Below are positions 1 through 64,000 of a stretch of DNA of 64,000 nt, piece after piece. This stretch comes from Chrysaora quinquecirrha. Taxonomy: Eukaryota; Cnidaria; Scyphozoa; Semaeostomeae; Pelagiidae. Numbering within the stretch: the first letter of the stretch is position 1; each line of letters opens with the position of its first letter. The DNA is taken from positions 4,797,478 to 4,861,477 of the forward strand of contig JACTAT010000016.1 in the NCBI GenBank assembly GCA_014526335.1. Direction: 5' to 3'. The position numbers were made by a program, and so were the translations under genes. Under the pieces are notes generated by a model. That model made no database searches, had not been told where the DNA came from, and saw nothing but the letters and a program-made list of their open reading frames with translations.

Positions 1-879
1 GAATTTTTAAGAAATGAATCGTACGAATGTATTTCGTTTATTTGCTGTTTTGAGGGGCGTCGCTTGGTAGCGAATGTTGCTGAAGATGATATTCTTCATT
101 GTTTTGTCAATGAAATCAATAGAAATCGCAGAGAAACAAACTCGCCAGTTATAGCTCAAGTTATGAGCAAAGTTTCAGTGGGTTTGTCGTTTAGGTATTT
201 ACATGATACGTTCAAACCAACTGACCGGGTTAAAGATACACAATTCTTAAATAGACTACTTGGAAAGATACAACCAGATAGATATTTCTGGGAGAGAAAA
301 CGTGAAAAAGAAATTGATTTTAAGCCAAATGAAATTGACCAAGCTAACATTTGCAATGCTGTTCTACTGGCCAAGAATAATGGCATTAGCGATAAACGCT
401 TGAGAAGTGTTTTTAAAGGTATTCGATTGACTCTGGCTTTGAAATTCATCAAAGTAGTAAAATATGTAGATCTGTTTGATGGAGTTTTTATCACCTTGAA
501 CTATACTAACATATCAGAGGATGAAATGAGACTTTTTGCGGTAAACGCAATTCATTGTCGTTCGGTAACTTTTATGGGGCGTAAATTCATTGGAGAAATA
601 TGGGAAAAATTGTTACAGAGTCTGAAAGACAAAGAAAGTTACCGTTTGCAAGTAATAAATATTTTGGATATGGATGTTGCTGATGGGTCTGTGGAGTTTT
701 TTGCAGAAACACTAACAAGGATAGAAACAGTTAGGTTGCAAAGTATTCGTATCGATGAAATCTTTTGGGTGGAAAAATTACTAAAATGGATATCAATTGC
801 CAAGGAAAAGCAACAATTGAAATTGAAAAAAATCTTTTACGGGGACTGTCCATCCTTGAATAATGACCTAAAGAGAAAG
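1..879 (+). CDS. Partial large exon of host gene, helical/LRR-like (possibly NLR-type) region
   Basis: The frame is open from base 1, so the exon begins left of the window; an internal start at 64 is not needed. About 293 residues are visible. Residues 1-45 (cysteine-rich stretch SFICCFEGRR) resemble the helical region that follows the NACHT domain in NLR proteins. Later residues show amphipathic, LRR-like spacing (LNYTNISEDEMRLFAVNAIH, then CRSVTFMGRKF). No Walker motif, signal peptide or membrane segment is seen. The exon ends in a strong donor, AAAG|GTAAGA, at 879/880 after a complete codon (phase 0). If unspliced, the frame stops at 892-894. The next phase-compatible exon is at 9350. Family assignment is inference from pattern; it could be another helical-repeat protein. 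Confidence 0.5.
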
Positions 880-894
880 GTAAGAAAGTTTTAA

Positions 895-3670
895 TATTTG
901 CTTTAGTCAGTAACATATATTTGCATGATTCCCGTTTATGTCTCTGAAAAAGATCTCTGCTTCGCAGAGGAGACAAGCAATTTCTCCGAGATTGGATTTT
1001 GCTTGATTTTTGTTTGGGATTTTTTCGCTTGAAGCATTTCATGGTAATTGTGTTCAATTTCAGCCAAGTTTGTTATGCATGAGCGATGATATAAAATGAA
1101 ACGTGAAGCTGTTTCACAGTCAAGATCCATTGTGAACAAGTCGACATGCACTTGTTTACAAATAGCACTGAGTCGAACTTAGCTAAGCCTTGGTTTCTGA
1201 TTTCGCAATCGCCGAGGATCGCTGAAGATTTGCGGCGATCATCGGGGATCCACTTTGATACATCTGCCTGTCAATAGAGTGGCATTTTTGGCAAGATAAT
1301 TCCGGGAGAGGACTAAATTTTTTATCTCTTCATTCTGAGACAGGACAGGGGTGTCAGTTAAACTTTTTCCCAGTAACCGACATATTTGTTATGAACAACT
1401 ATTGCACCACACAAAAGAGTGGACAGAAACTGGACTCAAAACTTAGAACATCTGCAAAATATTTTCTTCAAGTAAGGAACACAAGAAGATTTAAAATTGA
1501 TCTCAGCAAGGTAATGTGAGGCCCAAAAAATTTCTGCTAAGCATATCCACGTTGTTTTTCCAAGGACAACACCTGGGTTAACGATCAAATGGAAACTGTA
1601 CGTCAAAATTTCGATAGTTGAAGTTTGAATAGAAACAGGCCAGAGATCGCAAATGATCTCTAGCGATCAAAATATCTCATAATGCATAGTACATTGCCAC
1701 AGCAGAAGGAACATAAAAAGAACAAAAGATTCGTGTTGAACCACCAAATGTCTTCAAACAACAAGAAGCGTGACAAAGCCAATTTCATGAAAGAGAAGAG
1801 TCGAAACAATGTTATTGTAATAATGATAAATTGAGCAAAGAGTTTATATATATTGGTATCAGAAAATAAGTTGCAGGAAAAGCTTTAGAAGAATAAGTTA
1901 TGGCCTGCCCTACCATATCCGAGGGGTGTTTATCCGAAAATTCCTGCTAATCGACTGAAAACCGCAAGAATCCTTGACTGCTAATAAGTGAAGTCCTTCA
2001 AAATTCAATGAAAATCCTTTCTAGAATCTCAAAAGCTCCTTAAAGGTCAACAAAGAAAATCGCAATATCTTTACCAGTCTACCAGGCACAATTGGCAGTC
2101 AACCTTTTCCTAATTTTTCCGGCTCTAAACCTCTGCGCTTACGCGTGTTACGTATTGGACAACAGTTTTCTCCAAAAGTTTGTGAATAGCTTCAATTTGA
2201 TAATCATTTTATGAAATTTAAAATCCTCAAAATCCCGAAATTGCCAGAAAGTTTCTAGAAAAAAACTTGAAAATCCAGCCTGATTTATAGGGGACTTTCA
2301 AAACTTTAGCCATTTTATCATGTGAAACACTCCTCGGCAATTTAAAAAAAAATACGAAAGCATAAATTTCCTAAGCAATGTGTCAACAATCCTCAGCGAT
2401 CCAGAGCACCAGGGATCGTCAGCAAGCGCAAACGATTGTAACGATCGTCAGATTTGCAAAATCGCCATGAACGATTATGCAAGTTTGACATTTTAATGAC
2501 CTCTGTCCGGCTGGTCTCCAAAGCTGAATAAAACGCCTTTTATTTTTCTATGCATTTGATTATGATTATGATGACGATGACGATGATGATTTAACTCTCA
2601 TCGAAAGAAAACGAGATTAACGGATAGAATCCGGTGAATTTGGTGGTTAGAAGAAAGAGGTAGCTGTATTTGCGACGAGTATTCTGGTTGTACTGGATAT
2701 GCAATTTTATAGTTATATTCACTGCCCAGAGTATTGTTTCTTTTGTTGGATTAAATTATAGTAAATGTGTCGTGTACTAGTCTCGGAAAACAAGGATTGA
2801 AGCACCAAAAATGAGCGTAAGGATATATCATTACCATGCCGTAAGAAGGTCCAGCAAAATCAAAAGAAAACACGAAGCAGGCAAAAGAGACATAGGTAAA
2901 CAATGTTGATGTGAACAGCCACATATTAATGAATGCCCAGCGAAATTTAAAGCTTTTGCAAATTGCCAATTGTGAAGACAGTTTTTTCGCCAACCAATGC
3001 TACTCATAATTCACACGCAAAAATAAGAGGAAGCCTCTCGAAGAAAACAGAAAGACAACAGAATCAGAATCCGAAGTTTAATATTGTTACTCAATTCATA
3101 GAAAGACAACAAAGCACCGAACTGCAATTATCCAAGTGGTGCACATTACATGACAAGTTCAAATTCAGCATCTTCGTTTCAGTGTTGAGGCAAATTTTTA
3201 CGCCTCTAGTCCTTACAATGTCGATTTTATAATGATTAAAAGTTTGAAAATTTGCAAAGGTTTTGACCGCAAAAAAATGACTGAGGGTGTTAAATTTCAC
3301 CCCGAGCGATTTTTCACGGTAAAGCCTTAATAAATTTGCAAACTTCTTTCTAATCGCTTGCCTCAACACGAAAATGAAGGTGCTCAATCTGAATCTAGGG
3401 TCAAAATGTTTGTACGAAAAAATTCTCGTAAATTTTGAAAACGAGGCTCTAAGTTGAAAAGGTGTATTAGGATTAATCAGCTTTCATCTGAATACCTTAC
3501 AGATGAATAAAAGCTGAGATGGTGGAGTTATGGAACAAGTCAAAACTCTGGACCCTGGAGTCAAGAAGATTTTTATGTATATGTTCGATTTTACGTATAT
3601 GTTTTCAAAAGTGATCACGCGATTATGATCGCTTCATTGTGCCTTGAAAGATTTGCAAGGAATATTTTAC
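895..3670. other. Intron sequence without recognisable gene
   Basis: No supported coding region. It contains GATCG-rich stretches near 1200-1280, 1640-1670 and 2385-2475, the first and last being partly inverted relative to each other, and a short GATGAC-type microsatellite near 2560-2595. Short ORFs here have no family resemblance and are treated as chance. It lies in the proposed first intron (880-9349). Confidence 0.5.
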
Positions 3671-3673
3671 TAT

Positions 3674-3705
3674 TTATTCATATTCATATTCATATTCATA
3701 TTAAA
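3674..3705. repeat. TTCATA hexamer tail of the LINE
   Basis: Four to five tandem copies of TTCATA immediately beyond the 3' end of the - strand LINE. CR1/L2-group LINEs end in such short repeats, which serve as the template for target-primed reverse transcription. It fixes the 3' end of the element. Confidence 0.7.
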
Positions 3706-3871
3706 TTGTTTATACACAAAATCCCTTCAGCTAAAAATTACAATAATCTATAGTGTGATAATAATAACTTAACACAAAAGAAATGCATATCAATTGAAAA
3801 AAGAAATTTAGAGATGTATATCAGTTAGGGCCTATTTTGCTGCTCTTCCAGGAGTCGTGTTTCTGTTTAAC

Positions 3872-6773
3872 TCAGCTCTTCAGATGAGTTTTTAAAGATC
3901 TTTTGAACTGCGGGAGAGTTGGCAGCTCCCTGATATTGTTTGGGATACTGTTCCACGCAGTAAGTGCTGAGTAATGGAAGCCTTTTTTCACATGTTCAAG
4001 GTTATATCTTGGGATTTGTATATTCTTGCAATTTCTCGTTCTATATGTTGATTGCAAGAATATCTGAGGAAACTTGCCCCAAAGGCTTTCTGGGCAACTC
4101 CTGTTCATAATCTTATAGGTCATCGTAGATCGATCAAATTTAATCAGTTGCTCTACTTTGAGCCAGTTATGGGACCAATCGTCTTTAATTCTTGCCGTCT
4201 CTATTATGGTTCGGGCGCGATCCTGTAGATTTTGTAGAACTTCTAATTTGGAGCCTGGGATACTTCCCCAGATCACATTTGCATAGCGTAAGTGACTTTC
4301 TATAAGGGCTTGATATATACTATAAAGTTGTTTTTGTGGTAGAAGATTTTTTAGTCTCTTTAGAGATGAGAGACCACCACGAACTTTTCGTTTGACATTT
4401 TGAAATGTTGTTCCCAGTTCAAACCCTCATCCACAATGACTCCCAGTGATTTCGTCTTATTCACGCGTTTTATTTCTGAGTGGTTGAGCATTAGCGGTTC
4501 CGAGACTTCCATTTTGTTAACTCTGCGGGGATGTCCAATCAACATGTATTCTGTTTTATTAGGATTGGCGGTAAGCTTATTAATTCTCATCCATTCTGAA
4601 ATGTTAAGAAGTTCAATTTGAGCATTCTCAAGAAGATTCTCGAGGTTTTTGGATGTTATAGTAACGTGTGTGTCATCTGCGTACATGCTGGCTTTTGATA
4701 ACTGAAGGCAGGTTTCAAAATCATTCAGATAGATTATGAACAGGAGTGGACCAAGACATGAGCCCTGGGGGATTCCACAAGTTATCATTTTAGCTGAAGA
4801 TTTATGTCCATTGACTGTGCAAAACTGTTTTCTATTTTGCAAATATGATGTAAACCAGTCGCCTGCTATTCCTCTTATGCCATATTTATTTAATTTTGCT
4901 AATAAGATAGTAAGGTCGACTGTGTCAAATGCCTTTTTTAGATCAAGGAAAATGGCCAGATTCACTTCACCCCTGTCCATAGTTTCATACCAAGAATCAG
5001 AGCTGTTTATTAAGGATGTTATTGTTGAATATAGTTTCCTAAAAGCAGCCTGATTGTGTGTTAGAATTGGTTGAAGAAATTCTAGCATCTGGTCATGTAC
5101 GATCTTTTCCAAGATTCTTGAAAATATAGCAATGACAGAGATGGGCCTGTAATTGTTGGGATCATTTTTCGAACCAGCCTTAAAAACAGGAGTGACATTA
5201 GCTAGTTTCCAAATATCCGGGAAAAGACCGGTTTGCAGGGATGAGTTGTAGATCATAGTTAATGGTTTCCAGATAAAGTCCCTAGCATCCTTTACTAGCT
5301 TTGTAGAGATTTTATCTGGTCCTGGTGCTTTTCCATTTTTTAATTTGGATATTGCGTTTACAACATATGTATTGTCAATCAGCTTAAACTCAAGTTGTTG
5401 GGTCCGAGCATTGATTTGGACAACAGGGTCATCATTTGCTTTGGACTTTAGTTTCTCAGCTAGTTTGGGACCGACTGTGATAAAGTGTTGATTAAGAGCT
5501 TCGGCAATTTCGTTTTCTTCAGTAAGTTTTCGTCCTTCGATTTCCATGCTAGCAATCTGTGCTGATTGAGTTTCTCTATTCAACACTTTATTCACAGCCC
5601 TCCACATTTGTTTTGGATTTCCTTTATTTTCATTTATAAGATCCAGATAGTATGACTGCAAAGCACTTCGTATTGCTGAAGTCACTCTGTTACGAAGTGT
5701 CTTATATTTCTGCCACATATCAGGGAGTTTATTGCATCCTTCTTTGCCCTATCTCTTTCTTTCATGAGATTCCTTATTTCAGGGGTTATCCAGGGTGCAG
5801 GATCATCACGTATTCGTTTTTTTCTGAGAGGTGCATGAATTTCAAGGATTGACTCAAATATCTCCTGAAACATGGCCGCCATACTATTTGGATCATCGGA
5901 GAGAGGGCTGAGGATGTTTTCCCATTCGATTACTTGCAAATCATTTTTAAAAGCTATATCATTATATTTCCTAAGGTTACGGGACTCTATAATTTTAGGT
6001 ATTTTGTTTTCGTTTCTTTGTTTGCCTATTTTACGTGTTCCGTATATTAGGTAATGGTCCACCATCCCCAGTTCCAAGATATCTACCTCAGATATGTATT
6101 GTTTTTTAGTGGTAGAGAAATGGTCTATTAGCGTTTTACTAATTCTTTGTTCATTATACTCATTAGTTGATGCAGAAACTCTGGTGTAACTTTTAACCAG
6201 TTGCTCAAGTTGATACTCAGCGTAAATTGCCTTGAGCCTTTTTGTATAGCTACTTTGTTTGTTTTTTAGATCACAGTTGGTGTCACCAATCAGTATGATT
6301 TCGTTCTCCTCTTTATCTAGTTGTTTTAGGGCATCCCTAAGATTTTCAAAGGATTCTTCATCGATTCCTGAAGTAGGAGGACGATACCAGCAAACAATTA
6401 GAAAGGATTTCGAATGACTGGGAGCGATCTCGATCGATAGTAGCTCTAATTTTCGCTTTTAACTTGACAGTTGGATATGGTAGACTATCTTTTACATACA
6501 AAGCTACCCTCCCCGTTTGTATCACGATCATTGCGAAAATGTAATAGCCATTAATGTTAACTTCAGAATCAACAATTTTATCACTAAGGCGTGTTTCACT
6601 TAGACCTAGAATATCGATATCGTTATCTTTGAGTATAATTTCTAGCTCGTGTTTATGTTTTCGTAAAGAGACTATATTCAAGAAAGCTATTTTTAGACCA
6701 TTTCTCTTACCACGTTTGATAGGCCTATTTATCTTACGACTAGACTGGGAGATTTGACGCCTCTAACAATATC
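3872..6773 (-). pseudogene. LINE ORF2: AP-type endonuclease and reverse transcriptase, frameshifted
   Basis: The endonuclease start (FLNIVSLRKHKHELEIIL, then LGLSETRLSD) lies at 6681-6580. The nuclease continues in another frame below about 6400 (WYRPPTSG, IILIGDTNCD) to about 6070. The linker continues at 6077-5682, and another shift leads into the RT at 5718-4360. In that 452-residue piece RT motif A is FLDLKKAFD (residue 257), motif B GIPQG (315) and motif C YADD (346). A further shift near 4360 precedes the C-terminal part, which ends at 3872 (WNSIPNNIRELP). At least three frameshifts make it non-functional. The catalytic aspartates themselves are intact, which suggests fairly recent decay. 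Confidence 0.85.
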
Positions 6774-8001
6774 TTATAAATTTGCTAATGTTACCCGAGA
6801 ATTTGCGTACCCCTCCGTCACTAATATGCAAGCCGTCATCCCATAGATTGCTAAACATTATGTTACTGTTGTCAATCATGTCCATTCCGTTTATCGCAAG
6901 CTCTTCTAAAAGCAGTTTATTTACCTTCATTGCTTATATTTGTTCTGGTGGGCTGCTTGAATTCAGATTGTTCGTTCCAACATGGACAATTATGACGTCA
7001 TTATGGCTATTTCCTGCCCTTTGAGCGGCTTGCTTGATTTTCATGCCTCGCGTAAATTTTATTTCAACATCTCGCTGATCATTTGAGAGCTTTTCAGATT
7101 TCATTCGCTGTAATTCAGAGTCACCAACTATTAGTACTTTTATCTTTTCGGTTTCATTTACATTTCTCGCCTTCTCTTTTCCATCTCTGCTTCTGTTTGT
7201 AGTCCGTGCTGAATTGTTCTTCGAGTTTGTTGTATCAGTCGATTTTTCACCACTGCGATTATTTTTCTTTGGCTGCTTTGTTACCTTGTTCTTAGCTTCA
7301 GGACTTTGAATTACAATGCTTTCAGTGACAATGTTTGGATTGTTATGTTCACCAGATGAATTATTCACACTTTTGGGAATTACTTTTGGCTTTTCAATTT
7401 GGTCCTCGCGAGGTTTCAAGGTTTTGTCCTTCAGTGTGCTTATGTATAGCTGGTTTAGTTTGAAGTTCTCGATTTTTAACTGAAAATTTTCTTCAAGTAG
7501 ATTTTCATTTTTTTCTCTTATTTTTGTCAGTGTTGTGTTTAAAGATTCGTTAGTCTCAATAAGCTTAAGAATTACCTTGGAAATGGCAACGGATTCGGAG
7601 CCTTGGTAAGCGTAAGCTTCATCCGTAGTCATCATCGATTGCCTTCTTTCTTGTTGACTCTCTTCCTGAAGGCTCTCGTCGTCTGAGTCCATTCTTGAAT
7701 CGTCTAGTCTCAGCGACCGCAAATCTTCATTCACTAGGTTTACATCGTTTAAGTGAGCTTTTGATTCGTCTATTCTCAAAGATTCCGAGCCATCTTTGGT
7801 AGGCATGTTTTCAATTTTTCCAGTGGCCAACATGGATGTCAACTGTAACATGACAAGCGACTCGCTTAGGCCATGATCCTTCGACAACTTTTTGCACAAC
7901 AGCTCTGAGTAAACGCGTTTCCTCGCCTTTTTAAGCTTTCTAATGGTTTCTAGAATTAACTGGTCTGTTTCTTCTGGATCCAAAGTTAAGTTCGTAGCCA
8001 T
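6774..8001 (-). pseudogene. LINE ORF1: coiled-coil plus SGNH/GDSL hydrolase domain, one premature stop
   Basis: Starts at ATG 7999-8001. The N-terminal ~100 residues are acidic and helical. Residues about 140-200 look like a coiled coil (KVILKLIETNESLNTTLTKI region). A basic, Asn/Ser-rich linker follows, then an SGNH hydrolase fold: block I VGDSELQRMKS near residue 292, block III VGTNNL near 342, and block V DDGLHISDGG shortly before the end. Esterase-like ORF1 proteins are known from CR1-group LINEs and are thought to help RNP or membrane association. A TAA at 6931-6933 interrupts the frame between blocks III and V; the same frame then continues to a TAG at about 6774. ORF2 follows directly in the same frame. 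Confidence 0.8.
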
Positions 8002-8040
8002 TTAGCAGAGTTAAACAGTTTAATAACCACAACTAAAATA

Positions 8041-9349
8041 CCGCCTACTTTACAACCTCTAGTCGTAAAAATCGTAAGAATCAGGTCCTAAAAAACCTGT
8101 TTCTAAAAAACCTGTTGCAAGGTATATCTTCTGTCAAGTATATACCAGATGATACTATGATCTAGTCACTTGCGAAGAGCACAAATAGCACTAGAAGAAT
8201 CCCCAACTGGATGAGAATGATCGTAAGTCGAAAATTAGGAAATTCAAGTTTTCGAAAAAATATTGAAAATTTTTTGGAAGCATATTTTCTGCTAAAGGCA
8301 CACAAACAGATCCTATGAAGGTATCTACTTTTGTTAATTGTGCAATGCCGACAACAGACAGCGAAGTACATAGTCTACCTGGAATGGCAAAATAAAGTGC
8401 ATAGATCTTCAAATATTTTGCTATTAGAGTTAACAGATCCATTATGCAGACTAAATTTCAAAGATATACTACTTGAATGAGGCAAACGAACAAGAAAGTG
8501 CTTTTCTAAACAGATGTTACCTGAAGAGTACTCAGAGAGATTTCTTGTTTGGTTACTTTTTAGTTTTCTACGAATAATGAATAATAGACAAACAACGGGC
8601 TATTTATGTTAACAAAACAAAAGCTATTTCTGTCTGTTGCATGTACAACTGTGGTATATGCAGTTCCGAATCTCTCTCCTTCTTTATAAGTTTGAAGATT
8701 TAATCATTGTACGAGGCCCGGGGTTATAGCCCCCTAGATCAATCTTGGTCTTCTGTCTCTAAGAGGATAGCGTCCCTCCGCTGGATACCGTCCCTTGACT
8801 GTATGAAGAGCCCTTGCCAACTTGCACAGTGAAACCTATGAAACCGAGACGAAATCCAATTCTGCTTCAAATTGGGGCTAGGGGCATTTTTTCCAAAAAC
8901 GGCATGCTTTTTTGAATTGGTGTTGATAAGGCATGCTTGCTTGATTTTTAACCATTGACTGCAATCCCCCGTCTTGTATAAAACACTACTATAATGTGTT
9001 CTCAATTCTGGCATTTGTTTACATGATGACTTCATAAGGATACGAATATGAATGTGAGGCGAATTTAAAAACGAGGATATCATAAAAACGTAATTCAAGA
9101 CTTCCAATAACAAACTTGGTACCCTATTTTATAGCCCATACCCTTTCTTCTCTTATTTTAATTAGGGGATAATTTAACACCCCACGTAGTGAGAACTGGG
9201 ACCAATACCTCGGAAGTAATGGGATCTGTTGTTGTTTGAAGAGGGTTAATTTTTTATAACGAAAGAGAAATTTTTCTACATTTGTATTACTGTTCACCTC
9301 ACTGGTTTTGAAAATATAAATCTAAAGCAGCTGGTTTTTTCCTTTCTAG
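8041..9349. other. Intron sequence, nothing recognised
   Basis: I see no supported gene. A repeated CTAAAAAACCTGTT pair lies at 8085-8115, just upstream of the LINE. Short ORFs at 8162-8442 and 8739-9113 lack recognisable motifs. Confidence 0.4.
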
Positions 9350-9380
9350 ATAAGGAAAGCTGGTGTGGATGTTAGAGAAG
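9350..9380 (+). CDS. 31-bp exon, phase 0 in / phase 1 out (phase adapter)
   Basis: Preceded by a pyrimidine-rich acceptor (GGTTTTTTCCTTTCTAG at 9333-9349) and followed by the donor GAAG|GTAAGA. Read in phase 0 it encodes IRKAGVDVRE with one base left over. It therefore joins exactly to the phase-0 donor at 879 upstream and to the phase-1 acceptors downstream; read in phase 1 it would hit a stop. Its length, splice signals and unique phase fit are the evidence; no transcript is available. Alternative: a chance combination of splice sites. Confidence 0.5.
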
Positions 9381-10920
9381 GTAAGAAAGCCCTCTAAGCA
9401 CATATTAATTCTTTTTAAGGTCTTATAGATGTACATTACTGTACGACTTTAATTCACAAGCATATGCGTCTACATATATGAATAAACAAAAGTGCGAAAA
9501 AAATATACGTGATACTCTGCGTTCACCTCATTAATAATATCCTTACACGACTTATGTGTCTTCCTAATAAAACCAGAATTACAGTAAGCCAGCAACGCGT
9601 CAAACACCTAGACCTAGCAAAGAAACCTACCCAAAACATAAGGGAGAAAGTATTTGTAATCCTGGGTACTAGTGGAGAGGAAAACTGAACATAATTAAAA
9701 AAATTTCATATCTATCTGGAATACATTTTCATACCCCGCCTCCTTTCAGTAACTAAGAAGAAAAAACAATAAAAACTGCACGTAATACGATTGGAGCGCG
9801 AAATGTTTGAAACGAAAAGAAAAATGATATTAAATGTGTCCTCTGTACATATTTCAAACCTTAACAAGACTTAAAGATGAGATGATAGATGAAGATAATA
9901 ACCAGAACAAAACGATCAAAAGTTGCTTCAAACCCGTTTGAAACATCTGACCAAGATTTTGATTATGATATAACACTGGAAACATGAAAACAGCCTGTAG
10001 AATATTTAACACAAGTCAGCAATTGTAGAAACCCTGCATAAACATCAGAAACTTGCTTCAAAAGTCAAAAAACATAAAAGAAGGAGCTCCGCAACCATGC
10101 CCTGAAAGAGACAACGTTGTTCCGGAATCTAACACTGAATCTGATGATAGAAACAGTGTTACTGAACACAAACGTGCATCTAAAGATAAAAGGCTGTTGT
10201 TAAATATAAGAAAGTAGAAGACTTTGGGAAAGACTACACCGACGGTAATGCGATTAGAAGCAGTTTATTTCGACACTGAAGGACATCTGAACAACTTGCC
10301 CTTCTCTTACGTAGTCCTAATCCCTAACGCAATCATGTGGGGTAAGGATTCTCATATTTTGATAAATTTATCAATATATGGAAGTAGAAGATGTTTGCAC
10401 AAAAAACTCGGACAGCCTAGAGAGCATGCATGGGGAAAATTGAGTTAAGAGTCTGTGAATAATCTTATTGAAAAACATCATACAAAGAAAATTGCTCGTG
10501 TTGACAAAAAATTGGAGAAATAGTACTGGTAACTGGAGATGAGAAAATTGGTTTGTTCTTTGGGTATACGTAGAGGTTAGATGGGGGTCTTAGACAGCAC
10601 CAGATAAGACGGCTTTGAGTACTGTAAATTCTACAGCACCAGATAAGACGGTCACTAGCGAAGATGAAGAGCTGTTGTGGATGCTTAAGCAATTACACGA
10701 TGTGTCTTGAAGAACATACGGACATTTATTGAACTATTCGTACCGCAAGGGTGAAATTTTAGTGTGCGGTTTTTTCATTTGCATTTTTTGTTGTTAACTA
10801 ATGAAAAAATAATCCCATCGTAGCGAATGTGTACTGATGACATGGATAGAGGAGAAACGAGACTGTTAACGTAAGAATTCAAGGACGATTACTATTTTTA
10901 TATTTCGTATCTATAAATAT
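9381..10920. other. Intron sequence, nothing recognised
   Basis: AT-rich. A short open stretch at 10224-10448 (and about 100 bases upstream) could be a decayed retroelement piece, but I cannot assign it. A short direct repeat CAGCACCAGATAAGACGG occurs at about 10597 and 10635. Confidence 0.35.
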
Positions 10921-10929
10921 TTAATTTTA

Positions 10930-11540
10930 TTAACATTGGCCTTGAACCTGCCTGGGAAAGATTGAAGAAAGAATTTGGGCAAGGAGATGCAGCAATAAGC
11001 AGACATGTTGATGAAATTCTAAATTAGCCTATTGTCATGGAAGCAATTTCGAAAGGGTACAAGATTGCTATCACAAATTAACTAGAAGTTTCGATGCACT
11101 GTTAACGCTTGATCAAAAAGACATGCTGAGATGATTTATGATTATAAACACTAAACAAGCTTCCTAATGTAGAACCTGATCTCGTAAGAATGGATGAAAA
11201 GTGGGAGAGCTGGGATATGGGAAAATTGATTGAGAGTTTGCCAAATTAGCCTGAAAGGAATAAAGTAGAAGTAACTGAGAAAACTGGTTGATAAAAAGGA
11301 AAGACATTGGTACGCAGGAAAGAAAGAAAAAAATGGGAGAAAATCTGCATCTACTGTTGGAACGATCAAGGGAGGTATTTGTGTATATCCTTGATATATA
11401 TACAGTAGAAGTAACTGAAAAAACTGGTTGATAAAGGAAAGACATTGGTAGCTACGACATTAGAAAGACATAGAGAAAATCTGCATCTACTGTTGGAACG
11501 ATCAAGGGAGCTATTTGTGTATATCCTTGATGCCCTAGAA
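10930..11540 (+). mobile_element. Relic of a BEL/Pao-type gag gene
   Basis: Conceptual translation on the + strand, with stops, gives pieces that align by eye with the gag of the BEL element at 53-55 kb. AWERLKKEFG near 10950 matches the end of the DUF1759-like region. VRMDEKWESWDMGKLIESL near 11190 matches the corresponding VRMDDDWQEW segment near 54160. ICIYC near 11345 matches the start of the zinc-knuckle region. Many stops show it is old. The 3' part has been tandemly duplicated. Confidence 0.45.
11265..11540 (+). repeat. 140-bp tandem duplication
   Basis: Two copies beginning GTAGAAGTAACTGA at 11265 and 11405 and both reaching TATATCCTTGAT (ends about 11393 and 11531). They differ by a few substitutions and a small indel. 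The duplicated block spans the end of the BEL gag relic. Confidence 0.8.
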
Positions 11541-11544
11541 AATA

Positions 11545-13300
11545 GAAGAATATTTTGATACCATAGAGGCAATGTGTTATGTTCTATAATTTCAATGTTA
11601 TTAATATTGCTGGCTGTTTGAAAGAAGTTTCATTGGGTGGTCCAGTTTCACAGCTATTTGCACATTTCCCGCTCTTTTTGCTCAATCAGCAGTTGAACTA
11701 GAGACTTGTGTGCCCTTTTGCACACTTTTTCAACCTCCAAGAATTTTGTAGAGAGACAGAGAGCTTCGTCGACAGCCTTGGAAACCCTTTTCGCAATGAA
11801 CTCAGCTGTTAAGTGAACCATAGCCAGACGGCTCATTCCAATCTAGACTTGATGCCTTTTTCATGACAAGTTGTGTTTTGTCCAAAGTAGACAAAAGCTT
11901 TTTTTCTACACTTGCAGCACCCTTTTGCTTTTCATTTGTCTTGCACCTTATCGACTTTATAGTCTTCGATGTTCTGGGTTCCACAGAAAAAAACAGAATG
12001 ATTTGGAGTGTGTAGGGGCTCTGCAACTTCCTTTAACAGATAATTATATGCACTGTAATCTGTAATATGCATCATGCTTGGAGCTAAAGTGAATCTGAAC
12101 ATCGTACTCATTTGCTATAATATTCTTAACCTGATTCCTATGAGCCTTGTCTTTCAGTTTTTAAGCCATATGATAATGATACCTTCTCTAGGAATTATTT
12201 GACACAGAATCATTGTGTTATTCAATACAAACTACCCAATGAACTTAATTTTTTACCATTTTTGACCTAAGCAACAAGCAGATAAACTATCTTTGGTCAG
12301 AAACTTACCTTAATCTACTCTGCTATACGTTAGCAGATAAAATTTGTCTTTGAACAGCTCCTTCGATCTTCGTAACGTGATTAATAGCAGCTAGAACTAA
12401 TACTGTTGTTAAATTTCAAAATTGTAAATTAAACGCCTCATTTTCTATTACCCTTATCAATGCCTATCTGAAAATTGTAGAATATAATCTGACGAATTGG
12501 CCCTTTAATCAGTTAATTCTCTTTGAATATTTGAATTGATGGATTCTAACCCTCCATTCTGCTGTGATTACTCAAAATTGTCCAATCTAGGAAATCCTGC
12601 TCAAAAATGGTGGGGCACTTTGCATTTTAAACAATTCTCTTTTTCACGAAGCATACCCAACCCCCCTAACGACTTTAGGGAGATAGAATGCAACATTGAG
12701 TCTAGGGGAGTTGGGTCACTTACTCTATGAGAACGGAGTTTTCAAGAGAAACATGAATAGTGGCGAGATTTACTCCATGAGATCAAGAATATCATATCGA
12801 GGATTTCGAATCGTCCTCAATATTTTTGGGGAAGATAATTCAAATTTGGCACAAAACCTTTATAAGCTTTATTTGATTTCGAAAGAAGCAAATGCAATGA
12901 TTTTTTGACTTGACTTTGACGTTATCGTCATCACATGACAGTTGGTAACTTGGTGTGTAATGTGAATGTCAAACGCACATGAATCGAATGGTGTATCATA
13001 AGTGTGAATTTGACTTAGCCTATCTCATGTTATGACCAAAAAGTCATTTTTAGATGCCTTTTTGTGACGTTATTTCGGAGCGACGCCCATTGAAATCCAA
13101 AATGTCTCCAAACCAATTTAGTGGAGCATACTTGAAAATACGTAAACCATCTTTCAAACCAAGGTCAGCAAAAAGTTGTCATTTGACCCTACATTTCGAC
13201 CTAATACAACCTATTGTCTATATGAATGAGTATGGCATGCCGAATTTCGAGACTGTAATATCATAAGTTATGGTATGAACGGTTATTTAGGAAGTTTTGG
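11545..13300. other. Intron sequence, nothing recognised
   Basis: Two adjacent - strand open stretches (11654-11836 and 11802-12026) read as lysine-rich helical peptides and may be parts of one decayed ORF. I recognise no family. The rest is AT-rich, without supported features. Confidence 0.35.
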
Positions 13301-13309
13301 AGCGAGTGA

Positions 13310-15760
13310 GCAAACTGCTTGCAAACAGTGCTTTGTTTAGCATAGTTAAAACTCCCCAAACTTGATAAAGTCATTCGGGCGCTAATGTTTAACTGCCCTC
13401 TCCTTTCCATTATTTCATCCGCACTATAAATGTTCCTTTTTGCTCTGTTAATAAGACAATCTGCCAACACGTTGCTTTCTTTGTCCCAATTCTTAATGCT
13501 TTACAATGTTCTTTTTTCCCCCTCTTTGAATTTCTTTATATCCTCTTCCTCAATTAATTTGGTAATTTTATTTGGGAAAAACTCCTATTTACGCTTTTCA
13601 TTATGCCTCCCCAGATTTTCTGTATAGCTACGATTTCACATGTTTCTTTTATGTTATATTTTTGCGTTTAGGAATTCCCTTCCGGTCGAATTTTATCATT
13701 GTTTGAATGATATGTAATCTAATCCTTTGGGTCATCGTTTTTCGTACATTTTATTTCGTGGAATCTAAAATCATTTTTCTTCCGATTTTTGTTTTTAAAT
13801 TTCATACATCTTGTGCTGTGCATCGCCGTGAGGGATTCACTGACATTGTAGTGCATGTAATAACACAACCTTCTTTATTCTTATGTGGCTTATTGCTTGG
13901 GATTTGAATAGGCAGGGGCTAAGACTGCATTTAGGATCTTATTGTTGGGGATGTTGAAATAGAGAGGGGTTGGTATTGTATGCAGAATGGATACAAATAG
14001 GGTATTAGGGTTCTTCCTATTACACTACTTATAAGCTTAGGCAATTCATAGTTACATGAAACGTAGTAGACACATAATTGCATTGAGCATGCGAATTAAC
14101 CCCATATATCAATATTTTTAAGCCTTTGTTAAATTTTTACGTTTGAGTGTTTGGATTTTACAATAATTTCTTATCCTCACGTGGCCTCGTACACTATACT
14201 GAGTTTGCTGCTTATCCTCATAAAGAATTTATTGACATAGTAGCCCACATCATAACATATCACCCTTATTCTTATGTGCCTTTTTGCTGTTGAGTGCATT
14301 CAGGATCTAATTGGTGGTGGAGGAATTTGTAGGCAAGATTGATTCAGCTAGGAGATTCAGTAGACACTTGAAATTTCACAGAAAGCAGGTCATTGCAAAT
14401 TGAAGAAATATCAAAACCAGTGTTAATGATTTCGTTAACTAAGGGAATCCTAAAAAGAGCAAGTAAGCGGGGGACGGTAGTTAGACACCTCAGTGTATTG
14501 TTGGCCATTAACATTCATGCTGTCTATTATACGTGGTGCTTATCGTCATGTGGTATTCTCTTAAGAGAAGTTTATTAAAGGCCATAGTTCGGCCATACAA
14601 TAAGGGCGTTATTTTGCTTGATAAGACACATTGCTTCCCAGTAGAACTGCTGAACATCTATTCAAACATAACCGGACCACTAACTTTTCTCAAGACAACT
14701 CTATTTCAAATACCAATAGCTTGTTTGCGCATTAATTCGTTAAAATTGTCATGTACAGCTATAAAATCTTGCCAAAATTGGAAACACCATGCTCTTGTCA
14801 TGTTTCATCTTTAAAAAATCCAGCTTTACAATAACATACTTGGATTAATAAATCCTTCTCGCCTAACTCAATGTTTGGGCAACTGATAATATCAAATTTC
14901 CAGGAACGAGTTTGAGAGGGGATTAGGCGACTTTGAGCTAGTAGCATTAGCAAGGGTAACATCTCATAAGTTGTAAGGCGTTCTTTCTACGTTTTGTAAA
15001 AATACTCTGTAGATTTTCTGTCCAATTGATTGTTATTTTCCTACTGATTGCATTTATTGTCATTGTCATATTCATATTTATATAGGTGCTTGTTAGCAAT
15101 GCTGTGTCTTTTTCGTATACTGTGAATCATTCGAAACAGCTATTGTAGATAAATTTTCCTTAGTTTTTGTAAATAACATTTTCATCAGAAGCAATCTAAT
15201 TCATTTTTCCTTGTCTTTTTTCAGATCCTTTCCTAGGTAAGTGTGCATTTTTATCAAATTTCTTGAATTAATAAAAAGTTTTCTTAAGTAGGCTTTTACA
15301 AAAAAAGCAATAACCGGTTTTCTGACTTATTCTTCGATTGTTTATGCTAAAAGGTAACTTGCTGTTTAAACTCATTTGTACAAACCTATTGTCGAGAGAA
15401 AATCATTTCTGGTGAACTTCATTTTTGTATTCCTTGTACTTCCATATCGTGATAAATTTTGATAAGGTAAGGATACGAAATGTGTGAAGAATATGACGGA
15501 CGTATCATTTATTGATATTAGCATTGGTATTCATATTCATTTTGACATATCATATTCATTATTATTATTTTTGTGCACTCCCAATGTTTATTACAGCAGT
15601 TTTGAAAATAGTAAGGATACAAGAATTAGATTATTGTTTAAGATGCTCAGATTGACTTTGGTATTCATACATTTCTTCACAATTGATATTTTTTTATATT
15701 CATTTTTATACTTTTGTTGTGTGTATATATTGATTTAACCTGCTGTGTTACAATGGAAAT
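13310..15760 (+). repeat. Intronic duplication unit U1 (contains the 12-bp exon)
   Basis: Parts of this stretch match other introns of the window. 13360-13600 matches 30850-31140 (GTCATTCGGGC.CTAATGT, then TTGCTTTCTTTGTCC). 14480-15460 matches about 28150-29330, including the segment around each micro-exon and a downstream AAGGTAACTTGCTG. Divergence is substantial, so this is an older duplication than those at 43-52 kb. Confidence 0.6.
15225..15236 (+). CDS. 12-bp micro-exon (peptide DPFL)
   Basis: Acceptor TTGTCTTTTTTCAG and donor CTAG|GTAAGTG flank 12 bp. In phase 1 it completes a GAT codon and encodes DPFL, leaving one G. It is thus a symmetric phase 1-1 exon that can be skipped without frameshift. 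The conserved upstream element AGAAGCAATCTAATTC lies at about 15188-15203. Its neighbours in the model are the 31-bp exon and the 15-bp exon. Confidence 0.5.
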   Translation: MLS

Positions 15761-16859
15761 TATGTACTTTCAGAAATTTAATACAGAGCCTAAGCCTACC
15801 TTACAGCTAATCGTGGAGATTTTCGCTGCATCTTTTTACCTTGGAAAGGATGGTTTTGGTAATTTTTAGTTATTTTCAAATGTTGTTTTTACCAGTTGTT
15901 TTGGATTTTCTTTTTGATTTCATTTCATTTGATTTGAAATAGCCTTACCCATACCTGCGAAAGCAAAGCTTTTAAAGCTGATGGGCACCTTTATTCTTGT
16001 GAAGGTTATGCAACGTTTGTCTGTAATTTTATTTTAGATAGCTACTCTTGTTTCATGACTATGCTTGTTTCAATAAGTGTTTAAAATGTTCCATACCCTT
16101 CATGAAAGCTGCAAACTTCCCTTTACTCGTGTTGATGCGCGTCATATGGAATGCCGTCTTTTTCACCATCAGTCATTCAATGTTGTTGTTTACCTGTGTC
16201 AATGATTGATTCATTTCGTAGCTTTACAACTTTTTCTCACTGCGGAATTTTTGCCTGCCTGAAACGAATCAATATTAGTTGAGGAGACGCCTAGAAAATT
16301 CAATTCTAACATCTTTCATTTTTTATCCCCACCCTTGCAATATATTTATTACTTATTTCTCTCTAGTGTAGCAGATCTGCTTTTACGGCTTGAATTTTCT
16401 TCAGTCCAAATCTTTAACTCTAGACCTGAGCAAATGAGTTTTCTGCCATGTTTTCTTAAGTTATTATTGAGGTTTTGTTGTGCTATGCAGATGATTTTCT
16501 GCCTGCTGCTATATCATACGCTTCCTTTTATTTAGTTTGTGCCAGCTAAACAAGACTGTCACAGGTCAGCCATTTTTTGAGGCGTTTCTTGTGCATTCTT
16601 CAACATTATTTCACTACCCCCAAGCACCAACTTGCATAACTACTATTTTTCTTTCCGAAATCAGATATCTGTTTTCGTTCTTAAAATGTTTTAATTTTTT
16701 TCTTTTTTGCCTTACTGCTCGCAAGATTTTCTACACACTATGAAATACTTATTATATTGAATTTTCTGCCTATTGTGGATCTATTTTTCCCTCAACCCTA
16801 GACTCATTACATGAGTCCCACACTTTGCAAACAGCATCTGCAGCAACAGGAATAACCAT
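15761..16859. other. Intron sequence, nothing recognised
   Basis: Pyrimidine-rich and AT-rich. Small ORFs at 16335-16743 are hydrophobic reading-frame accidents of T-rich DNA. No splice-bounded exon found. Confidence 0.35.
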
Positions 16860-16861
16860 TT

Positions 16862-17216
16862 ACAATTTCAATTCAATTCAATTCAATTTTCATCAACCAT
16901 TTAAGGTCCTAGTAACATTAAATACATACTATTACTAATAATAGTGTATCTATTGTTACAATGTAAGTAAAAGAAATTAGAATAAAACTATTATAATAAA
17001 AAAGAAAAAAAACCGTTCACTAATTTTAATTACATTGCATGACTAGTTATTTGTTCTTCTCATATATTCCGATTTGTAAACAAATTCTGCAAAACTACTT
17101 AATTCATTTACTCTTTCTGGGTTGTTTAAAATGTCTTTAAATATTCTAATTTTTTCATCTTCAGAGCTATTTGCAATTATTTGTAGTGAAAAATCATGTT
17201 TTCTAAAAATGTCTAG
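16862..17216 (-). mobile_element. LINE 3' end fragment with (CAATT)n tail
   Basis: Read on the - strand, an open stretch at about 17216-17053 ends in a LINE-like C-terminus (IFKDILNNPERVNELSSF, stop after MRRTNN). It is followed by an AT-rich 3' region and a pentamer run, CAATT repeated four to five times at 16868-16890, a CR1-like tail. The element is interrupted at 17217 by the DNA transposon; its upstream part resumes at 20548. Confidence 0.6.
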
Positions 17217-17218
17217 TA

Positions 17219-17715
17219 GTCAGTATCGGTTTGTCGAAAAAAACGGTCCCGTGAACTTTTTGTGTTAATTGTACTTTCTATACATCATTCGAAAGGTTTT
17301 GACTTGCAGATCACGAATTTCGATGTTGCCACGACGAATTCTCGATATTACGAGTGTGACGTCATGATTACATCATGGCAATTATCTGAATAATTGATTG
17401 AGCTATTTGTTGAAGAAAATACATTATTTTTGCTTGGGAATGCCTTATTTGGTGCGAAGTTACCTTCAGATATACCAAATTATATTGACTGACGTGCATT
17501 AGCTCTTATAAAAATGATGTCATAGTGACGTCATAACAAAAAATTTGTGATTTTAATATAATAATGAATTAAATTGGGTGGATAAAATATCAAGCCTATA
17601 TTTTGTGTTTCCGAAGTTATTGTGAACTATTTACGGTAGTAAAAAACATTTCATGTTGCTGAGAATTAGCCAATGAACGATGACGTCATCGATTCATCGA
17701 TCTGAACGACAGATT
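17219..17715 (+). repeat. Left terminal inverted repeat
   Basis: Begins GTCAGTATCGGTTTGTCG. It contains TGACGTCA palindromes near 17360, 17529 and 17681. It is the inverted partner of 20056-20545. Confidence 0.85.
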
Positions 17716-17984
17716 CAGAAAACAAAAATTAAAAAACTTTACTTTTTCAAGTCAACACTCCAGTCATTGTCACTTTCTGCATCAGAAATAGCGTATTGTT
17801 CGTTATCCTTATTCTCGCAGTTGTCGCATTCACAAAGGTTGGTGCAAGACAGCGCACGTTTCATGCAATTGCATCTTTCAGTTCCATGTTTCATACATTG
17901 CAACTACATTCTACCAGCTCCACAATGTCATCTGGATATACATGCTGCTGTCTGTCACTGTCAGCTTTCATGAAATATTTCCAC

Positions 17985-19560
17985 TAAGAGAGCTTTCCGA
18001 TTCCAGCGAACTTTTCTGCTGTGTCACAACCAGTAACTGTGATGCGTGCAGTCCTGGAAGTGTCTCAGATTTTACAACTATAAATAGCTGCACAATGTTA
18101 GCAATATGAACTGTATGATATCGTGCTTTCACTTTTCATCTCGTATATATTTCGCACAATGTTTACACCTTGCATCTTGTTACATTTTGTACTAGGCAAA
18201 TAGAATCATCATTGGTCTAATGAAAAAAAAAAACACCGCGGTGATGTTTCATTTACTCTTGAGAAGCCTCAATTGTATGCATATAACTAACAATGTATCT
18301 GCTTCTTCATGGTTATTTTCATCAGTAAGTGAAGGTATTCCTTCTGTTTTGTCATCTGCAGATACCAGGTACTTTGCAATGAGCATATGGTCTTTGCGGT
18401 CAAGTACGACACGAGATCTCGCTTTTCTTCAAGCTGCCTTTTACTTCGGTAGAGTCGTCAATCTTGCTTGCCGTTGTGCCACAGTCAAATGCAGCGCAAC
18501 ACAAATGCATCAGCAAGATCTTTATAGTTCTTAATATCATTAGCAGTAAGGTTTAGCGCTTGTACAATAATCATTGCATCATTAATCATTCTACTTTTTA
18601 ATATGATTTTTTTTTCGGTTCTTGTGTTGATCTTGTGATTTCTTCTCTAAGGGCTATTGCTGCCTTAGCATATATGCTTTGATTTTCCCCGTTCACCTGG
18701 TATGAATGACCCATCCATCTGCATTAAGATTCTTGGTACAACATATAATTCTAAGTCTGGTTTCCATGTAGCCACGAGAGGCTGTGCAAGTGCTGAGAAA
18801 CGACGGTACCAGCGCTGAGAAAGTGTTGCAACGTTTCGTTTCCATATAGCAGTACGTGGCGGGGCCAGTGCTGGGACAGTGGTTGCTATAAAATTGTTGC
18901 ATATTTCCTCGGATTTTTATTGGCTTGTTACAGTCATGTGGTCAATAAGAATACGCGCAACAGACACGTCGCCACGGCTGCGCCACATTCTTCAATTAAA
19001 ATCTTTTAGTAGCAGAAGCGTCATAAGGGCCGGGGAAGTTGAACCAAATTCAACTTTTTATGTCGGTACTACCGCGATCAATTACATTTTCATCATATCC
19101 AGGCCTCTTGAAGACTGGGCAACTAAGGCAAACCGACTAAGTAAGCGTCTATCTTCCTGCAATTCAATAACCTCTTCCATTGATTTCACCTTGATTTTCT
19201 TGCCCAGCGCAAAAAAGGTTGGCCTTGTGTAGTGCCGTCAAGTAGAACCTTGGCCTTGCATTCTTGTTATTTGCGATACCAATAAGGCCATCTTCAACTT
19301 TCAAGGTTTTGATAAACTTTTCTCCAGCATGATCCATTCCTATCCCAATAAAGGAAATTTCTCTTTTTTTAATACAAAGTTCGCCGTTCACGAACGCTTT
19401 CAGTATTTTCGGATCTGTTACTTGGATGTTAGCTATACTATATACGGGCATGATTCGTCTGTAGGTAGTTCTATAAATGCTACAGTAATCTTCTACTCTT
19501 CCCAGCTTTCAGATGCATTACCCAATCTAGCTCGCAATGCATAAACAAATGACTTCAACC
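17985..19560 (-). pseudogene. Decayed transposon gene: DHAGEK / HEEADT / TGCDT uncharacterised family
   Basis: Reading the - strand from 19560 down: ALRARLGN; then at 19451-19164 a clear open block (LKAFVNGELCI, IGMDHAGEKFIKTLKVEDG, LIGIANNKNARPRFYLTA). After a frameshift come FFALGKKIKVKSMEEVIEL, then MINDAMIIVQALNL near 18590, DHMLIAKYLVSADD and DENNHEEADTL near 18390-18310, and finally TVTGCDTAEKFAGIGKLS with a stop near 17985. I recall the same motif order (D-x-A-x-E block, HEEADTR, DTDV, ALTGCDT) from many uncharacterised cnidarian and fish predicted proteins; the HEEADT/TGCDT part looks like a PIN-like nuclease fold. Multiple stops and shifts show it is dead. No database check was possible. 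Confidence 0.6.
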
Positions 19561-20055
19561 TCTGAACCATACAAATATATGTAAAAGAAATTGAAGTACT
19601 TTGTTTCCTTTCTGCTGTCCTTCAAAGATACGCTTAATTTGACAAAAATTTACTTTCTTGAGGTAGTCAGACATTTCACTTACACTTTCCTGGACTTTTT
19701 CGTGTAGTCAATATTAAATGCCTTTTGTAATGCGCTTCTGAGAATTTTCGCAGATGCGCACATACAGCATGCAGTTCTCCGAGACGAAGAACATACTTAT
19801 CCATATATTTCACGGCCCCCTAAAAAGCAATCCTGATGGATTGACGGGCTACCATGCCTAAATAATCAAAAATAAAATGAAATGAGATGAAATCCATTTG
19901 TTCGTTACTTGTCTGACCTAACCGAAGAGCTCTGAGGTTGAGATCAAGATCTCTCTAATGTAACAAAAGTTTTTTTTATTCTTGTGTCTGTCCATGTATG
20001 GATGCGCTGCGCAAGTCTTAGAGCTGCATATATTGAAGAAAAGTCAATAGATCTG

Positions 20056-20545
20056 AATCTGTCATTAAAATCGATGACGTCATCGTTCATTGGCTAATTC
20101 TCAGCAACATGAAATGTTTTTTACTACCGTAAATAGTTCGCAATAACTTCGGAAACACAAAATATAGGGCTTGGTATTCTATCCAACCAATTTAACCCAT
20201 TATTATATCAAAATCACAAAGTTTTTGTTATGACGTCACTATGACGTCATATTTATAAGAGCTAATGCACGTCAATAAATATAATTTGGTATATCTGAAG
20301 GTAACTGCGCACCAAATAAGGCATTCCCAAGCAAAAATATTGTATTTTCTTCAACAAATAGCTCAATCAATTATTCAGATAATTGCCCTGACGTAATCAT
20401 GACGTCACACTCGTAATATCGAGAATTTGTCGTGGCAACATCGAAATTCGTGATCTGCAAGTCAAAACCTTTCGAATGATGTATAGAAAGTACAATTAAC
20501 ACAAAAAGTTCACGGGACCGTTTTTTTCGACAAACTGATACTGAC
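20056..20545 (-). repeat. Right terminal inverted repeat
   Basis: Inverted copy of the left arm, with a few substitutions. It contains four TGACGTCA palindromes (about 20073, 20232, 20242 and 20400). Confidence 0.85.
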
Positions 20546-20547
20546 TA

Positions 20548-20690
20548 TAGCCTAAGATGTTCATTAAATGAACAGTCAAATATGAAATGCAGTTCAGTTT
20601 ACATGAAAAATTGAATTGGGTTGATGGCCTGCTCAGATATTCGGTTTCTGTCCAGGTTTTTATTATGTCCGAAGGACATATTAAGAGGGT
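20548..20690 (-). mobile_element. Upstream part of the LINE tail split by the DNA transposon
   Basis: Open - strand stretch reading FNFSCKLNCISYLTVHLMN, similar to the Cys/His motif region near the C-terminus of CR1-like RTs. It abuts the TA duplication at 20546. With 16862-17216 it forms one LINE 3' end interrupted by a 3.33-kb insertion. Confidence 0.5.
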
Positions 20691-20696
20691 GTTCGT

Positions 20697-20757
20697 TGTA
20701 ATAGGCATATAGGTAGGCATATAGGCATATAGGCATATAGGCATATAGGCATATAGA
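20697..20757 (+). repeat. 8-bp GGCATATA microsatellite
   Basis: About seven tandem copies of GGCATATA, the first ones imperfect. It ends the LINE fragment upstream. Confidence 0.8.
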
Positions 20758-20884
20758 CGCTTTTTCGTGCCAAAACGTAACAAAAGATAAACCACAAATA
20801 ATAGGAATTAAACTTTGAAATCGCCGTTAAGTGTTGTCGTTAGTGGGCATAATTAACAAATGCAATTGCTTGCCAAAAACATCA

Positions 20885-21060
20885 ATTAGTATCAACTGTT
20901 AGTGTAGCGCAGTGGAATAATGCGCTTGTTTCTTGCGCTAAGGGTTGGGAGCTCGATCCAGATGCAGGAAACTAAAATTTGACACCATGATTTTCTCGCA
21001 AAAAAGCCGGCTCGGTCGGGCTTCAAAAAAAGGTTTGACTACAATATTGCAAAATGTTGC
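20885..21060 (+). mobile_element. tRNA-derived SINE
   Basis: The first ~75 bases look like a decayed tRNA: an A-box-like TAGCGCAGTGGAATAATG near 20905, a GCGC/GCGC arm around a short loop, and a B-box-like GAGCTCGATCC near 20949. A tRNA-unrelated body with a GC-rich GGCTCGGTCGGGCTTC follows. It lacks a 3' acceptor structure, so it is not a functional tRNA gene. No second copy is in this window to define its ends. Confidence 0.5.
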
Positions 21061-21559
21061 TCAAGTCTAATTTGATTTTATTTTTTATTTTGAAATATTT
21101 TCATACAATTTTTGATTCGGTTGTTATTCTCAGAGGTTTCTAGAAGTCCCCTTACATGTAAGATATTTTCGTGTGAAGAGAGGAGGAGATTGTGGCGCAG
21201 TAGAAATTGTTGCCCAGTTAGACAGAAGAAATTTTTTCAAAACAGTTTGCGGCTTCGAGAATCATCTGAAAATAAATGGTTCAAAGTTGGCAATCAATTC
21301 TTCAAAGTGCTACTAATTATCAAATATAGTCATCAGCATAGTATGCGAAATTCTTATGATAGCTTTTGGAGATTCTAGAATTAAATTAATCATTTGAAGT
21401 GAAGATTACAGGTTTCGGTGCACTGAAGGGAGTTATTTGTTACACAGTTTAACCTATGAGTTCAAATTTATTAGTACATATACGTTACTAGAGGTTTTCT
21501 ATTTTCGATTCAAAGCTTTGGGATTCTTCCAGGAAAGATTCATCTGATCGCATTGTCAA

Positions 21560-22055
<496 letters not shown>

Positions 22056-22299
22056 TTCGGACATTGCTACAGCGTTGCTATTTTTTGGAAGTTGATGAGT
22101 CATTGTTCTGAGCAGCCTATCTATATCGGATAGGCCTAAGGCGCGAAAACTACGACTCGTCGAATAAATCTACCTCGGCGCATATTTTTGTTTCTAAAAT
22201 GCCAGATTCTCTACTCTGCTAGTTCTTCAAAAGATTTCTGTTACGCTATGAACATTTTGAAGATTTGCTTCTTTAGCACATCATTTGCATGTTTTGTCC

Positions 22300-22690
22300 T
22301 GGAAAGTTTAGATTGTATCTCATATGTAAATCTATTTCTTGGGGTGTTTGAAGAGAGAGCCCTTAATAACGCCTCTTACAAACCCCTTGCTTGGTTGCGT
22401 TACATAGACGATTTTTTTATTTGGAATCATGGGGAAGGCAAACTCACAGACTTCATATCTACCCTCAATAAAATGCTTCCCAGCATGAAATTAACTCATC
22501 ATATCTTCACTAACTCCACACACTTTCTCCAAACAATTCCTTCTCTAAAGATGTCTATGCCAAAGCTACAGACACCCATCAGTACTTGCTCAGCGCGTTA
22601 GCCCATCCAAAACACCCAAGCGTTCCATTCCATACAGTCTTGCCCTCCAACTGCCACGCATTTGCTCTGGCAATGACATACCAGTAAATA
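22300..22690 (+). mobile_element. Penelope-like element fragment, reverse transcriptase palm
   Basis: At 22188-22601 the frame contains a Penelope-type RT core: YVNLFLGVFEERAL, then PLAWLRYIDDFFIWNHGEG with the catalytic DD, then FISTLNKMLPSMKLTH. After a frameshift near 22530 it continues as DVYAKATDTHQYLLSALAHP with the HP motif typical of this family. Upstream and downstream parts are missing. It may belong with the GIY-YIG fragment at 25.5 kb on the same strand. Confidence 0.75.
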
Positions 22691-23019
22691 CCCTATTTCA
22701 TATGAGGGGCATTTTCCGCCCCCCTAATGAACAATCAGTTGTAACAGCTAAGCAGTATAACTTTTAGTGGTTGAAAACGACTGACTTTTACTCAAGTTTA
22801 ATACTCCACAAGTTAACGCAATCGTTGTAACAATTAATAAAGTCACGTGACCATACAAGACCCATATTTGGACAGCAGTCACAAGAGAATACGCTAATAA
22901 GCTAATTATTCTTTGATTATCTTGCCAATCTGCATATAAAACACATCAAACATTCCAAATGATATTTGATTTGCTCACATTATTTGTATTTCAATATTTT
23001 TTATAACTGTCAAGTCATA

Positions 23020-23391
23020 CACGCTTTTTTTTTATAAAGAACCACTTTATAAGGACTTATAGTACTAAAGAGAAAATCATTAAGGAACTTTTGAACGTTG
23101 AATACTTATATCACTGCAAATAATAAAGATTTAGAAAGCCGGCTCCATTCATTTGCAGTCGAAAATCACATAAATTGTACGTTAAGCATGTATCCAATGT
23201 TTCTGTGCGTAGTCTCGAGCTTTGCTCACATGCAAATGTCTCTGTTTTATTGTTAAGTCCACTGTATGTGCAGTTAAAATTAAGGAACTATTAAGGAACT
23301 TTTGGAACTACAATTGCCTCAAAAGAGGCCCAAAAATAAGGAACTTTAAGAACTAGGCCTTGAGGTAGGTTCCTTATAAAAAAAAAGCGTG
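23020..23391. mobile_element. MITE with CACGC-T9-ATAA inverted termini and TA duplication
   Basis: Ends CACGCTTTTTTTTTATAA and TTATAAAAAAAAAGCGTG, flanked by TA at 23018 and 23392. 372 bp, no ORF. It contains several copies of TAAGGAACTTTT. Two related elements lie at 45204 and 50869. Confidence 0.85.
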
Positions 23392-24206
23392 TACATTTTG
23401 ATGACGTCATAATTCTAAGAAAAATTGTCAAAATGTTAAAAATTTGTATTTTCGTTTAGAAAAGACACCAGGCAACTTAAATATGTAAAATAATGGTACA
23501 TCAATTGCTTATTTCAAAACAATAATGAGCTATGATCGCTAGCATACTTAGTGTCTCGTGGAGAAATGTAATTTCATTGCAGAATTTGGCAAAATGTTTA
23601 ACCCTTTAAGAGGCATGTCGGGATTCCGTTCCCTACTCCAAAACTAGCTCGAGGATAAATGAAATAGAATACTCTAGAGAGAATACACTCGTACGTTTTC
23701 ACAATTTTCTTCAACAAAACATGTTACCGCTACGTACAAGCAAGAGAATCTCAACTTATGATTCATATAACAAGCTTATGTAATATCCAACAAGGAACTA
23801 CAAATATAGAAAAACCAATCAGAATGAAAGTTACAAATAGTTAAACCAATGGAAAATAAGTATACCATTTGCGTAGTTTAATCCTAGTACAATAGTTGTT
23901 TTTAAAGTAAACTCCTTAGCACTTACTGATTTCCTTTTCTCGATTCCAATACGAGGCTTTTACGCAAGTATCAACATATTTTAATACATGAATCATGTTA
24001 ACAGTACTCCTGTGGATTAACTAGTGTTCTAACTTCCTACAGTAAATATAAATGAATAAGAACAATAAAACAAACGTATGTGCGCGCGATTGGGGATTTC
24101 CAACAAGGCATGGTAGCAGATCTGCTTCATATGACGTGAGGGGCTCCCACCTTTACAACAGTAATTCAAATTTTTCTGTCATGAACTTAGATTTATTACT
24201 TGAACT

Positions 24207-24682
24207 TGAGTCCCAGTTATCGCTCATCAGACCGAGACTAATACCAAACCGAGGTCGTTCAAACTGGGACTCATAATATTACAGTATTTTTTCTGGACTG
24301 GCCCGCGCCAAAAAGTTGGCGCGCATTGAAACGAGGCTGGTTCATTGTATCCTCACAACATACGAGCCTTTTCGGCAGCCGTTTTAGTACTAAATCATGC
24401 AAAAAGTTTTGAACGAATATCAAATAAGCTGGGTTGGTAAGAGCTTTCTGCAAAACAAATAGTAAGTTAAATTTTAAGACATAGAAACATTGTTTTTCAT
24501 GGCGTTTTAGACCCAGCAGATTTAGGCCATTGCAACCACTTACCATTGACATCACTGTAACCATGCTAATATGAGAACGAGGCAGAAAACGTAAGTCCAG
24601 AAAGATAACCGTTCGATTATGAGTCGTAGTTTGAGCGTCCTAGCATTCAAACATTCGTTTCGATATCGATAACTACGACTCA
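24207..24682. repeat. Two 12-bp-arm hairpins with similar arms
   Basis: Arms TGAGTCCCAGTT (24207-24218) and AACTGGGACTCA (24262-24273) form one hairpin; TGAGTCGTAGTT (24620-24631) and AACTACGACTCA (24671-24682) form the other. Between them TTTTTCTGGACT (about 24288) and AGTCCAGAAAG (about 24594) are also inverted. The whole may be a degraded fold-back element; function unknown. Confidence 0.45.
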
Positions 24683-25439
24683 GGTAATCAGTCTATCATG
24701 AGCTCGTCATTTCTCAATTTACTGCGCCATTTTGGCCTCAGTCCCATACAAAAAGTTTTACTTTCTTGAAGCTAAAGACCTAAGGGTGGTAGAGTAGATG
24801 CTTATTCAGCAGCAATGATGTTGTTTTTTCATATGGTCATACTAACATCTGAATTTAGTTAAGGTAGTAGCTGTCAGAACGAATTATCCATTTGGGGGGA
24901 ATAAATTATTAAAAATCGCACGTACCCCCCAGACACAAATTTTTCAATGAATTTATGCTATTGACACCGATGTCTAATTATCCTGAAAGTTTTCAAAAAA
25001 ATTAATAAATATTGCTAAGTGTAATTTGTCTATGATATCAAGACCTTTTGAACTACTTTGGAGTTAGATAACTACAAAATACCGCTCTTCTGACGAAAAA
25101 GCCATTTTTTCCAAAAACCTCGAAAAACCTGTTGCCTCGAAAACTTGTCACGTGACTCATAAAAATCCAAAGGCATATTTAGAATCTCCCCGAGGTCTTG
25201 ATACTTTGTAGCAAGTTTGATTACTGTAGCTGTAACATGTACTGAGAAAATTGGGGACCCCCATACAAAATCAACTAAAAAATACTCCATGTGAAGTAGG
25301 GTTAAGACAGCACAACAAACTACTGAACTGCCTTACATGTTTGGGCAACGAAAGCAGACATACACGAAACGAAATACGAAAAGCATCTAACATTAAGTGA
25401 CAAGACAGCCTTGGCACTACCAAAAACTGGCACTACCTG

Positions 25440-25900
25440 TTGTCTCAATGGCACCTACCTGTGTTCTCCGGGGTATCTACAAGTGCACCTCCAGACGCGA
25501 CTCCAATAACAGCCAACACATACAAAATGGGGCATATACTGTAACATTTACTAACTCTACTGATACATTTGAAATGTAACTCTTCTAATGTCGTCTATCC
25601 ATTACAGTGTCAAAAATGCATACAGGACAATAAGTCCGTCTGACAGTACGTTGGACAAACATGTTGATGAGTACATGACAGACGTAACAAACACAGACGT
25701 GACATTATACATAAGAGAAATGACAAATCTGGCGTTGCCGAACTAATAAAGTCTGGCCGCTCGCTACAAGACTTGGAAATATTGTCACTGCCACAGACGC
25801 GAGACAGAAACGAGAGTGCAAGACCTAGCAAATACACTCTTCCCCATCTGTACGAACCAGGTCCACAGACCTCTAACCCTCTACTCTCATATATAATCTT
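25440..25900 (+). mobile_element. Penelope-like element fragment, GIY-YIG endonuclease
   Basis: Conceptual + strand translation gives the Cys-rich lead-in (KCTSRRDSNNSQHI, then FTNSTDTFEM). After a shift comes NSSNVVYPLQCQKC, then QYVGQT, an Arg/His-rich helix (DRRNKHRRD) and SLQDLEILSL, in the order of the GIY-YIG nuclease of Penelope-like elements. Three in-frame stops and a frameshift show decay. It is immediately followed, in the opposite orientation, by the DIRS fragment. Confidence 0.65.
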
Positions 25901-25938
25901 ACTACTCACTACTCCCTCTTTCCCTTTCGTTTATTATT

Positions 25939-27245
25939 CTAACATTCTCCCCAGGGAACCCGAAGGGCGGGAGGGGAAACGGCGCATAGAGTTGCGTTGT
26001 CGTGATTTATGGGGAAAGAGTTGTGCTGCATAGATATAAGTGTTAGCTTGCGTAGAAGTTGCATGATCTTCGGGCACTTAGAGCGCTTTGTATTTATAAC
26101 ATGCACCACAGCCACGTTATCGCAGTTAAGGATAACCCTTTTACGTGGCCACAAATGCCCCCAAATCGCGCAAGCGACCACAATTGCAAACAGTTCCTGC
26201 CAAGTTATGCTAATACCCTCGCTGCCTAAAGTTTGATGCGCCCGCCAAGGCCCCTGGAACCACTGAGTTTGACATATACCCCCATATCCATTAGCCCCAG
26301 AAGCGTCTGTGTATAGTTGGAGGGCGTCGGAGCTTTCCCAGGTAGTGTTTAAAAAGAAGCTGGTCCTATTCCAACTGTCCACAAAGATCTTCCACATTTC
26401 GATGTCCTTAAAAAACTCCCCGTTAAGCCTCATATGATGATGGGGTTGGGATACGCCCACAGTAAGATTAATAATACGTTGGAGGAACACACGGCCGGGG
26501 CTATTACCTTGCAGACAAAGTTAAGATAGCCAATGAGTGACTGTAACTGCTGAAGTTTAGCTGAGCGTTTGGATGACCATAGCGCTAGTTCTAGTTTTAG
26601 GCGGGCAACCTTATCTTCGGGCAAGCGTGCTTGCATTGTATTGGAATCAAGAATAATACCGAGGAATTCTAATTCTGTAGCGGGACCCTGTGTCTTATTG
26701 GGCGCAAGAGGAATTCTAAGCTTTTTGAAAGCTAAAAGCATACTAGACAGACTTAACTGACAGTTTGAAAGTGAGTTTTGAGATGCGCTTTTGGGTTCGA
26801 TGATGAGAAAGTCGTCAAGCAGATGCGTAACGAACGATATGCCGCATTTGTTAACTAGGATCCATTCCAAGGCTTCAGAAAGTTGATTAAAAAGAAAGGG
26901 GGCACTACGTAGGCCAAAAGGCAGCACCTTGTCATAGTAATATTTGCCTTCCCATTTCATGCCTAATAGTTCCCAGTCCTCTGGGTGTACCGGAAATTGC
27001 CTGAAAGCAGATTCGATGTCAGTTTTGGCCATTTGGCAGTCCCTCCCAAGAGCAATAATAGCGGATATGGCATCGTCGATTGTAACATAACTCATAGAAT
27101 AGGAATCCTTATCGATATTTGAGTTTATTGAACTGCCCGACCGTAGATAGGATAAATGAAATATAGTGCGGTACTTGTCCGAATTCTTTTTAGGGACAAG
27201 CCCTATAGGTGACACCTGAAATTTAGGAAAAGGGTGGTGACTCAA
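25939..27245 (-). pseudogene. DIRS reverse transcriptase and RNase H, one frameshift
   Basis: RT motifs: SPIGLVPKKN at the start, KTDIESAFRQFPVHPED (motif A), LPFGLRSAPFLFN (motif B) and THLLDDFLII (motif C, residue 142). Near 26495 a one-base loss moves the frame. RNase H then follows with LYTDASGANGYGG, WQELFAIVVA and LNCDNVAVVHVIN, supplying D-E-D. It is cut off shortly after, at about 25990. The catalytic residues are intact, so decay is through the frameshift and truncation. Confidence 0.8.
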
Positions 27246-27279
27246 TGGGACCCGCCGTACGCCCTAATTTCACCTCGCC

Positions 27280-28000
27280 CTAATTTCGCCCTAATTGGCT
27301 GGGAACGCCCCGATTGAAGTTGCGGCATATTCCGTCCCTTCTAGCCCCAACTCCCTCGTTAAGAATAAAGGGTCCATTGTTAAAAAGAGCATAATCTTTC
27401 ATTAACTGTGTTTGATTTACAGTAAATACGCGCATCCACAGCTGCTGATCTATGAGCCCGCACGAAAGGGATTTATCATTAGCGGCCTTGTATCTAAATT
27501 TATAATAATACAGCAGCCAAGCTAGGGAACTGTGGTATTTTGCAGCATAGCGAATAATATCTAAATATTCTACAAGTTCCCGAGCACGTGCTGGGAACTT
27601 ATCAACAACGAGTTTCATATAGACAAGAAAAGCGGTAGTCCAGTCGTTCACGTCCTGGATCTTTTTGGGAGAACCACGCTTCGTCAGCTTCAATTCTGAA
27701 TTCGGTCCAATTACCACAGCCAAGTTTCCATCATTCTCATTGGCCTTAATGTGGTGCAAGTTTTCAGGCAAAAGTTTAGAGAGATAAAAAAACTCACCAT
27801 TTTGGATGGATTTAACATAGGCCGGGGGTATCTCTGGTGTAAAGCCGCCGTCGACGGCTGAGACTGCTTGATTTTGAGCAACTTGTCCAGGAACAGATTC
27901 CATCCCCATTCTTTCCAAGTGCGCCAACGATGATGATGTTGCACTTTGTCCCAAGGCCAAGTCCACGGCGGTTTTGGCAGCCTGGCTTGCCACTTTTTCT
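27280..28000 (-). pseudogene. DIRS gag-like ORF, C-terminally truncated
   Basis: About 240 residues. A helical capsid-like part (VNDWTTAFLVYMKLVVDKFP, then YLDIIRYAAKYHSSLAWLLY) is followed by GICRNFNRG, which looks like the first half of a zinc knuckle. The expected second half and the gag-RT linker are absent: the frame ends at 27280 and RT begins about 35 bases further. The first ~10 residues may be read from flanking intron sequence. Confidence 0.6.
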
Positions 28001-28009
28001 TGCGATCTT

Positions 28010-29500
28010 TCGTTTGAAATTTTATGCAAAGAGTAATCTTCATATAACTGCTTAATTGCATTGAGAGATGCTTTTTATTCAACCAGTGTTAGAAGTATGA
28101 GCCTGAGATGCAATTTAAATTAGTCAATGTAATTAGTTAGGGGAGCAGCGATTTGGCATCTAAGGGTATTGTTCATTCTGTCTATTACACATGATGTTTT
28201 TATCATGACATTTTCATTTACTTTCTCTTGATAAAATTCTCTTAAAGGCTCTACCTAGTTCCATAGGTTAGCTTTTCAGTTAAAGCGTTATTATAATTTT
28301 CTCGCAAAACTACTGATCATCTTAAATCATTATGAGAAGACCAATCTTATATCAAACACCAATAACTTTTTTGCGCAATAATTCATAGACATTGTCATGT
28401 ACAACTACATTTCTTGCAAAAATATCTGGAACACCTAGTTGTTTGTAGTTTAACCTTAAGAAAACCCGACTCCAATATAACATAATGTAAATGGCGTACA
28501 AATCCCCCTCCCCTGACTTGCAACTAACAATATCAATTTCACCACCAATGAGTTTGGGGAATGGAGTATGCAACCTTAGGGTGGTAATTTCGAGTAAAAT
28601 TCCAGCCTTTCTGGCTAGAATTTTAGCTTATGTTGGTTTCATTCAGTATGGAACTTTGTCCGGGAATATATTTACATTCGAAATTCCTTGCCGAATATGA
28701 TACAGTCTTGGCATATTTGGAGTATATAATACACACACGTAATCGGATTCAAAGGGGCAATACCTCGCCAGTTATAGCCCTTTTCACTCTTTTTAAGAAA
28801 TGCCCTTCGGATTATTAATTAGCATTTTCCTGTTGATTTCTTTCATTGTCATTTTCCTGTTGATTCTGGATTCTGGCATTATGGTCAAGGCTCTTGTTGG
28901 CAATTCTGTTGTTTTTAATTGTTTCTAATGTAAACCATATGAGTTTTTGATCAACAAAGCTTGTAATTACTTTTGCCTTAACTAAATATTTGTCCGGCTA
29001 CATTGCTTATTATAAGCAACAGATTGTCTTCTAATAAATTTTTCTTAATATATTTTAATACAAGGATCATAAGAAGCAACCTAATTCTGTTTTTCCTTTT
29101 TTTTACAGGATTGCCACTTTATGGCAAGTCTGCTTTCCTATTTAATTTTAGTGAATGATACTTATACGAAAAAGTATAGAACAAGTTTTGCAACCTTTTT
29201 TATACCTTTTCTGCGTAAGGTAACTTGCTGCATGAATTCATTCTTCGGAGCAGCGAAATATTGTCCAGGTGAAGGATTGAGACATGACTGTTGAACTTCA
29301 TGTTCGTATTGTTGGTACCTCCTTTCCGTAAGAACATAAAAGTATGCGTACCGAGCGTATCAATAATATGACCGATATATCAGTAATTGATATTTGCATT
29401 GGTACTGTTGGTACTCATATTTCATATTGATATATCCTATTTTTATTATTAGTATTGCTTGCACTCCTATTTTTTTATTACATCAGTTTTGCTTAGCCCT
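28010..29500 (+). repeat. Intronic duplication unit U2 (contains the 15-bp exon)
   Basis: Matches U1 and, in its 28705-28860 part, 41463-41610 (TTTGGAGTATAT...ACACACACGT.ATCGGATT). Order is preserved around the micro-exon. Confidence 0.65.
29109..29123 (+). CDS. 15-bp micro-exon with GC donor (peptide GLPLY)
   Basis: Acceptor TTTTCCTTTTTTTTACAG; the exon ends TTTATG and is followed by GCAAGT, a GC-AG type donor that otherwise matches consensus. In phase 1 it encodes GLPLY and leaves one G, so it is again symmetric 1-1. The element AGAAGCAACCTAATTCTG lies at about 29074-29091. Its position in a duplicate of the 15.2-kb unit supports it as an exon. Confidence 0.45.
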
Positions 29501-30840
29501 GTTCACACTGGGATTTTTTAGACTGGTAAGTACGGGTGGGACGGGGGAGGTATTTCGAAAATGGTAAAAGCTAGCTAGATGAAACTCCCCACAGTATCTC
29601 GAAAACGAGAAAGGCTAGCTAGATGAAACTTGAGACAAAGCTAAAGGGCGCTAAGAATAACCTACAAAGGGCAAGTTCAATTCTAAAAGTAGAATGTGAC
29701 GTCATAAAACGTCATAAAGTCAGAAAATGTAATATTTCATATGTTTGCTCTTTTTAAATTTATGTCTGCGTGGTGAATGTATTTCTTCTGTTTGACTTTA
29801 TGAAGAATGTTGATTTCAAGCTTTACAAAATTATAGAAAATGCAAATGAAAATCAATAAAAATGTAAAGCTACAAAAAAACAAAAAATTAGATATCTTTA
29901 ACAAAAAATGACCTCATCCAAAATGACGTCATACTATTGACATAACTATTACACCAGAGCTATTATCAATTCCATCGTTCGCCTGTATGGTAAAAATGCC
30001 TATTCTGACGTTTCTTGATACTTTTGAGCGTTTTGATTTACTTTTGAACATCATTTCTACTGTAAAAGACCATGTGCCAAGTTCCTGTTTTCCAAAAAGT
30101 TAATGTCATGGCAACAAGACGTTAACAATGCAAACAATAACAAGCGATGCGCTAATAACTTTTCGTAATTATCAATAAGGATCAGGGTTATAAAACATGT
30201 CATTTTTTGATGATATTTGAAATTCTGATAGGGGCCTTTTATCCCCCCCCCCAGTTAGAATATGGTTAAGAATCCTGTTTGAAGAATGAAAAGTATAACC
30301 ATGATTTTATAACAGCATAAAAACGGTAAAGATAAAAGGAATTACACTGGATTATCAGTTGTCGATTTCGACTAGATCCTTCCTAGATTTCGACTAGACC
30401 TATATCCTTGTTTCATCTCCGCGTTTTGGCATCTGTCTACATCAAAGTCAAAAGGCCGGCTCTGTGTAGACAGAAAGAGTTCGTCTCTCACTTGCACACT
30501 TCAATTAATTTCCTATTGGACATCTCGCTGTTGACATCCCGAAAGATGATTGGTGTTTTAAAAAGCAATGCCAATTCGGCTTCTCTTTCTGATGAGTGCA
30601 TTTGGAGCCACATCTGGCTAAAAGTTTCGCCTTCATTTATTTTTTTGGTCTGTTTCTGACGTTCATTCTCTGAGGCGTTTCAGACGAAAAAAACTCTTTT
30701 AAGTATGCCAGAAAATGTTTTCGCTGTTTTTGGTAACATTGAGAAAGTCCTCTTGGTAATTTTCTCATTTCAACAATTGCGCAGGTTCAATTGCCGTTGC
30801 TTATTTTTCCTGTGAATATCTTGATGCAACACTGTTCTTA
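29500..30840. other. Intron sequence, nothing recognised
   Basis: No supported gene. AT-rich with two TGACGTCA palindromes (about 29697 and 29924) and a poly-C run near 30244. Confidence 0.35.
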
Positions 30841-31700
30841 ACATGGCTTGCGTATGCAATGTCATTCGGGCACTAATGTCTATACCACAGAATAAAGGGT
30901 TAGGGGTTACACCTATTCTGTGTCGATATTTTCCTCTGCTTTTCATTACATCTTCTGCACTTACAGCTATCAGTGTTTATTTTGCTTTCTCAATTAGACA
31001 ATTTGACAACTCGTCGCTTTCTTTGTCCAAATGTTAAATGCTGTGCTATTATATTTTCCCCCTTCTTTTCAAATCCTTTTTGTCTTCTTCTTTTAGCTAT
31101 TCGGTAATTTTTTTGGAAAAAGTTCTATTTTTGCAGAGTCAACACTATTATACGTTCTTACTTATCTGCACCCACAACTTCGAACCAACTGGTCTCTGTT
31201 GATCTGAGTATGTCGATAAAGAGGAGGAAACTTAACAAAATTAAAGTTATCCCTCTTCTGTAAATTTACATTTTTATTGATTCAGTTTCACGAGAAATGA
31301 ATTCATTCTTGTAAAGTCTTTTATCCTGCCAATCTTGATTTCCTTAATACTACATATTCTTCTTACACTGGACTTTCTCTTCTTTATCTTTGCTCTATTT
31401 TCCTTGTGCAACTGACTTGTCTCCCATGAGTTGTTATTTTCATGATGTGGGATTTAATGCCTTTTTCTTGTAATTTTTCTTCGGAAATCTTGCATAAAGA
31501 TTAAACTAGATATTGCTGCAGAGTAGGCTTAGAAGAAGCATTTTATTCAGCCGATGACAAAATGTGGCCATGAATCTTCATACCTAGCTATGTGATGTGA
31601 TGCTAATTATTGCATTTACAGGGTGAATTAGTCCTGACTATCATGTGACATGTTAATCTAATGATATAGTTTGGAATCTGGAGTCAAATTGCAAATATTC
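30840..31700 (+). repeat. Intronic duplication unit U3 pieces
   Basis: 30850-31140 matches 13360-13600. 31370-31560 matches the recurrent block seen at 42000-42170, 46965-47150, 52635-52800 and 62680-62820 (CTTTTTCTTG, then GGAAATCTT, then AGCTTTTATT). It links this intron to the same unit family. Confidence 0.6.
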
Positions 31701-32737
31701 AGCAGGAGCTTATTTTCCATCTAATCTTAACAAACATTCGTATATCATCGGCTTCAAAGAAAACATTATTGCTATTGAATGGTCCATTTTTGTTTTTTTT
31801 TTTAAACGACATTTCCGACTTGACCTGTTATTGTTCTTCTATGTCACTTTCCGACACATTTTCGAACTCATATCCTCACTAATCTCGTTCATGAGGAATA
31901 TTTGTAGGCCCTTGTTTGGATAGAGGTGTCTGAACATTTGAAAACTTGGGCAAGTGCTCATCATCTACTACATCGCGATCAGCTTTTTCTTTGCTTTGCA
32001 CAAGTCTTTCAATGCTGTTACTGACAAATTTTCTTAATGATACCGCCAATTTACATTTTAACGTTAATTCTTTACATACTCTCCTGCTGTATATGCTTCT
32101 GAACATGCATGTGAGAAATGTGTATTATTAGAGATACGATTCTCTTCTGTTTTTGTAAACACTATGGTTCTCTTATGTTCGTTCTTGCGTTCTCTTCTGG
32201 TCCACATTTTGTTTGCCCAAAAATGGAAAGGAATGTACTCCAAAAACCAACCTGTTGTATTGTATTGTAAATCTCTCTAATTTCAACTGCAAATCTCTCC
32301 ACGAGAACTTTAAAACTTCCTATCCTATAATAGGCCTATTTATAGGTATAGTTCTGCATTGTCAAAAACATATGCCTCCGGATATTTTCAACAACCGAGC
32401 AGCGCATCATATACGGCTGTTTGCAAGACTGGGCTTTTGTACATTCATTGCTGTCACTCAAGTTGTTACCATCCCAAATTTGTGTCTCATACTTTAGTAA
32501 CATCCACCTATTAATTGTTTACGAGTCATTCAACTCAGCCCAAATTTGTTACTGTTACTCTTAAATATAACTTGACTCCATTTCTAAACTGATATTCATT
32601 TGAGGTTTTTATCTTTCATGTTTTAATGTAAATTGTTAAGGCTGGGTCTTTGGAGGCAGAAGCCCTCACGGTCATTGAAACCGACTGTAGGCTCACTTCT
32701 GCATTGTCTGACTTTGTACAGGGCCAAGTTGACTGTA

Positions 32738-32985
32738 TTGGTTGGCCAACTAGGTGTTGTACTAAGTGGATGAAAAAAAGAATGAAATAACCGTTGAGAT
32801 AAACTTGATAAAGAAGACGACTTTTTTAATCAGCGAAGCATTTTTACTATATATTTTTATTATTTATTTTTATTCATTATTATAAACATTTTCAATCAGA
32901 ACATTATTTTTCATCTGTCATCAATCATGTTCAATTGCAATTACATTTTTGAAGTGAATTTTGCCAAATTATGTTTTTCTTTTCT
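32738..32985 (+). repeat. Copy 1 of a shared ~250-bp module (LINE/SINE tail-like)
   Basis: Begins TTGGTTGGCCAACTAGGTG and is about 90% similar to 37961-38205. The preceding GGAGGCAGAAGCCCTCACGG stretch (about 32650) is found only here. It looks like the 3' end of a dispersed retroelement. Confidence 0.6.
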
Positions 32986-32999
32986 GCTACTGCACGAAT

Positions 33000-34700
33000 C
33001 AAAGGGAATTTGTAAGACTAAGAGCAGAAACTAAACAATATGGGTGAGTAAACCAGTACACCCTTTCTTGCGGTTAAAGGAAATACGGAGAGTGTTAAGA
33101 TTACTGCTGTCATCTAAAAACGCAAGTTTTTTATCGTTATTAAATTCATATTATTATGCAAGGAGTGATGACGATATAAAAAAAGAACACATCCTCTCAA
33201 CTACTAAATTATGCAAAAGGTATCATCATCACATCTTAACGTGTTATTGCAACTGAAAATTGATAACCAATCGAAACATGTTTTGCCGTTTATAATAAGT
33301 TGTTTTCTTTATCAAGTTTATTTACATGTCTTTGCTGGTTCTTTTTGATTCGTCAAACATTCTTTATCCAATTTTATTTTTTCTTTCCTGGTATGTTTTT
33401 TCTCCTTTTTCTTCCTTTCCGTCTCGAGCAAGCGATGTGTATGCTGGAATGTGGATTCTTTCATCGTCTCCTAACGCAGCTGGTCACTAGCCTAGCGTAG
33501 GATTTCCTCTTCAAGAACAGTATGTCCAAGTAATTTCGGTTTTGCCCTCGGGCGCCTTGTACCTAACCTCTTTTGCTCACTAGTACATAATCTAAATCAT
33601 GTTGTCAAATCTTTTATTACCATCGTCAGAGTTTCATCTAATAATTTTTTACTACTTATGCTTCTTGTTTCTTACTCCTTAGCTACGCCGTCACAATAGA
33701 TTTTATCTTTAAACCTCTTCTTTGTGTTTTGTTTCCTGCTCTCTTGATTGCTTCACTATTTAAAATGGTTCCTCCACATCCTACCACCCCAAAGATAATG
33801 AAGCCTTACATGTACAGTCACAAAACCATCTCTCAACATGCAAGTTTTTTATTGCAATTTTGTTCCTTCTTATTTCTTTGAATTATTCTTTTTATTGTAT
33901 CTGGATTTCTATTCTTCTTTTTTGACCCCCAGTTTGTTTGCCACAGTCTTCTTTATTTTGCCGTTGTTTTTCCCCACTTTCATGGTTAAATCGCAAAACC
34001 TGTGGGACTGCAAGGGCATTACTTTATTTATAGCCATGTAGATAGAACAAATAACAATCGTATCTGTGAGTATTAAAGCGCCTGCGACCACAGGTCCCAG
34101 CAGTCACAACTTTTCTACTTTAGGTTTCAAAATCAAGCTATCTAGTTCAAAGATGATCAGTTTTCCTTTTTGTTTTCAGAAATTGATAGATTTAATCGTC
34201 CTGCAATTAATAATGTTAACACTGAAAAATGTACTTAAGTTTTTTCAGGCGATTGAATGCTTCCTTGAGATCATTGACCTTGGTCTCGCTACACTCTGCT
34301 GCTGTTGCTTCCTGGTCAGGCTGTTTCTTTGCTTCCATTATGAACCCGTTTTGAATCGTCACCGATATAGCTATGTATTTTTATCGAAGGGCCGTCTCTC
34401 AAAAAATGTTAGATTCTCAATTTTTTAGTTGAAGAAACATTTGTATTCTCAAGAAAGTGGCCGGTCAGCATACGAGCCTTTGTTGCATTAGCTAGGAACC
34501 CAATTTACTGTTGGTGATTCCGATATGCGAAGCAAACTTCGGCCGGTACACCTTGCAACGACAACGGGAATGGTCGACTGCAAGATCAAATATTCAAAAA
34601 CTCATAAACTCAACAAAAAATGAATAGAGGGGTAGGGATGGAGGGGAAATTGCATGAGCCAAGACAACTTTGCTTATCGGTGGTTGAATTCAAATGAAAC
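33000..34700. other. Intron sequence, nothing recognised
   Basis: T-rich, no splice-bounded exon and no recognisable protein similarity in any frame. Confidence 0.35.
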
Positions 34701-35208
34701 TCTCTTCGAGAGAACACCGCTAAATACATGCAGGGATTTCCTGGAGATCAGCCAGATTCCATAGGGATTTCTAGATAGATAGACTTCTATACAGGAAACC
34801 TCAAAGGTCTTTAAGGCGAGCGGCACGTTAAGGGTTACACAAGTATAGCTTTACTCGTCCTCTGACGTCCATTGACCTGGAAGGCAGTCAGCATAATGCT
34901 TATACCGACGACAAGTTATGACGGAAGTAACAGAGCATTTAAGAAGCTTCTATCGATTCAAACTTAACATGGACCTACTTTCTTATCATGACCATATTAG
35001 TTTCTTTCGCCACTAACGTTGCTTAAATTAAAATTTACCCATCATAAAAGATAATGTGAAGACTTGAACCCTGTATATAGATATTGCAATAAAAAGCCAG
35101 CTTGCTATATTTAAGACAGTGATCTTCTATCAACCATTTTCTTAATCTTTCTTAATAGCTTAAATATCATAAGCAACAATATAATCCTGTTTATTTTCCT
35201 TCTTTTAG

Positions 35209-35229
35209 AACCAGAAGCATGGCTTTTAG
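35209..35229 (+). CDS. 21-bp micro-exon (peptide EPEAWLL)
   Basis: Acceptor TTATTTTCCTTCTTTTAG; donor TTAG|GTAAGTT. In phase 1 it encodes EPEAWLL with one G left over (symmetric 1-1). An ATAAGCAACAATATAATCCTG element 20-40 bases upstream is a diverged form of that preceding the other micro-exons. Confidence 0.5.
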   Translation, partial: NQKHGF

Positions 35230-35470
35230 GTAAGTTAAATTTCTAAAGAAATTTGTTGTATGTTTGTAGCATACAAGGGCATAAAACGAATTTTCCGACC
35301 AATTTCCGGACTGTTTTTGCCTGTGCATCATCATCACTTTCCATAGCCAAGTGGCCGTAGGTGCAGATGCACTATTGTTTATTTCACAAGATCCTTCCAG
35401 ATGTTTCTGTCGCTTTTTCGCATCGTAGATAGTCATGGTCATCCAGTTGGAGATATTTAAAAGCCAGAAT

Positions 35471-35747
35471 CTTGAACAAAATATATTGGAACGGCCTAAA
35501 TAGTTTTGCTATTATCTATTGATTCCCCTTCTCCCCGTTACAATGTTGTTTCGAACAAACGTTGTCTTGCTCTACTACCAACATTGTTTCGGGGTAAAAG
35601 GGAAGAATTGGAGTTATGGAAGTAGAAAATCAATGGAATAGGCCATATTCCTCGGAAAGAAGGCCTTGCTCGAAATATTTTGGGAGAACAAGGAATCAGT
35701 GCATAATAGCAAAACTATTTAGGCCATTCCAATTTATTTTGTCCAAT
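35471..35747. mobile_element. Foldback MITE with ~43-bp inverted ends
   Basis: Left arm 35472-35514 and right arm 35703-35746 are inverted copies with few mismatches (shared core ATAATAGCAAAACTATTT). An inner inverted pair (35520-35550 / 35577-35608) nests inside it, so the element folds almost fully. No transposase. Confidence 0.75.
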
Positions 35748-37195
35748 TGTCTGTATAACATATTTTTGAAAGGACGTTTGAATTTTCAAACAGATGTTGC
35801 AAGATATTGATTTTCCACTTAAACCCTTCTTCAATGTTCAAGGGGCATGGCATATAAGTCCAGTGAAAATCGAAAACTGACACACCCTAAAGCTACACAC
35901 TTAATATTATGAAGCTGGTATGTTCGAAAAAAGGTTTTCTTAATGCAAACATAACATAGACTTGAGAACGTACAGGTAACAATACGGGTAACCATGATTC
36001 TATATGCTTTTATATGGATTTTGGAAGGAAACCACGGGTAACCATAATATATAAAGGGTATATCTTATTTGGGTAACCATAATATAATTAAATCCTTTGT
36101 CACTAAAATTCAGGTATGTGTTATGCAAAGGATAGCAATTGTTATATCATATCATATCTCAGCTGTGTCCTTCCACTGCTGGAAGCAACCCTCTGCCAGA
36201 GACCTCTGCTGTATGCGATTCTTCTTCTGTCCGTTGCAAATTAGCTATTTGCCAGTTGTATCTTCTCGCCATCTTTGTATTTTTGTTTTGCGTGATCGTT
36301 TGCCTTCGACAGCTGCGGGAGATTTCCCATTCTGTGCCTCTTATTTTTCATCTGTTTTCATCAGTCATACGGGCAACGTCTCTTACCAATTTGGAATATA
36401 ATTTAGTCACTGTCTGTACTAATATCATCCACCCGAGATTGGTATGATGATACAGTTTGTTTCTTCCCTACAATTGTCCTTTCTTTCGTTCTTTGGCATA
36501 CCTCTTGTTATGAATGACTTCTCTGCTGGGAGTTTATGCCTGATATCCATATTTTATTTCTGGAGTGAAACATTGGTTTATAGCCTTTTATCCATAAAAT
36601 ATTGAAAGTTCTTTGTCGGGGCAGATGTTCTTGTATCTATCAAAAGCAGACCATCCTACTTTCATTCTTGTTTAAACTTCTTGTTTTGTCTTGTCTTTAA
36701 TTCCTATGGTTTGGCCAAGGTCATTATCATTGGAACTTTGTGCCAAGGAACGGATGGCTCGGATTTACAATAGTTGTATAATATTGCTTTTCCTTAGTTT
36801 CGGCTCACATATTGTATATGTTGTGTTGCAACAGTCTTCCCAATCCCATGCCAATAAAGCTGATGTGCTTCCGATGCTAGAGTATGCTGCATGAAGATAG
36901 TCTGGAATCTTTGATCACAGATCCTCTTGTTTATTGATTTAAATCTTTTATGCATGACAAGAACTCTGTTGACTTTTATCAATGTACGTCAGCCGTAAAT
37001 CCTCTTTTTCACCGTCAATTTTTAATGTTGATATTTTCTTGCCCCAATGTTTGATTTATTTCCTGGCTTTGCGACTTATTTTCACTGTGCAACTTTTTCC
37101 TAACAGATAAGAATCTGATTCTCTCAGCATTGTGTAAAATTTATCTCCTGACGGCTTCATGTTAATTTCATTATATTATTATTGATGCTTTTGTC

Positions 37196-37957
37196 GTGCT
37201 GATGCAATTTCTGCATAGTATCTTATCATACGCTTCCAATGGCAGGGAGCAAACGTTAACTGGTTCAAGCACAACTCATTACACGACGGGAACGGTTTTC
37301 CAAGTCTCAGCTACCAATGTCCAATCAACAGGAATTGTCAATGCAACGACGTCTGATGAGACAGAAATAATCGATGAAGAGGTGCCTGACTATGGATCTT
37401 TTAAGATACCACAAAATCGCAAAGAACCACCCTCATTCCCAGGATTTAAAGATGAGATGAAAGACTCACCATTGATCAAGGAGGCTTTTGAAAAGGATGC
37501 AGCTTGGGTTATTGTAAGCGCAATTAGGCTTGACTGCGTAGCAGATGTCGACAGTGATGTTGATGTTGGAGAAATAGAGCCCATTGGTTCGTGGTCAAAT
37601 TTTATGAAGCAAGTCACCAGTGTAAAAACAAGATGGAATATTTGCCAGTCGTTCCATTACCTCCAAGTAACAATGTAATTATGTGGTACATGGATGCTAT
37701 ACTGCACATGGTTGATGATCAGAGTATCAATCACATATTTGTACACGCAGATGAGGCAATAAACTCCAAGATGCTAATCATTTCCTGGATGCTCGAAGGC
37801 AGATATGATAAGATCATAACACTAATGGGAGGCTGTCACACAATCTTAGTGAATCTCAAGATTTCGGGGAAGAAATATGGATGCCTGGGTTTAAACAGTT
37901 GGTGGATCGATTCAGAAGTAATCGCAGAAGGCTCTGCTGCCCAAGCAAAAGTACGTC
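37196..37957 (+). pseudogene. N-terminal-half fragment of the same kind of uncharacterised family protein
   Basis: Two overlapping frames (37196-37678 and 37591-38010) join by a shift near 37630. The first contains THYTTGTVFQVSATN, PPSFPGFKDEM, KDAAWVIVSAIRLD and PIGSWSNFMKQ. The second has LPVVPLPPSNNVIMWYMDAI, INHIFVHADEAINSKMLI and LMGGCHTILVNLKISGKKYG. I recall this order from the N-terminal part of uncharacterised cnidarian proteins whose C-terminal part resembles the decayed gene at 18-19.5 kb. The fragment ends abruptly at 37960, where the shared 250-bp module begins. Confidence 0.6.
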
Positions 37958-37960
37958 AGG

Positions 37961-38205
37961 TTGGTTGGCCAACTAGGTGTTGTACCCAGTGGATGAAAAA
38001 ACTAAATTGAAGAAACCGCTGAGATAAACTTGATAAAGAAGACGACTTATTTAGTCAGCGAAGCATTTTTACTACATATTTTTATTATTTATTTTCATTC
38101 ATTATTATAAACATTTTCAATCAGCACAACATGTTTCATCTATCATCAATCATGTTCAATTGCAATTGAAGTAAATTTTGCCAAATTAAGTTTTTCTTAT
38201 ATGCT
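37961..38205 (+). repeat. Copy 2 of the shared ~250-bp module
   Basis: Homologous to 32738-32985, beginning TTGGTTGGCCAACTAGGTG. It separates the family fragment upstream from the truncated transposase downstream. Confidence 0.6.
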
Positions 38206-38216
38206 CCATCTGCTAA

Positions 38217-39014
38217 CTAAAAATTGCCTCATCTTTTGAAAATTGTGTTTTGCCACAAAGAAAAGCTGGCAGATTCAAAATACATTTTTAGGCAAGAGAT
38301 CTTGTATGATGAATCCCTTATCAGCAAGAATCAAGTCTCCAGCTTTCAGATGGTGTATGATACTGGAATGAGTTGTTTCAGTTTTGTCACTGCTACTGCC
38401 AGGAAATGCGTTGCTTACAAATGTTATTGCCCCATTTTGTGCAACACCAATCAGAAGTTTGGCTGTGAGGTTGTGTTCGTAGTTGCTGTATGATGTTGCA
38501 GCAACTTGGAGATCACTTCTTGGTGCAGGTATCCTAAACTCTGTACAGTAAATAATAACTTTACAGTTAGAAATGTCTCCGAAAGATTCTGGGAAGCTAC
38601 ATTTGTTTTTCTCTTGGGAAGGCAATGTTGACATCATTCCACCAAAGAATATTCTATGCAGTGTATATAAATAAGTCATAATTATATTTGGATCGTTGAT
38701 TGGCTGACAGAATAACGTTTTGCAATATCAAGATAAGGAAGATCTAGCTTAAGTCTCATCAATAAAATTAGAAGCTCGACTTCCATACTTATCGATGTTA
38801 CAGGTTTCCCTGACAAATAATTGAGTGGTGAAAACCTTTGAATTGCTTCATCTATTATTTCGAAGATGGGCTTTTCAATTCCAGTATAGCTCTTTACCTC
38901 AGCAGGACTGAGGTTCTTGAACAAGAAACACTTTTTCTGCAAAGTCTCATTCAAAATATGAAACCTTCTGACTATAAAATTCCTTGCCTGTAAACTCTTG
39001 TCTTGTGTATCCAA
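38217..39014 (-). pseudogene. DDE_Tnp_4-type transposase (IS5/ISL2EU or Harbinger-like), broken
   Basis: The - strand frame 39014-38682 has a helix-turn-helix region (TSISMEVELLILLMRLKLDL, then YSVSQSTI). After a shift near 38690 the nuclease core follows at 38679-38275 (TSYSNYEHNLTAKLLIGVAQ, GAITFVSNAFPGSSSDK, GDLILADKGFIIQDLLP). The first catalytic position, normally D in IIDCTE, reads IIYCTE, so the active site is already damaged. A further shift near 38275 and truncation at 38217 remove the region with the catalytic E. Family assignment rests on the SDK and ADKGF motifs. Confidence 0.8.
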
Positions 39015-39705
39015 AGCACTACATCCTGAAACCTCGGGATAATCAGCAAAAAAGTCTGAATCTTCAGAAAATTGAGTTTCTGTTGCAGTTGCTTTGGGCT
39101 GGTCTATATCTGCCGGCTTTTAAAAGATTTGACTCCTTCGGATACTGAAACAAGGACAACTCTGGGTTGCTAGTTGATGAAGAGCATCATCCATAGACGG
39201 AACAGTATTTCGGCATTTTCTTTGAGATTATATTAACTAATATGAATGAATTCGGAATGATAAGCGAGGGGCCTAAGTGAATCACGACTTAGATGTAAAA
39301 CGTAAAATGTGGGTGTTAAACAATACCTAAATGAAAATATATTTCCTGAATAGAAACTTTGATATATACAAATTGATACAAGACTAAATACTAATTAACG
39401 CTAATCGGCCACGGAGCAGCGCGAAGGAAATACACAAGAAAACAGGCTTATTTGGCAGTATTTGGGATCGTATATGGCATAACTGAAAACACTACACACT
39501 CATGCATCTAATAATTAATATATAATTACATGCCACCAATTCATTGGGTGGCCCTACCCGTATAAAGGATTATTTTAACATATACGATCCAGTTGGTAAA
39601 GTTACGTGTTCATTAATGAGTAAAGTTTATTTTCCCCAATCATAGGAGTGTTCTTCAATGTTCTACTTCTAGGTCTTCTTACCTCTGTTCTTGATCTTGC
39701 TTCCC

Positions 39706-41035
39706 GGTATACTTGGGCTAATAGCCCGATTTCGACGTTCGCGTTTTCTTGGGCTACTAGCCCTACTTCGTCGTTCGCGTAGACTTGGGCTACTATCCCT
39801 ACTTCGTCGTTCGCGTATACTTGGGCTACTAGCCCTACTTCGTCGTTCGCGTATACTTGGGCTACTAGCCCTACTTCGTCGTTCGCGTATACTTGGGCTA
39901 CTAGCCCTACTTCGTCGTTCGCGTATACTTGGGCTACTAGCCCTCTTCGTCGTTCGCGTATACTTGGGCTACTAGCCCTACTTCGTCATTCGCGTACAGT
40001 TGGGCTACTAGCCCTACTTCGTCGTACGCGTATACTTGGGCTACTAGCCCTACTTCGTTGTTCGCGTATACTTGGGCTACTAGCCCTACTTCGTCGTTCG
40101 CGTATACCTGGGCTACTAGCCCTACTTCGTCGTTCGCGTATACTTGGGCTACTTGCCCTACTTCGTCGTTCTCGTTCGCGTATACTTGGGCTACTTGCCC
40201 TACTTCGTTGTTCGCGTATACTTGGGCTACTAGCCCTACTTCGTCGTTCGCGTATACTTGGGCTACTAGCCCTACTTCGTCGTTCGCGTTTTCTTGGGCT
40301 ACTAGCCCTACTTCGTCGTTCGCGTATACTTGGGCGACTAGCCCTACTTCGTCGTTCGCGTATACTTGGGCTACTAGCCCTACTTCGTCGTTCGCGTAGA
40401 CTTGGGCTACTATCCCTACTTCGTCGTTCGCGTATACTTGGGCTACTAGCCCTACTTCGTCGTTTGCGTATACTTGGGCTACTAGCCCTACTTCGTCGTT
40501 CGCGTATACTTGGGCTACTTGCCCTACTTCGTCGTTCTCGTTCGCGTATACTTGGGCTACTTGCCCTACTTCGTCGTTCGCGTATACTTGGGCTACTAGC
40601 CCTACTTCGTCGTTCGCGTATACTTGGGCTACTAGCCCTACTTCGTCGTTCGCGTTTTCTTGGGCTACTAGCCCTACTTCGTCGTTCGCGTATACTTGGG
40701 CGACTAGCCCTACTTCGTCGTTCGCGTATATTTGGGCTACTAGCCCTACTTCGTCGTTCGCGTATACTTGGGCTACTAGCCCTACTTCGACGTTCGCGTA
40801 TACTGGGGCTACTAGCCCTACTTCGTTGTTAGCGTATTCTTGGGCCACTAGCCCTACTTCGTCGTTCGCGTATACTTGGGCTACTTGCCCTACTTCGTCG
40901 TTCGCGTATACTTGACCTACTAGACCTCGTCGTTGTTGGTTGTACTTTGGCTACTAGCCTTACTTCGTCGTTCGCGTATACTTGGGCTTCTAGCCCTAAT
41001 TTGTCATTCGGGTTGAACTGGGTCGTAGCAGCCCT
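39706..41035. repeat. 36-bp minisatellite with 366-bp higher-order repeat
   Basis: About 36 tandem copies of a 36-bp unit (core CGTTCGCGTATACTTGGG, then CTACTAGCCCTACTTCGT). Because the unit is a multiple of three and lacks stops in several frames, long ORFs arise on both strands (12-residue periods such as YANDEVGLVAQV on the - strand, 39937-40848). A 1-bp loss near 39941 breaks them. Marker variants recur exactly 366 bp apart. Confidence 0.95.
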
Positions 41036-41074
41036 ACGTCGTAGATTTACTCCAAGTACAATGATATGAGGGAG

Positions 41075-41234
41075 GGTGGGTGGGAAATTTTACTAACGAA
41101 TTAGACATGACAGACTCACTAACCAGACACGATAACTGATAGAATGAGCCAGAAGGTGGGTGGGAAATTTTACTAACAAATTAGACAAGACAGACTCACT
41201 AACCAGACACGATAACTGATAGAATGAGCCAGAA
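41075..41234. repeat. Two tandem 80-bp copies
   Basis: GGTGGGTGGGAAATTTTACT begins at 41075 and again at 41155. The copies are nearly identical, so the duplication is recent. Confidence 0.9.
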
Positions 41235-41897
41235 GGGACTGGGTGGATACGGAAATACAAAACACCTCGTGACCTCAGCGTTAACGCCCATTTGCGCATG
41301 CGTAGAATGTTACATAAAAATATTGAATAAACCTGAGCGATGATTACAGCAGTACCTGACTTCGCAGCAAATTATACGAGTTTGACAGTGGCGGAACGGT
41401 TGCTAACACGTCACTAAGCAAAATCGCATCAGCCAATCAACAGCGATTTCTGGTTTAAGAGGTTTTGGCATATTGGGAGTATATGTGATACACACACGTT
41501 ATCGGATTAGAAGGGGCAATAACTTCCCAGTTATAACGCTTTTAACTCTTTTTGAGAATTTCACTTCGGGTTATTTATTAGCATTTTCCTGTTGATTTCT
41601 TTCATTGTCATATTCATATTCATAGATTCGGGATTCAGTATTGAAGGTCCGGGCATTCTGGTCTAGTCACTTGTTGGCTGTTGTTTTCTTTATTGTTTCT
41701 AATGTAAACCTTTTGAGTTTTTTTATATACAATTCTTGTAATTAGCTACTTTTCGTACGGCTACATTGCTTATTATAAGCAACGGATTGTTTTCTAATAA
41801 ATTTGTCTAAATACGTTTAAAGACAAGGATCATAAGAAGCAACCTAATTGTGCCATGATCATGATAAGAGTTTTCCGTGTGCAGGTTGACGGCCGCT

Positions 41898-41907
41898 GTC
41901 ACGTGAC
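41898..41907. promoter_or_regulatory. GTCACGTGAC palindromic E-box, unit copy 1
   Basis: Perfect 10-bp palindrome of the bHLH-Zip (USF/MiT-TFE) type, located about 1.95 kb upstream of the 43853 exon. It is conserved in each duplicated unit. Function is inference. Confidence 0.4.
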
Positions 41908-42543
41908 AAATAAATTCAACATGCTTTCAAATTTTATTAAAAACTCTTTGATGCTTGCTGGCCTCCCTGACAAGTCTTTTTCTATTGACTACCATATATC
42001 TTAGCACTTTTCTCTTCTTTAGTTTCTTGTTTTCCTTTGGCTGATGACTTGTCAGTTATTTTCTTCGTGTAAGTTGAAGACTTTTTCTTGCAATGGTTTG
42101 GAAATCTTTTACACAGATTTAACTAGATACCATTGTAGAATAAGCTTGAGAGAAGCTTTTTTTGAGCTAGCGACAACAAATTGGTCTTTATCTTTATACC
42201 ATAACATGTGATGTTCTGCTTGTATTGTATTTAGCAGTTAGATACACTCCTAATGTCTTTGTTCAGTCTAGATAAAATTTTACCTTCCGCTTAGTAAGTA
42301 AATCAGTTGGGTCAAAGGAAACGTAAACACGTTCGATCTGCAGAATATTACTTAATTTCCAGACGAACCTATTGTGTGAATATTTCCAATACGCATGCAT
42401 CATTTAGTTCTACGAATGTACGAGTGAAAAACGTCACATATAATTTCCTTATTAAAGGCATCATACTATATTGACTTTGTTATCTAAGTGACCTCGTATC
42501 TATTGATTGAGACTACAGTTCGTATGATTTATCTTCATCTAAG

Positions 42544-42864
42544 GAGGGGGGCTTTAGGATTTCATGGTTTGCGGGTTTGGCCCATTTCGACCTTGGGTTT
42601 TCGGGTTATTCCAAAAAAACGTGCGGGTTTTCGGGTCAAGTATATTTAACGGGCATCGGGTTTTGCCATTTTTCTAGCTCAGGTTTCGGGTATGGCGTTA
42701 AAAATCGGTAAAAACTTGCGGGTTTTCGTGTTTTAAACCTTGCTAAGGATATCAAGTGTAAAATTCTTATAAAAGTTGTTGAAACTAAGGTCATCCGGGT
42801 TTTCGGGTTTGTCCCTATTTTCTTCCGGTTTTTCGGGTTTCGATACCCCCCAAATCCCCCATCT
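42544..42864. mobile_element. 321-bp G-rich insertion with 5-bp target duplication
   Basis: CTAAG flanks both ends (42539-42543 and 42865-42869). Removing the insert restores the unit sequence seen at about 47515-47525 (ATCTA then GCTCATTCTAATTC). The body is built from degenerate GGGTTTTCGGGTT pieces; the ends are GGGGGG/CCCCCC-type imperfect inverted repeats. No ORF. Probably a non-autonomous DNA transposon. Confidence 0.7.
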
Positions 42865-43852
42865 CTAAGCTCATTCTAATTCGCTCTGTCCAACATAACA
42901 CTTTTTATGTTTTTTTCATTTAACATTTCCTGAGAACGTAAGGCTCTACCCAGTGCCATAAGACAGCTCTTTGATCAAACTATGGTGTTATTAAAATTGA
43001 TTGATCTAATAATCAATTGATTATTTAGTTGATCAGACACAGTTCCACTCCTAGCTTTCCCAGAAGAACAAACCTTCAAATTTCATAAAAAAACCCTTTG
43101 ATCTTTGGTGGCCTTCCTGACAAGTGTTTTTCTATTGACTACGATATATCTTAGCACTTTTATCTGCTTTAGTTTCTTGTTTTCCTTTGGCTTATGACTT
43201 GTTAGTTATTTTCTTTTTGGATTTTAAAACCTTTTTCTTGCATTGGTTTGTAAATATTTTCCAAAGGGTAAACTAGATAAACTAGATAATAGTGTAGAAT
43301 AACCTTGTAAGAAGCTTTTTATTGAGCTAGCGACAACATATTGGTCTTTATCTTTGTACCATAACATGTGATGTTCTGCTTGTTATTGTATTTAGCAGAT
43401 CAATGTAACCTAAATGTCATTGTTAAGTCTATGTGAAAGTTTTACCTTCTGTTCTGTTTGATAGCATGTCAATTGCGGGGGGGGGGGGCAAAGGAAGCGC
43501 AAATACGTTTGATTTGCAGATTATTGCTTCATTTCCAGACGCACTGTGTCAATATTTCCAATACAGAGACAATATATAGTGCTGTTAATGTACGAGTGAA
43601 AACGTCACATATAATTTAGTGGCTCTACTATCTTTATTTGAGGCATGATACACTATATTGGCTTTGTTGCCTTAGCCTCCCTGTTGTCAATTGACATCAC
43701 AGTCCATATGATTTCATCCTCATCTTAGCTCATTCTTATCCGTTCTATCCACATCCTATTGTTTTTATTTTTTATGATGTTTTCATTTAACCTTTTCTAG
43801 AAGTGAAAGGCTCTAGAAGCAATCTTATTCTTTATTCCTTGTTTTTTTGCAG

Positions 43853-43885
43853 AGCGACGTAGACAACGTAGACAAGAATTGGATG
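43853..43885 (+). CDS. 33-bp micro-exon (peptide ERRRQRRQELD)
   Basis: Acceptor CTTGTTTTTTTGCAG, donor GATG|GTAAGTG. Symmetric phase 1-1, open, encoding ERRRQRRQELD: strongly charged and helix-prone. The upstream element AGAAGCAATCTTATTCT lies at 43816-43832. It lies in a 4.1-kb block duplicated at 48.7-52.9 kb, where the paralogous exon is at 49523. Confidence 0.65.
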
Positions 43886-45203
43886 GTAAGTGAGCTTTCA
43901 AAGAACTTCTTCTTAAATTTCTTTTATAAATTGAAAGTCCGAAAGCTAATACGAATAATACGAATAATCATATGACAAATTATCCGCCCTTTTTGACAGT
44001 TTCTACTCGATATCGCATACTGTTTGCATTCATTATATAAACCAGCAATCTATTGTCCGGCAAATATTGGATAGATACCTTTCGAGTAAACTCCATAATT
44101 GTATTGTTAGTTTTTCTTTTTCATTGCATAGTTTTTCACTTAAAAATAATTTAAAATTCGTATTCGTATTGATGGTTTTATATCGATGATGTTGTTTTTA
44201 TGTTCATATTGATTTTCTTAGTAACGATTTTTATGAGCTTTCTTATCATCATTCTTGTTTTAAAAAAAATTATGAGGGATGTGAAGTACAGCAAGGGTTA
44301 TTATGACGTTTTAGAAAATATAAGGACACGACGAATATGAACAACATAATCAGTTCATCCTGTTAAAATTCATGCATTCACACTTTGATTCACATTTATA
44401 TCATATTCACACTCTTTTTCTTATCTATATGTATGTAGTGTGAACTTAAAACGCTAGCAAGAGTGCGACTAGTATTGTGTTAAAGTAGTTTCAATAGCTT
44501 GGATGCCGCGTATGTGTCTCCGCAGCTTTTCAATGCTTGGTCCTACCTCTTCCTGTTTTAACTTCATTACTTTGAATATATCGAAAAATTCCTGGAAGCT
44601 GTGTACTTCTGTAAACTGGTGAGTCAGTGCTGTTTTTATGTAAAGAATTTGAAAATGTGTGCAATTGGCAGTGAAATCGCTACTAATAGCCCGAAAAAAA
44701 CAACGAGTTCAGTGACTCATTTCCAATCATTTTTTATTTTCAGGCCGGTCTTTTAGAATCTGAATTAATTGGGTTGCATCAATTTTTTCTGATCGAAGAA
44801 AATTCTCGAAGCATCTCATAGTACATAAAAAGAGTATTTTGCGTTCGGTACAGCACAATGTTAGAACAAAGAAGAATAAAAATAAATATTGTAGCAGTTG
44901 AAATTTTCTTATATCAAATAAACGACGTTTCGAGCATGAACTCGTTATCAAGTGGTGAAATAACGGAAAAATATAAAGGTATATCAAAAGAATAGCGATT
45001 TGAAAAATGGAAAAAAAGAAAAATAAAAAGGACGCAAGATACAATGCCCCGTGATCTAAGTTAGAGTACATAAATACAAAGACAAGAAAAATGTTTATTT
45101 AGTCCACCAGGATTCAGATTCATCTCATAGTCCACTTACGAAGAAAGATATGGTGACTCATATAAACCATTCCTCCCTCCGGGTTGCTACTTTGAGACCT
45201 CTG

Positions 45204-45577
45204 CACGTTTTTTTTTTATAAGAAAGTTTTTTTGGGCCATTATTGAAACTTTCTTAGATATTTCATTATTTCAGTACCAAAACTTTCTTGTGACTTTCTT
45301 AGCAAAAATTTTGGAATGCAGTATTTCTAAAAATGCACAGTTTAAGGGAGTGTATACATTGTAAATACCACGTTTTTCAAAGAAAATAATCATTAGAGTC
45401 GTTTAACAACAAGATGAGCGACTGAACAGAAGAGCGAAAATAACACAGAGAGCATTAGGAGTGAAAGTATGAGAAAGAACTTTCTTAAGTTTCAACAATC
45501 CAGTATTGAACTTTCATAAACTTTTAAGATGCTGAGCACTACTTTCTTATAAACCACTTTCTTATAAAAAAAACGTG
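45204..45577. mobile_element. MITE with CACG-T10 inverted ends, copy in block A
   Basis: Ends CACGTTTTTTTTTTATAAG and CTTATAAAAAAAACGTG. 374 bp, rich in ACTTTCTTA repeats, no ORF. Related in ends and size to 23020-23391. It inserted before the segmental duplication, because the same copy is at 50869. Confidence 0.8.
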
Positions 45578-46872
45578 TATAACTTGTTGTGGAGTAAACT
45601 ATAATGTAGTGTTCACAAGCCATATCTTGTTAGAAACAACAGGTGAACCTAGTGCCAAGGACAGTTCTCGTTTGAATACACATTTTTTCTGGTCTCTTCA
45701 AATAACTGTTTTACTTTTCATGTTTAACATTGAATGCTTTCAAAGTCCTGGATACCATAATTATAAGTTTGAATCTTAGAGGTGATTCTGTGTCCTTGTG
45801 TTTGCTCCATAAAGATTTTCTGTAATTTCTCTATGTACCAGTTTCGTGAGCTATGAATTTCTCTCCACTTTCAATAAATTTGTGCACATCAGTAGGAGGA
45901 CTGTTTTTTTCATTTATCATTCAATGATGGGTTTTTTAACTGCTTAAAGTATTGTAGCTATCATCGTGTTGTATTGCATTGTATGATATCTTTCTTAATT
46001 TCCCCCCCCCCCCATTTTAAATTCCGGTTAGCAGTTTTTTTAGTTTGAGGCCTCCTGTTTCGGTCAATTTTCCTTAGCGAGCGTGCTTAGCGTTTTCCGT
46101 AGACAGTTGGTGTCCGAGATGCTGCGGGTTCTTTTTGATACAGGGGATGCCACCCTGATAGGTATAGAAACGTTTTAATACATTTGCAGAATCCCATTAT
46201 TCTTGATTGAATTTGCTGCATTTGTTTTCGTCTCTGGCCCCTGTGTTGTGGTTTCTAAAACGCAATGCAGACACATCAGATTGCAGTTCTGTTTCTCTAG
46301 ACATATCATCTGGATAAGAAAAATTTGTTTCTGCAGTTTTTCTTGCTATTGGAACAATAATGTTGAATTGCTCAATCCCAAAAGTTATAGTTTCTGTTTC
46401 TGTTTCATTTTGTACTGTCGCTGTTTGGTGTTGCATCTTTATGTTTCTTATTTACATGTCGTTTTAAACCTGCTTCGTCTTGCAAACCTTTGTACACTTA
46501 AAACCTTTATAATCATCGATTTCAGCCTGGGACAAAAAGATAAATATCTTAGTATGATCTTGGGCAATTAACAGAACTATTACCACATTACAAAAAATAT
46601 TCCAGAGGCCCGAGTGAGTCCCTTCGCCTAAGGCTAAGCAATATCACGAAAATTATTTCCACGTTTAAATTCATTTCAACTTACCTCATTATCAAATTTC
46701 TGTTTGCAAATTTTCTTCCAACTCCACAGCTTGAAGAATTGCATCGAAATTCTCCTCAGAAACCTCAAAAAACCTTCTCTAAGGATATCTGGAGGATATC
46801 CTTTGAGAACGTGGCCTTTTATTTTTGTCGACCATGATCATTATAAATTTCATTTCCAGGTTGACGGATGTT

Positions 46873-46882
46873 GTCACGTGAC
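46873..46882. promoter_or_regulatory. GTCACGTGAC palindromic E-box, unit copy 2
   Basis: Same palindrome, about 1.5 kb upstream of the 48409 exon. Confidence 0.4.
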
Positions 46883-48408
46883 GAGTAAATTTAACATGCA
46901 TTCAAATTTCATTAAAAACCCTTTGATGTTTGCTGGCCTTCCTGACCAGTGGTTTTTCAATTGACTACGATACATCTTAGCACTTTCTCTGCTTTGGTTA
47001 CTTGTTTTTCCTTTGGCTGATGACTTGTCAGTTTTTTTCTTCGTGGAAGTTGAAGCCTTTTTCTTGTGCAATTGTTTGGAAATCTTTTACACAGAGTAAA
47101 CTAGATACCACTGTAGAATAACCTTAAAAGAAGCTTTTATTGAGCTGGCGGCAACATATTGTTCTGTATCTTTGTTACAACATGTGATGTTCTGCTTGAT
47201 ATTGTATTTTGCAGTTAGATGCACTCCTAATGTCTTTGTTAAGTCTAGATAAAATTTTACCTTCCGCTTAGTAAGTAAATCAGTTGGGTCAAAGGAAAAG
47301 TAAACACGTTCCATCTGCAGAATATTGCTTGATTTCCAGACGTACCAACTGTGTTAATATTTCCAATACGAATGCATCATTTAGTTCTGCGCATGTACGA
47401 GTGAAAAACGTCACATATAATTTCCTTATTTGAGGCATCATACACTATATTGACATTGTTATCTTAGTAACCTCGTATCAATTGATTGAGACAATAGTTC
47501 ATATGATTTATCTTCATCTACGCTCATTCTAATTCTTTCCGTCCAACATAACATTTTTTATGTTTTTTCGTTTAACATTTCCTGAGAACGTAAGGCTCTA
47601 ACTAGTGGCATAAGATAGCTCTTCGATCCAACTATGGTGTTATTGAAATTTATTCATCAAATGATAGATTGATTATTTGGTTGATCAGACACATTGCCAC
47701 TCCTAGCTTTCCCAGCAGAACAAGCCTTTCAAAGAAAGCGAATTCCTTTAGGAAAGGCCCTGCTACTGAACATCTTTCATCATTAAATTGAGTTTAAGTA
47801 GCTTGATGAACAGCTTTTCTGATGACCACTGTAACACCAATTACCATGGTATGTATGTTACGAAGAAATGATACGATTAGCCGGGATTATGTAACGGAAG
47901 TTTTGACGCATTGAACTCTTTGTATTGTAATTTTCCTGTTGACTTCTTTCATTTTCATCATTCCTTCATGTTGCTAGTTATTGGTATTCTGATTTCAGTG
48001 CTTCTGTCCCAGGCTCCTCTTGCTTCTATTGTGAACCATTTGAGTTCCTTTTCAACAATTCTTGTAGTTACTTTTGCCCTGAATAATCATAAGTAGTACA
48101 GCCACCCAATCCAAAACTTTGAGGTGCTTCAGTGTGCTAGTGCATGATGCATGAAGTTTTTTTTGTACTTGACAGTAGTGCAGGGGGTCACTGAAATCTG
48201 CAAATCCGCGATGTATTACTTCACGATCCTACATTTGGGCATTCTGGTCTAGGTTCTTGTTGACAAGAATGTTTTTGCTTACACTGTGAACCGTTTGATA
48301 AGTTTTTGATCAACAAATCTTGTAATTGCTTTTGCCATGAATAAATACTGTAAGCATAATAGCATGATCACAAGAAGCACCCTAATTCTGTGTTCCTTTC
48401 TTTTGCAG

Positions 48409-48432
48409 AGCAACGTAGACAAGCGGAAGAAG
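48409..48432 (+). CDS. 24-bp micro-exon (peptide EQRRQAEE)
   Basis: Acceptor GTTCCTTTCTTTTGCAG, donor AAG|GTAAGTG. Symmetric phase 1-1, open; encodes EQRRQAEE. Preceded by AGAAGCACCCTAATTCTG at 48373-48390. The downstream 60 bases of intron are nearly the same as those after the 61485 exon, showing common origin. Confidence 0.65.
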
Positions 48433-48679
48433 GTAAGTGAGGCTTGCAAAGAACTTCTTATAAAATTTCTTTCACAAATTCAAAGGTTCCCTATTCATTT
48501 TGCTTTCTTCTTTGCAACTTTCTTCCAACTCTACAGCTTCGAGAATTGCATCGCAATCCTTCTCAAAAACCTCTAAAAATCTTTCTATTTGAGACATTAT
48601 TCTGAAAGAGCGTCACATTTCATTGCTGTCAGCCATTATCACGATTATAGAGTTTTCTGTGTGCAGGTTGTCGGATGCT

Positions 48680-48689
48680 GTCACGTGAC
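48680..48689. promoter_or_regulatory. GTCACGTGAC palindromic E-box, unit copy 3
   Basis: Same palindrome, about 0.8 kb upstream of the 49523 exon. Confidence 0.4.
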
Positions 48690-49522
48690 GAGTAAATTCA
48701 GCATGCCTTCAAATTTCATAAAAAAACCCTTTGATCTTTGGCGGCCTTCCTGACAAGTGTTTTTCTATTGACTACGATATATGTTATAGCCCTTTTCTCT
48801 GCTTTAGTTTCTTGTTTTCCTTTGGCTGATGACTTGTCAGTTATTTTCATCGTGGAAGTTGAAGACTTATGACTTGTTGGTTATTTTCTTCTTGGATTTT
48901 GAAACTTTTTCTTGCATTGGTTTGTAAATGTTTTCCAAAGGGTAAACTAGATAAACTAGATAATAGTGTAGAATAACCTTGTAAGAAGCTTTTTATTGAG
49001 CTAGCGACAACATATTGGTCTTTATCTTTGTACCATAACATGTCATGTTCTGCTTGTTATTGTATTTAGCAGTTCATTGTAACCTAAATGTCATTGTTAA
49101 GTCTATGTGAAACTTTTACCTTCTGTTCTGCTTGATAGCATGTCAATTGCGGGGGGTCAAAGGAAACGCAAATACGTTTAATTTGCAGATTATTGCTTCA
49201 TTTCCAGACGCATTGTGTCAATATTTCCAATACAGATACAATATATAGTGGTGTTAATGTACGAGTTAAAACGTCACGTTATAATTTTGTGGTTTTACTA
49301 TCTTTATGTGAGGCATGATACACTATATTGGCTTTGTTGCCTTAGCCTCCCTGTTATCAATTGACATCACAGTCCATACGATTTCATCCTCATCTTAGCT
49401 CATTCTTATCCGTTCTGTCCACATCCCATTGTTTTTATTTTTTTATGATGTTTTCATTTAACCTTTTCTAGAAGTGAAATGCTGTAGAAGCAATCTAATT
49501 CTTTATTCCTTGTTTCTTGCAG

Positions 49523-49555
49523 AGCGACATAGACGTCGCAGACAAGAATTGGATG
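49523..49555 (+). CDS. 33-bp micro-exon (peptide ERHRRRRQELD)
   Basis: Acceptor CCTTGTTTCTTGCAG, donor GATG|GTAAGTG. Symmetric phase 1-1. Paralogue of 43853-43885, with four substitutions in 33 bp, two of them changing residues (R to H, Q to R) and none disrupting the frame. Preceded by AGAAGCAATCTAATTCT. Confidence 0.65.
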
Positions 49556-50868
49556 GTAAGTGAGCTTTCAAAGAACTTCTTCTTAAACTTCTTTTATAAA
49601 TTGAAAGTCCGCTTATGAAAGCTAATACGAATAAGCATATGACAAATTATCCGCCCTTTTTGACAGTTTCTACTCGATGTTTGCAATGTTTGCATTCATT
49701 ATATAAACCAGCAATCTATTGTCCGGCAAATATTGGAAAGATACCTTTCGAGTAAACTCCATAATTGTATTGTTAGTTTTTCTTTTTCATTGCATAGTTT
49801 TTCACTTAAAAATAATTTAAAATTCGTATTCGTATTGATGGTTTTATATCGTTGATGTTGTTTTTATGTTCATATTGATTTTCATAGTAACGATTTTTAT
49901 AAGCTTTCTTATCATCATTCTTGTTTTAAAAAAAATTATGAGGGATGTGAAGTACAGCAAGGGTTATTATGACGTTTTAGAAAATATAAGGACACGACGA
50001 ATATGAACAACATAATCAGTTCATCCTGTTAAAATTCATGCATTCACACTTTGATTCACATTTATATCATATTCACACTCTTTTTCTTATCTATATGTAT
50101 GTAGTGTGAACTTAAAACGCTAGCAAGAGTGCGACTAGTATTGTGTTAAAGTAGTTTCAATAGCTTGGATGCCGCGTATGTGTCTCCGCAGCTTTTCAAT
50201 GCTTGGTCCTACCTCTTCCTGTTTTAATTTGATTACTTTGAATATATCGAAAAATTCCTGAAAGCTGTGTACTTCTGTAAACTGGTGAGTCAGTGCTGTT
50301 TTTATGTAAAGAATTTGAAGATGTTTGCAATTGGCAGTGAAATCACTACTAATAGCCCGAAAAAAACAACGAGTTCAGTGACTCATTTCCAATCATTTTC
50401 TATTTTCAGGCCAGTCTTTTAGAATCTGAATTAATTGGGTTGCATCAATTTTTTCTGATCGAAGAAAATTCTCGAAGCATCTCATAGTACATAAAAAGAG
50501 TGTTTTGCGTTCGGTACAGCACAATGTTAGGATAAACAAAAATAGAAATAAATATTGTACCAGTTGAAATTTTCTTATATCAAATAAACGACGTTTCGAG
50601 CATGAAATCGTTATCAAGTGGTGAAATAACGGAAAAATATAAAGGTATATCAAAAGAATAGCGATTTGAAAAATGGAAAAAAAGAAAAATAAAAAGAACG
50701 CAAGATACAATGCCCCGTGATCTAAGTTAGAGTACATAAATTAAAGTTAAGAAAAATGTTTATTTAGTCCACCAGGATTCATATTCATCTCATAGTCCAC
50801 TTACGAAGAAAGATATGGTGACTCATATAAACCATTCCTCCCTCCGGGTTGCTACTTTGAGACCTCTG

Positions 50869-51239
50869 CACGTTTTTTTTATAAGAAAGTTTTTTTGGGC
50901 CATTATTGAAACTTTCTTAGATATTTCATTTTTTCAGTACCAAAACTTTCTTTTGACTTTCTTAGCAAAAATTTTGGAATGCAGTATTTCTAAAAATGCA
51001 CAGTTTAAGGCAGTGTATACATTGTAAATACCACGTTTTTCAAAGAAAATAATCATTAGAGTCGTTTAACAACAAGATGAGCGACTGAACAGAAGAGCGA
51101 AAATAACACAGAGAACATTAGGAGTGAAAGTATGAGACAGAACTTTCTTAAGTTTCAACAATCCAGTATTGAAATTTCTTGAACTTTTAAGATGCTGAGC
51201 ACTACTTTCTTATAAACCACTTTCTTATAAAAAAACGTG
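50869..51239. mobile_element. MITE with CACG-T8 inverted ends, copy in block B
   Basis: Paralogue of 45204-45577 at the equivalent position; shared flanks show duplication with the block, not a second insertion. Confidence 0.8.
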
Positions 51240-52529
51240 TATAACTTGTTGTGGAGTAAACTATAACGTAGTGTTCACAAGCCATATCTTGTTAGAAACA
51301 ACAGGTGAACCTAGTGCCAAAGACAGTTCTCGTTTGAATACACATTTTTTCTGGTCTCTTCAAATAACTGTTTTACTTTTCATGTTTAACATTGAATGCT
51401 TTCAAAGTCCTGGATACCATAATTATAAGTTTGAATCTTACAGGTGATTCTGTGTCCTTGTGTTTGCTCCATAAAGATTTTCTGTAATTTCTTTATGTCC
51501 CAGTTTCGTGAGCTATGAATTTCTCTCCACTTTCAATAAATGAATGCACATCAGTAGGAGGACTGTTTTTTTCATTTATCATTCAATGATGGGTTTTTTA
51601 ACTGCTTAAAGTATTGTAGCTATCATCGTGTTGTATAGCATTGTATGATATCCTTCTTAATTTCCCCCTGTTTTAAATTCCGGTTAGCAGTTTTTTTAGT
51701 TTGAGGCCTCCTGTTTCGGTCAATTTTCCTTTGCGAGCGTGCTTATCGTTTTCCGTAGACAGTTGGTGTCCGAGATGCTGCGGGTTCTTTTTGATACAGG
51801 GGATGCCACCCTGATAGGTATAGAAACGTTTTAATACATTTGCAGAATCCCATTATTCTTGATTGAATTTGCTGCATTTGTTTTCGTCTCTGGCCCCTGT
51901 CTTGTTGTTTCTGAAATGCAATGCAGACAAATCAGAGTGCAGTTCTGTTTCTCTAGACATATCATCTGGATAAGAAAAATTTGTTTCTGCAGCTTTTCTT
52001 GCTATTGGAACAATAATGTTGAATTGCTCAATCCCAAAAGTTATAGTTTCTGTTTCTGTTTCTGTTTCATTTTGTACTGTCGCTGTTTGGTGTTGCATCT
52101 TTATATTTCTTATTTACATGTCGTTTTAAACCTGCTTCCTCTTGCAAACCTTTTTACACTTAAAACCTTTATAATCATCGATTTCAGCCTGGGACAAAAA
52201 GATAAATATCTTAGTATGATCTTGGGCAATTAACATAACTATTACCACATTACAAAAAATATTCCAGAGGCCCGAGTGAGTCCCTTCGCCTAAGGCTAAG
52301 CAATATCACGAAAATTGTTTCCACGTTTAAATTCATTTCAACCTACCTCATTATCGAATTCTCTTTTGCAAATTTTCTTCCAACTCCACAGCTTGAAGAA
52401 TTGCATCGAAATTCTCCTCAGAAACCTCAGGAAACCTTTCTATCTGGAGAATATTCTTAGAGAACGTGGCCTTTTGTTATTGTCAACCATGATCATTATA
52501 AAGTTTTCACTTCGGGGTTGACGGATGTT

Positions 52530-52539
52530 GTCACGTGAC
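52530..52539. promoter_or_regulatory. GTCACGTGAC palindromic E-box, unit copy 4
   Basis: Same palindrome. It was upstream of the 61485 exon before the BEL/Pao insertion. The fifth unit copy, at 62561-62570, has one mismatch (GTCACATGAC). Confidence 0.4.
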
Positions 52540-52861
52540 GAGTAAATTTAACATGCTTTCAAATTTCATTAAAGACCCTTTGATGTTTGCTGGCCTTCCT
52601 GACAAGTGGTTTTCAATTGGCTACGATACATCTTAGCACTTTTTTCTGCTTTGGTTTCTTGTTTTCCTTTGGCTGATGACTTGTCAGTTCTTTTCTTCGT
52701 GGAAGTTGAAGCCTTTTTCTTGCAATGGTTTGGAAATCTTTTACAGAGAGTAAACTAGATACCACTGTAGAATAACCTTGAAAGAAGCTTTTATTGAGCT
52801 GGCGACAACGTGTTGGTCTATATCTTTGTACCATAATATGTGATGTTCTGCTTGATATTAA

Positions 52862-53149
52862 CTAATGGACTTTACGAGAACGTTCTAGGGTACTAAAATT
52901 AGCTAGATTGTAATGATGATTTTAACGTAATTATCTTACTAGAACATTCGTTACAAATAGTATATAAGCAAACAACGGTAGAATGCGTAGTGGCAAGTTG
53001 TGAGTTGTGAACACAGAGAACTGTGAGCTGTGAATTGTGAGTAGTGAATTAACTTCGCTGAGACTATATACGTTCAAAAGTATTATTTCTGAGAAGTTTA
53101 TTCTACGCGTGAGTTTATTGTCGCAGTTAACAGTATCTAATTCCCGATA
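52862..53149 (+). repeat. 5' LTR, lacking its first ~200 bp
   Basis: Begins at CTAATGGACTTTAC, matching position 58769 of the 3' LTR, and ends CCCGATA. It has about 16 extra bases near 53100 relative to the 3' copy. The missing start coincides with missing host unit sequence. Confidence 0.85.
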
Positions 53150-53240
53150 AAGTAGCACCCCAGATGGGAGAATCGTTAACAATGTAACATCAAAGATATA
53201 CATCAAGAGAAACAAACTTTATTCAAGGGAGAGAAGAAAC

Positions 53241-55054
53241 ATGGAGACAGCGGAAACAGAACAGGAGAAAATCAATGCAGCCATTCAAATGTTAAAGTAC
53301 ACTCAAAAAAATACAGGAACGATTTTGAGCAAGAACGCGATGAAGCCTTTGCAGTGTCATTTGAAGACAATCGAGAATCAATTAGAGGAGGTTGAAGATC
53401 TGAAAGTTCAAATGCAGAAACTGAAAATCGCGAGTGGAAAAGATCTCAAAGAAGTCAGAGATTGGATTCAAGGGATAGACGAAAATATCGCTCTATACGA
53501 AGAAACTGTGGGTGAGGTTCAAGAAAAAATAGCAGCCATGAAAGAAAGGGCACTGGGGGAGGAGAGATAACGAGAGGAAGAGATCGTAGAACTGAGAAGA
53601 CGACGCCAGCTCGAAGAGGACATCAGTATCGAAGAAGAGAAGTTGAAAATAAAGAGAGAGTTTGACAGAAGATTGGAGGAAGAACGAGAGAAATTACAGT
53701 TGCACAAAGATCGTACACCAAAAGCCAAACTACCGAAGCTGATCATCACAAAGTTTCAAGGGACGCACATTGATTGGGAAAGGTTTTGGAGCCATTTTGA
53801 AGCTGAAATTGACCATGCGGAAATTGGACAAGTGGCAAAATTTTCATACCTGAAGGAGCTGCTGATACCAAAGGTACGTCTGATAATTGATGGACTTCCG
53901 TTCACGACCGAGGGTAATGAGCGTGCTAAACAAATCCTGAAAACTAGATACGGGAAGCCATGTGAAGTTGCCAATGCCCACATCCAAAACCTGCTGAATT
54001 TACCATCAATTCACGGAAAAAGCCTGCCAAGATCCACGAATTTTACGAGAAGTTGGTTACAAACGTGCAAGTTTTAGAAACCATGGGGAAGTTGAGAGAA
54101 GTAACTGGTTACATACGCTTGACATTGGACAAATTGCCAGGCATTAGAGCTGATTGAGTCAGAATGGATGATGATTGGCAAGAGTGGGGGTTTAGTCAAC
54201 TAGTCGAGGCCCTTCGTAAATGGTGTGAACGAAATCCGATTCCACTAAATGAGAGCAGACATGATGCATTACCTAATGACAAGGGATTCAAAGTACAAAG
54301 AAGAGATAAAGTACTTCAAGTGAAACAGCAAGAATGGAAGCTGCGAGGTTGTGTCTACTGTGAGGCGAGCAATCACAAATCCAGAGAATGTGACAATGTA
54401 ACAGATGTAGCTGAGAGGAGAAAGATACTTAGTTCCAAAAGACTTTGTTTCAACTGCACTGGTACCAAGCACAGAGCATCTGAATGCCGCAGTAAAGCCG
54501 ACTGCCAAAGGTGTAAAGGCAGACACCACACCCCAATCTGCGACAAAGGAGCGAATCAAGTCCTGGTAACAACAGGAGAGGGAGCTGTAATTTACCCAGT
54601 AGTTGTAGTAAAAGTGGATGGAATAAAATGCAGAGCACTACTAGATACTGGTGCAGGAAGCTCTTATATCTCGGCAACACTGAGTGAAAAACTTAACAAG
54701 GGACCTATTTGGAGAGAACACAGACAAATCGACATGATTATGAATTCCACGAGCAAGAAAATGGATATTTATGCAGTCACGGTTTCAAACCTCAAAGAGA
54801 ATTTTCAGCTGAGCATTAATGTGAGCAAAGTTGACAAGCCTGTTTTATTATCTCTATCAAACCCCAACTATAAGCAATTGATTAGAGCACACAAACACTT
54901 AGAAGGGGTCCAAATGGATGATACTGATACCAAGCCCGAGCTGCCAATACATATGATCTTAGGAGCAAGCGGATATTCCAAGATCAAGATGAACGCGAGC
55001 CCAAGAGTTGCAGAGAACCAGTTGCAGAGCAGACAGCATTGGGATGGGCACTGA
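53241..55054 (+). pseudogene. BEL/Pao gag and protease region
   Basis: Starts at ATG 53241 with a coiled coil. An in-frame TAA lies at 53568. The DUF1759-like capsid region (KFQGTHIDWERFWSHFEAEI) begins near 53750. A frameshift near 54020 and a TGA near 54154 precede the frame 54164-55054, which has three zinc-knuckle-like motifs (CVYC...HKSREC, CFNC...HRASEC, CQRC...HHTPIC) and an aspartic protease site ALLDTGAGSSY near 54640. Order and lengths match BEL/Pao. Structural protein and protease roles are as known for the family. The stops make it inactive. Confidence 0.85.
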
Positions 55055-56190
55055 TGTCACCTGGCGCAGAGTCAAACCTGGACAATGTCTTCTTAACTCA
55101 ATCCTCTGCAGCAGACTACAAGAAGCTGTGCAGCCTGGACGTTTTAGGGCTAAAAGACAGACCAACAGGAGACCAGATGTCAGTTTACGATGAATTCAAA
55201 GCTCAGCTGGTCCGCAGTCCTGAAGGCTGGTATGAGACAGGATTGTTGTGGAAAATAGGGCACCCTCAACTTCAAAACAATCAAAATGGATGCTTGGGAA
55301 GACTTTCAAGCCTGGTTAGAAGACTTAAAAGAGATCCAGCGCTACTTGCAGAATACGATCAGATCATTCAAAAACAATTAGAAGAGGGAATCATTGAGAA
55401 AGCGCCATCAGAAAGCGCCATCAGAATCAAAGGGCCAAGAATTCTACATACCACACAAACCAGTGGTGAGAGAGCTTGCAGAGAGTACAAAAACACGAAT
55501 CATTTACGACGCATCAGCGAGAGCAAGTGAAAATACCCCATAACTGAATGACTGCTTAGAGACAGGACCTCCCCTGCAAAGCCTTATGTGGAGCGTCTTG
55601 GTGCGAAACCGGTTCAAGCCAGTTGCGCTGACGGGAGATCTGGAGAAGGCTTTTCTGCAGGTGAGGATTAGGGAGGAGGACAGGGACGCCTTAAGATTTC
55701 ACTGGATAAAGAACAAAAACCCGTCATAAGTTGAAGTTTACCGTTTTACGAGGGCATTATTCGGCCTTGTCCAAAGTCCATTCATTTTGGGAGGCACCTT
55801 TGAAGAATATCTAAAGAGCTACGAATCTGAGTATCCAGAAGAAGTCAAGGAAAGGAAATATCGAAGTCACTCCATGTTGATGACATAATCACCGGTGCAA
55901 ACAGCATTCAAGAAGTTCATCATCTGAAAGACAGTGCAGTGGAAATTTTTGGGAAGGCACAGTTCAAGCTGCATAAATGTGAATCCATTATCCCAGAGTT
56001 AGAAGGTGAAGATGCGGATCCCGATGCAGAGAATAATTATGCCAAACAACAACTTGGAGCAGAGCCCAACGAAACAAGGATACTAGGTTTAACTTGGAAC
56101 AAGACGAGTGACACCCTAAGGGTCATGTTTCGACAAGAGAAAGAGGATGGCACAAAACGAGGTATTTTGCGATTTCTTGCTTCAAATTTT
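55039..56190 (+). pseudogene. BEL/Pao reverse transcriptase, heavily frameshifted
   Basis: The protease-RT linker is open at 55039-55530. RT motifs are then spread over several frames: a motif A region (LTGDLEKAFLQV) near 55630, motif B-like FGLVQSPF near 55765, and the catalytic HVDD near 55880, where the family usually has YVDD. The thumb continues at 55939-56193 (KCESIIPELEG). At least three frameshifts plus a stop near 55727. Confidence 0.8.
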
Positions 56191-57010
56191 TAACTCACTT
56201 GGTCTTGCGTCACCAATAACATTGAATGGGAAAAAGGTCTACCGAGCTATATGCGACGAAAATATACCATGGGAAAAAGAGGTTCCAGACTTCATACATA
56301 AACAGTGGAAGACGTTCCTGAAGACTTTACCGTCAGAGGTTGAAGTGCCACGCAGCATTGTAGCCTATCAGAAGCAGATCGAAGCAATCGATTTGCACGT
56401 ATTTGGTGACACGAGTGGAACAGGAACCGCAGCGGTCGTCTATGCAGTTGTGCATCAAAAGTCAGGACTAAGTCAGGGACTTGTAGCTGCGAGATCTCGC
56501 TTAGCTAAGAAAGGATTGACGATTCCAAGACTGGAACTCGTTTCTGCTCATATGGCGTCGAATCTGGTAGAGAATGTCAAGGATGCGTTGGAAGGACTGC
56601 CATTCCGAAAAGTAACCGGCTGGCTTGACAGTTCGGTAGCACTACATTGGATCAGAGGGAACGGTAATTACAAGCAATTCGTGGCGAATAGAGTAAGAAA
56701 GATTCAAGAGAAAAGTTTTATCCAATGGCGTCACGTACCAACCGAAGAGAATCCTGCTGATGTAGCTAGCAGAGGAGCAGTATCATCGAAGTTAGGAGAA
56801 ACCTGGTGGATTGGACCTCATTGGTTATCTGCAACAGAGCAATGGCCAGACGACATAGAAACAGAGCCAAATACAGATACTGAAGCAGAAGCTAAGCTAA
56901 CTAAGCAGGTTCTAGCAACAAGCATAGACAGAGAAGATCTAATCATGAAACTCCTCGAGAAGCACAGCTTTTGGAAAACGATACGCATCTGTGCTTGGAT
57001 TTCACGCTGA
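56147..57010 (+). pseudogene. BEL/Pao RNase H domain
   Basis: Contains VFGDTSGTGTAAVVYAV, IPRLELVSAHMASNL and GWLDSSVALHWI, giving the expected acidic residues, then PTEENPADVASRGA. It ends where a ~25-bp tandem duplication (GATACGCATCTGTGC repeated at about 56981 and 57009) introduces a stop. Confidence 0.85.
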
Positions 57011-57029
57011 TACGCATCTGTGCCTGGAT

Positions 57030-58515
57030 TTCACCATTAATAACTGCAAGGTGCAGAGATCTGAGAGAATTCGAGGACCACGGACCACTGACAACAGTCG
57101 AGACAGAGAAGCAGATACGGTTCTGGGTGAGAAAGGAGCAGAGAGCTGTCGCTGACACAGAATTCTTCAAACAAGACTGTCAAAGGCTGAACCTTAAGCA
57201 AAACAGCAATGGGATCTATGAATGTCAAGGGAGAATTCAAGGGTTTTATCCTGTGTACCTGCCGTCGAATAGACTTTACAGTGAGAAGTTTGTAATGGAT
57301 GCCTATTTAAGGACTCTTCATGGGGGAGTTGGACTGACAGTGACAGAAGTACGCCATAAATACTGGATTCCTCGACTGAGGCAGCTGACAAAACGAGTTA
57401 TACGAAGTTGCAATGGATGCAAAAGATTTCAAGCAGTAGCATTCAATGCTCCACCCGCAGGACAACTACCAGTTGATAGAACCGAAGGAAACATGCCGTT
57501 TCAAGTGATTGTGGTAGACTATGCAGGACCGCTGAAGTATAAAAGGAAAGCTAACCAGCTGGGTAAGGCTTACATCCTGCTATTTTCATGCAGTTTAACA
57601 AGAGCGATTTACCTTGAGATGTTGCCCGACCAAAGTCTGCCAGAGTTCGTCAAGAGCTTCAAGCGATTCGTAGCACGGAAAGGTCGCCCAGAGAAAATCT
57701 ACTCCGATAACGGGAGAACATTTGTTGCAGCATCAAAATGGTTACATAAAATCATGAAGGAAGAGCGAGTAAGCAACCTGTTGGTACACGATAACATTGC
57801 ATTGCAGTTCAATCTCAGCAGGGCTCCCTGGTGGGGAGGCCAGTTTGAAAGACTGATTGGTCTAGTGAAGCAATCCCTGTACAAAACAATAGGAAGTGCC
57901 AATCTTAAATGGAACGAGTTTGAAGAGATCATCTTGGATATTGAAGTGGCGCTAAACAACCGACCATTAAGTTATGTTGAGGACGACGTTCAACTTCCAA
58001 TACTTACTCCAAATGCACTTCAGTTTGGTTTACCAAACACAATTCCAGAAGGAGAGGTCGAGGACATAGAGGATCAAGAAATAAGAAAGCGTGCAAAATA
58101 TATTCGGAGGTGCAAGGACGTGCTTTGGTCTAGATGGACAAGAGAATACATCAGAACTTTAGGAGAAAGACACAACCTGAAATACAAGTCCAAATTGCCA
58201 ACGATCAAGATCGGTGATGTAGTAGTTATAAAGAACGATGAAAGGAACAGAAGGAAGTGGAACTTAGGCGTTGTTGATGGACTGATAGAAGGGAAAGACA
58301 AGGTCATCAGAGGAGTAAAAATCAGGACCGGGAAATCTTATTTGGAGCGCGCAATTCAACTGTTGTATCCGCTGGAGTTATCCTGTGACATAGAACCAGA
58401 ACGGAAAGACGGGCAGTTAAATCCAACCGCTGCCGAGTTTCGCCCGAAGAGAAGAGCTGCAATGGACGCTAGGGAGATCACTAGGGTGATAGCAGAAGAA
58501 GAAGATGAACTATAA
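57030..58515 (+). pseudogene. BEL/Pao integrase and C-terminal DUF5641-like domain, open frame
   Basis: The frame is open from 56971 to the stop at 58515; the first ~20 residues come from the duplicated segment. An H2C2 zinc-binding region (LHGGVG ... CNGCKRF) is followed by the rve core with catalytic D (VVDYAGPL), D (YSDNGRTF) and E (GGQFERLIG). A C-terminal domain (IKIGDVVVIKNDERNRRKWN) is typical of BEL/Pao. This is the longest intact piece of the element, but it is cut off from the rest of pol. Confidence 0.85.
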
Positions 58516-58570
58516 CTACATTTACAACGTAATCAATATTTGCTCTCTGCGACAACAAATAGGGGGAGTG

Positions 58571-59042
58571 TGTCGAGAATTCGAGAAGATTCCAGAACAT
58601 TCAAGGCTTGCGAACAATCTAAAAACATTAGTAACTTAGCTTTAATCCTTTGATTTTCAGCATAATCAGCTATCGCGTATTTATAGATCGCCATTTAGGC
58701 CTAATCTTCATAGTAACCATGTAGCCTCCCTTTCGAAATTAGCCCCAGAATGATTCAGCTTCTAGAAGCTAATGGACTTTACAAGAACTTTCTAGGGTAC
58801 TAAAATTGGCTAGATTGTAATGATGATTTTCACGTAATTATCTTACAAATAGAACATTAGTTACAAATAGTATATAAGCAAACAACGGTAGAATGCGTAG
58901 TGGTAAGTTGTGAGTTGTGAACACAGAGAACTGTGAGCTGCGAATTGTGAGTAGTGAATTAACTTCGCTGAGACTATATACGCTCAAAAGTATTATTTCT
59001 GAGAGGTTTATTGTCGCGGTTAACAGTATCTAATTCCCGACA
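58571..59042 (+). repeat. 3' LTR (472 bp)
   Basis: Runs from TGTCGAGAATTC to CCCGACA (TG...CA termini), preceded by a purine tract AAATAGGGGGAG at 58556-58567 that would prime plus-strand synthesis. Contains TATATAAG at about 58872 as a likely promoter element. Confidence 0.9.
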
Positions 59043-59545
59043 TTGAGACTTCAATTCGTATGATTTATCTTCATCTAAGCTCATTATAATTCGCTCTGTC
59101 CAACATAAACATTTTTTATGTTTTTTCTTTTAATATTTCCTGAGAACGTAAGGCCCTACCTTGTGCCGTTAGATGTCTCTTCGATCCAACTATGGTGTTA
59201 TTAAAATTGATTCATCTGATTATCAATTTATTATTAGACACATTGCACATTGATTATTGATTATTGACCATTGATTATTCAGAAACATTGCCACTCCTAG
59301 CTTTCCCAGCAGAACAAACCTCGTTATCCTTTTATCTGCTTTATCAACAATAGAATGCCCTTTAAGAAAACCTTTTTTCCGTGACGATGCATGACTTTTC
59401 TCATGACCACTGCAGCACAAAATACCAGGGCATGTACGATACGAAGAAGTGATAGGATTAGCCGGGGTAATATCGATAAAGTTTTGATGCATTGTTCTCT
59501 TTGTAAAAATGCCCTTCAGATTTTTTGTCCATTGAATTGTAATTT
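59043..59545 (+). repeat. Intronic unit sequence resuming after BEL/Pao
   Basis: Matches about 47483-47935 (CTTCATCTAAGCTCAT, then ATGGTGTTATT, then GACCACTG). It belongs to the intron preceding the 61485 exon. Confidence 0.7.
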
Positions 59546-59547
59546 TA

Positions 59548-60392
59548 CAGTCGAACCTCGCTATCTCGAACTCGGTTATCTCGAACAACTCGCTATCTCG
59601 AACAGATTCCCATTTCCCCTCGTTTTCCTATAAGGCTTAGTATAGAGATTAAACCCGTTATTTCGAACTCGGTTATCTCGAAATATTCGCTATCTCGAAC
59701 GAAATGTTTTTCCCGTGAAAGAACAAACCCGGTTATCTCGAACAAAACGTCACAAAAATTTTCAATTTTTAATTATTATAACAATGATAATTCATTTTTT
59801 AAGATTAATGTCAACTTAGGTTATCCGACAATTATTATCTTGCAAGGGACTTTCAATCCTTTGCCATCTCTAAAGTTTACACGCTTGCCATTTACCACAG
59901 GCACTCAGGAACTAAATTTATGGTGTCATTTTCTGTACACAGACTGCATATTGGTCAGCTGTTGTCCCCCTTGCGAATCTACACGTACTACTGTGTTGGA
60001 TACGCACTACTATGTAAGATACGCACTATGGTGGTATATTTTGCGCACTATGGTGGCGTTTTTTGCGTACTGTGGTGGATACGCACTACGGTGGTGGGTT
60101 ATTATGCTTGATGTGGTGGGTTATTATGCTTTATGTGGTGGTGTTTTTTGCATACTGTGAAGAAGTACTGCAAAATATGAAGCAAGCTTCAATAATGTAC
60201 TATTTTAGTTAAATTGGATGTTTATGGCAGCTTTTGAGACAAATGAGGTCTTTTCCTTGGTTTATATTCTACTTTTACACACAGATGACCGCTTTTTGAT
60301 CGAAAAAATTCAGAGTCCGGATATCTCGAAGTCCCGCTATGTCGAACAAATTTTCATTTCCCGTGCGAGTTCGAGATAGCGGGACTCCACTG
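59548..60392. mobile_element. pogo/Tigger-like MITE, 845 bp, TA duplication
   Basis: The left end, CAGTCGAACCTCGCTATCTC, and the right end, GAGATAGCGGGACTCCACTG, are inverted, and TA flanks both. Subterminal repeats of the TATCTCGAAC type occur in both halves. Interior 59980-60165 has tandem ACGCACTA.GGTGG pieces and no transposase. Known pogo-type elements have such CAGT...ACTG ends. Confidence 0.85.
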
Positions 60393-61484
60393 TATTTATT
60401 CATTTTGCTAGATTTTGGCATCCTTGCTTCTGTGGCAGGCTCTTCTTTTTCCCATGTCAACAATTGGAGTTCTTTTTAAACAAAAATTTTAGTTACTTTT
60501 GCCCTGAATAAACACTGACGGTAGGACAACAGTGCTGGTTATATGCTAGTCATAATTGACTTTCGATTCGATTCCATTAATCTATACCTGGTTTGCTATT
60601 TTCTTCGAGATCCTGGCTTATCGTTCGTTTTCATTCTATTGATTTAAAATCCTTTTTCTTGCGATCTTTTTTTTTAAGTTTTAAGCAAAGACTAATTTAG
60701 ATATAGCCGCGTAGCACCCTGGCTATTGCCATTGTCCCGTTCATTTGTTTTAATGGCATTGTCATATTCATATTCATATTGCTAGATTCTGGCATCCTGG
60801 CCTTGGTTCTTGCTGGCAATGACCTTTTTTGCTTACAATGTGGGCGGTTCGATATAGTTATTGATCAACCAATCTTGTAATTGCTTTTGCCATGAATAAA
60901 TTCTGTTAGCATAATAAGGTGATCAAAAGAAGCAACCTAATTCTGTGTTCTGTGATAGGATTAGCCTGGATAATGCAAGTTTTGACGCATAGAAATCTTT
61001 GTATTGTCATTTTCCTGTTCACTTCTTTCACTTTCATCATTCATTCATGTTGCTAGATATTGGTATTATGTTTTCAGTGCTTTCGTGCCAGGCTCTTCTT
61101 GTTTCTATTGTGCACCATTTGAGTTCCTTTTCAACAAAACTTGTTGTTACTTTTGCCTGAATAAACACTAGTAGTACAGCAATCTAATTCAAAACTTTGA
61201 GGTGCTTTAGTGTGCTAGTGCATGATGCATGAAGTATTTTGTACTTGACAGTGGTGTTGGGGTCACTGAAATCCGCAAATCCACGATGTTTTACTTCATG
61301 ATCCTAGATTTGGGCATTCTGGTCTAGGTTCTTCTTGGCAAGGATGTTACTTTCTTACACTGTGAACCGTTTGATATAGTTATTGCTCTACAAATCTTGT
61401 AATTGCTTTTGCTTTAAATAAATACTGTTAGCATAATAACAACATGACCAAAGGAACCTAATTCCATGTTCCTTTCTTTTCCAG
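60393..61484 (+). repeat. Two partial intronic units, one lacking its exon
   Basis: 60760-60955 ends in the pre-exon element (AGAAGCAACCTAATTCTGTG at 60929-60948) but then continues into GATAGGATTAGCC, a position that lies elsewhere in the unit (compare 47873 and 59452). 61000-61480 repeats 47920-48400 almost fully and leads into the 61485 exon. Confidence 0.7.
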
Positions 61485-61508
61485 AGGAACGTAGACGAGA
61501 AGAAGAAG
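61485..61508 (+). CDS. 24-bp micro-exon (peptide EERRREEE)
   Basis: Acceptor GTTCCTTTCTTTTCCAG, donor AAG|GTAAGTG. Symmetric phase 1-1, open; encodes EERRREEE. Paralogue of 48409-48432 (8 codons, same flanks). The upstream element is shortened (AAAGGAACCTAATTCC). Confidence 0.65.
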
Positions 61509-61509
61509 G

Positions 61510-63400
61510 TAAGTGAGCCTTGCAAAGATCTTCTTATAAAATTTCTTTCACAAATTCAAAGTTTCCATATGTAAGCTAGTACGAAGAAACGCACAATACT
61601 TTAAATCAACATATCAGCAAAAGAGAAGCGCAAGCCTTCTTGAAATCTGAAATAAATAGAAGAAGTTTACGAAAGTGTCTGTCAACATGACAATCATTTA
61701 TGGGCTGTTGGAATTTTCTGTTCAAAAGGCTTGACGTCAGACAAATGACACTGATTTATCAGATCAGACTATTAGTTCATTAACTTTTTTATGTTCTTAC
61801 CGTACTTTGGCAATCACAATATTCCTCTTTTATTAAATGCGTCTTGCTATTACTAAACGGGAGAATAAGAAAATTACTGTATAAACCGGTTAAGAAATAA
61901 TTGCACAAGACTGCAGGTGCAAAATTACGCGCATATAGCTACTATATCATAGAACTATCTGCAACCTCATATCTGCGGTATTTTTCATATTGCCCCTTTT
62001 AGTAATTACTAAACGGGGGAATCTGGGAATACAAAAACTTTGAGATATGGATTTGAAAACAATTCAACAAGATAGTGAATGCTAAGAAATCGGTATATAC
62101 AGTAAAAAGAATACTCTCACACTCATTTTTGAAATTATTGCCTTATTCTTCGATTCCTTTCCCGATTCCCCGTTCCTCTAGCAATGTTTTACTCTAGCAA
62201 ACATTTTTGCATTTACTGTAAACCATTTATAATCATCAGTTTCAAATTGGGACCAATAGAGAAACATCTTAGTATGATGTTAGACAATTTACAGAAGTAT
62301 TACTGAATTACAAAAATAATTCAGGATCTCAAGCGAGACCATTGGCCTAAAGCTTAGGAATATCACCAAAATTATGTCAACGCTTAGATTCATTTCAACT
62401 TACCTCATCATCCAATTAATTTTCAAGCTTTCTTCCAACTCTACAGTTTCGAGAATTGCAACGAAATTCTCCTCAGAATCCTCCAAAAATAGTTCTATTT
62501 GAGACGTTATTCTGGAAGAACGTCGCTTTTGATTGTTCCGTGTGCAGGTTGACGGATGCTGTCACATGACGAGTAAATTCAACATACTTTCAAACTTAAT
62601 AAATAAATCCCTTTTATCATTGGTGGCCTTCCTGACAAGTGTTTTTCTATTGACTATTATATAACTCAGCACTTTTCTCTGCCTTAGTTTTTTGTTTTCC
62701 TTTAGCTTATGACTCAGATATTTTCTTTTTCTGGAATTTTAAGCCTTTCTCTTGCAATCTTTGTCTGGACATCTTGTAAGCTAGATACTGCTGTAAAATG
62801 ACCTTAAAGGAAGCTTTTAATTGAGCTTGTGACAACATTGGCCCACATATTTTTACCATAACGTGTGAAGTTCTACTGATTATTGTGTTCAGCTGTTATA
62901 TTGACATTGTTGTCTAAGCATTCTCTTATCGATTGATTGACATCACATTCAATAAAATTTCTTCTCCGTCTTAGCTCACTATTATTCGTTCCGTCAAATA
63001 TCACATTGCTTTTATTTTCTATGATAGTTTCGTATAACCTTTCGTCAAAGTGAAAGGCTTGAACTAGTGCGTGGTACTCTGCGTGTGAATTGCACTTCAG
63101 ATTTTCTCTCCTTTGGATTTTCCCTTTTCTGTTGATTTCTTTCGTTTTGCTTTTCATCATTTCTTCATGTTGCTAGATTTTGGCATCCTCATTTCAATGC
63201 TTCTGTGCCAGGCTTATTTTTGTTCCCATTGTGAACCATTCAAGTTTTTTTTCAGCTAATCTTGTAATTACTTTTGCCATACTGGCAGTACACCAATGCT
63301 AATTATAGGCTAGAACTTACTGACTTTTGATAAATTTTCTTTTACCAGTTTAAAATACAGGATGATAAGAAGCAACCTAATTCCTAATTCCTTGTTTTTT
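61510..63400 (+). repeat. Intronic unit between the last two micro-exons
   Basis: 62220-62400 matches 46500-46680, 62420-62480 matches 46725-46785, 62545-62660 matches the E-box block and 63370-63405 the pre-exon element. It is more diverged than copies A and B. Near-repeat CTAAACGGGAGAAT/CTAAACGGGGGAAT lies at 61855 and 62013. Confidence 0.65.
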
Positions 63401-63405
63401 TGCAG

Positions 63406-63439
63406 CTCGACGTGTACCATCGTGTACGATCATTTGATG
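63406..63439 (+). CDS. 34-bp degenerate micro-exon or terminal coding exon
   Basis: Acceptor CTTGTTTTTTTGCAG and donor GATG|GTAAGTG are intact, and the sequence aligns with the 33-bp exon type. It is one base longer and in phase 1 reads ARRVPSCTII then TGA at 63435-63437. It could be a dead exon that is skipped, or give the C-terminus when included; the stop is within a few bases of the junction, so decay by NMD would not be expected from this junction. Confidence 0.4.
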
Positions 63440-64000
63440 GTAAGTGAGCTTTGAAAGAACTTCTTTAGTATCTTTCATAAATTGAAAGTCTGCATATTTA
63501 TGCTAATACGATAAAGCAAATAAAACGTTTTACCACAATTTTGACGGTTTCTACTCAAGGTCTACATTCATTACAACCAAGGGATTATTGTATAGTGAAT
63601 GATATAAACATTTCAAGTGAACTCCATATTTGTATTTTTTCTTTTTCACTGCATAGATTTTCACTAAAAACATCCCAAATTCGTATTCATATTCATGATT
63701 TTATAACGATGATGTTATTTTGATATTCATATTGATTTTCATAGTAACGATTTTATGGGTTTTCTTATTATCATTCATTTCTAAAAAAAAGTTGTGAGGG
63801 TTGTTAAGTACAGGAATGGTTATTCTGACGTTTTAGAAAGTGTAAGGACACGGCGAATATGAAGAACATAATCAGTCCATCCAGTTAAAATTCATGCATT
63901 CACACTTTTTTTACGTTCATATTCAAATTATTTGTTTGAAGTGTAAACTTATAATGGTAGAAAGGGTGCGACTAGTATTGTGTTAAAATAGTTTCAATAG

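Follow-up and report, generated by a model that had tools for sequence, protein, structure and literature searches.

In schistosomes and tapeworms, micro-exon genes (MEGs) are described in which numerous exons of 6-81 bp follow one another, their lengths being for the most part multiples of three; long introns separate these exons, which can be skipped without frameshift (PMC10526429, PMC7653826). Micro-exon genes exist beyond schistosomes, namely in tapeworms (PMC7653826) and, as the bicycle genes, in aphids (PMC9168663); the latter are reported to possess many unusually small internal exons, nearly all of them starting from codon position 2 (i.e. intron phase 1), and to diverge fast. The locus considered here lies in a stretch of 64,000 nucleotides from the scyphozoan Chrysaora quinquecirrha (hereafter, the window), and resembles the MEGs by its small consecutive symmetric exons, as predicted, its long introns and the possibility of skipping exons without frameshift. 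Under a definition that asks for at least seven exons, at least half of them shorter than 70 nt with a length that is a multiple of three, and for a run of at least four such exons (PMC7653826), the predicted and incomplete gene model falls within the class, with 7 such exons among 9 up to 61485 and a run of seven. However, the MEGs of S. mansoni have an N-terminal signal peptide in common, encode secreted proteins and have exons mostly of 15 bp, whereas the array found here comes after a large NACHT exon (in a model that lacks a first exon) and has exons of 12-34 bp. The likeness to bicycle genes resides in the small size of the internal exons, the fast divergence and the start at codon position 2, none of 39 distinct symmetric exons being closed in that phase, yet a common phase is no sign of kinship; bicycle genes encode putative aphid gall effectors, the micro-exons here follow an NLR exon, and the two are likened by exon structure and divergence. 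The micro-exon architecture would occur here in a receptor, not in a secreted effector.

Among receptors, alternative splicing of the LRR domain has been reported for NLRP3 (PMC6642158). NLRs with modular LRR exons, NLRP3 being a case in point, are likewise NACHT receptors with a repeat region made of modular exons, but the exons here, of 12-33 nt, are many times duplicated, hypervariable and far below one LRR unit. A further parallel is Dscam1, an immune-linked gene in which alternative exons are combined (PMC5465998). Tandem homologous exons are present at this locus too. The exons of Dscam arrays code for segments of Ig domains and are chosen in a mutually exclusive manner, whereas those found here are tiny, and a transcript could include every one of them. 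A search of partial coverage for literature pairing receptors or arrays with micro-exons listed nothing comparable; two fungal NLR papers mention 'microexons' once each (PMC4986451, PMC10197012). Non-vertebrate animals must distinguish many kinds of microbes or neighbours; if RNA data confirm it, rows of micro-exons in NLR genes would be a new way to vary the tail of an immune receptor.

Here, I propose that the window probably belongs to a family of NLR genes with a C-terminal tail made up of predicted micro-exons that can be skipped and that diversify fast (Table 1). It would hold a 3' portion of a receptor gene of the NLR (NACHT) type, whose large exon starts upstream and ends at 879 in phase 0; a 31-nt exon would then move the phase to 1, followed by duplicated phase 1-1 exons of 12-33 nt over about 50 kb. 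Splicing would append short modules behind a C-terminal part that looks repeat-like; the modules would open with mixed peptides (DPFL, GLPLY, EPEAWLL) and pass into a charged Arg/Glu/Gln run that is probably helical. Each module could be omitted without frameshift, protein variation via exon skipping is plausible, the inclusion of micro-exons is presumably alternative, and the tail would take part in recognition or in the choice of partners.

Table 1. Predicted exons, cassette parts and duplicated segments of the window
Positions	Strand	Feature	Peptide	Basis
1..879	+	3' part of large NACHT/NLR exon, phase 0 end at GTAAGA		Pfam, donor score 10.5
9350..9380	+	31-nt connecting exon, entered in phase 0, left in phase 1	IRKAGVDVRE	splice-site scan, genomic matches
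15225..15236	+	12-nt micro-exon, phase 1-1	DPFL	splice-site scan
29109..29123	+	15-nt micro-exon, phase 1-1, GC donor	GLPLY	
35209..35229	+	21-nt micro-exon, phase 1-1	EPEAWLL	splice-site scan
41650..41852	+	cassette upstream part, exon missing		
43073..47203	+	segmental duplication, first copy, carries exon 43853		94.5% over 4191 columns
43853..43885	+	33-nt micro-exon, phase 1-1	ERRRQRRQELD	splice-site scan
48409..48432	+	24-nt micro-exon, phase 1-1	EQRRQAEE	splice-site scan
48706..52859	+	same segmental duplication, second copy, carries exon 49523		94.5% identity to 43073..47203
49523..49555	+	33-nt micro-exon, phase 1-1, duplicate of 43853	ERHRRRRQELD	
60785..60952	+	cassette upstream part, exon missing		
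61485..61508	+	24-nt micro-exon, phase 1-1, paralogue of 48409	EERRREEE	
63406..63439	+	34-nt family exon, in-phase TGA near end	ARRVPSCTII, then stop	splice-site scan

The large exon is, judging by its sequence, an NLR-type (NACHT) receptor exon: the 761-aa open frame that contains positions 1-879, and that begins at window position -1391 in the window's own genome, holds a NACHT domain (PF05729, E 8.9e-20) and has PDB matches to NLRP3, NLRP1 and NLRC4. The segments GIAGIGKS and VLFLIDGLDEL I take to be the Walker A and B motifs of the NACHT domain. The C-terminal part of the exon has a repeat-like pattern, judged by eye only, and no Pfam LRR match; AlphaFold, run on single sequences, returned two poor predictions (pLDDT 36 and 34). 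Residues 1-293, the translation of 1-879, had no homologues in the protein database, and a genome search then revealed a family. Roughly three quarters of the + strand and 8-17 kb of the - strand were scanned with Pfam, which gave two weak matches and no host domain exon, and Rfam gave 0 matches at gathering scores. The preliminary description had read the locus as a micro-exon gene, and rightly so as regards exons and phase, but it missed both the probable NACHT/NLR identity of the gene and the connecting exon at 9350.

The NACHT exon lies upstream of the array and on the same strand, and the phases in this gene (gene 1) run from 0 in the NACHT exon, through 0-to-1 in the 31-nt exon, to 1-1 in the micro-exons; a recent paralogous NLR gene (gene 2) has the same order and phase chain with a different set of micro-exons. 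Six genome matches of the connecting exon are all 31 nt long and all open in phase 0. When genome matches were grouped, seven array clusters emerged. In five of these, the nearest receptor exon is a NACHT match that lies upstream and shares the strand of the array, and four (three on +, one on -) have the full order of NACHT exon, connecting exon and array; in the cluster at 6.76-6.85 Mb the connecting exon was not detected. The micro-exons would be placed, in the sequence-based model, in one mRNA with the NACHT exon. Alternatively, the arrays might form a micro-exon gene in its own right, which would start from its own promoter and first exon, would not be joined to the NACHT exon by splicing at any time, and would lie downstream of NLR exons through a shared duplication history. 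This is quite improbable: the strong phase-0 donor of the large exon at 879 sits 12 nt ahead of an in-frame stop, exon 9350 is open in phase 0 only and leaves in phase 1, and the four clusters mentioned repeat the order, against which stand the unusually long introns and the C467 and C146 5.14-5.16 Mb clusters, which hold arrays and have no such upstream NACHT match of their own (the stretch upstream of C467 being mostly N). Conversely, other NACHT exons, e.g. C146 7.10 Mb, show no cassette in the 20 kb after the exon.

The signals of the micro-exons are directly observed. All seven exons claimed in the preliminary description are borne out in coordinates and length, the donors are GTAAGT-like as claimed (GTAAGT in 6/7, GCAAGT at 29109), and phase 1 alone, among the three phases, is open in 7/7. 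A splice-site scan run without a prior list, using self-written generic metazoan weights, an exon range of 6-36 nt and GT donors, found 8 pairs at score >= 22 on the + strand of the window and none on the - strand, whereas 60 dinucleotide shuffles gave a mean of 0.05 and a maximum of 1, which agrees with the claim of real splice signals. Six of the eight are exons reported before and two are additional, 9350 (31 nt) and 63406 (34 nt); 29109 is absent from the GT-donor scan because its donor is GC. The count of seven stands for those exons but omits an eighth, the 34-nt family copy with an in-phase TGA, which closes the interval given in the preliminary description. The comparison with micro-exon-gene logic, i.e. 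symmetric phase 1-1 exons that can be skipped without frameshift, was likewise right. Exons of 12-33 nt are easily overlooked by gene finders and aligners, and such tails could therefore be missing from annotated NLR proteins.

What has to be abandoned is the argument that seven lengths would all be multiples of three by chance about once in 2000 (1/2187): the exons are paralogous copies of one cassette (exon plus flanks) and are thus not independent, and the 34-nt copy had been left out. Counted as six independent lineages in the window, 5/6 are multiples of three (P = 0.018). The genome-wide cassette set appears to restore the frame argument to a strong one. Among 54 exon-bearing cassettes, AG is present in 53/54 and GT in 53/54; 49/54 exons are multiples of three, 39 of these being distinct, and the other five are 34 nt. 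Length is fixed per type (15 nt in 21/21, 24 nt in 18/18), and the 39 distinct symmetric exons contain stops in 0/39 cases in phase 1, 13/39 in phase 0 and 27/39 in phase 2, counts that share the ancestry of the cassette copies. These regularities, together with the fact that variation of the 15-nt type is bounded by the exon edges, speak against the view that the cassettes are remnants of segmental duplication in intron or intergenic DNA, with strong unused splice signals and no protein. That view is very improbable, even though the cassettes are located in repeat-rich, duplicated DNA, the exon is gone from some copies, a broken acceptor is seen in one and a frameshift in one, and a stop is present in four of the 34-nt copies. 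A scan of 263 kb of + strand at score >= 20.5 returned 24 rows with open phase, of which 15 are exactly these exons, 5 alternative boundaries of them and 4 unrelated.

Along with fixed length and phase, the contents of the micro-exons appear to diverge several times faster than the surrounding DNA. The divergence pattern itself is observed: over six pairs between gene 1 and gene 2, 27/146 exon sites differ versus 114/2381 flank sites (p 1e-8), although the 48409 and 63406 pairs are individually no faster than their flanks, and within the window alone the excess is significant in just two of five pairs, those with the 63406 copy. In the 15-nt type (21 copies), exon diversity is 0.342 versus 0.097/0.066 in the flanks, 0/175 flank windows attain the exon value, and variation begins and ends at the exon edges. 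The exons might be real and neutral, seeming fast just because splicing signals hold the flanks back, a rather unlikely reading. It would suit the near invariance of the flank segments AAGCA..CTAATTC..TTCCTT and GTAAGT, an exon dS that also exceeds the flank rate, an excess not expected if selection acted only on amino acids, and the lack of significance of a column-shuffle test on missing stops in the 15-nt type (P 0.42). Yet the +-200-bp flanks differ by 4.8% between the two genes and the intron adjoining the NACHT exon by 4.1%, hence the flanks are not unusually slow, and in one pair 33% of exon sites differ at a flank divergence of 2%. Module contents would diversify faster than the adjoining introns, as the NLR tail model has it. 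For the four R/E-rich exons of the window, a test for conservative replacement was not significant in phase 1 (P 0.07-0.36). A bolder version, possible but doubtful, is that hypervariable, length-locked micro-exon arrays of an NLR family are combined into many tails per gene, their letters being renewed by an exon-confined process (strong selection or cassette exchange); such renewal is proposed because amino-acid-changing and silent exon sites both exceed the intron rate. With module length and phase conserved and content not, both positive selection and a local mechanism that generates diversity become directly testable.

The arrays would expand when exon-plus-flank cassettes are duplicated and contract when such cassettes are lost. 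The window holds both the segmental duplication and the two cassettes with a missing exon listed in Table 1; exon 15225 (DPFL) has no counterpart in the paralogous gene. The TGA of the 63406-type exon is common to 4 copies, and this exon may be a terminal, poison or non-coding copy.

The micro-exons of the window are best read as lengthening the C-terminus of an NLR receptor. The frame open over window positions 1-879 is part of an open frame of 761 aa, which begins 1.4 kb upstream of the window, carries a NACHT domain (E 8.9e-20) and matches NLRP3, NLRP1 and NLRC4 in the PDB. This NACHT exon ends in phase 0 at a strong donor, 12 nt ahead of an in-frame stop; the connecting exon at 9350, open in phase 0 only, exits in phase 1, which is the phase in which the symmetric micro-exons are both entered and left. 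The predicted tail reads IRKAGVDVRE-DPFL-GLPLY-EPEAWLL-ERRRQRRQELD-EQRRQAEE-ERHRRRRQELD-EERRREEE. The NACHT exon and the micro-exons would be joined in one mRNA, alternative inclusion of the latter is predicted, and the tail has a putative function.

With generic splice-site weights taken from general knowledge, and no exon list given beforehand, 8 micro-exon pairs (at most 36 nt long, score at least 22) were found on the plus strand, against a mean of 0.05 and a maximum of 1 in 60 dinucleotide shuffles; the same weights gave 0 such pairs on the minus strand of the window. The preliminary description had claimed seven symmetric micro-exons, starting at 15225, 29109, 35209, 43853, 48409, 49523 and 61485, and all were found exactly there; six are among the 8 pairs, the remaining two being 9350-9380 (31 nt) and 63406-63439 (34 nt). 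The top-scoring plus-strand acceptor of the window is that of exon 29109, whose donor is GC.

Judged from flank alignment, leave-one-out profiles and a pairwise shuffle test, the micro-exons are copies within one cassette family. Seven of eight cassettes were recovered by a profile of the other seven, and the upstream match of the eighth, 35209, to 29109 was reached in 0/500 shuffles. In each cassette a AAGCAAYCTAATTCT..TTCCTT tract lies in the part upstream of the exon, and the part downstream of it starts with GTAAGTGAG in most cases. Exons 43853 and 49523 sit within one duplication (94.5% identity), 48409 and 61485 within another (87%); two more cassettes have lost the exon and retained the upstream part, and the profile search gave three additional partial upstream matches. 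Flank similarity between the connecting exon 9350 and the family was looked for and not found. Since the exons are copies of one cassette, the chance estimate proposed earlier, which took seven lengths divisible by three as independent, is corrected to about 0.02 (5/6 lineages being multiples of three). In the upstream flanks (e.g. window 49478-49522) the pattern AAGCA..CTAATTC....TTCCTT is nearly invariant over seven aligned cassettes. It goes beyond a usual branch point and pyrimidine tract, and may be a signal that helps very short exons to be spliced.

In the 328-Mb assembly, where the window is C146:4797478-4861477, searches with two cassettes found at least 27 and at least 31 places, clustered on this contig (C146) and on a second one (C467). 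The first 27 comprise 22 newly retrieved and 5 already in the set; the 31 comprise 18 retrieved, 3 full ones already in the set and 10 partial ones (107 bases or fewer) left uncounted. With the remaining window cassettes and those of a recent paralogue, gene 2, the total is 54 exon-bearing cassettes. Exon bounds were set by the splice pair with the best score, except in the 15-nt type, where alignment to exon 29109 set them. AG and GT are each present in 53/54, and 49/54 exons are multiples of three; length is fixed at 15 nt in 21/21 of the 15-nt type and at 24 nt in 18/18 of the 24-nt type. Stops occur in 0/39 distinct symmetric exons in phase 1, 13/39 in phase 0 and 27/39 in phase 2, counts which, given common ancestry, are not 39 independent trials; column shuffling inside the 15-nt type does not, alone, demonstrate selection against stops. 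Four of the five 34-nt exons share a phase-1 TGA (window 63406-63439, C146:5049837 and loci L038 and L039, over two contigs), the fifth being of the 33-nt type but longer by one base. The TGA exon is possibly an alternative protein end or a poison exon.

Six genome matches to the connecting exon are each 31 nt long with phase 0 open, and two of the six are identical. Matches were grouped into seven clusters (C146 near 4.80, 4.98, 5.14, 5.35, 6.34 (minus) and 6.72 Mb; C467 near 6.28 Mb (minus)), in 5/7 of which the nearest receptor exon is a same-strand upstream NACHT match; the connecting exon was found in 6/7, and 4/7 show all three elements in sequence, with the NACHT exon first and the array last. 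No NACHT match of their own was found for the C467 cluster, where the sole stretch read is mostly N, and the C146 5.14 Mb cluster. The assembly holds at least 41 NACHT rows, some being fragments of a single gene; for many NACHT exons an array was not found, including one checked over 20 kb downstream.

The NACHT exon of gene 2 is 96.9% identical to that of the window's gene 1 (dN 0.023, dS 0.065), and the order is kept: a 31-nt exon at 4990473, then 15, 21, 24 and 34-nt type cassettes. Gene 2 is missing the 12-nt exon with some 680 bp surrounding it, has no 43853/49523 copy at the corresponding place, and has two cassettes each of the 15-nt and 21-nt types, one 15-nt copy having a broken acceptor. 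Among 24 rows with an open phase in a 263-kb plus-strand scan (score 20.5 or more), 15 are exactly the small exons of the two genes, 5 alternative boundaries thereof and 4 unrelated. At locus L002 (C146:4966479-4968747), 16.7 kb upstream of the gene 2 NACHT exon, this exon occurs a third time, as a close copy with a broken frame.

Over six gene 1/gene 2 pairs, two of which have exon 35209 in common, 27/146 exon sites differ vs 114/2381 in the flanks of 200 bp on either side (odds ratio 4.5, p 1e-8); the pair with the broken acceptor (3/15 exon sites, p 0.056) was excluded, and in the 48409 (2/24) and 63406 (1/34) pairs the exon is no faster than its flanks. For the 15-nt type (21 cassettes), diversity is 0.342 within the exon vs 0.097 and 0.066 in the flanks, the exon value being reached by 0/175 flank windows (column test p 1.5e-6); for the 24-nt type (18 cassettes) it is 0.111 vs 0.070 and 0.046, with a peak at codons 2-5. 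Pooled dN is 0.285 and dS 0.196 (30 codons, four gene 1/gene 2 pairs); exon dS is above the flank rate, which may reflect small samples, multiple hits or cassette-to-cassette exchange. The arrays would be reshaped through cassette duplication, cassette loss and rapid exon change.

The NACHT receptors, the long introns and the transposon types present suggest an animal genome. Micro-exon genes are known in schistosomes and tapeworms (PMC10526429, PMC7653826), and aphid bicycle genes have the same exon phase as the micro-exons of the window (PMC9168663). Among the titles and abstract openings listed by the literature searches, none paired micro-exon arrays with NLRs.

Other elements in the window
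Element	Position	Strand	Basis or relation
LINE-type element, reverse transcriptase and upstream frames	3872-8001	-	RVT_1; public relative at 82% identity
Inverted repeat, about 500 bp, enclosing 2.3 kb	17217-20547		94% identity
Frame like Penelope-type reverse transcriptase	22140-22601	+	by eye; Pfam match not found
Reverse transcriptase frames	25939-28074	-	RVT_1; presumably DIRS-like, by eye
DDE_Tnp_4 transposase fragment	38275-39119	-	domain match; presumably Harbinger-like
Minisatellite, 36-bp unit, 36 copies	39707-41010		
Retrotransposon, integrase and DUF5641	52862-59040	+	domain matches; presumably BEL/Pao-like

Direct repeats (about 280 bp, 89.6%) flank the retrotransposon, which sits between micro-exons. 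The inverted repeat is a foldback or terminal-inverted-repeat element. Both strands of the minisatellite are open for hundreds of codons, the minus strand giving an Arg/Ser-rich 12-residue unit.
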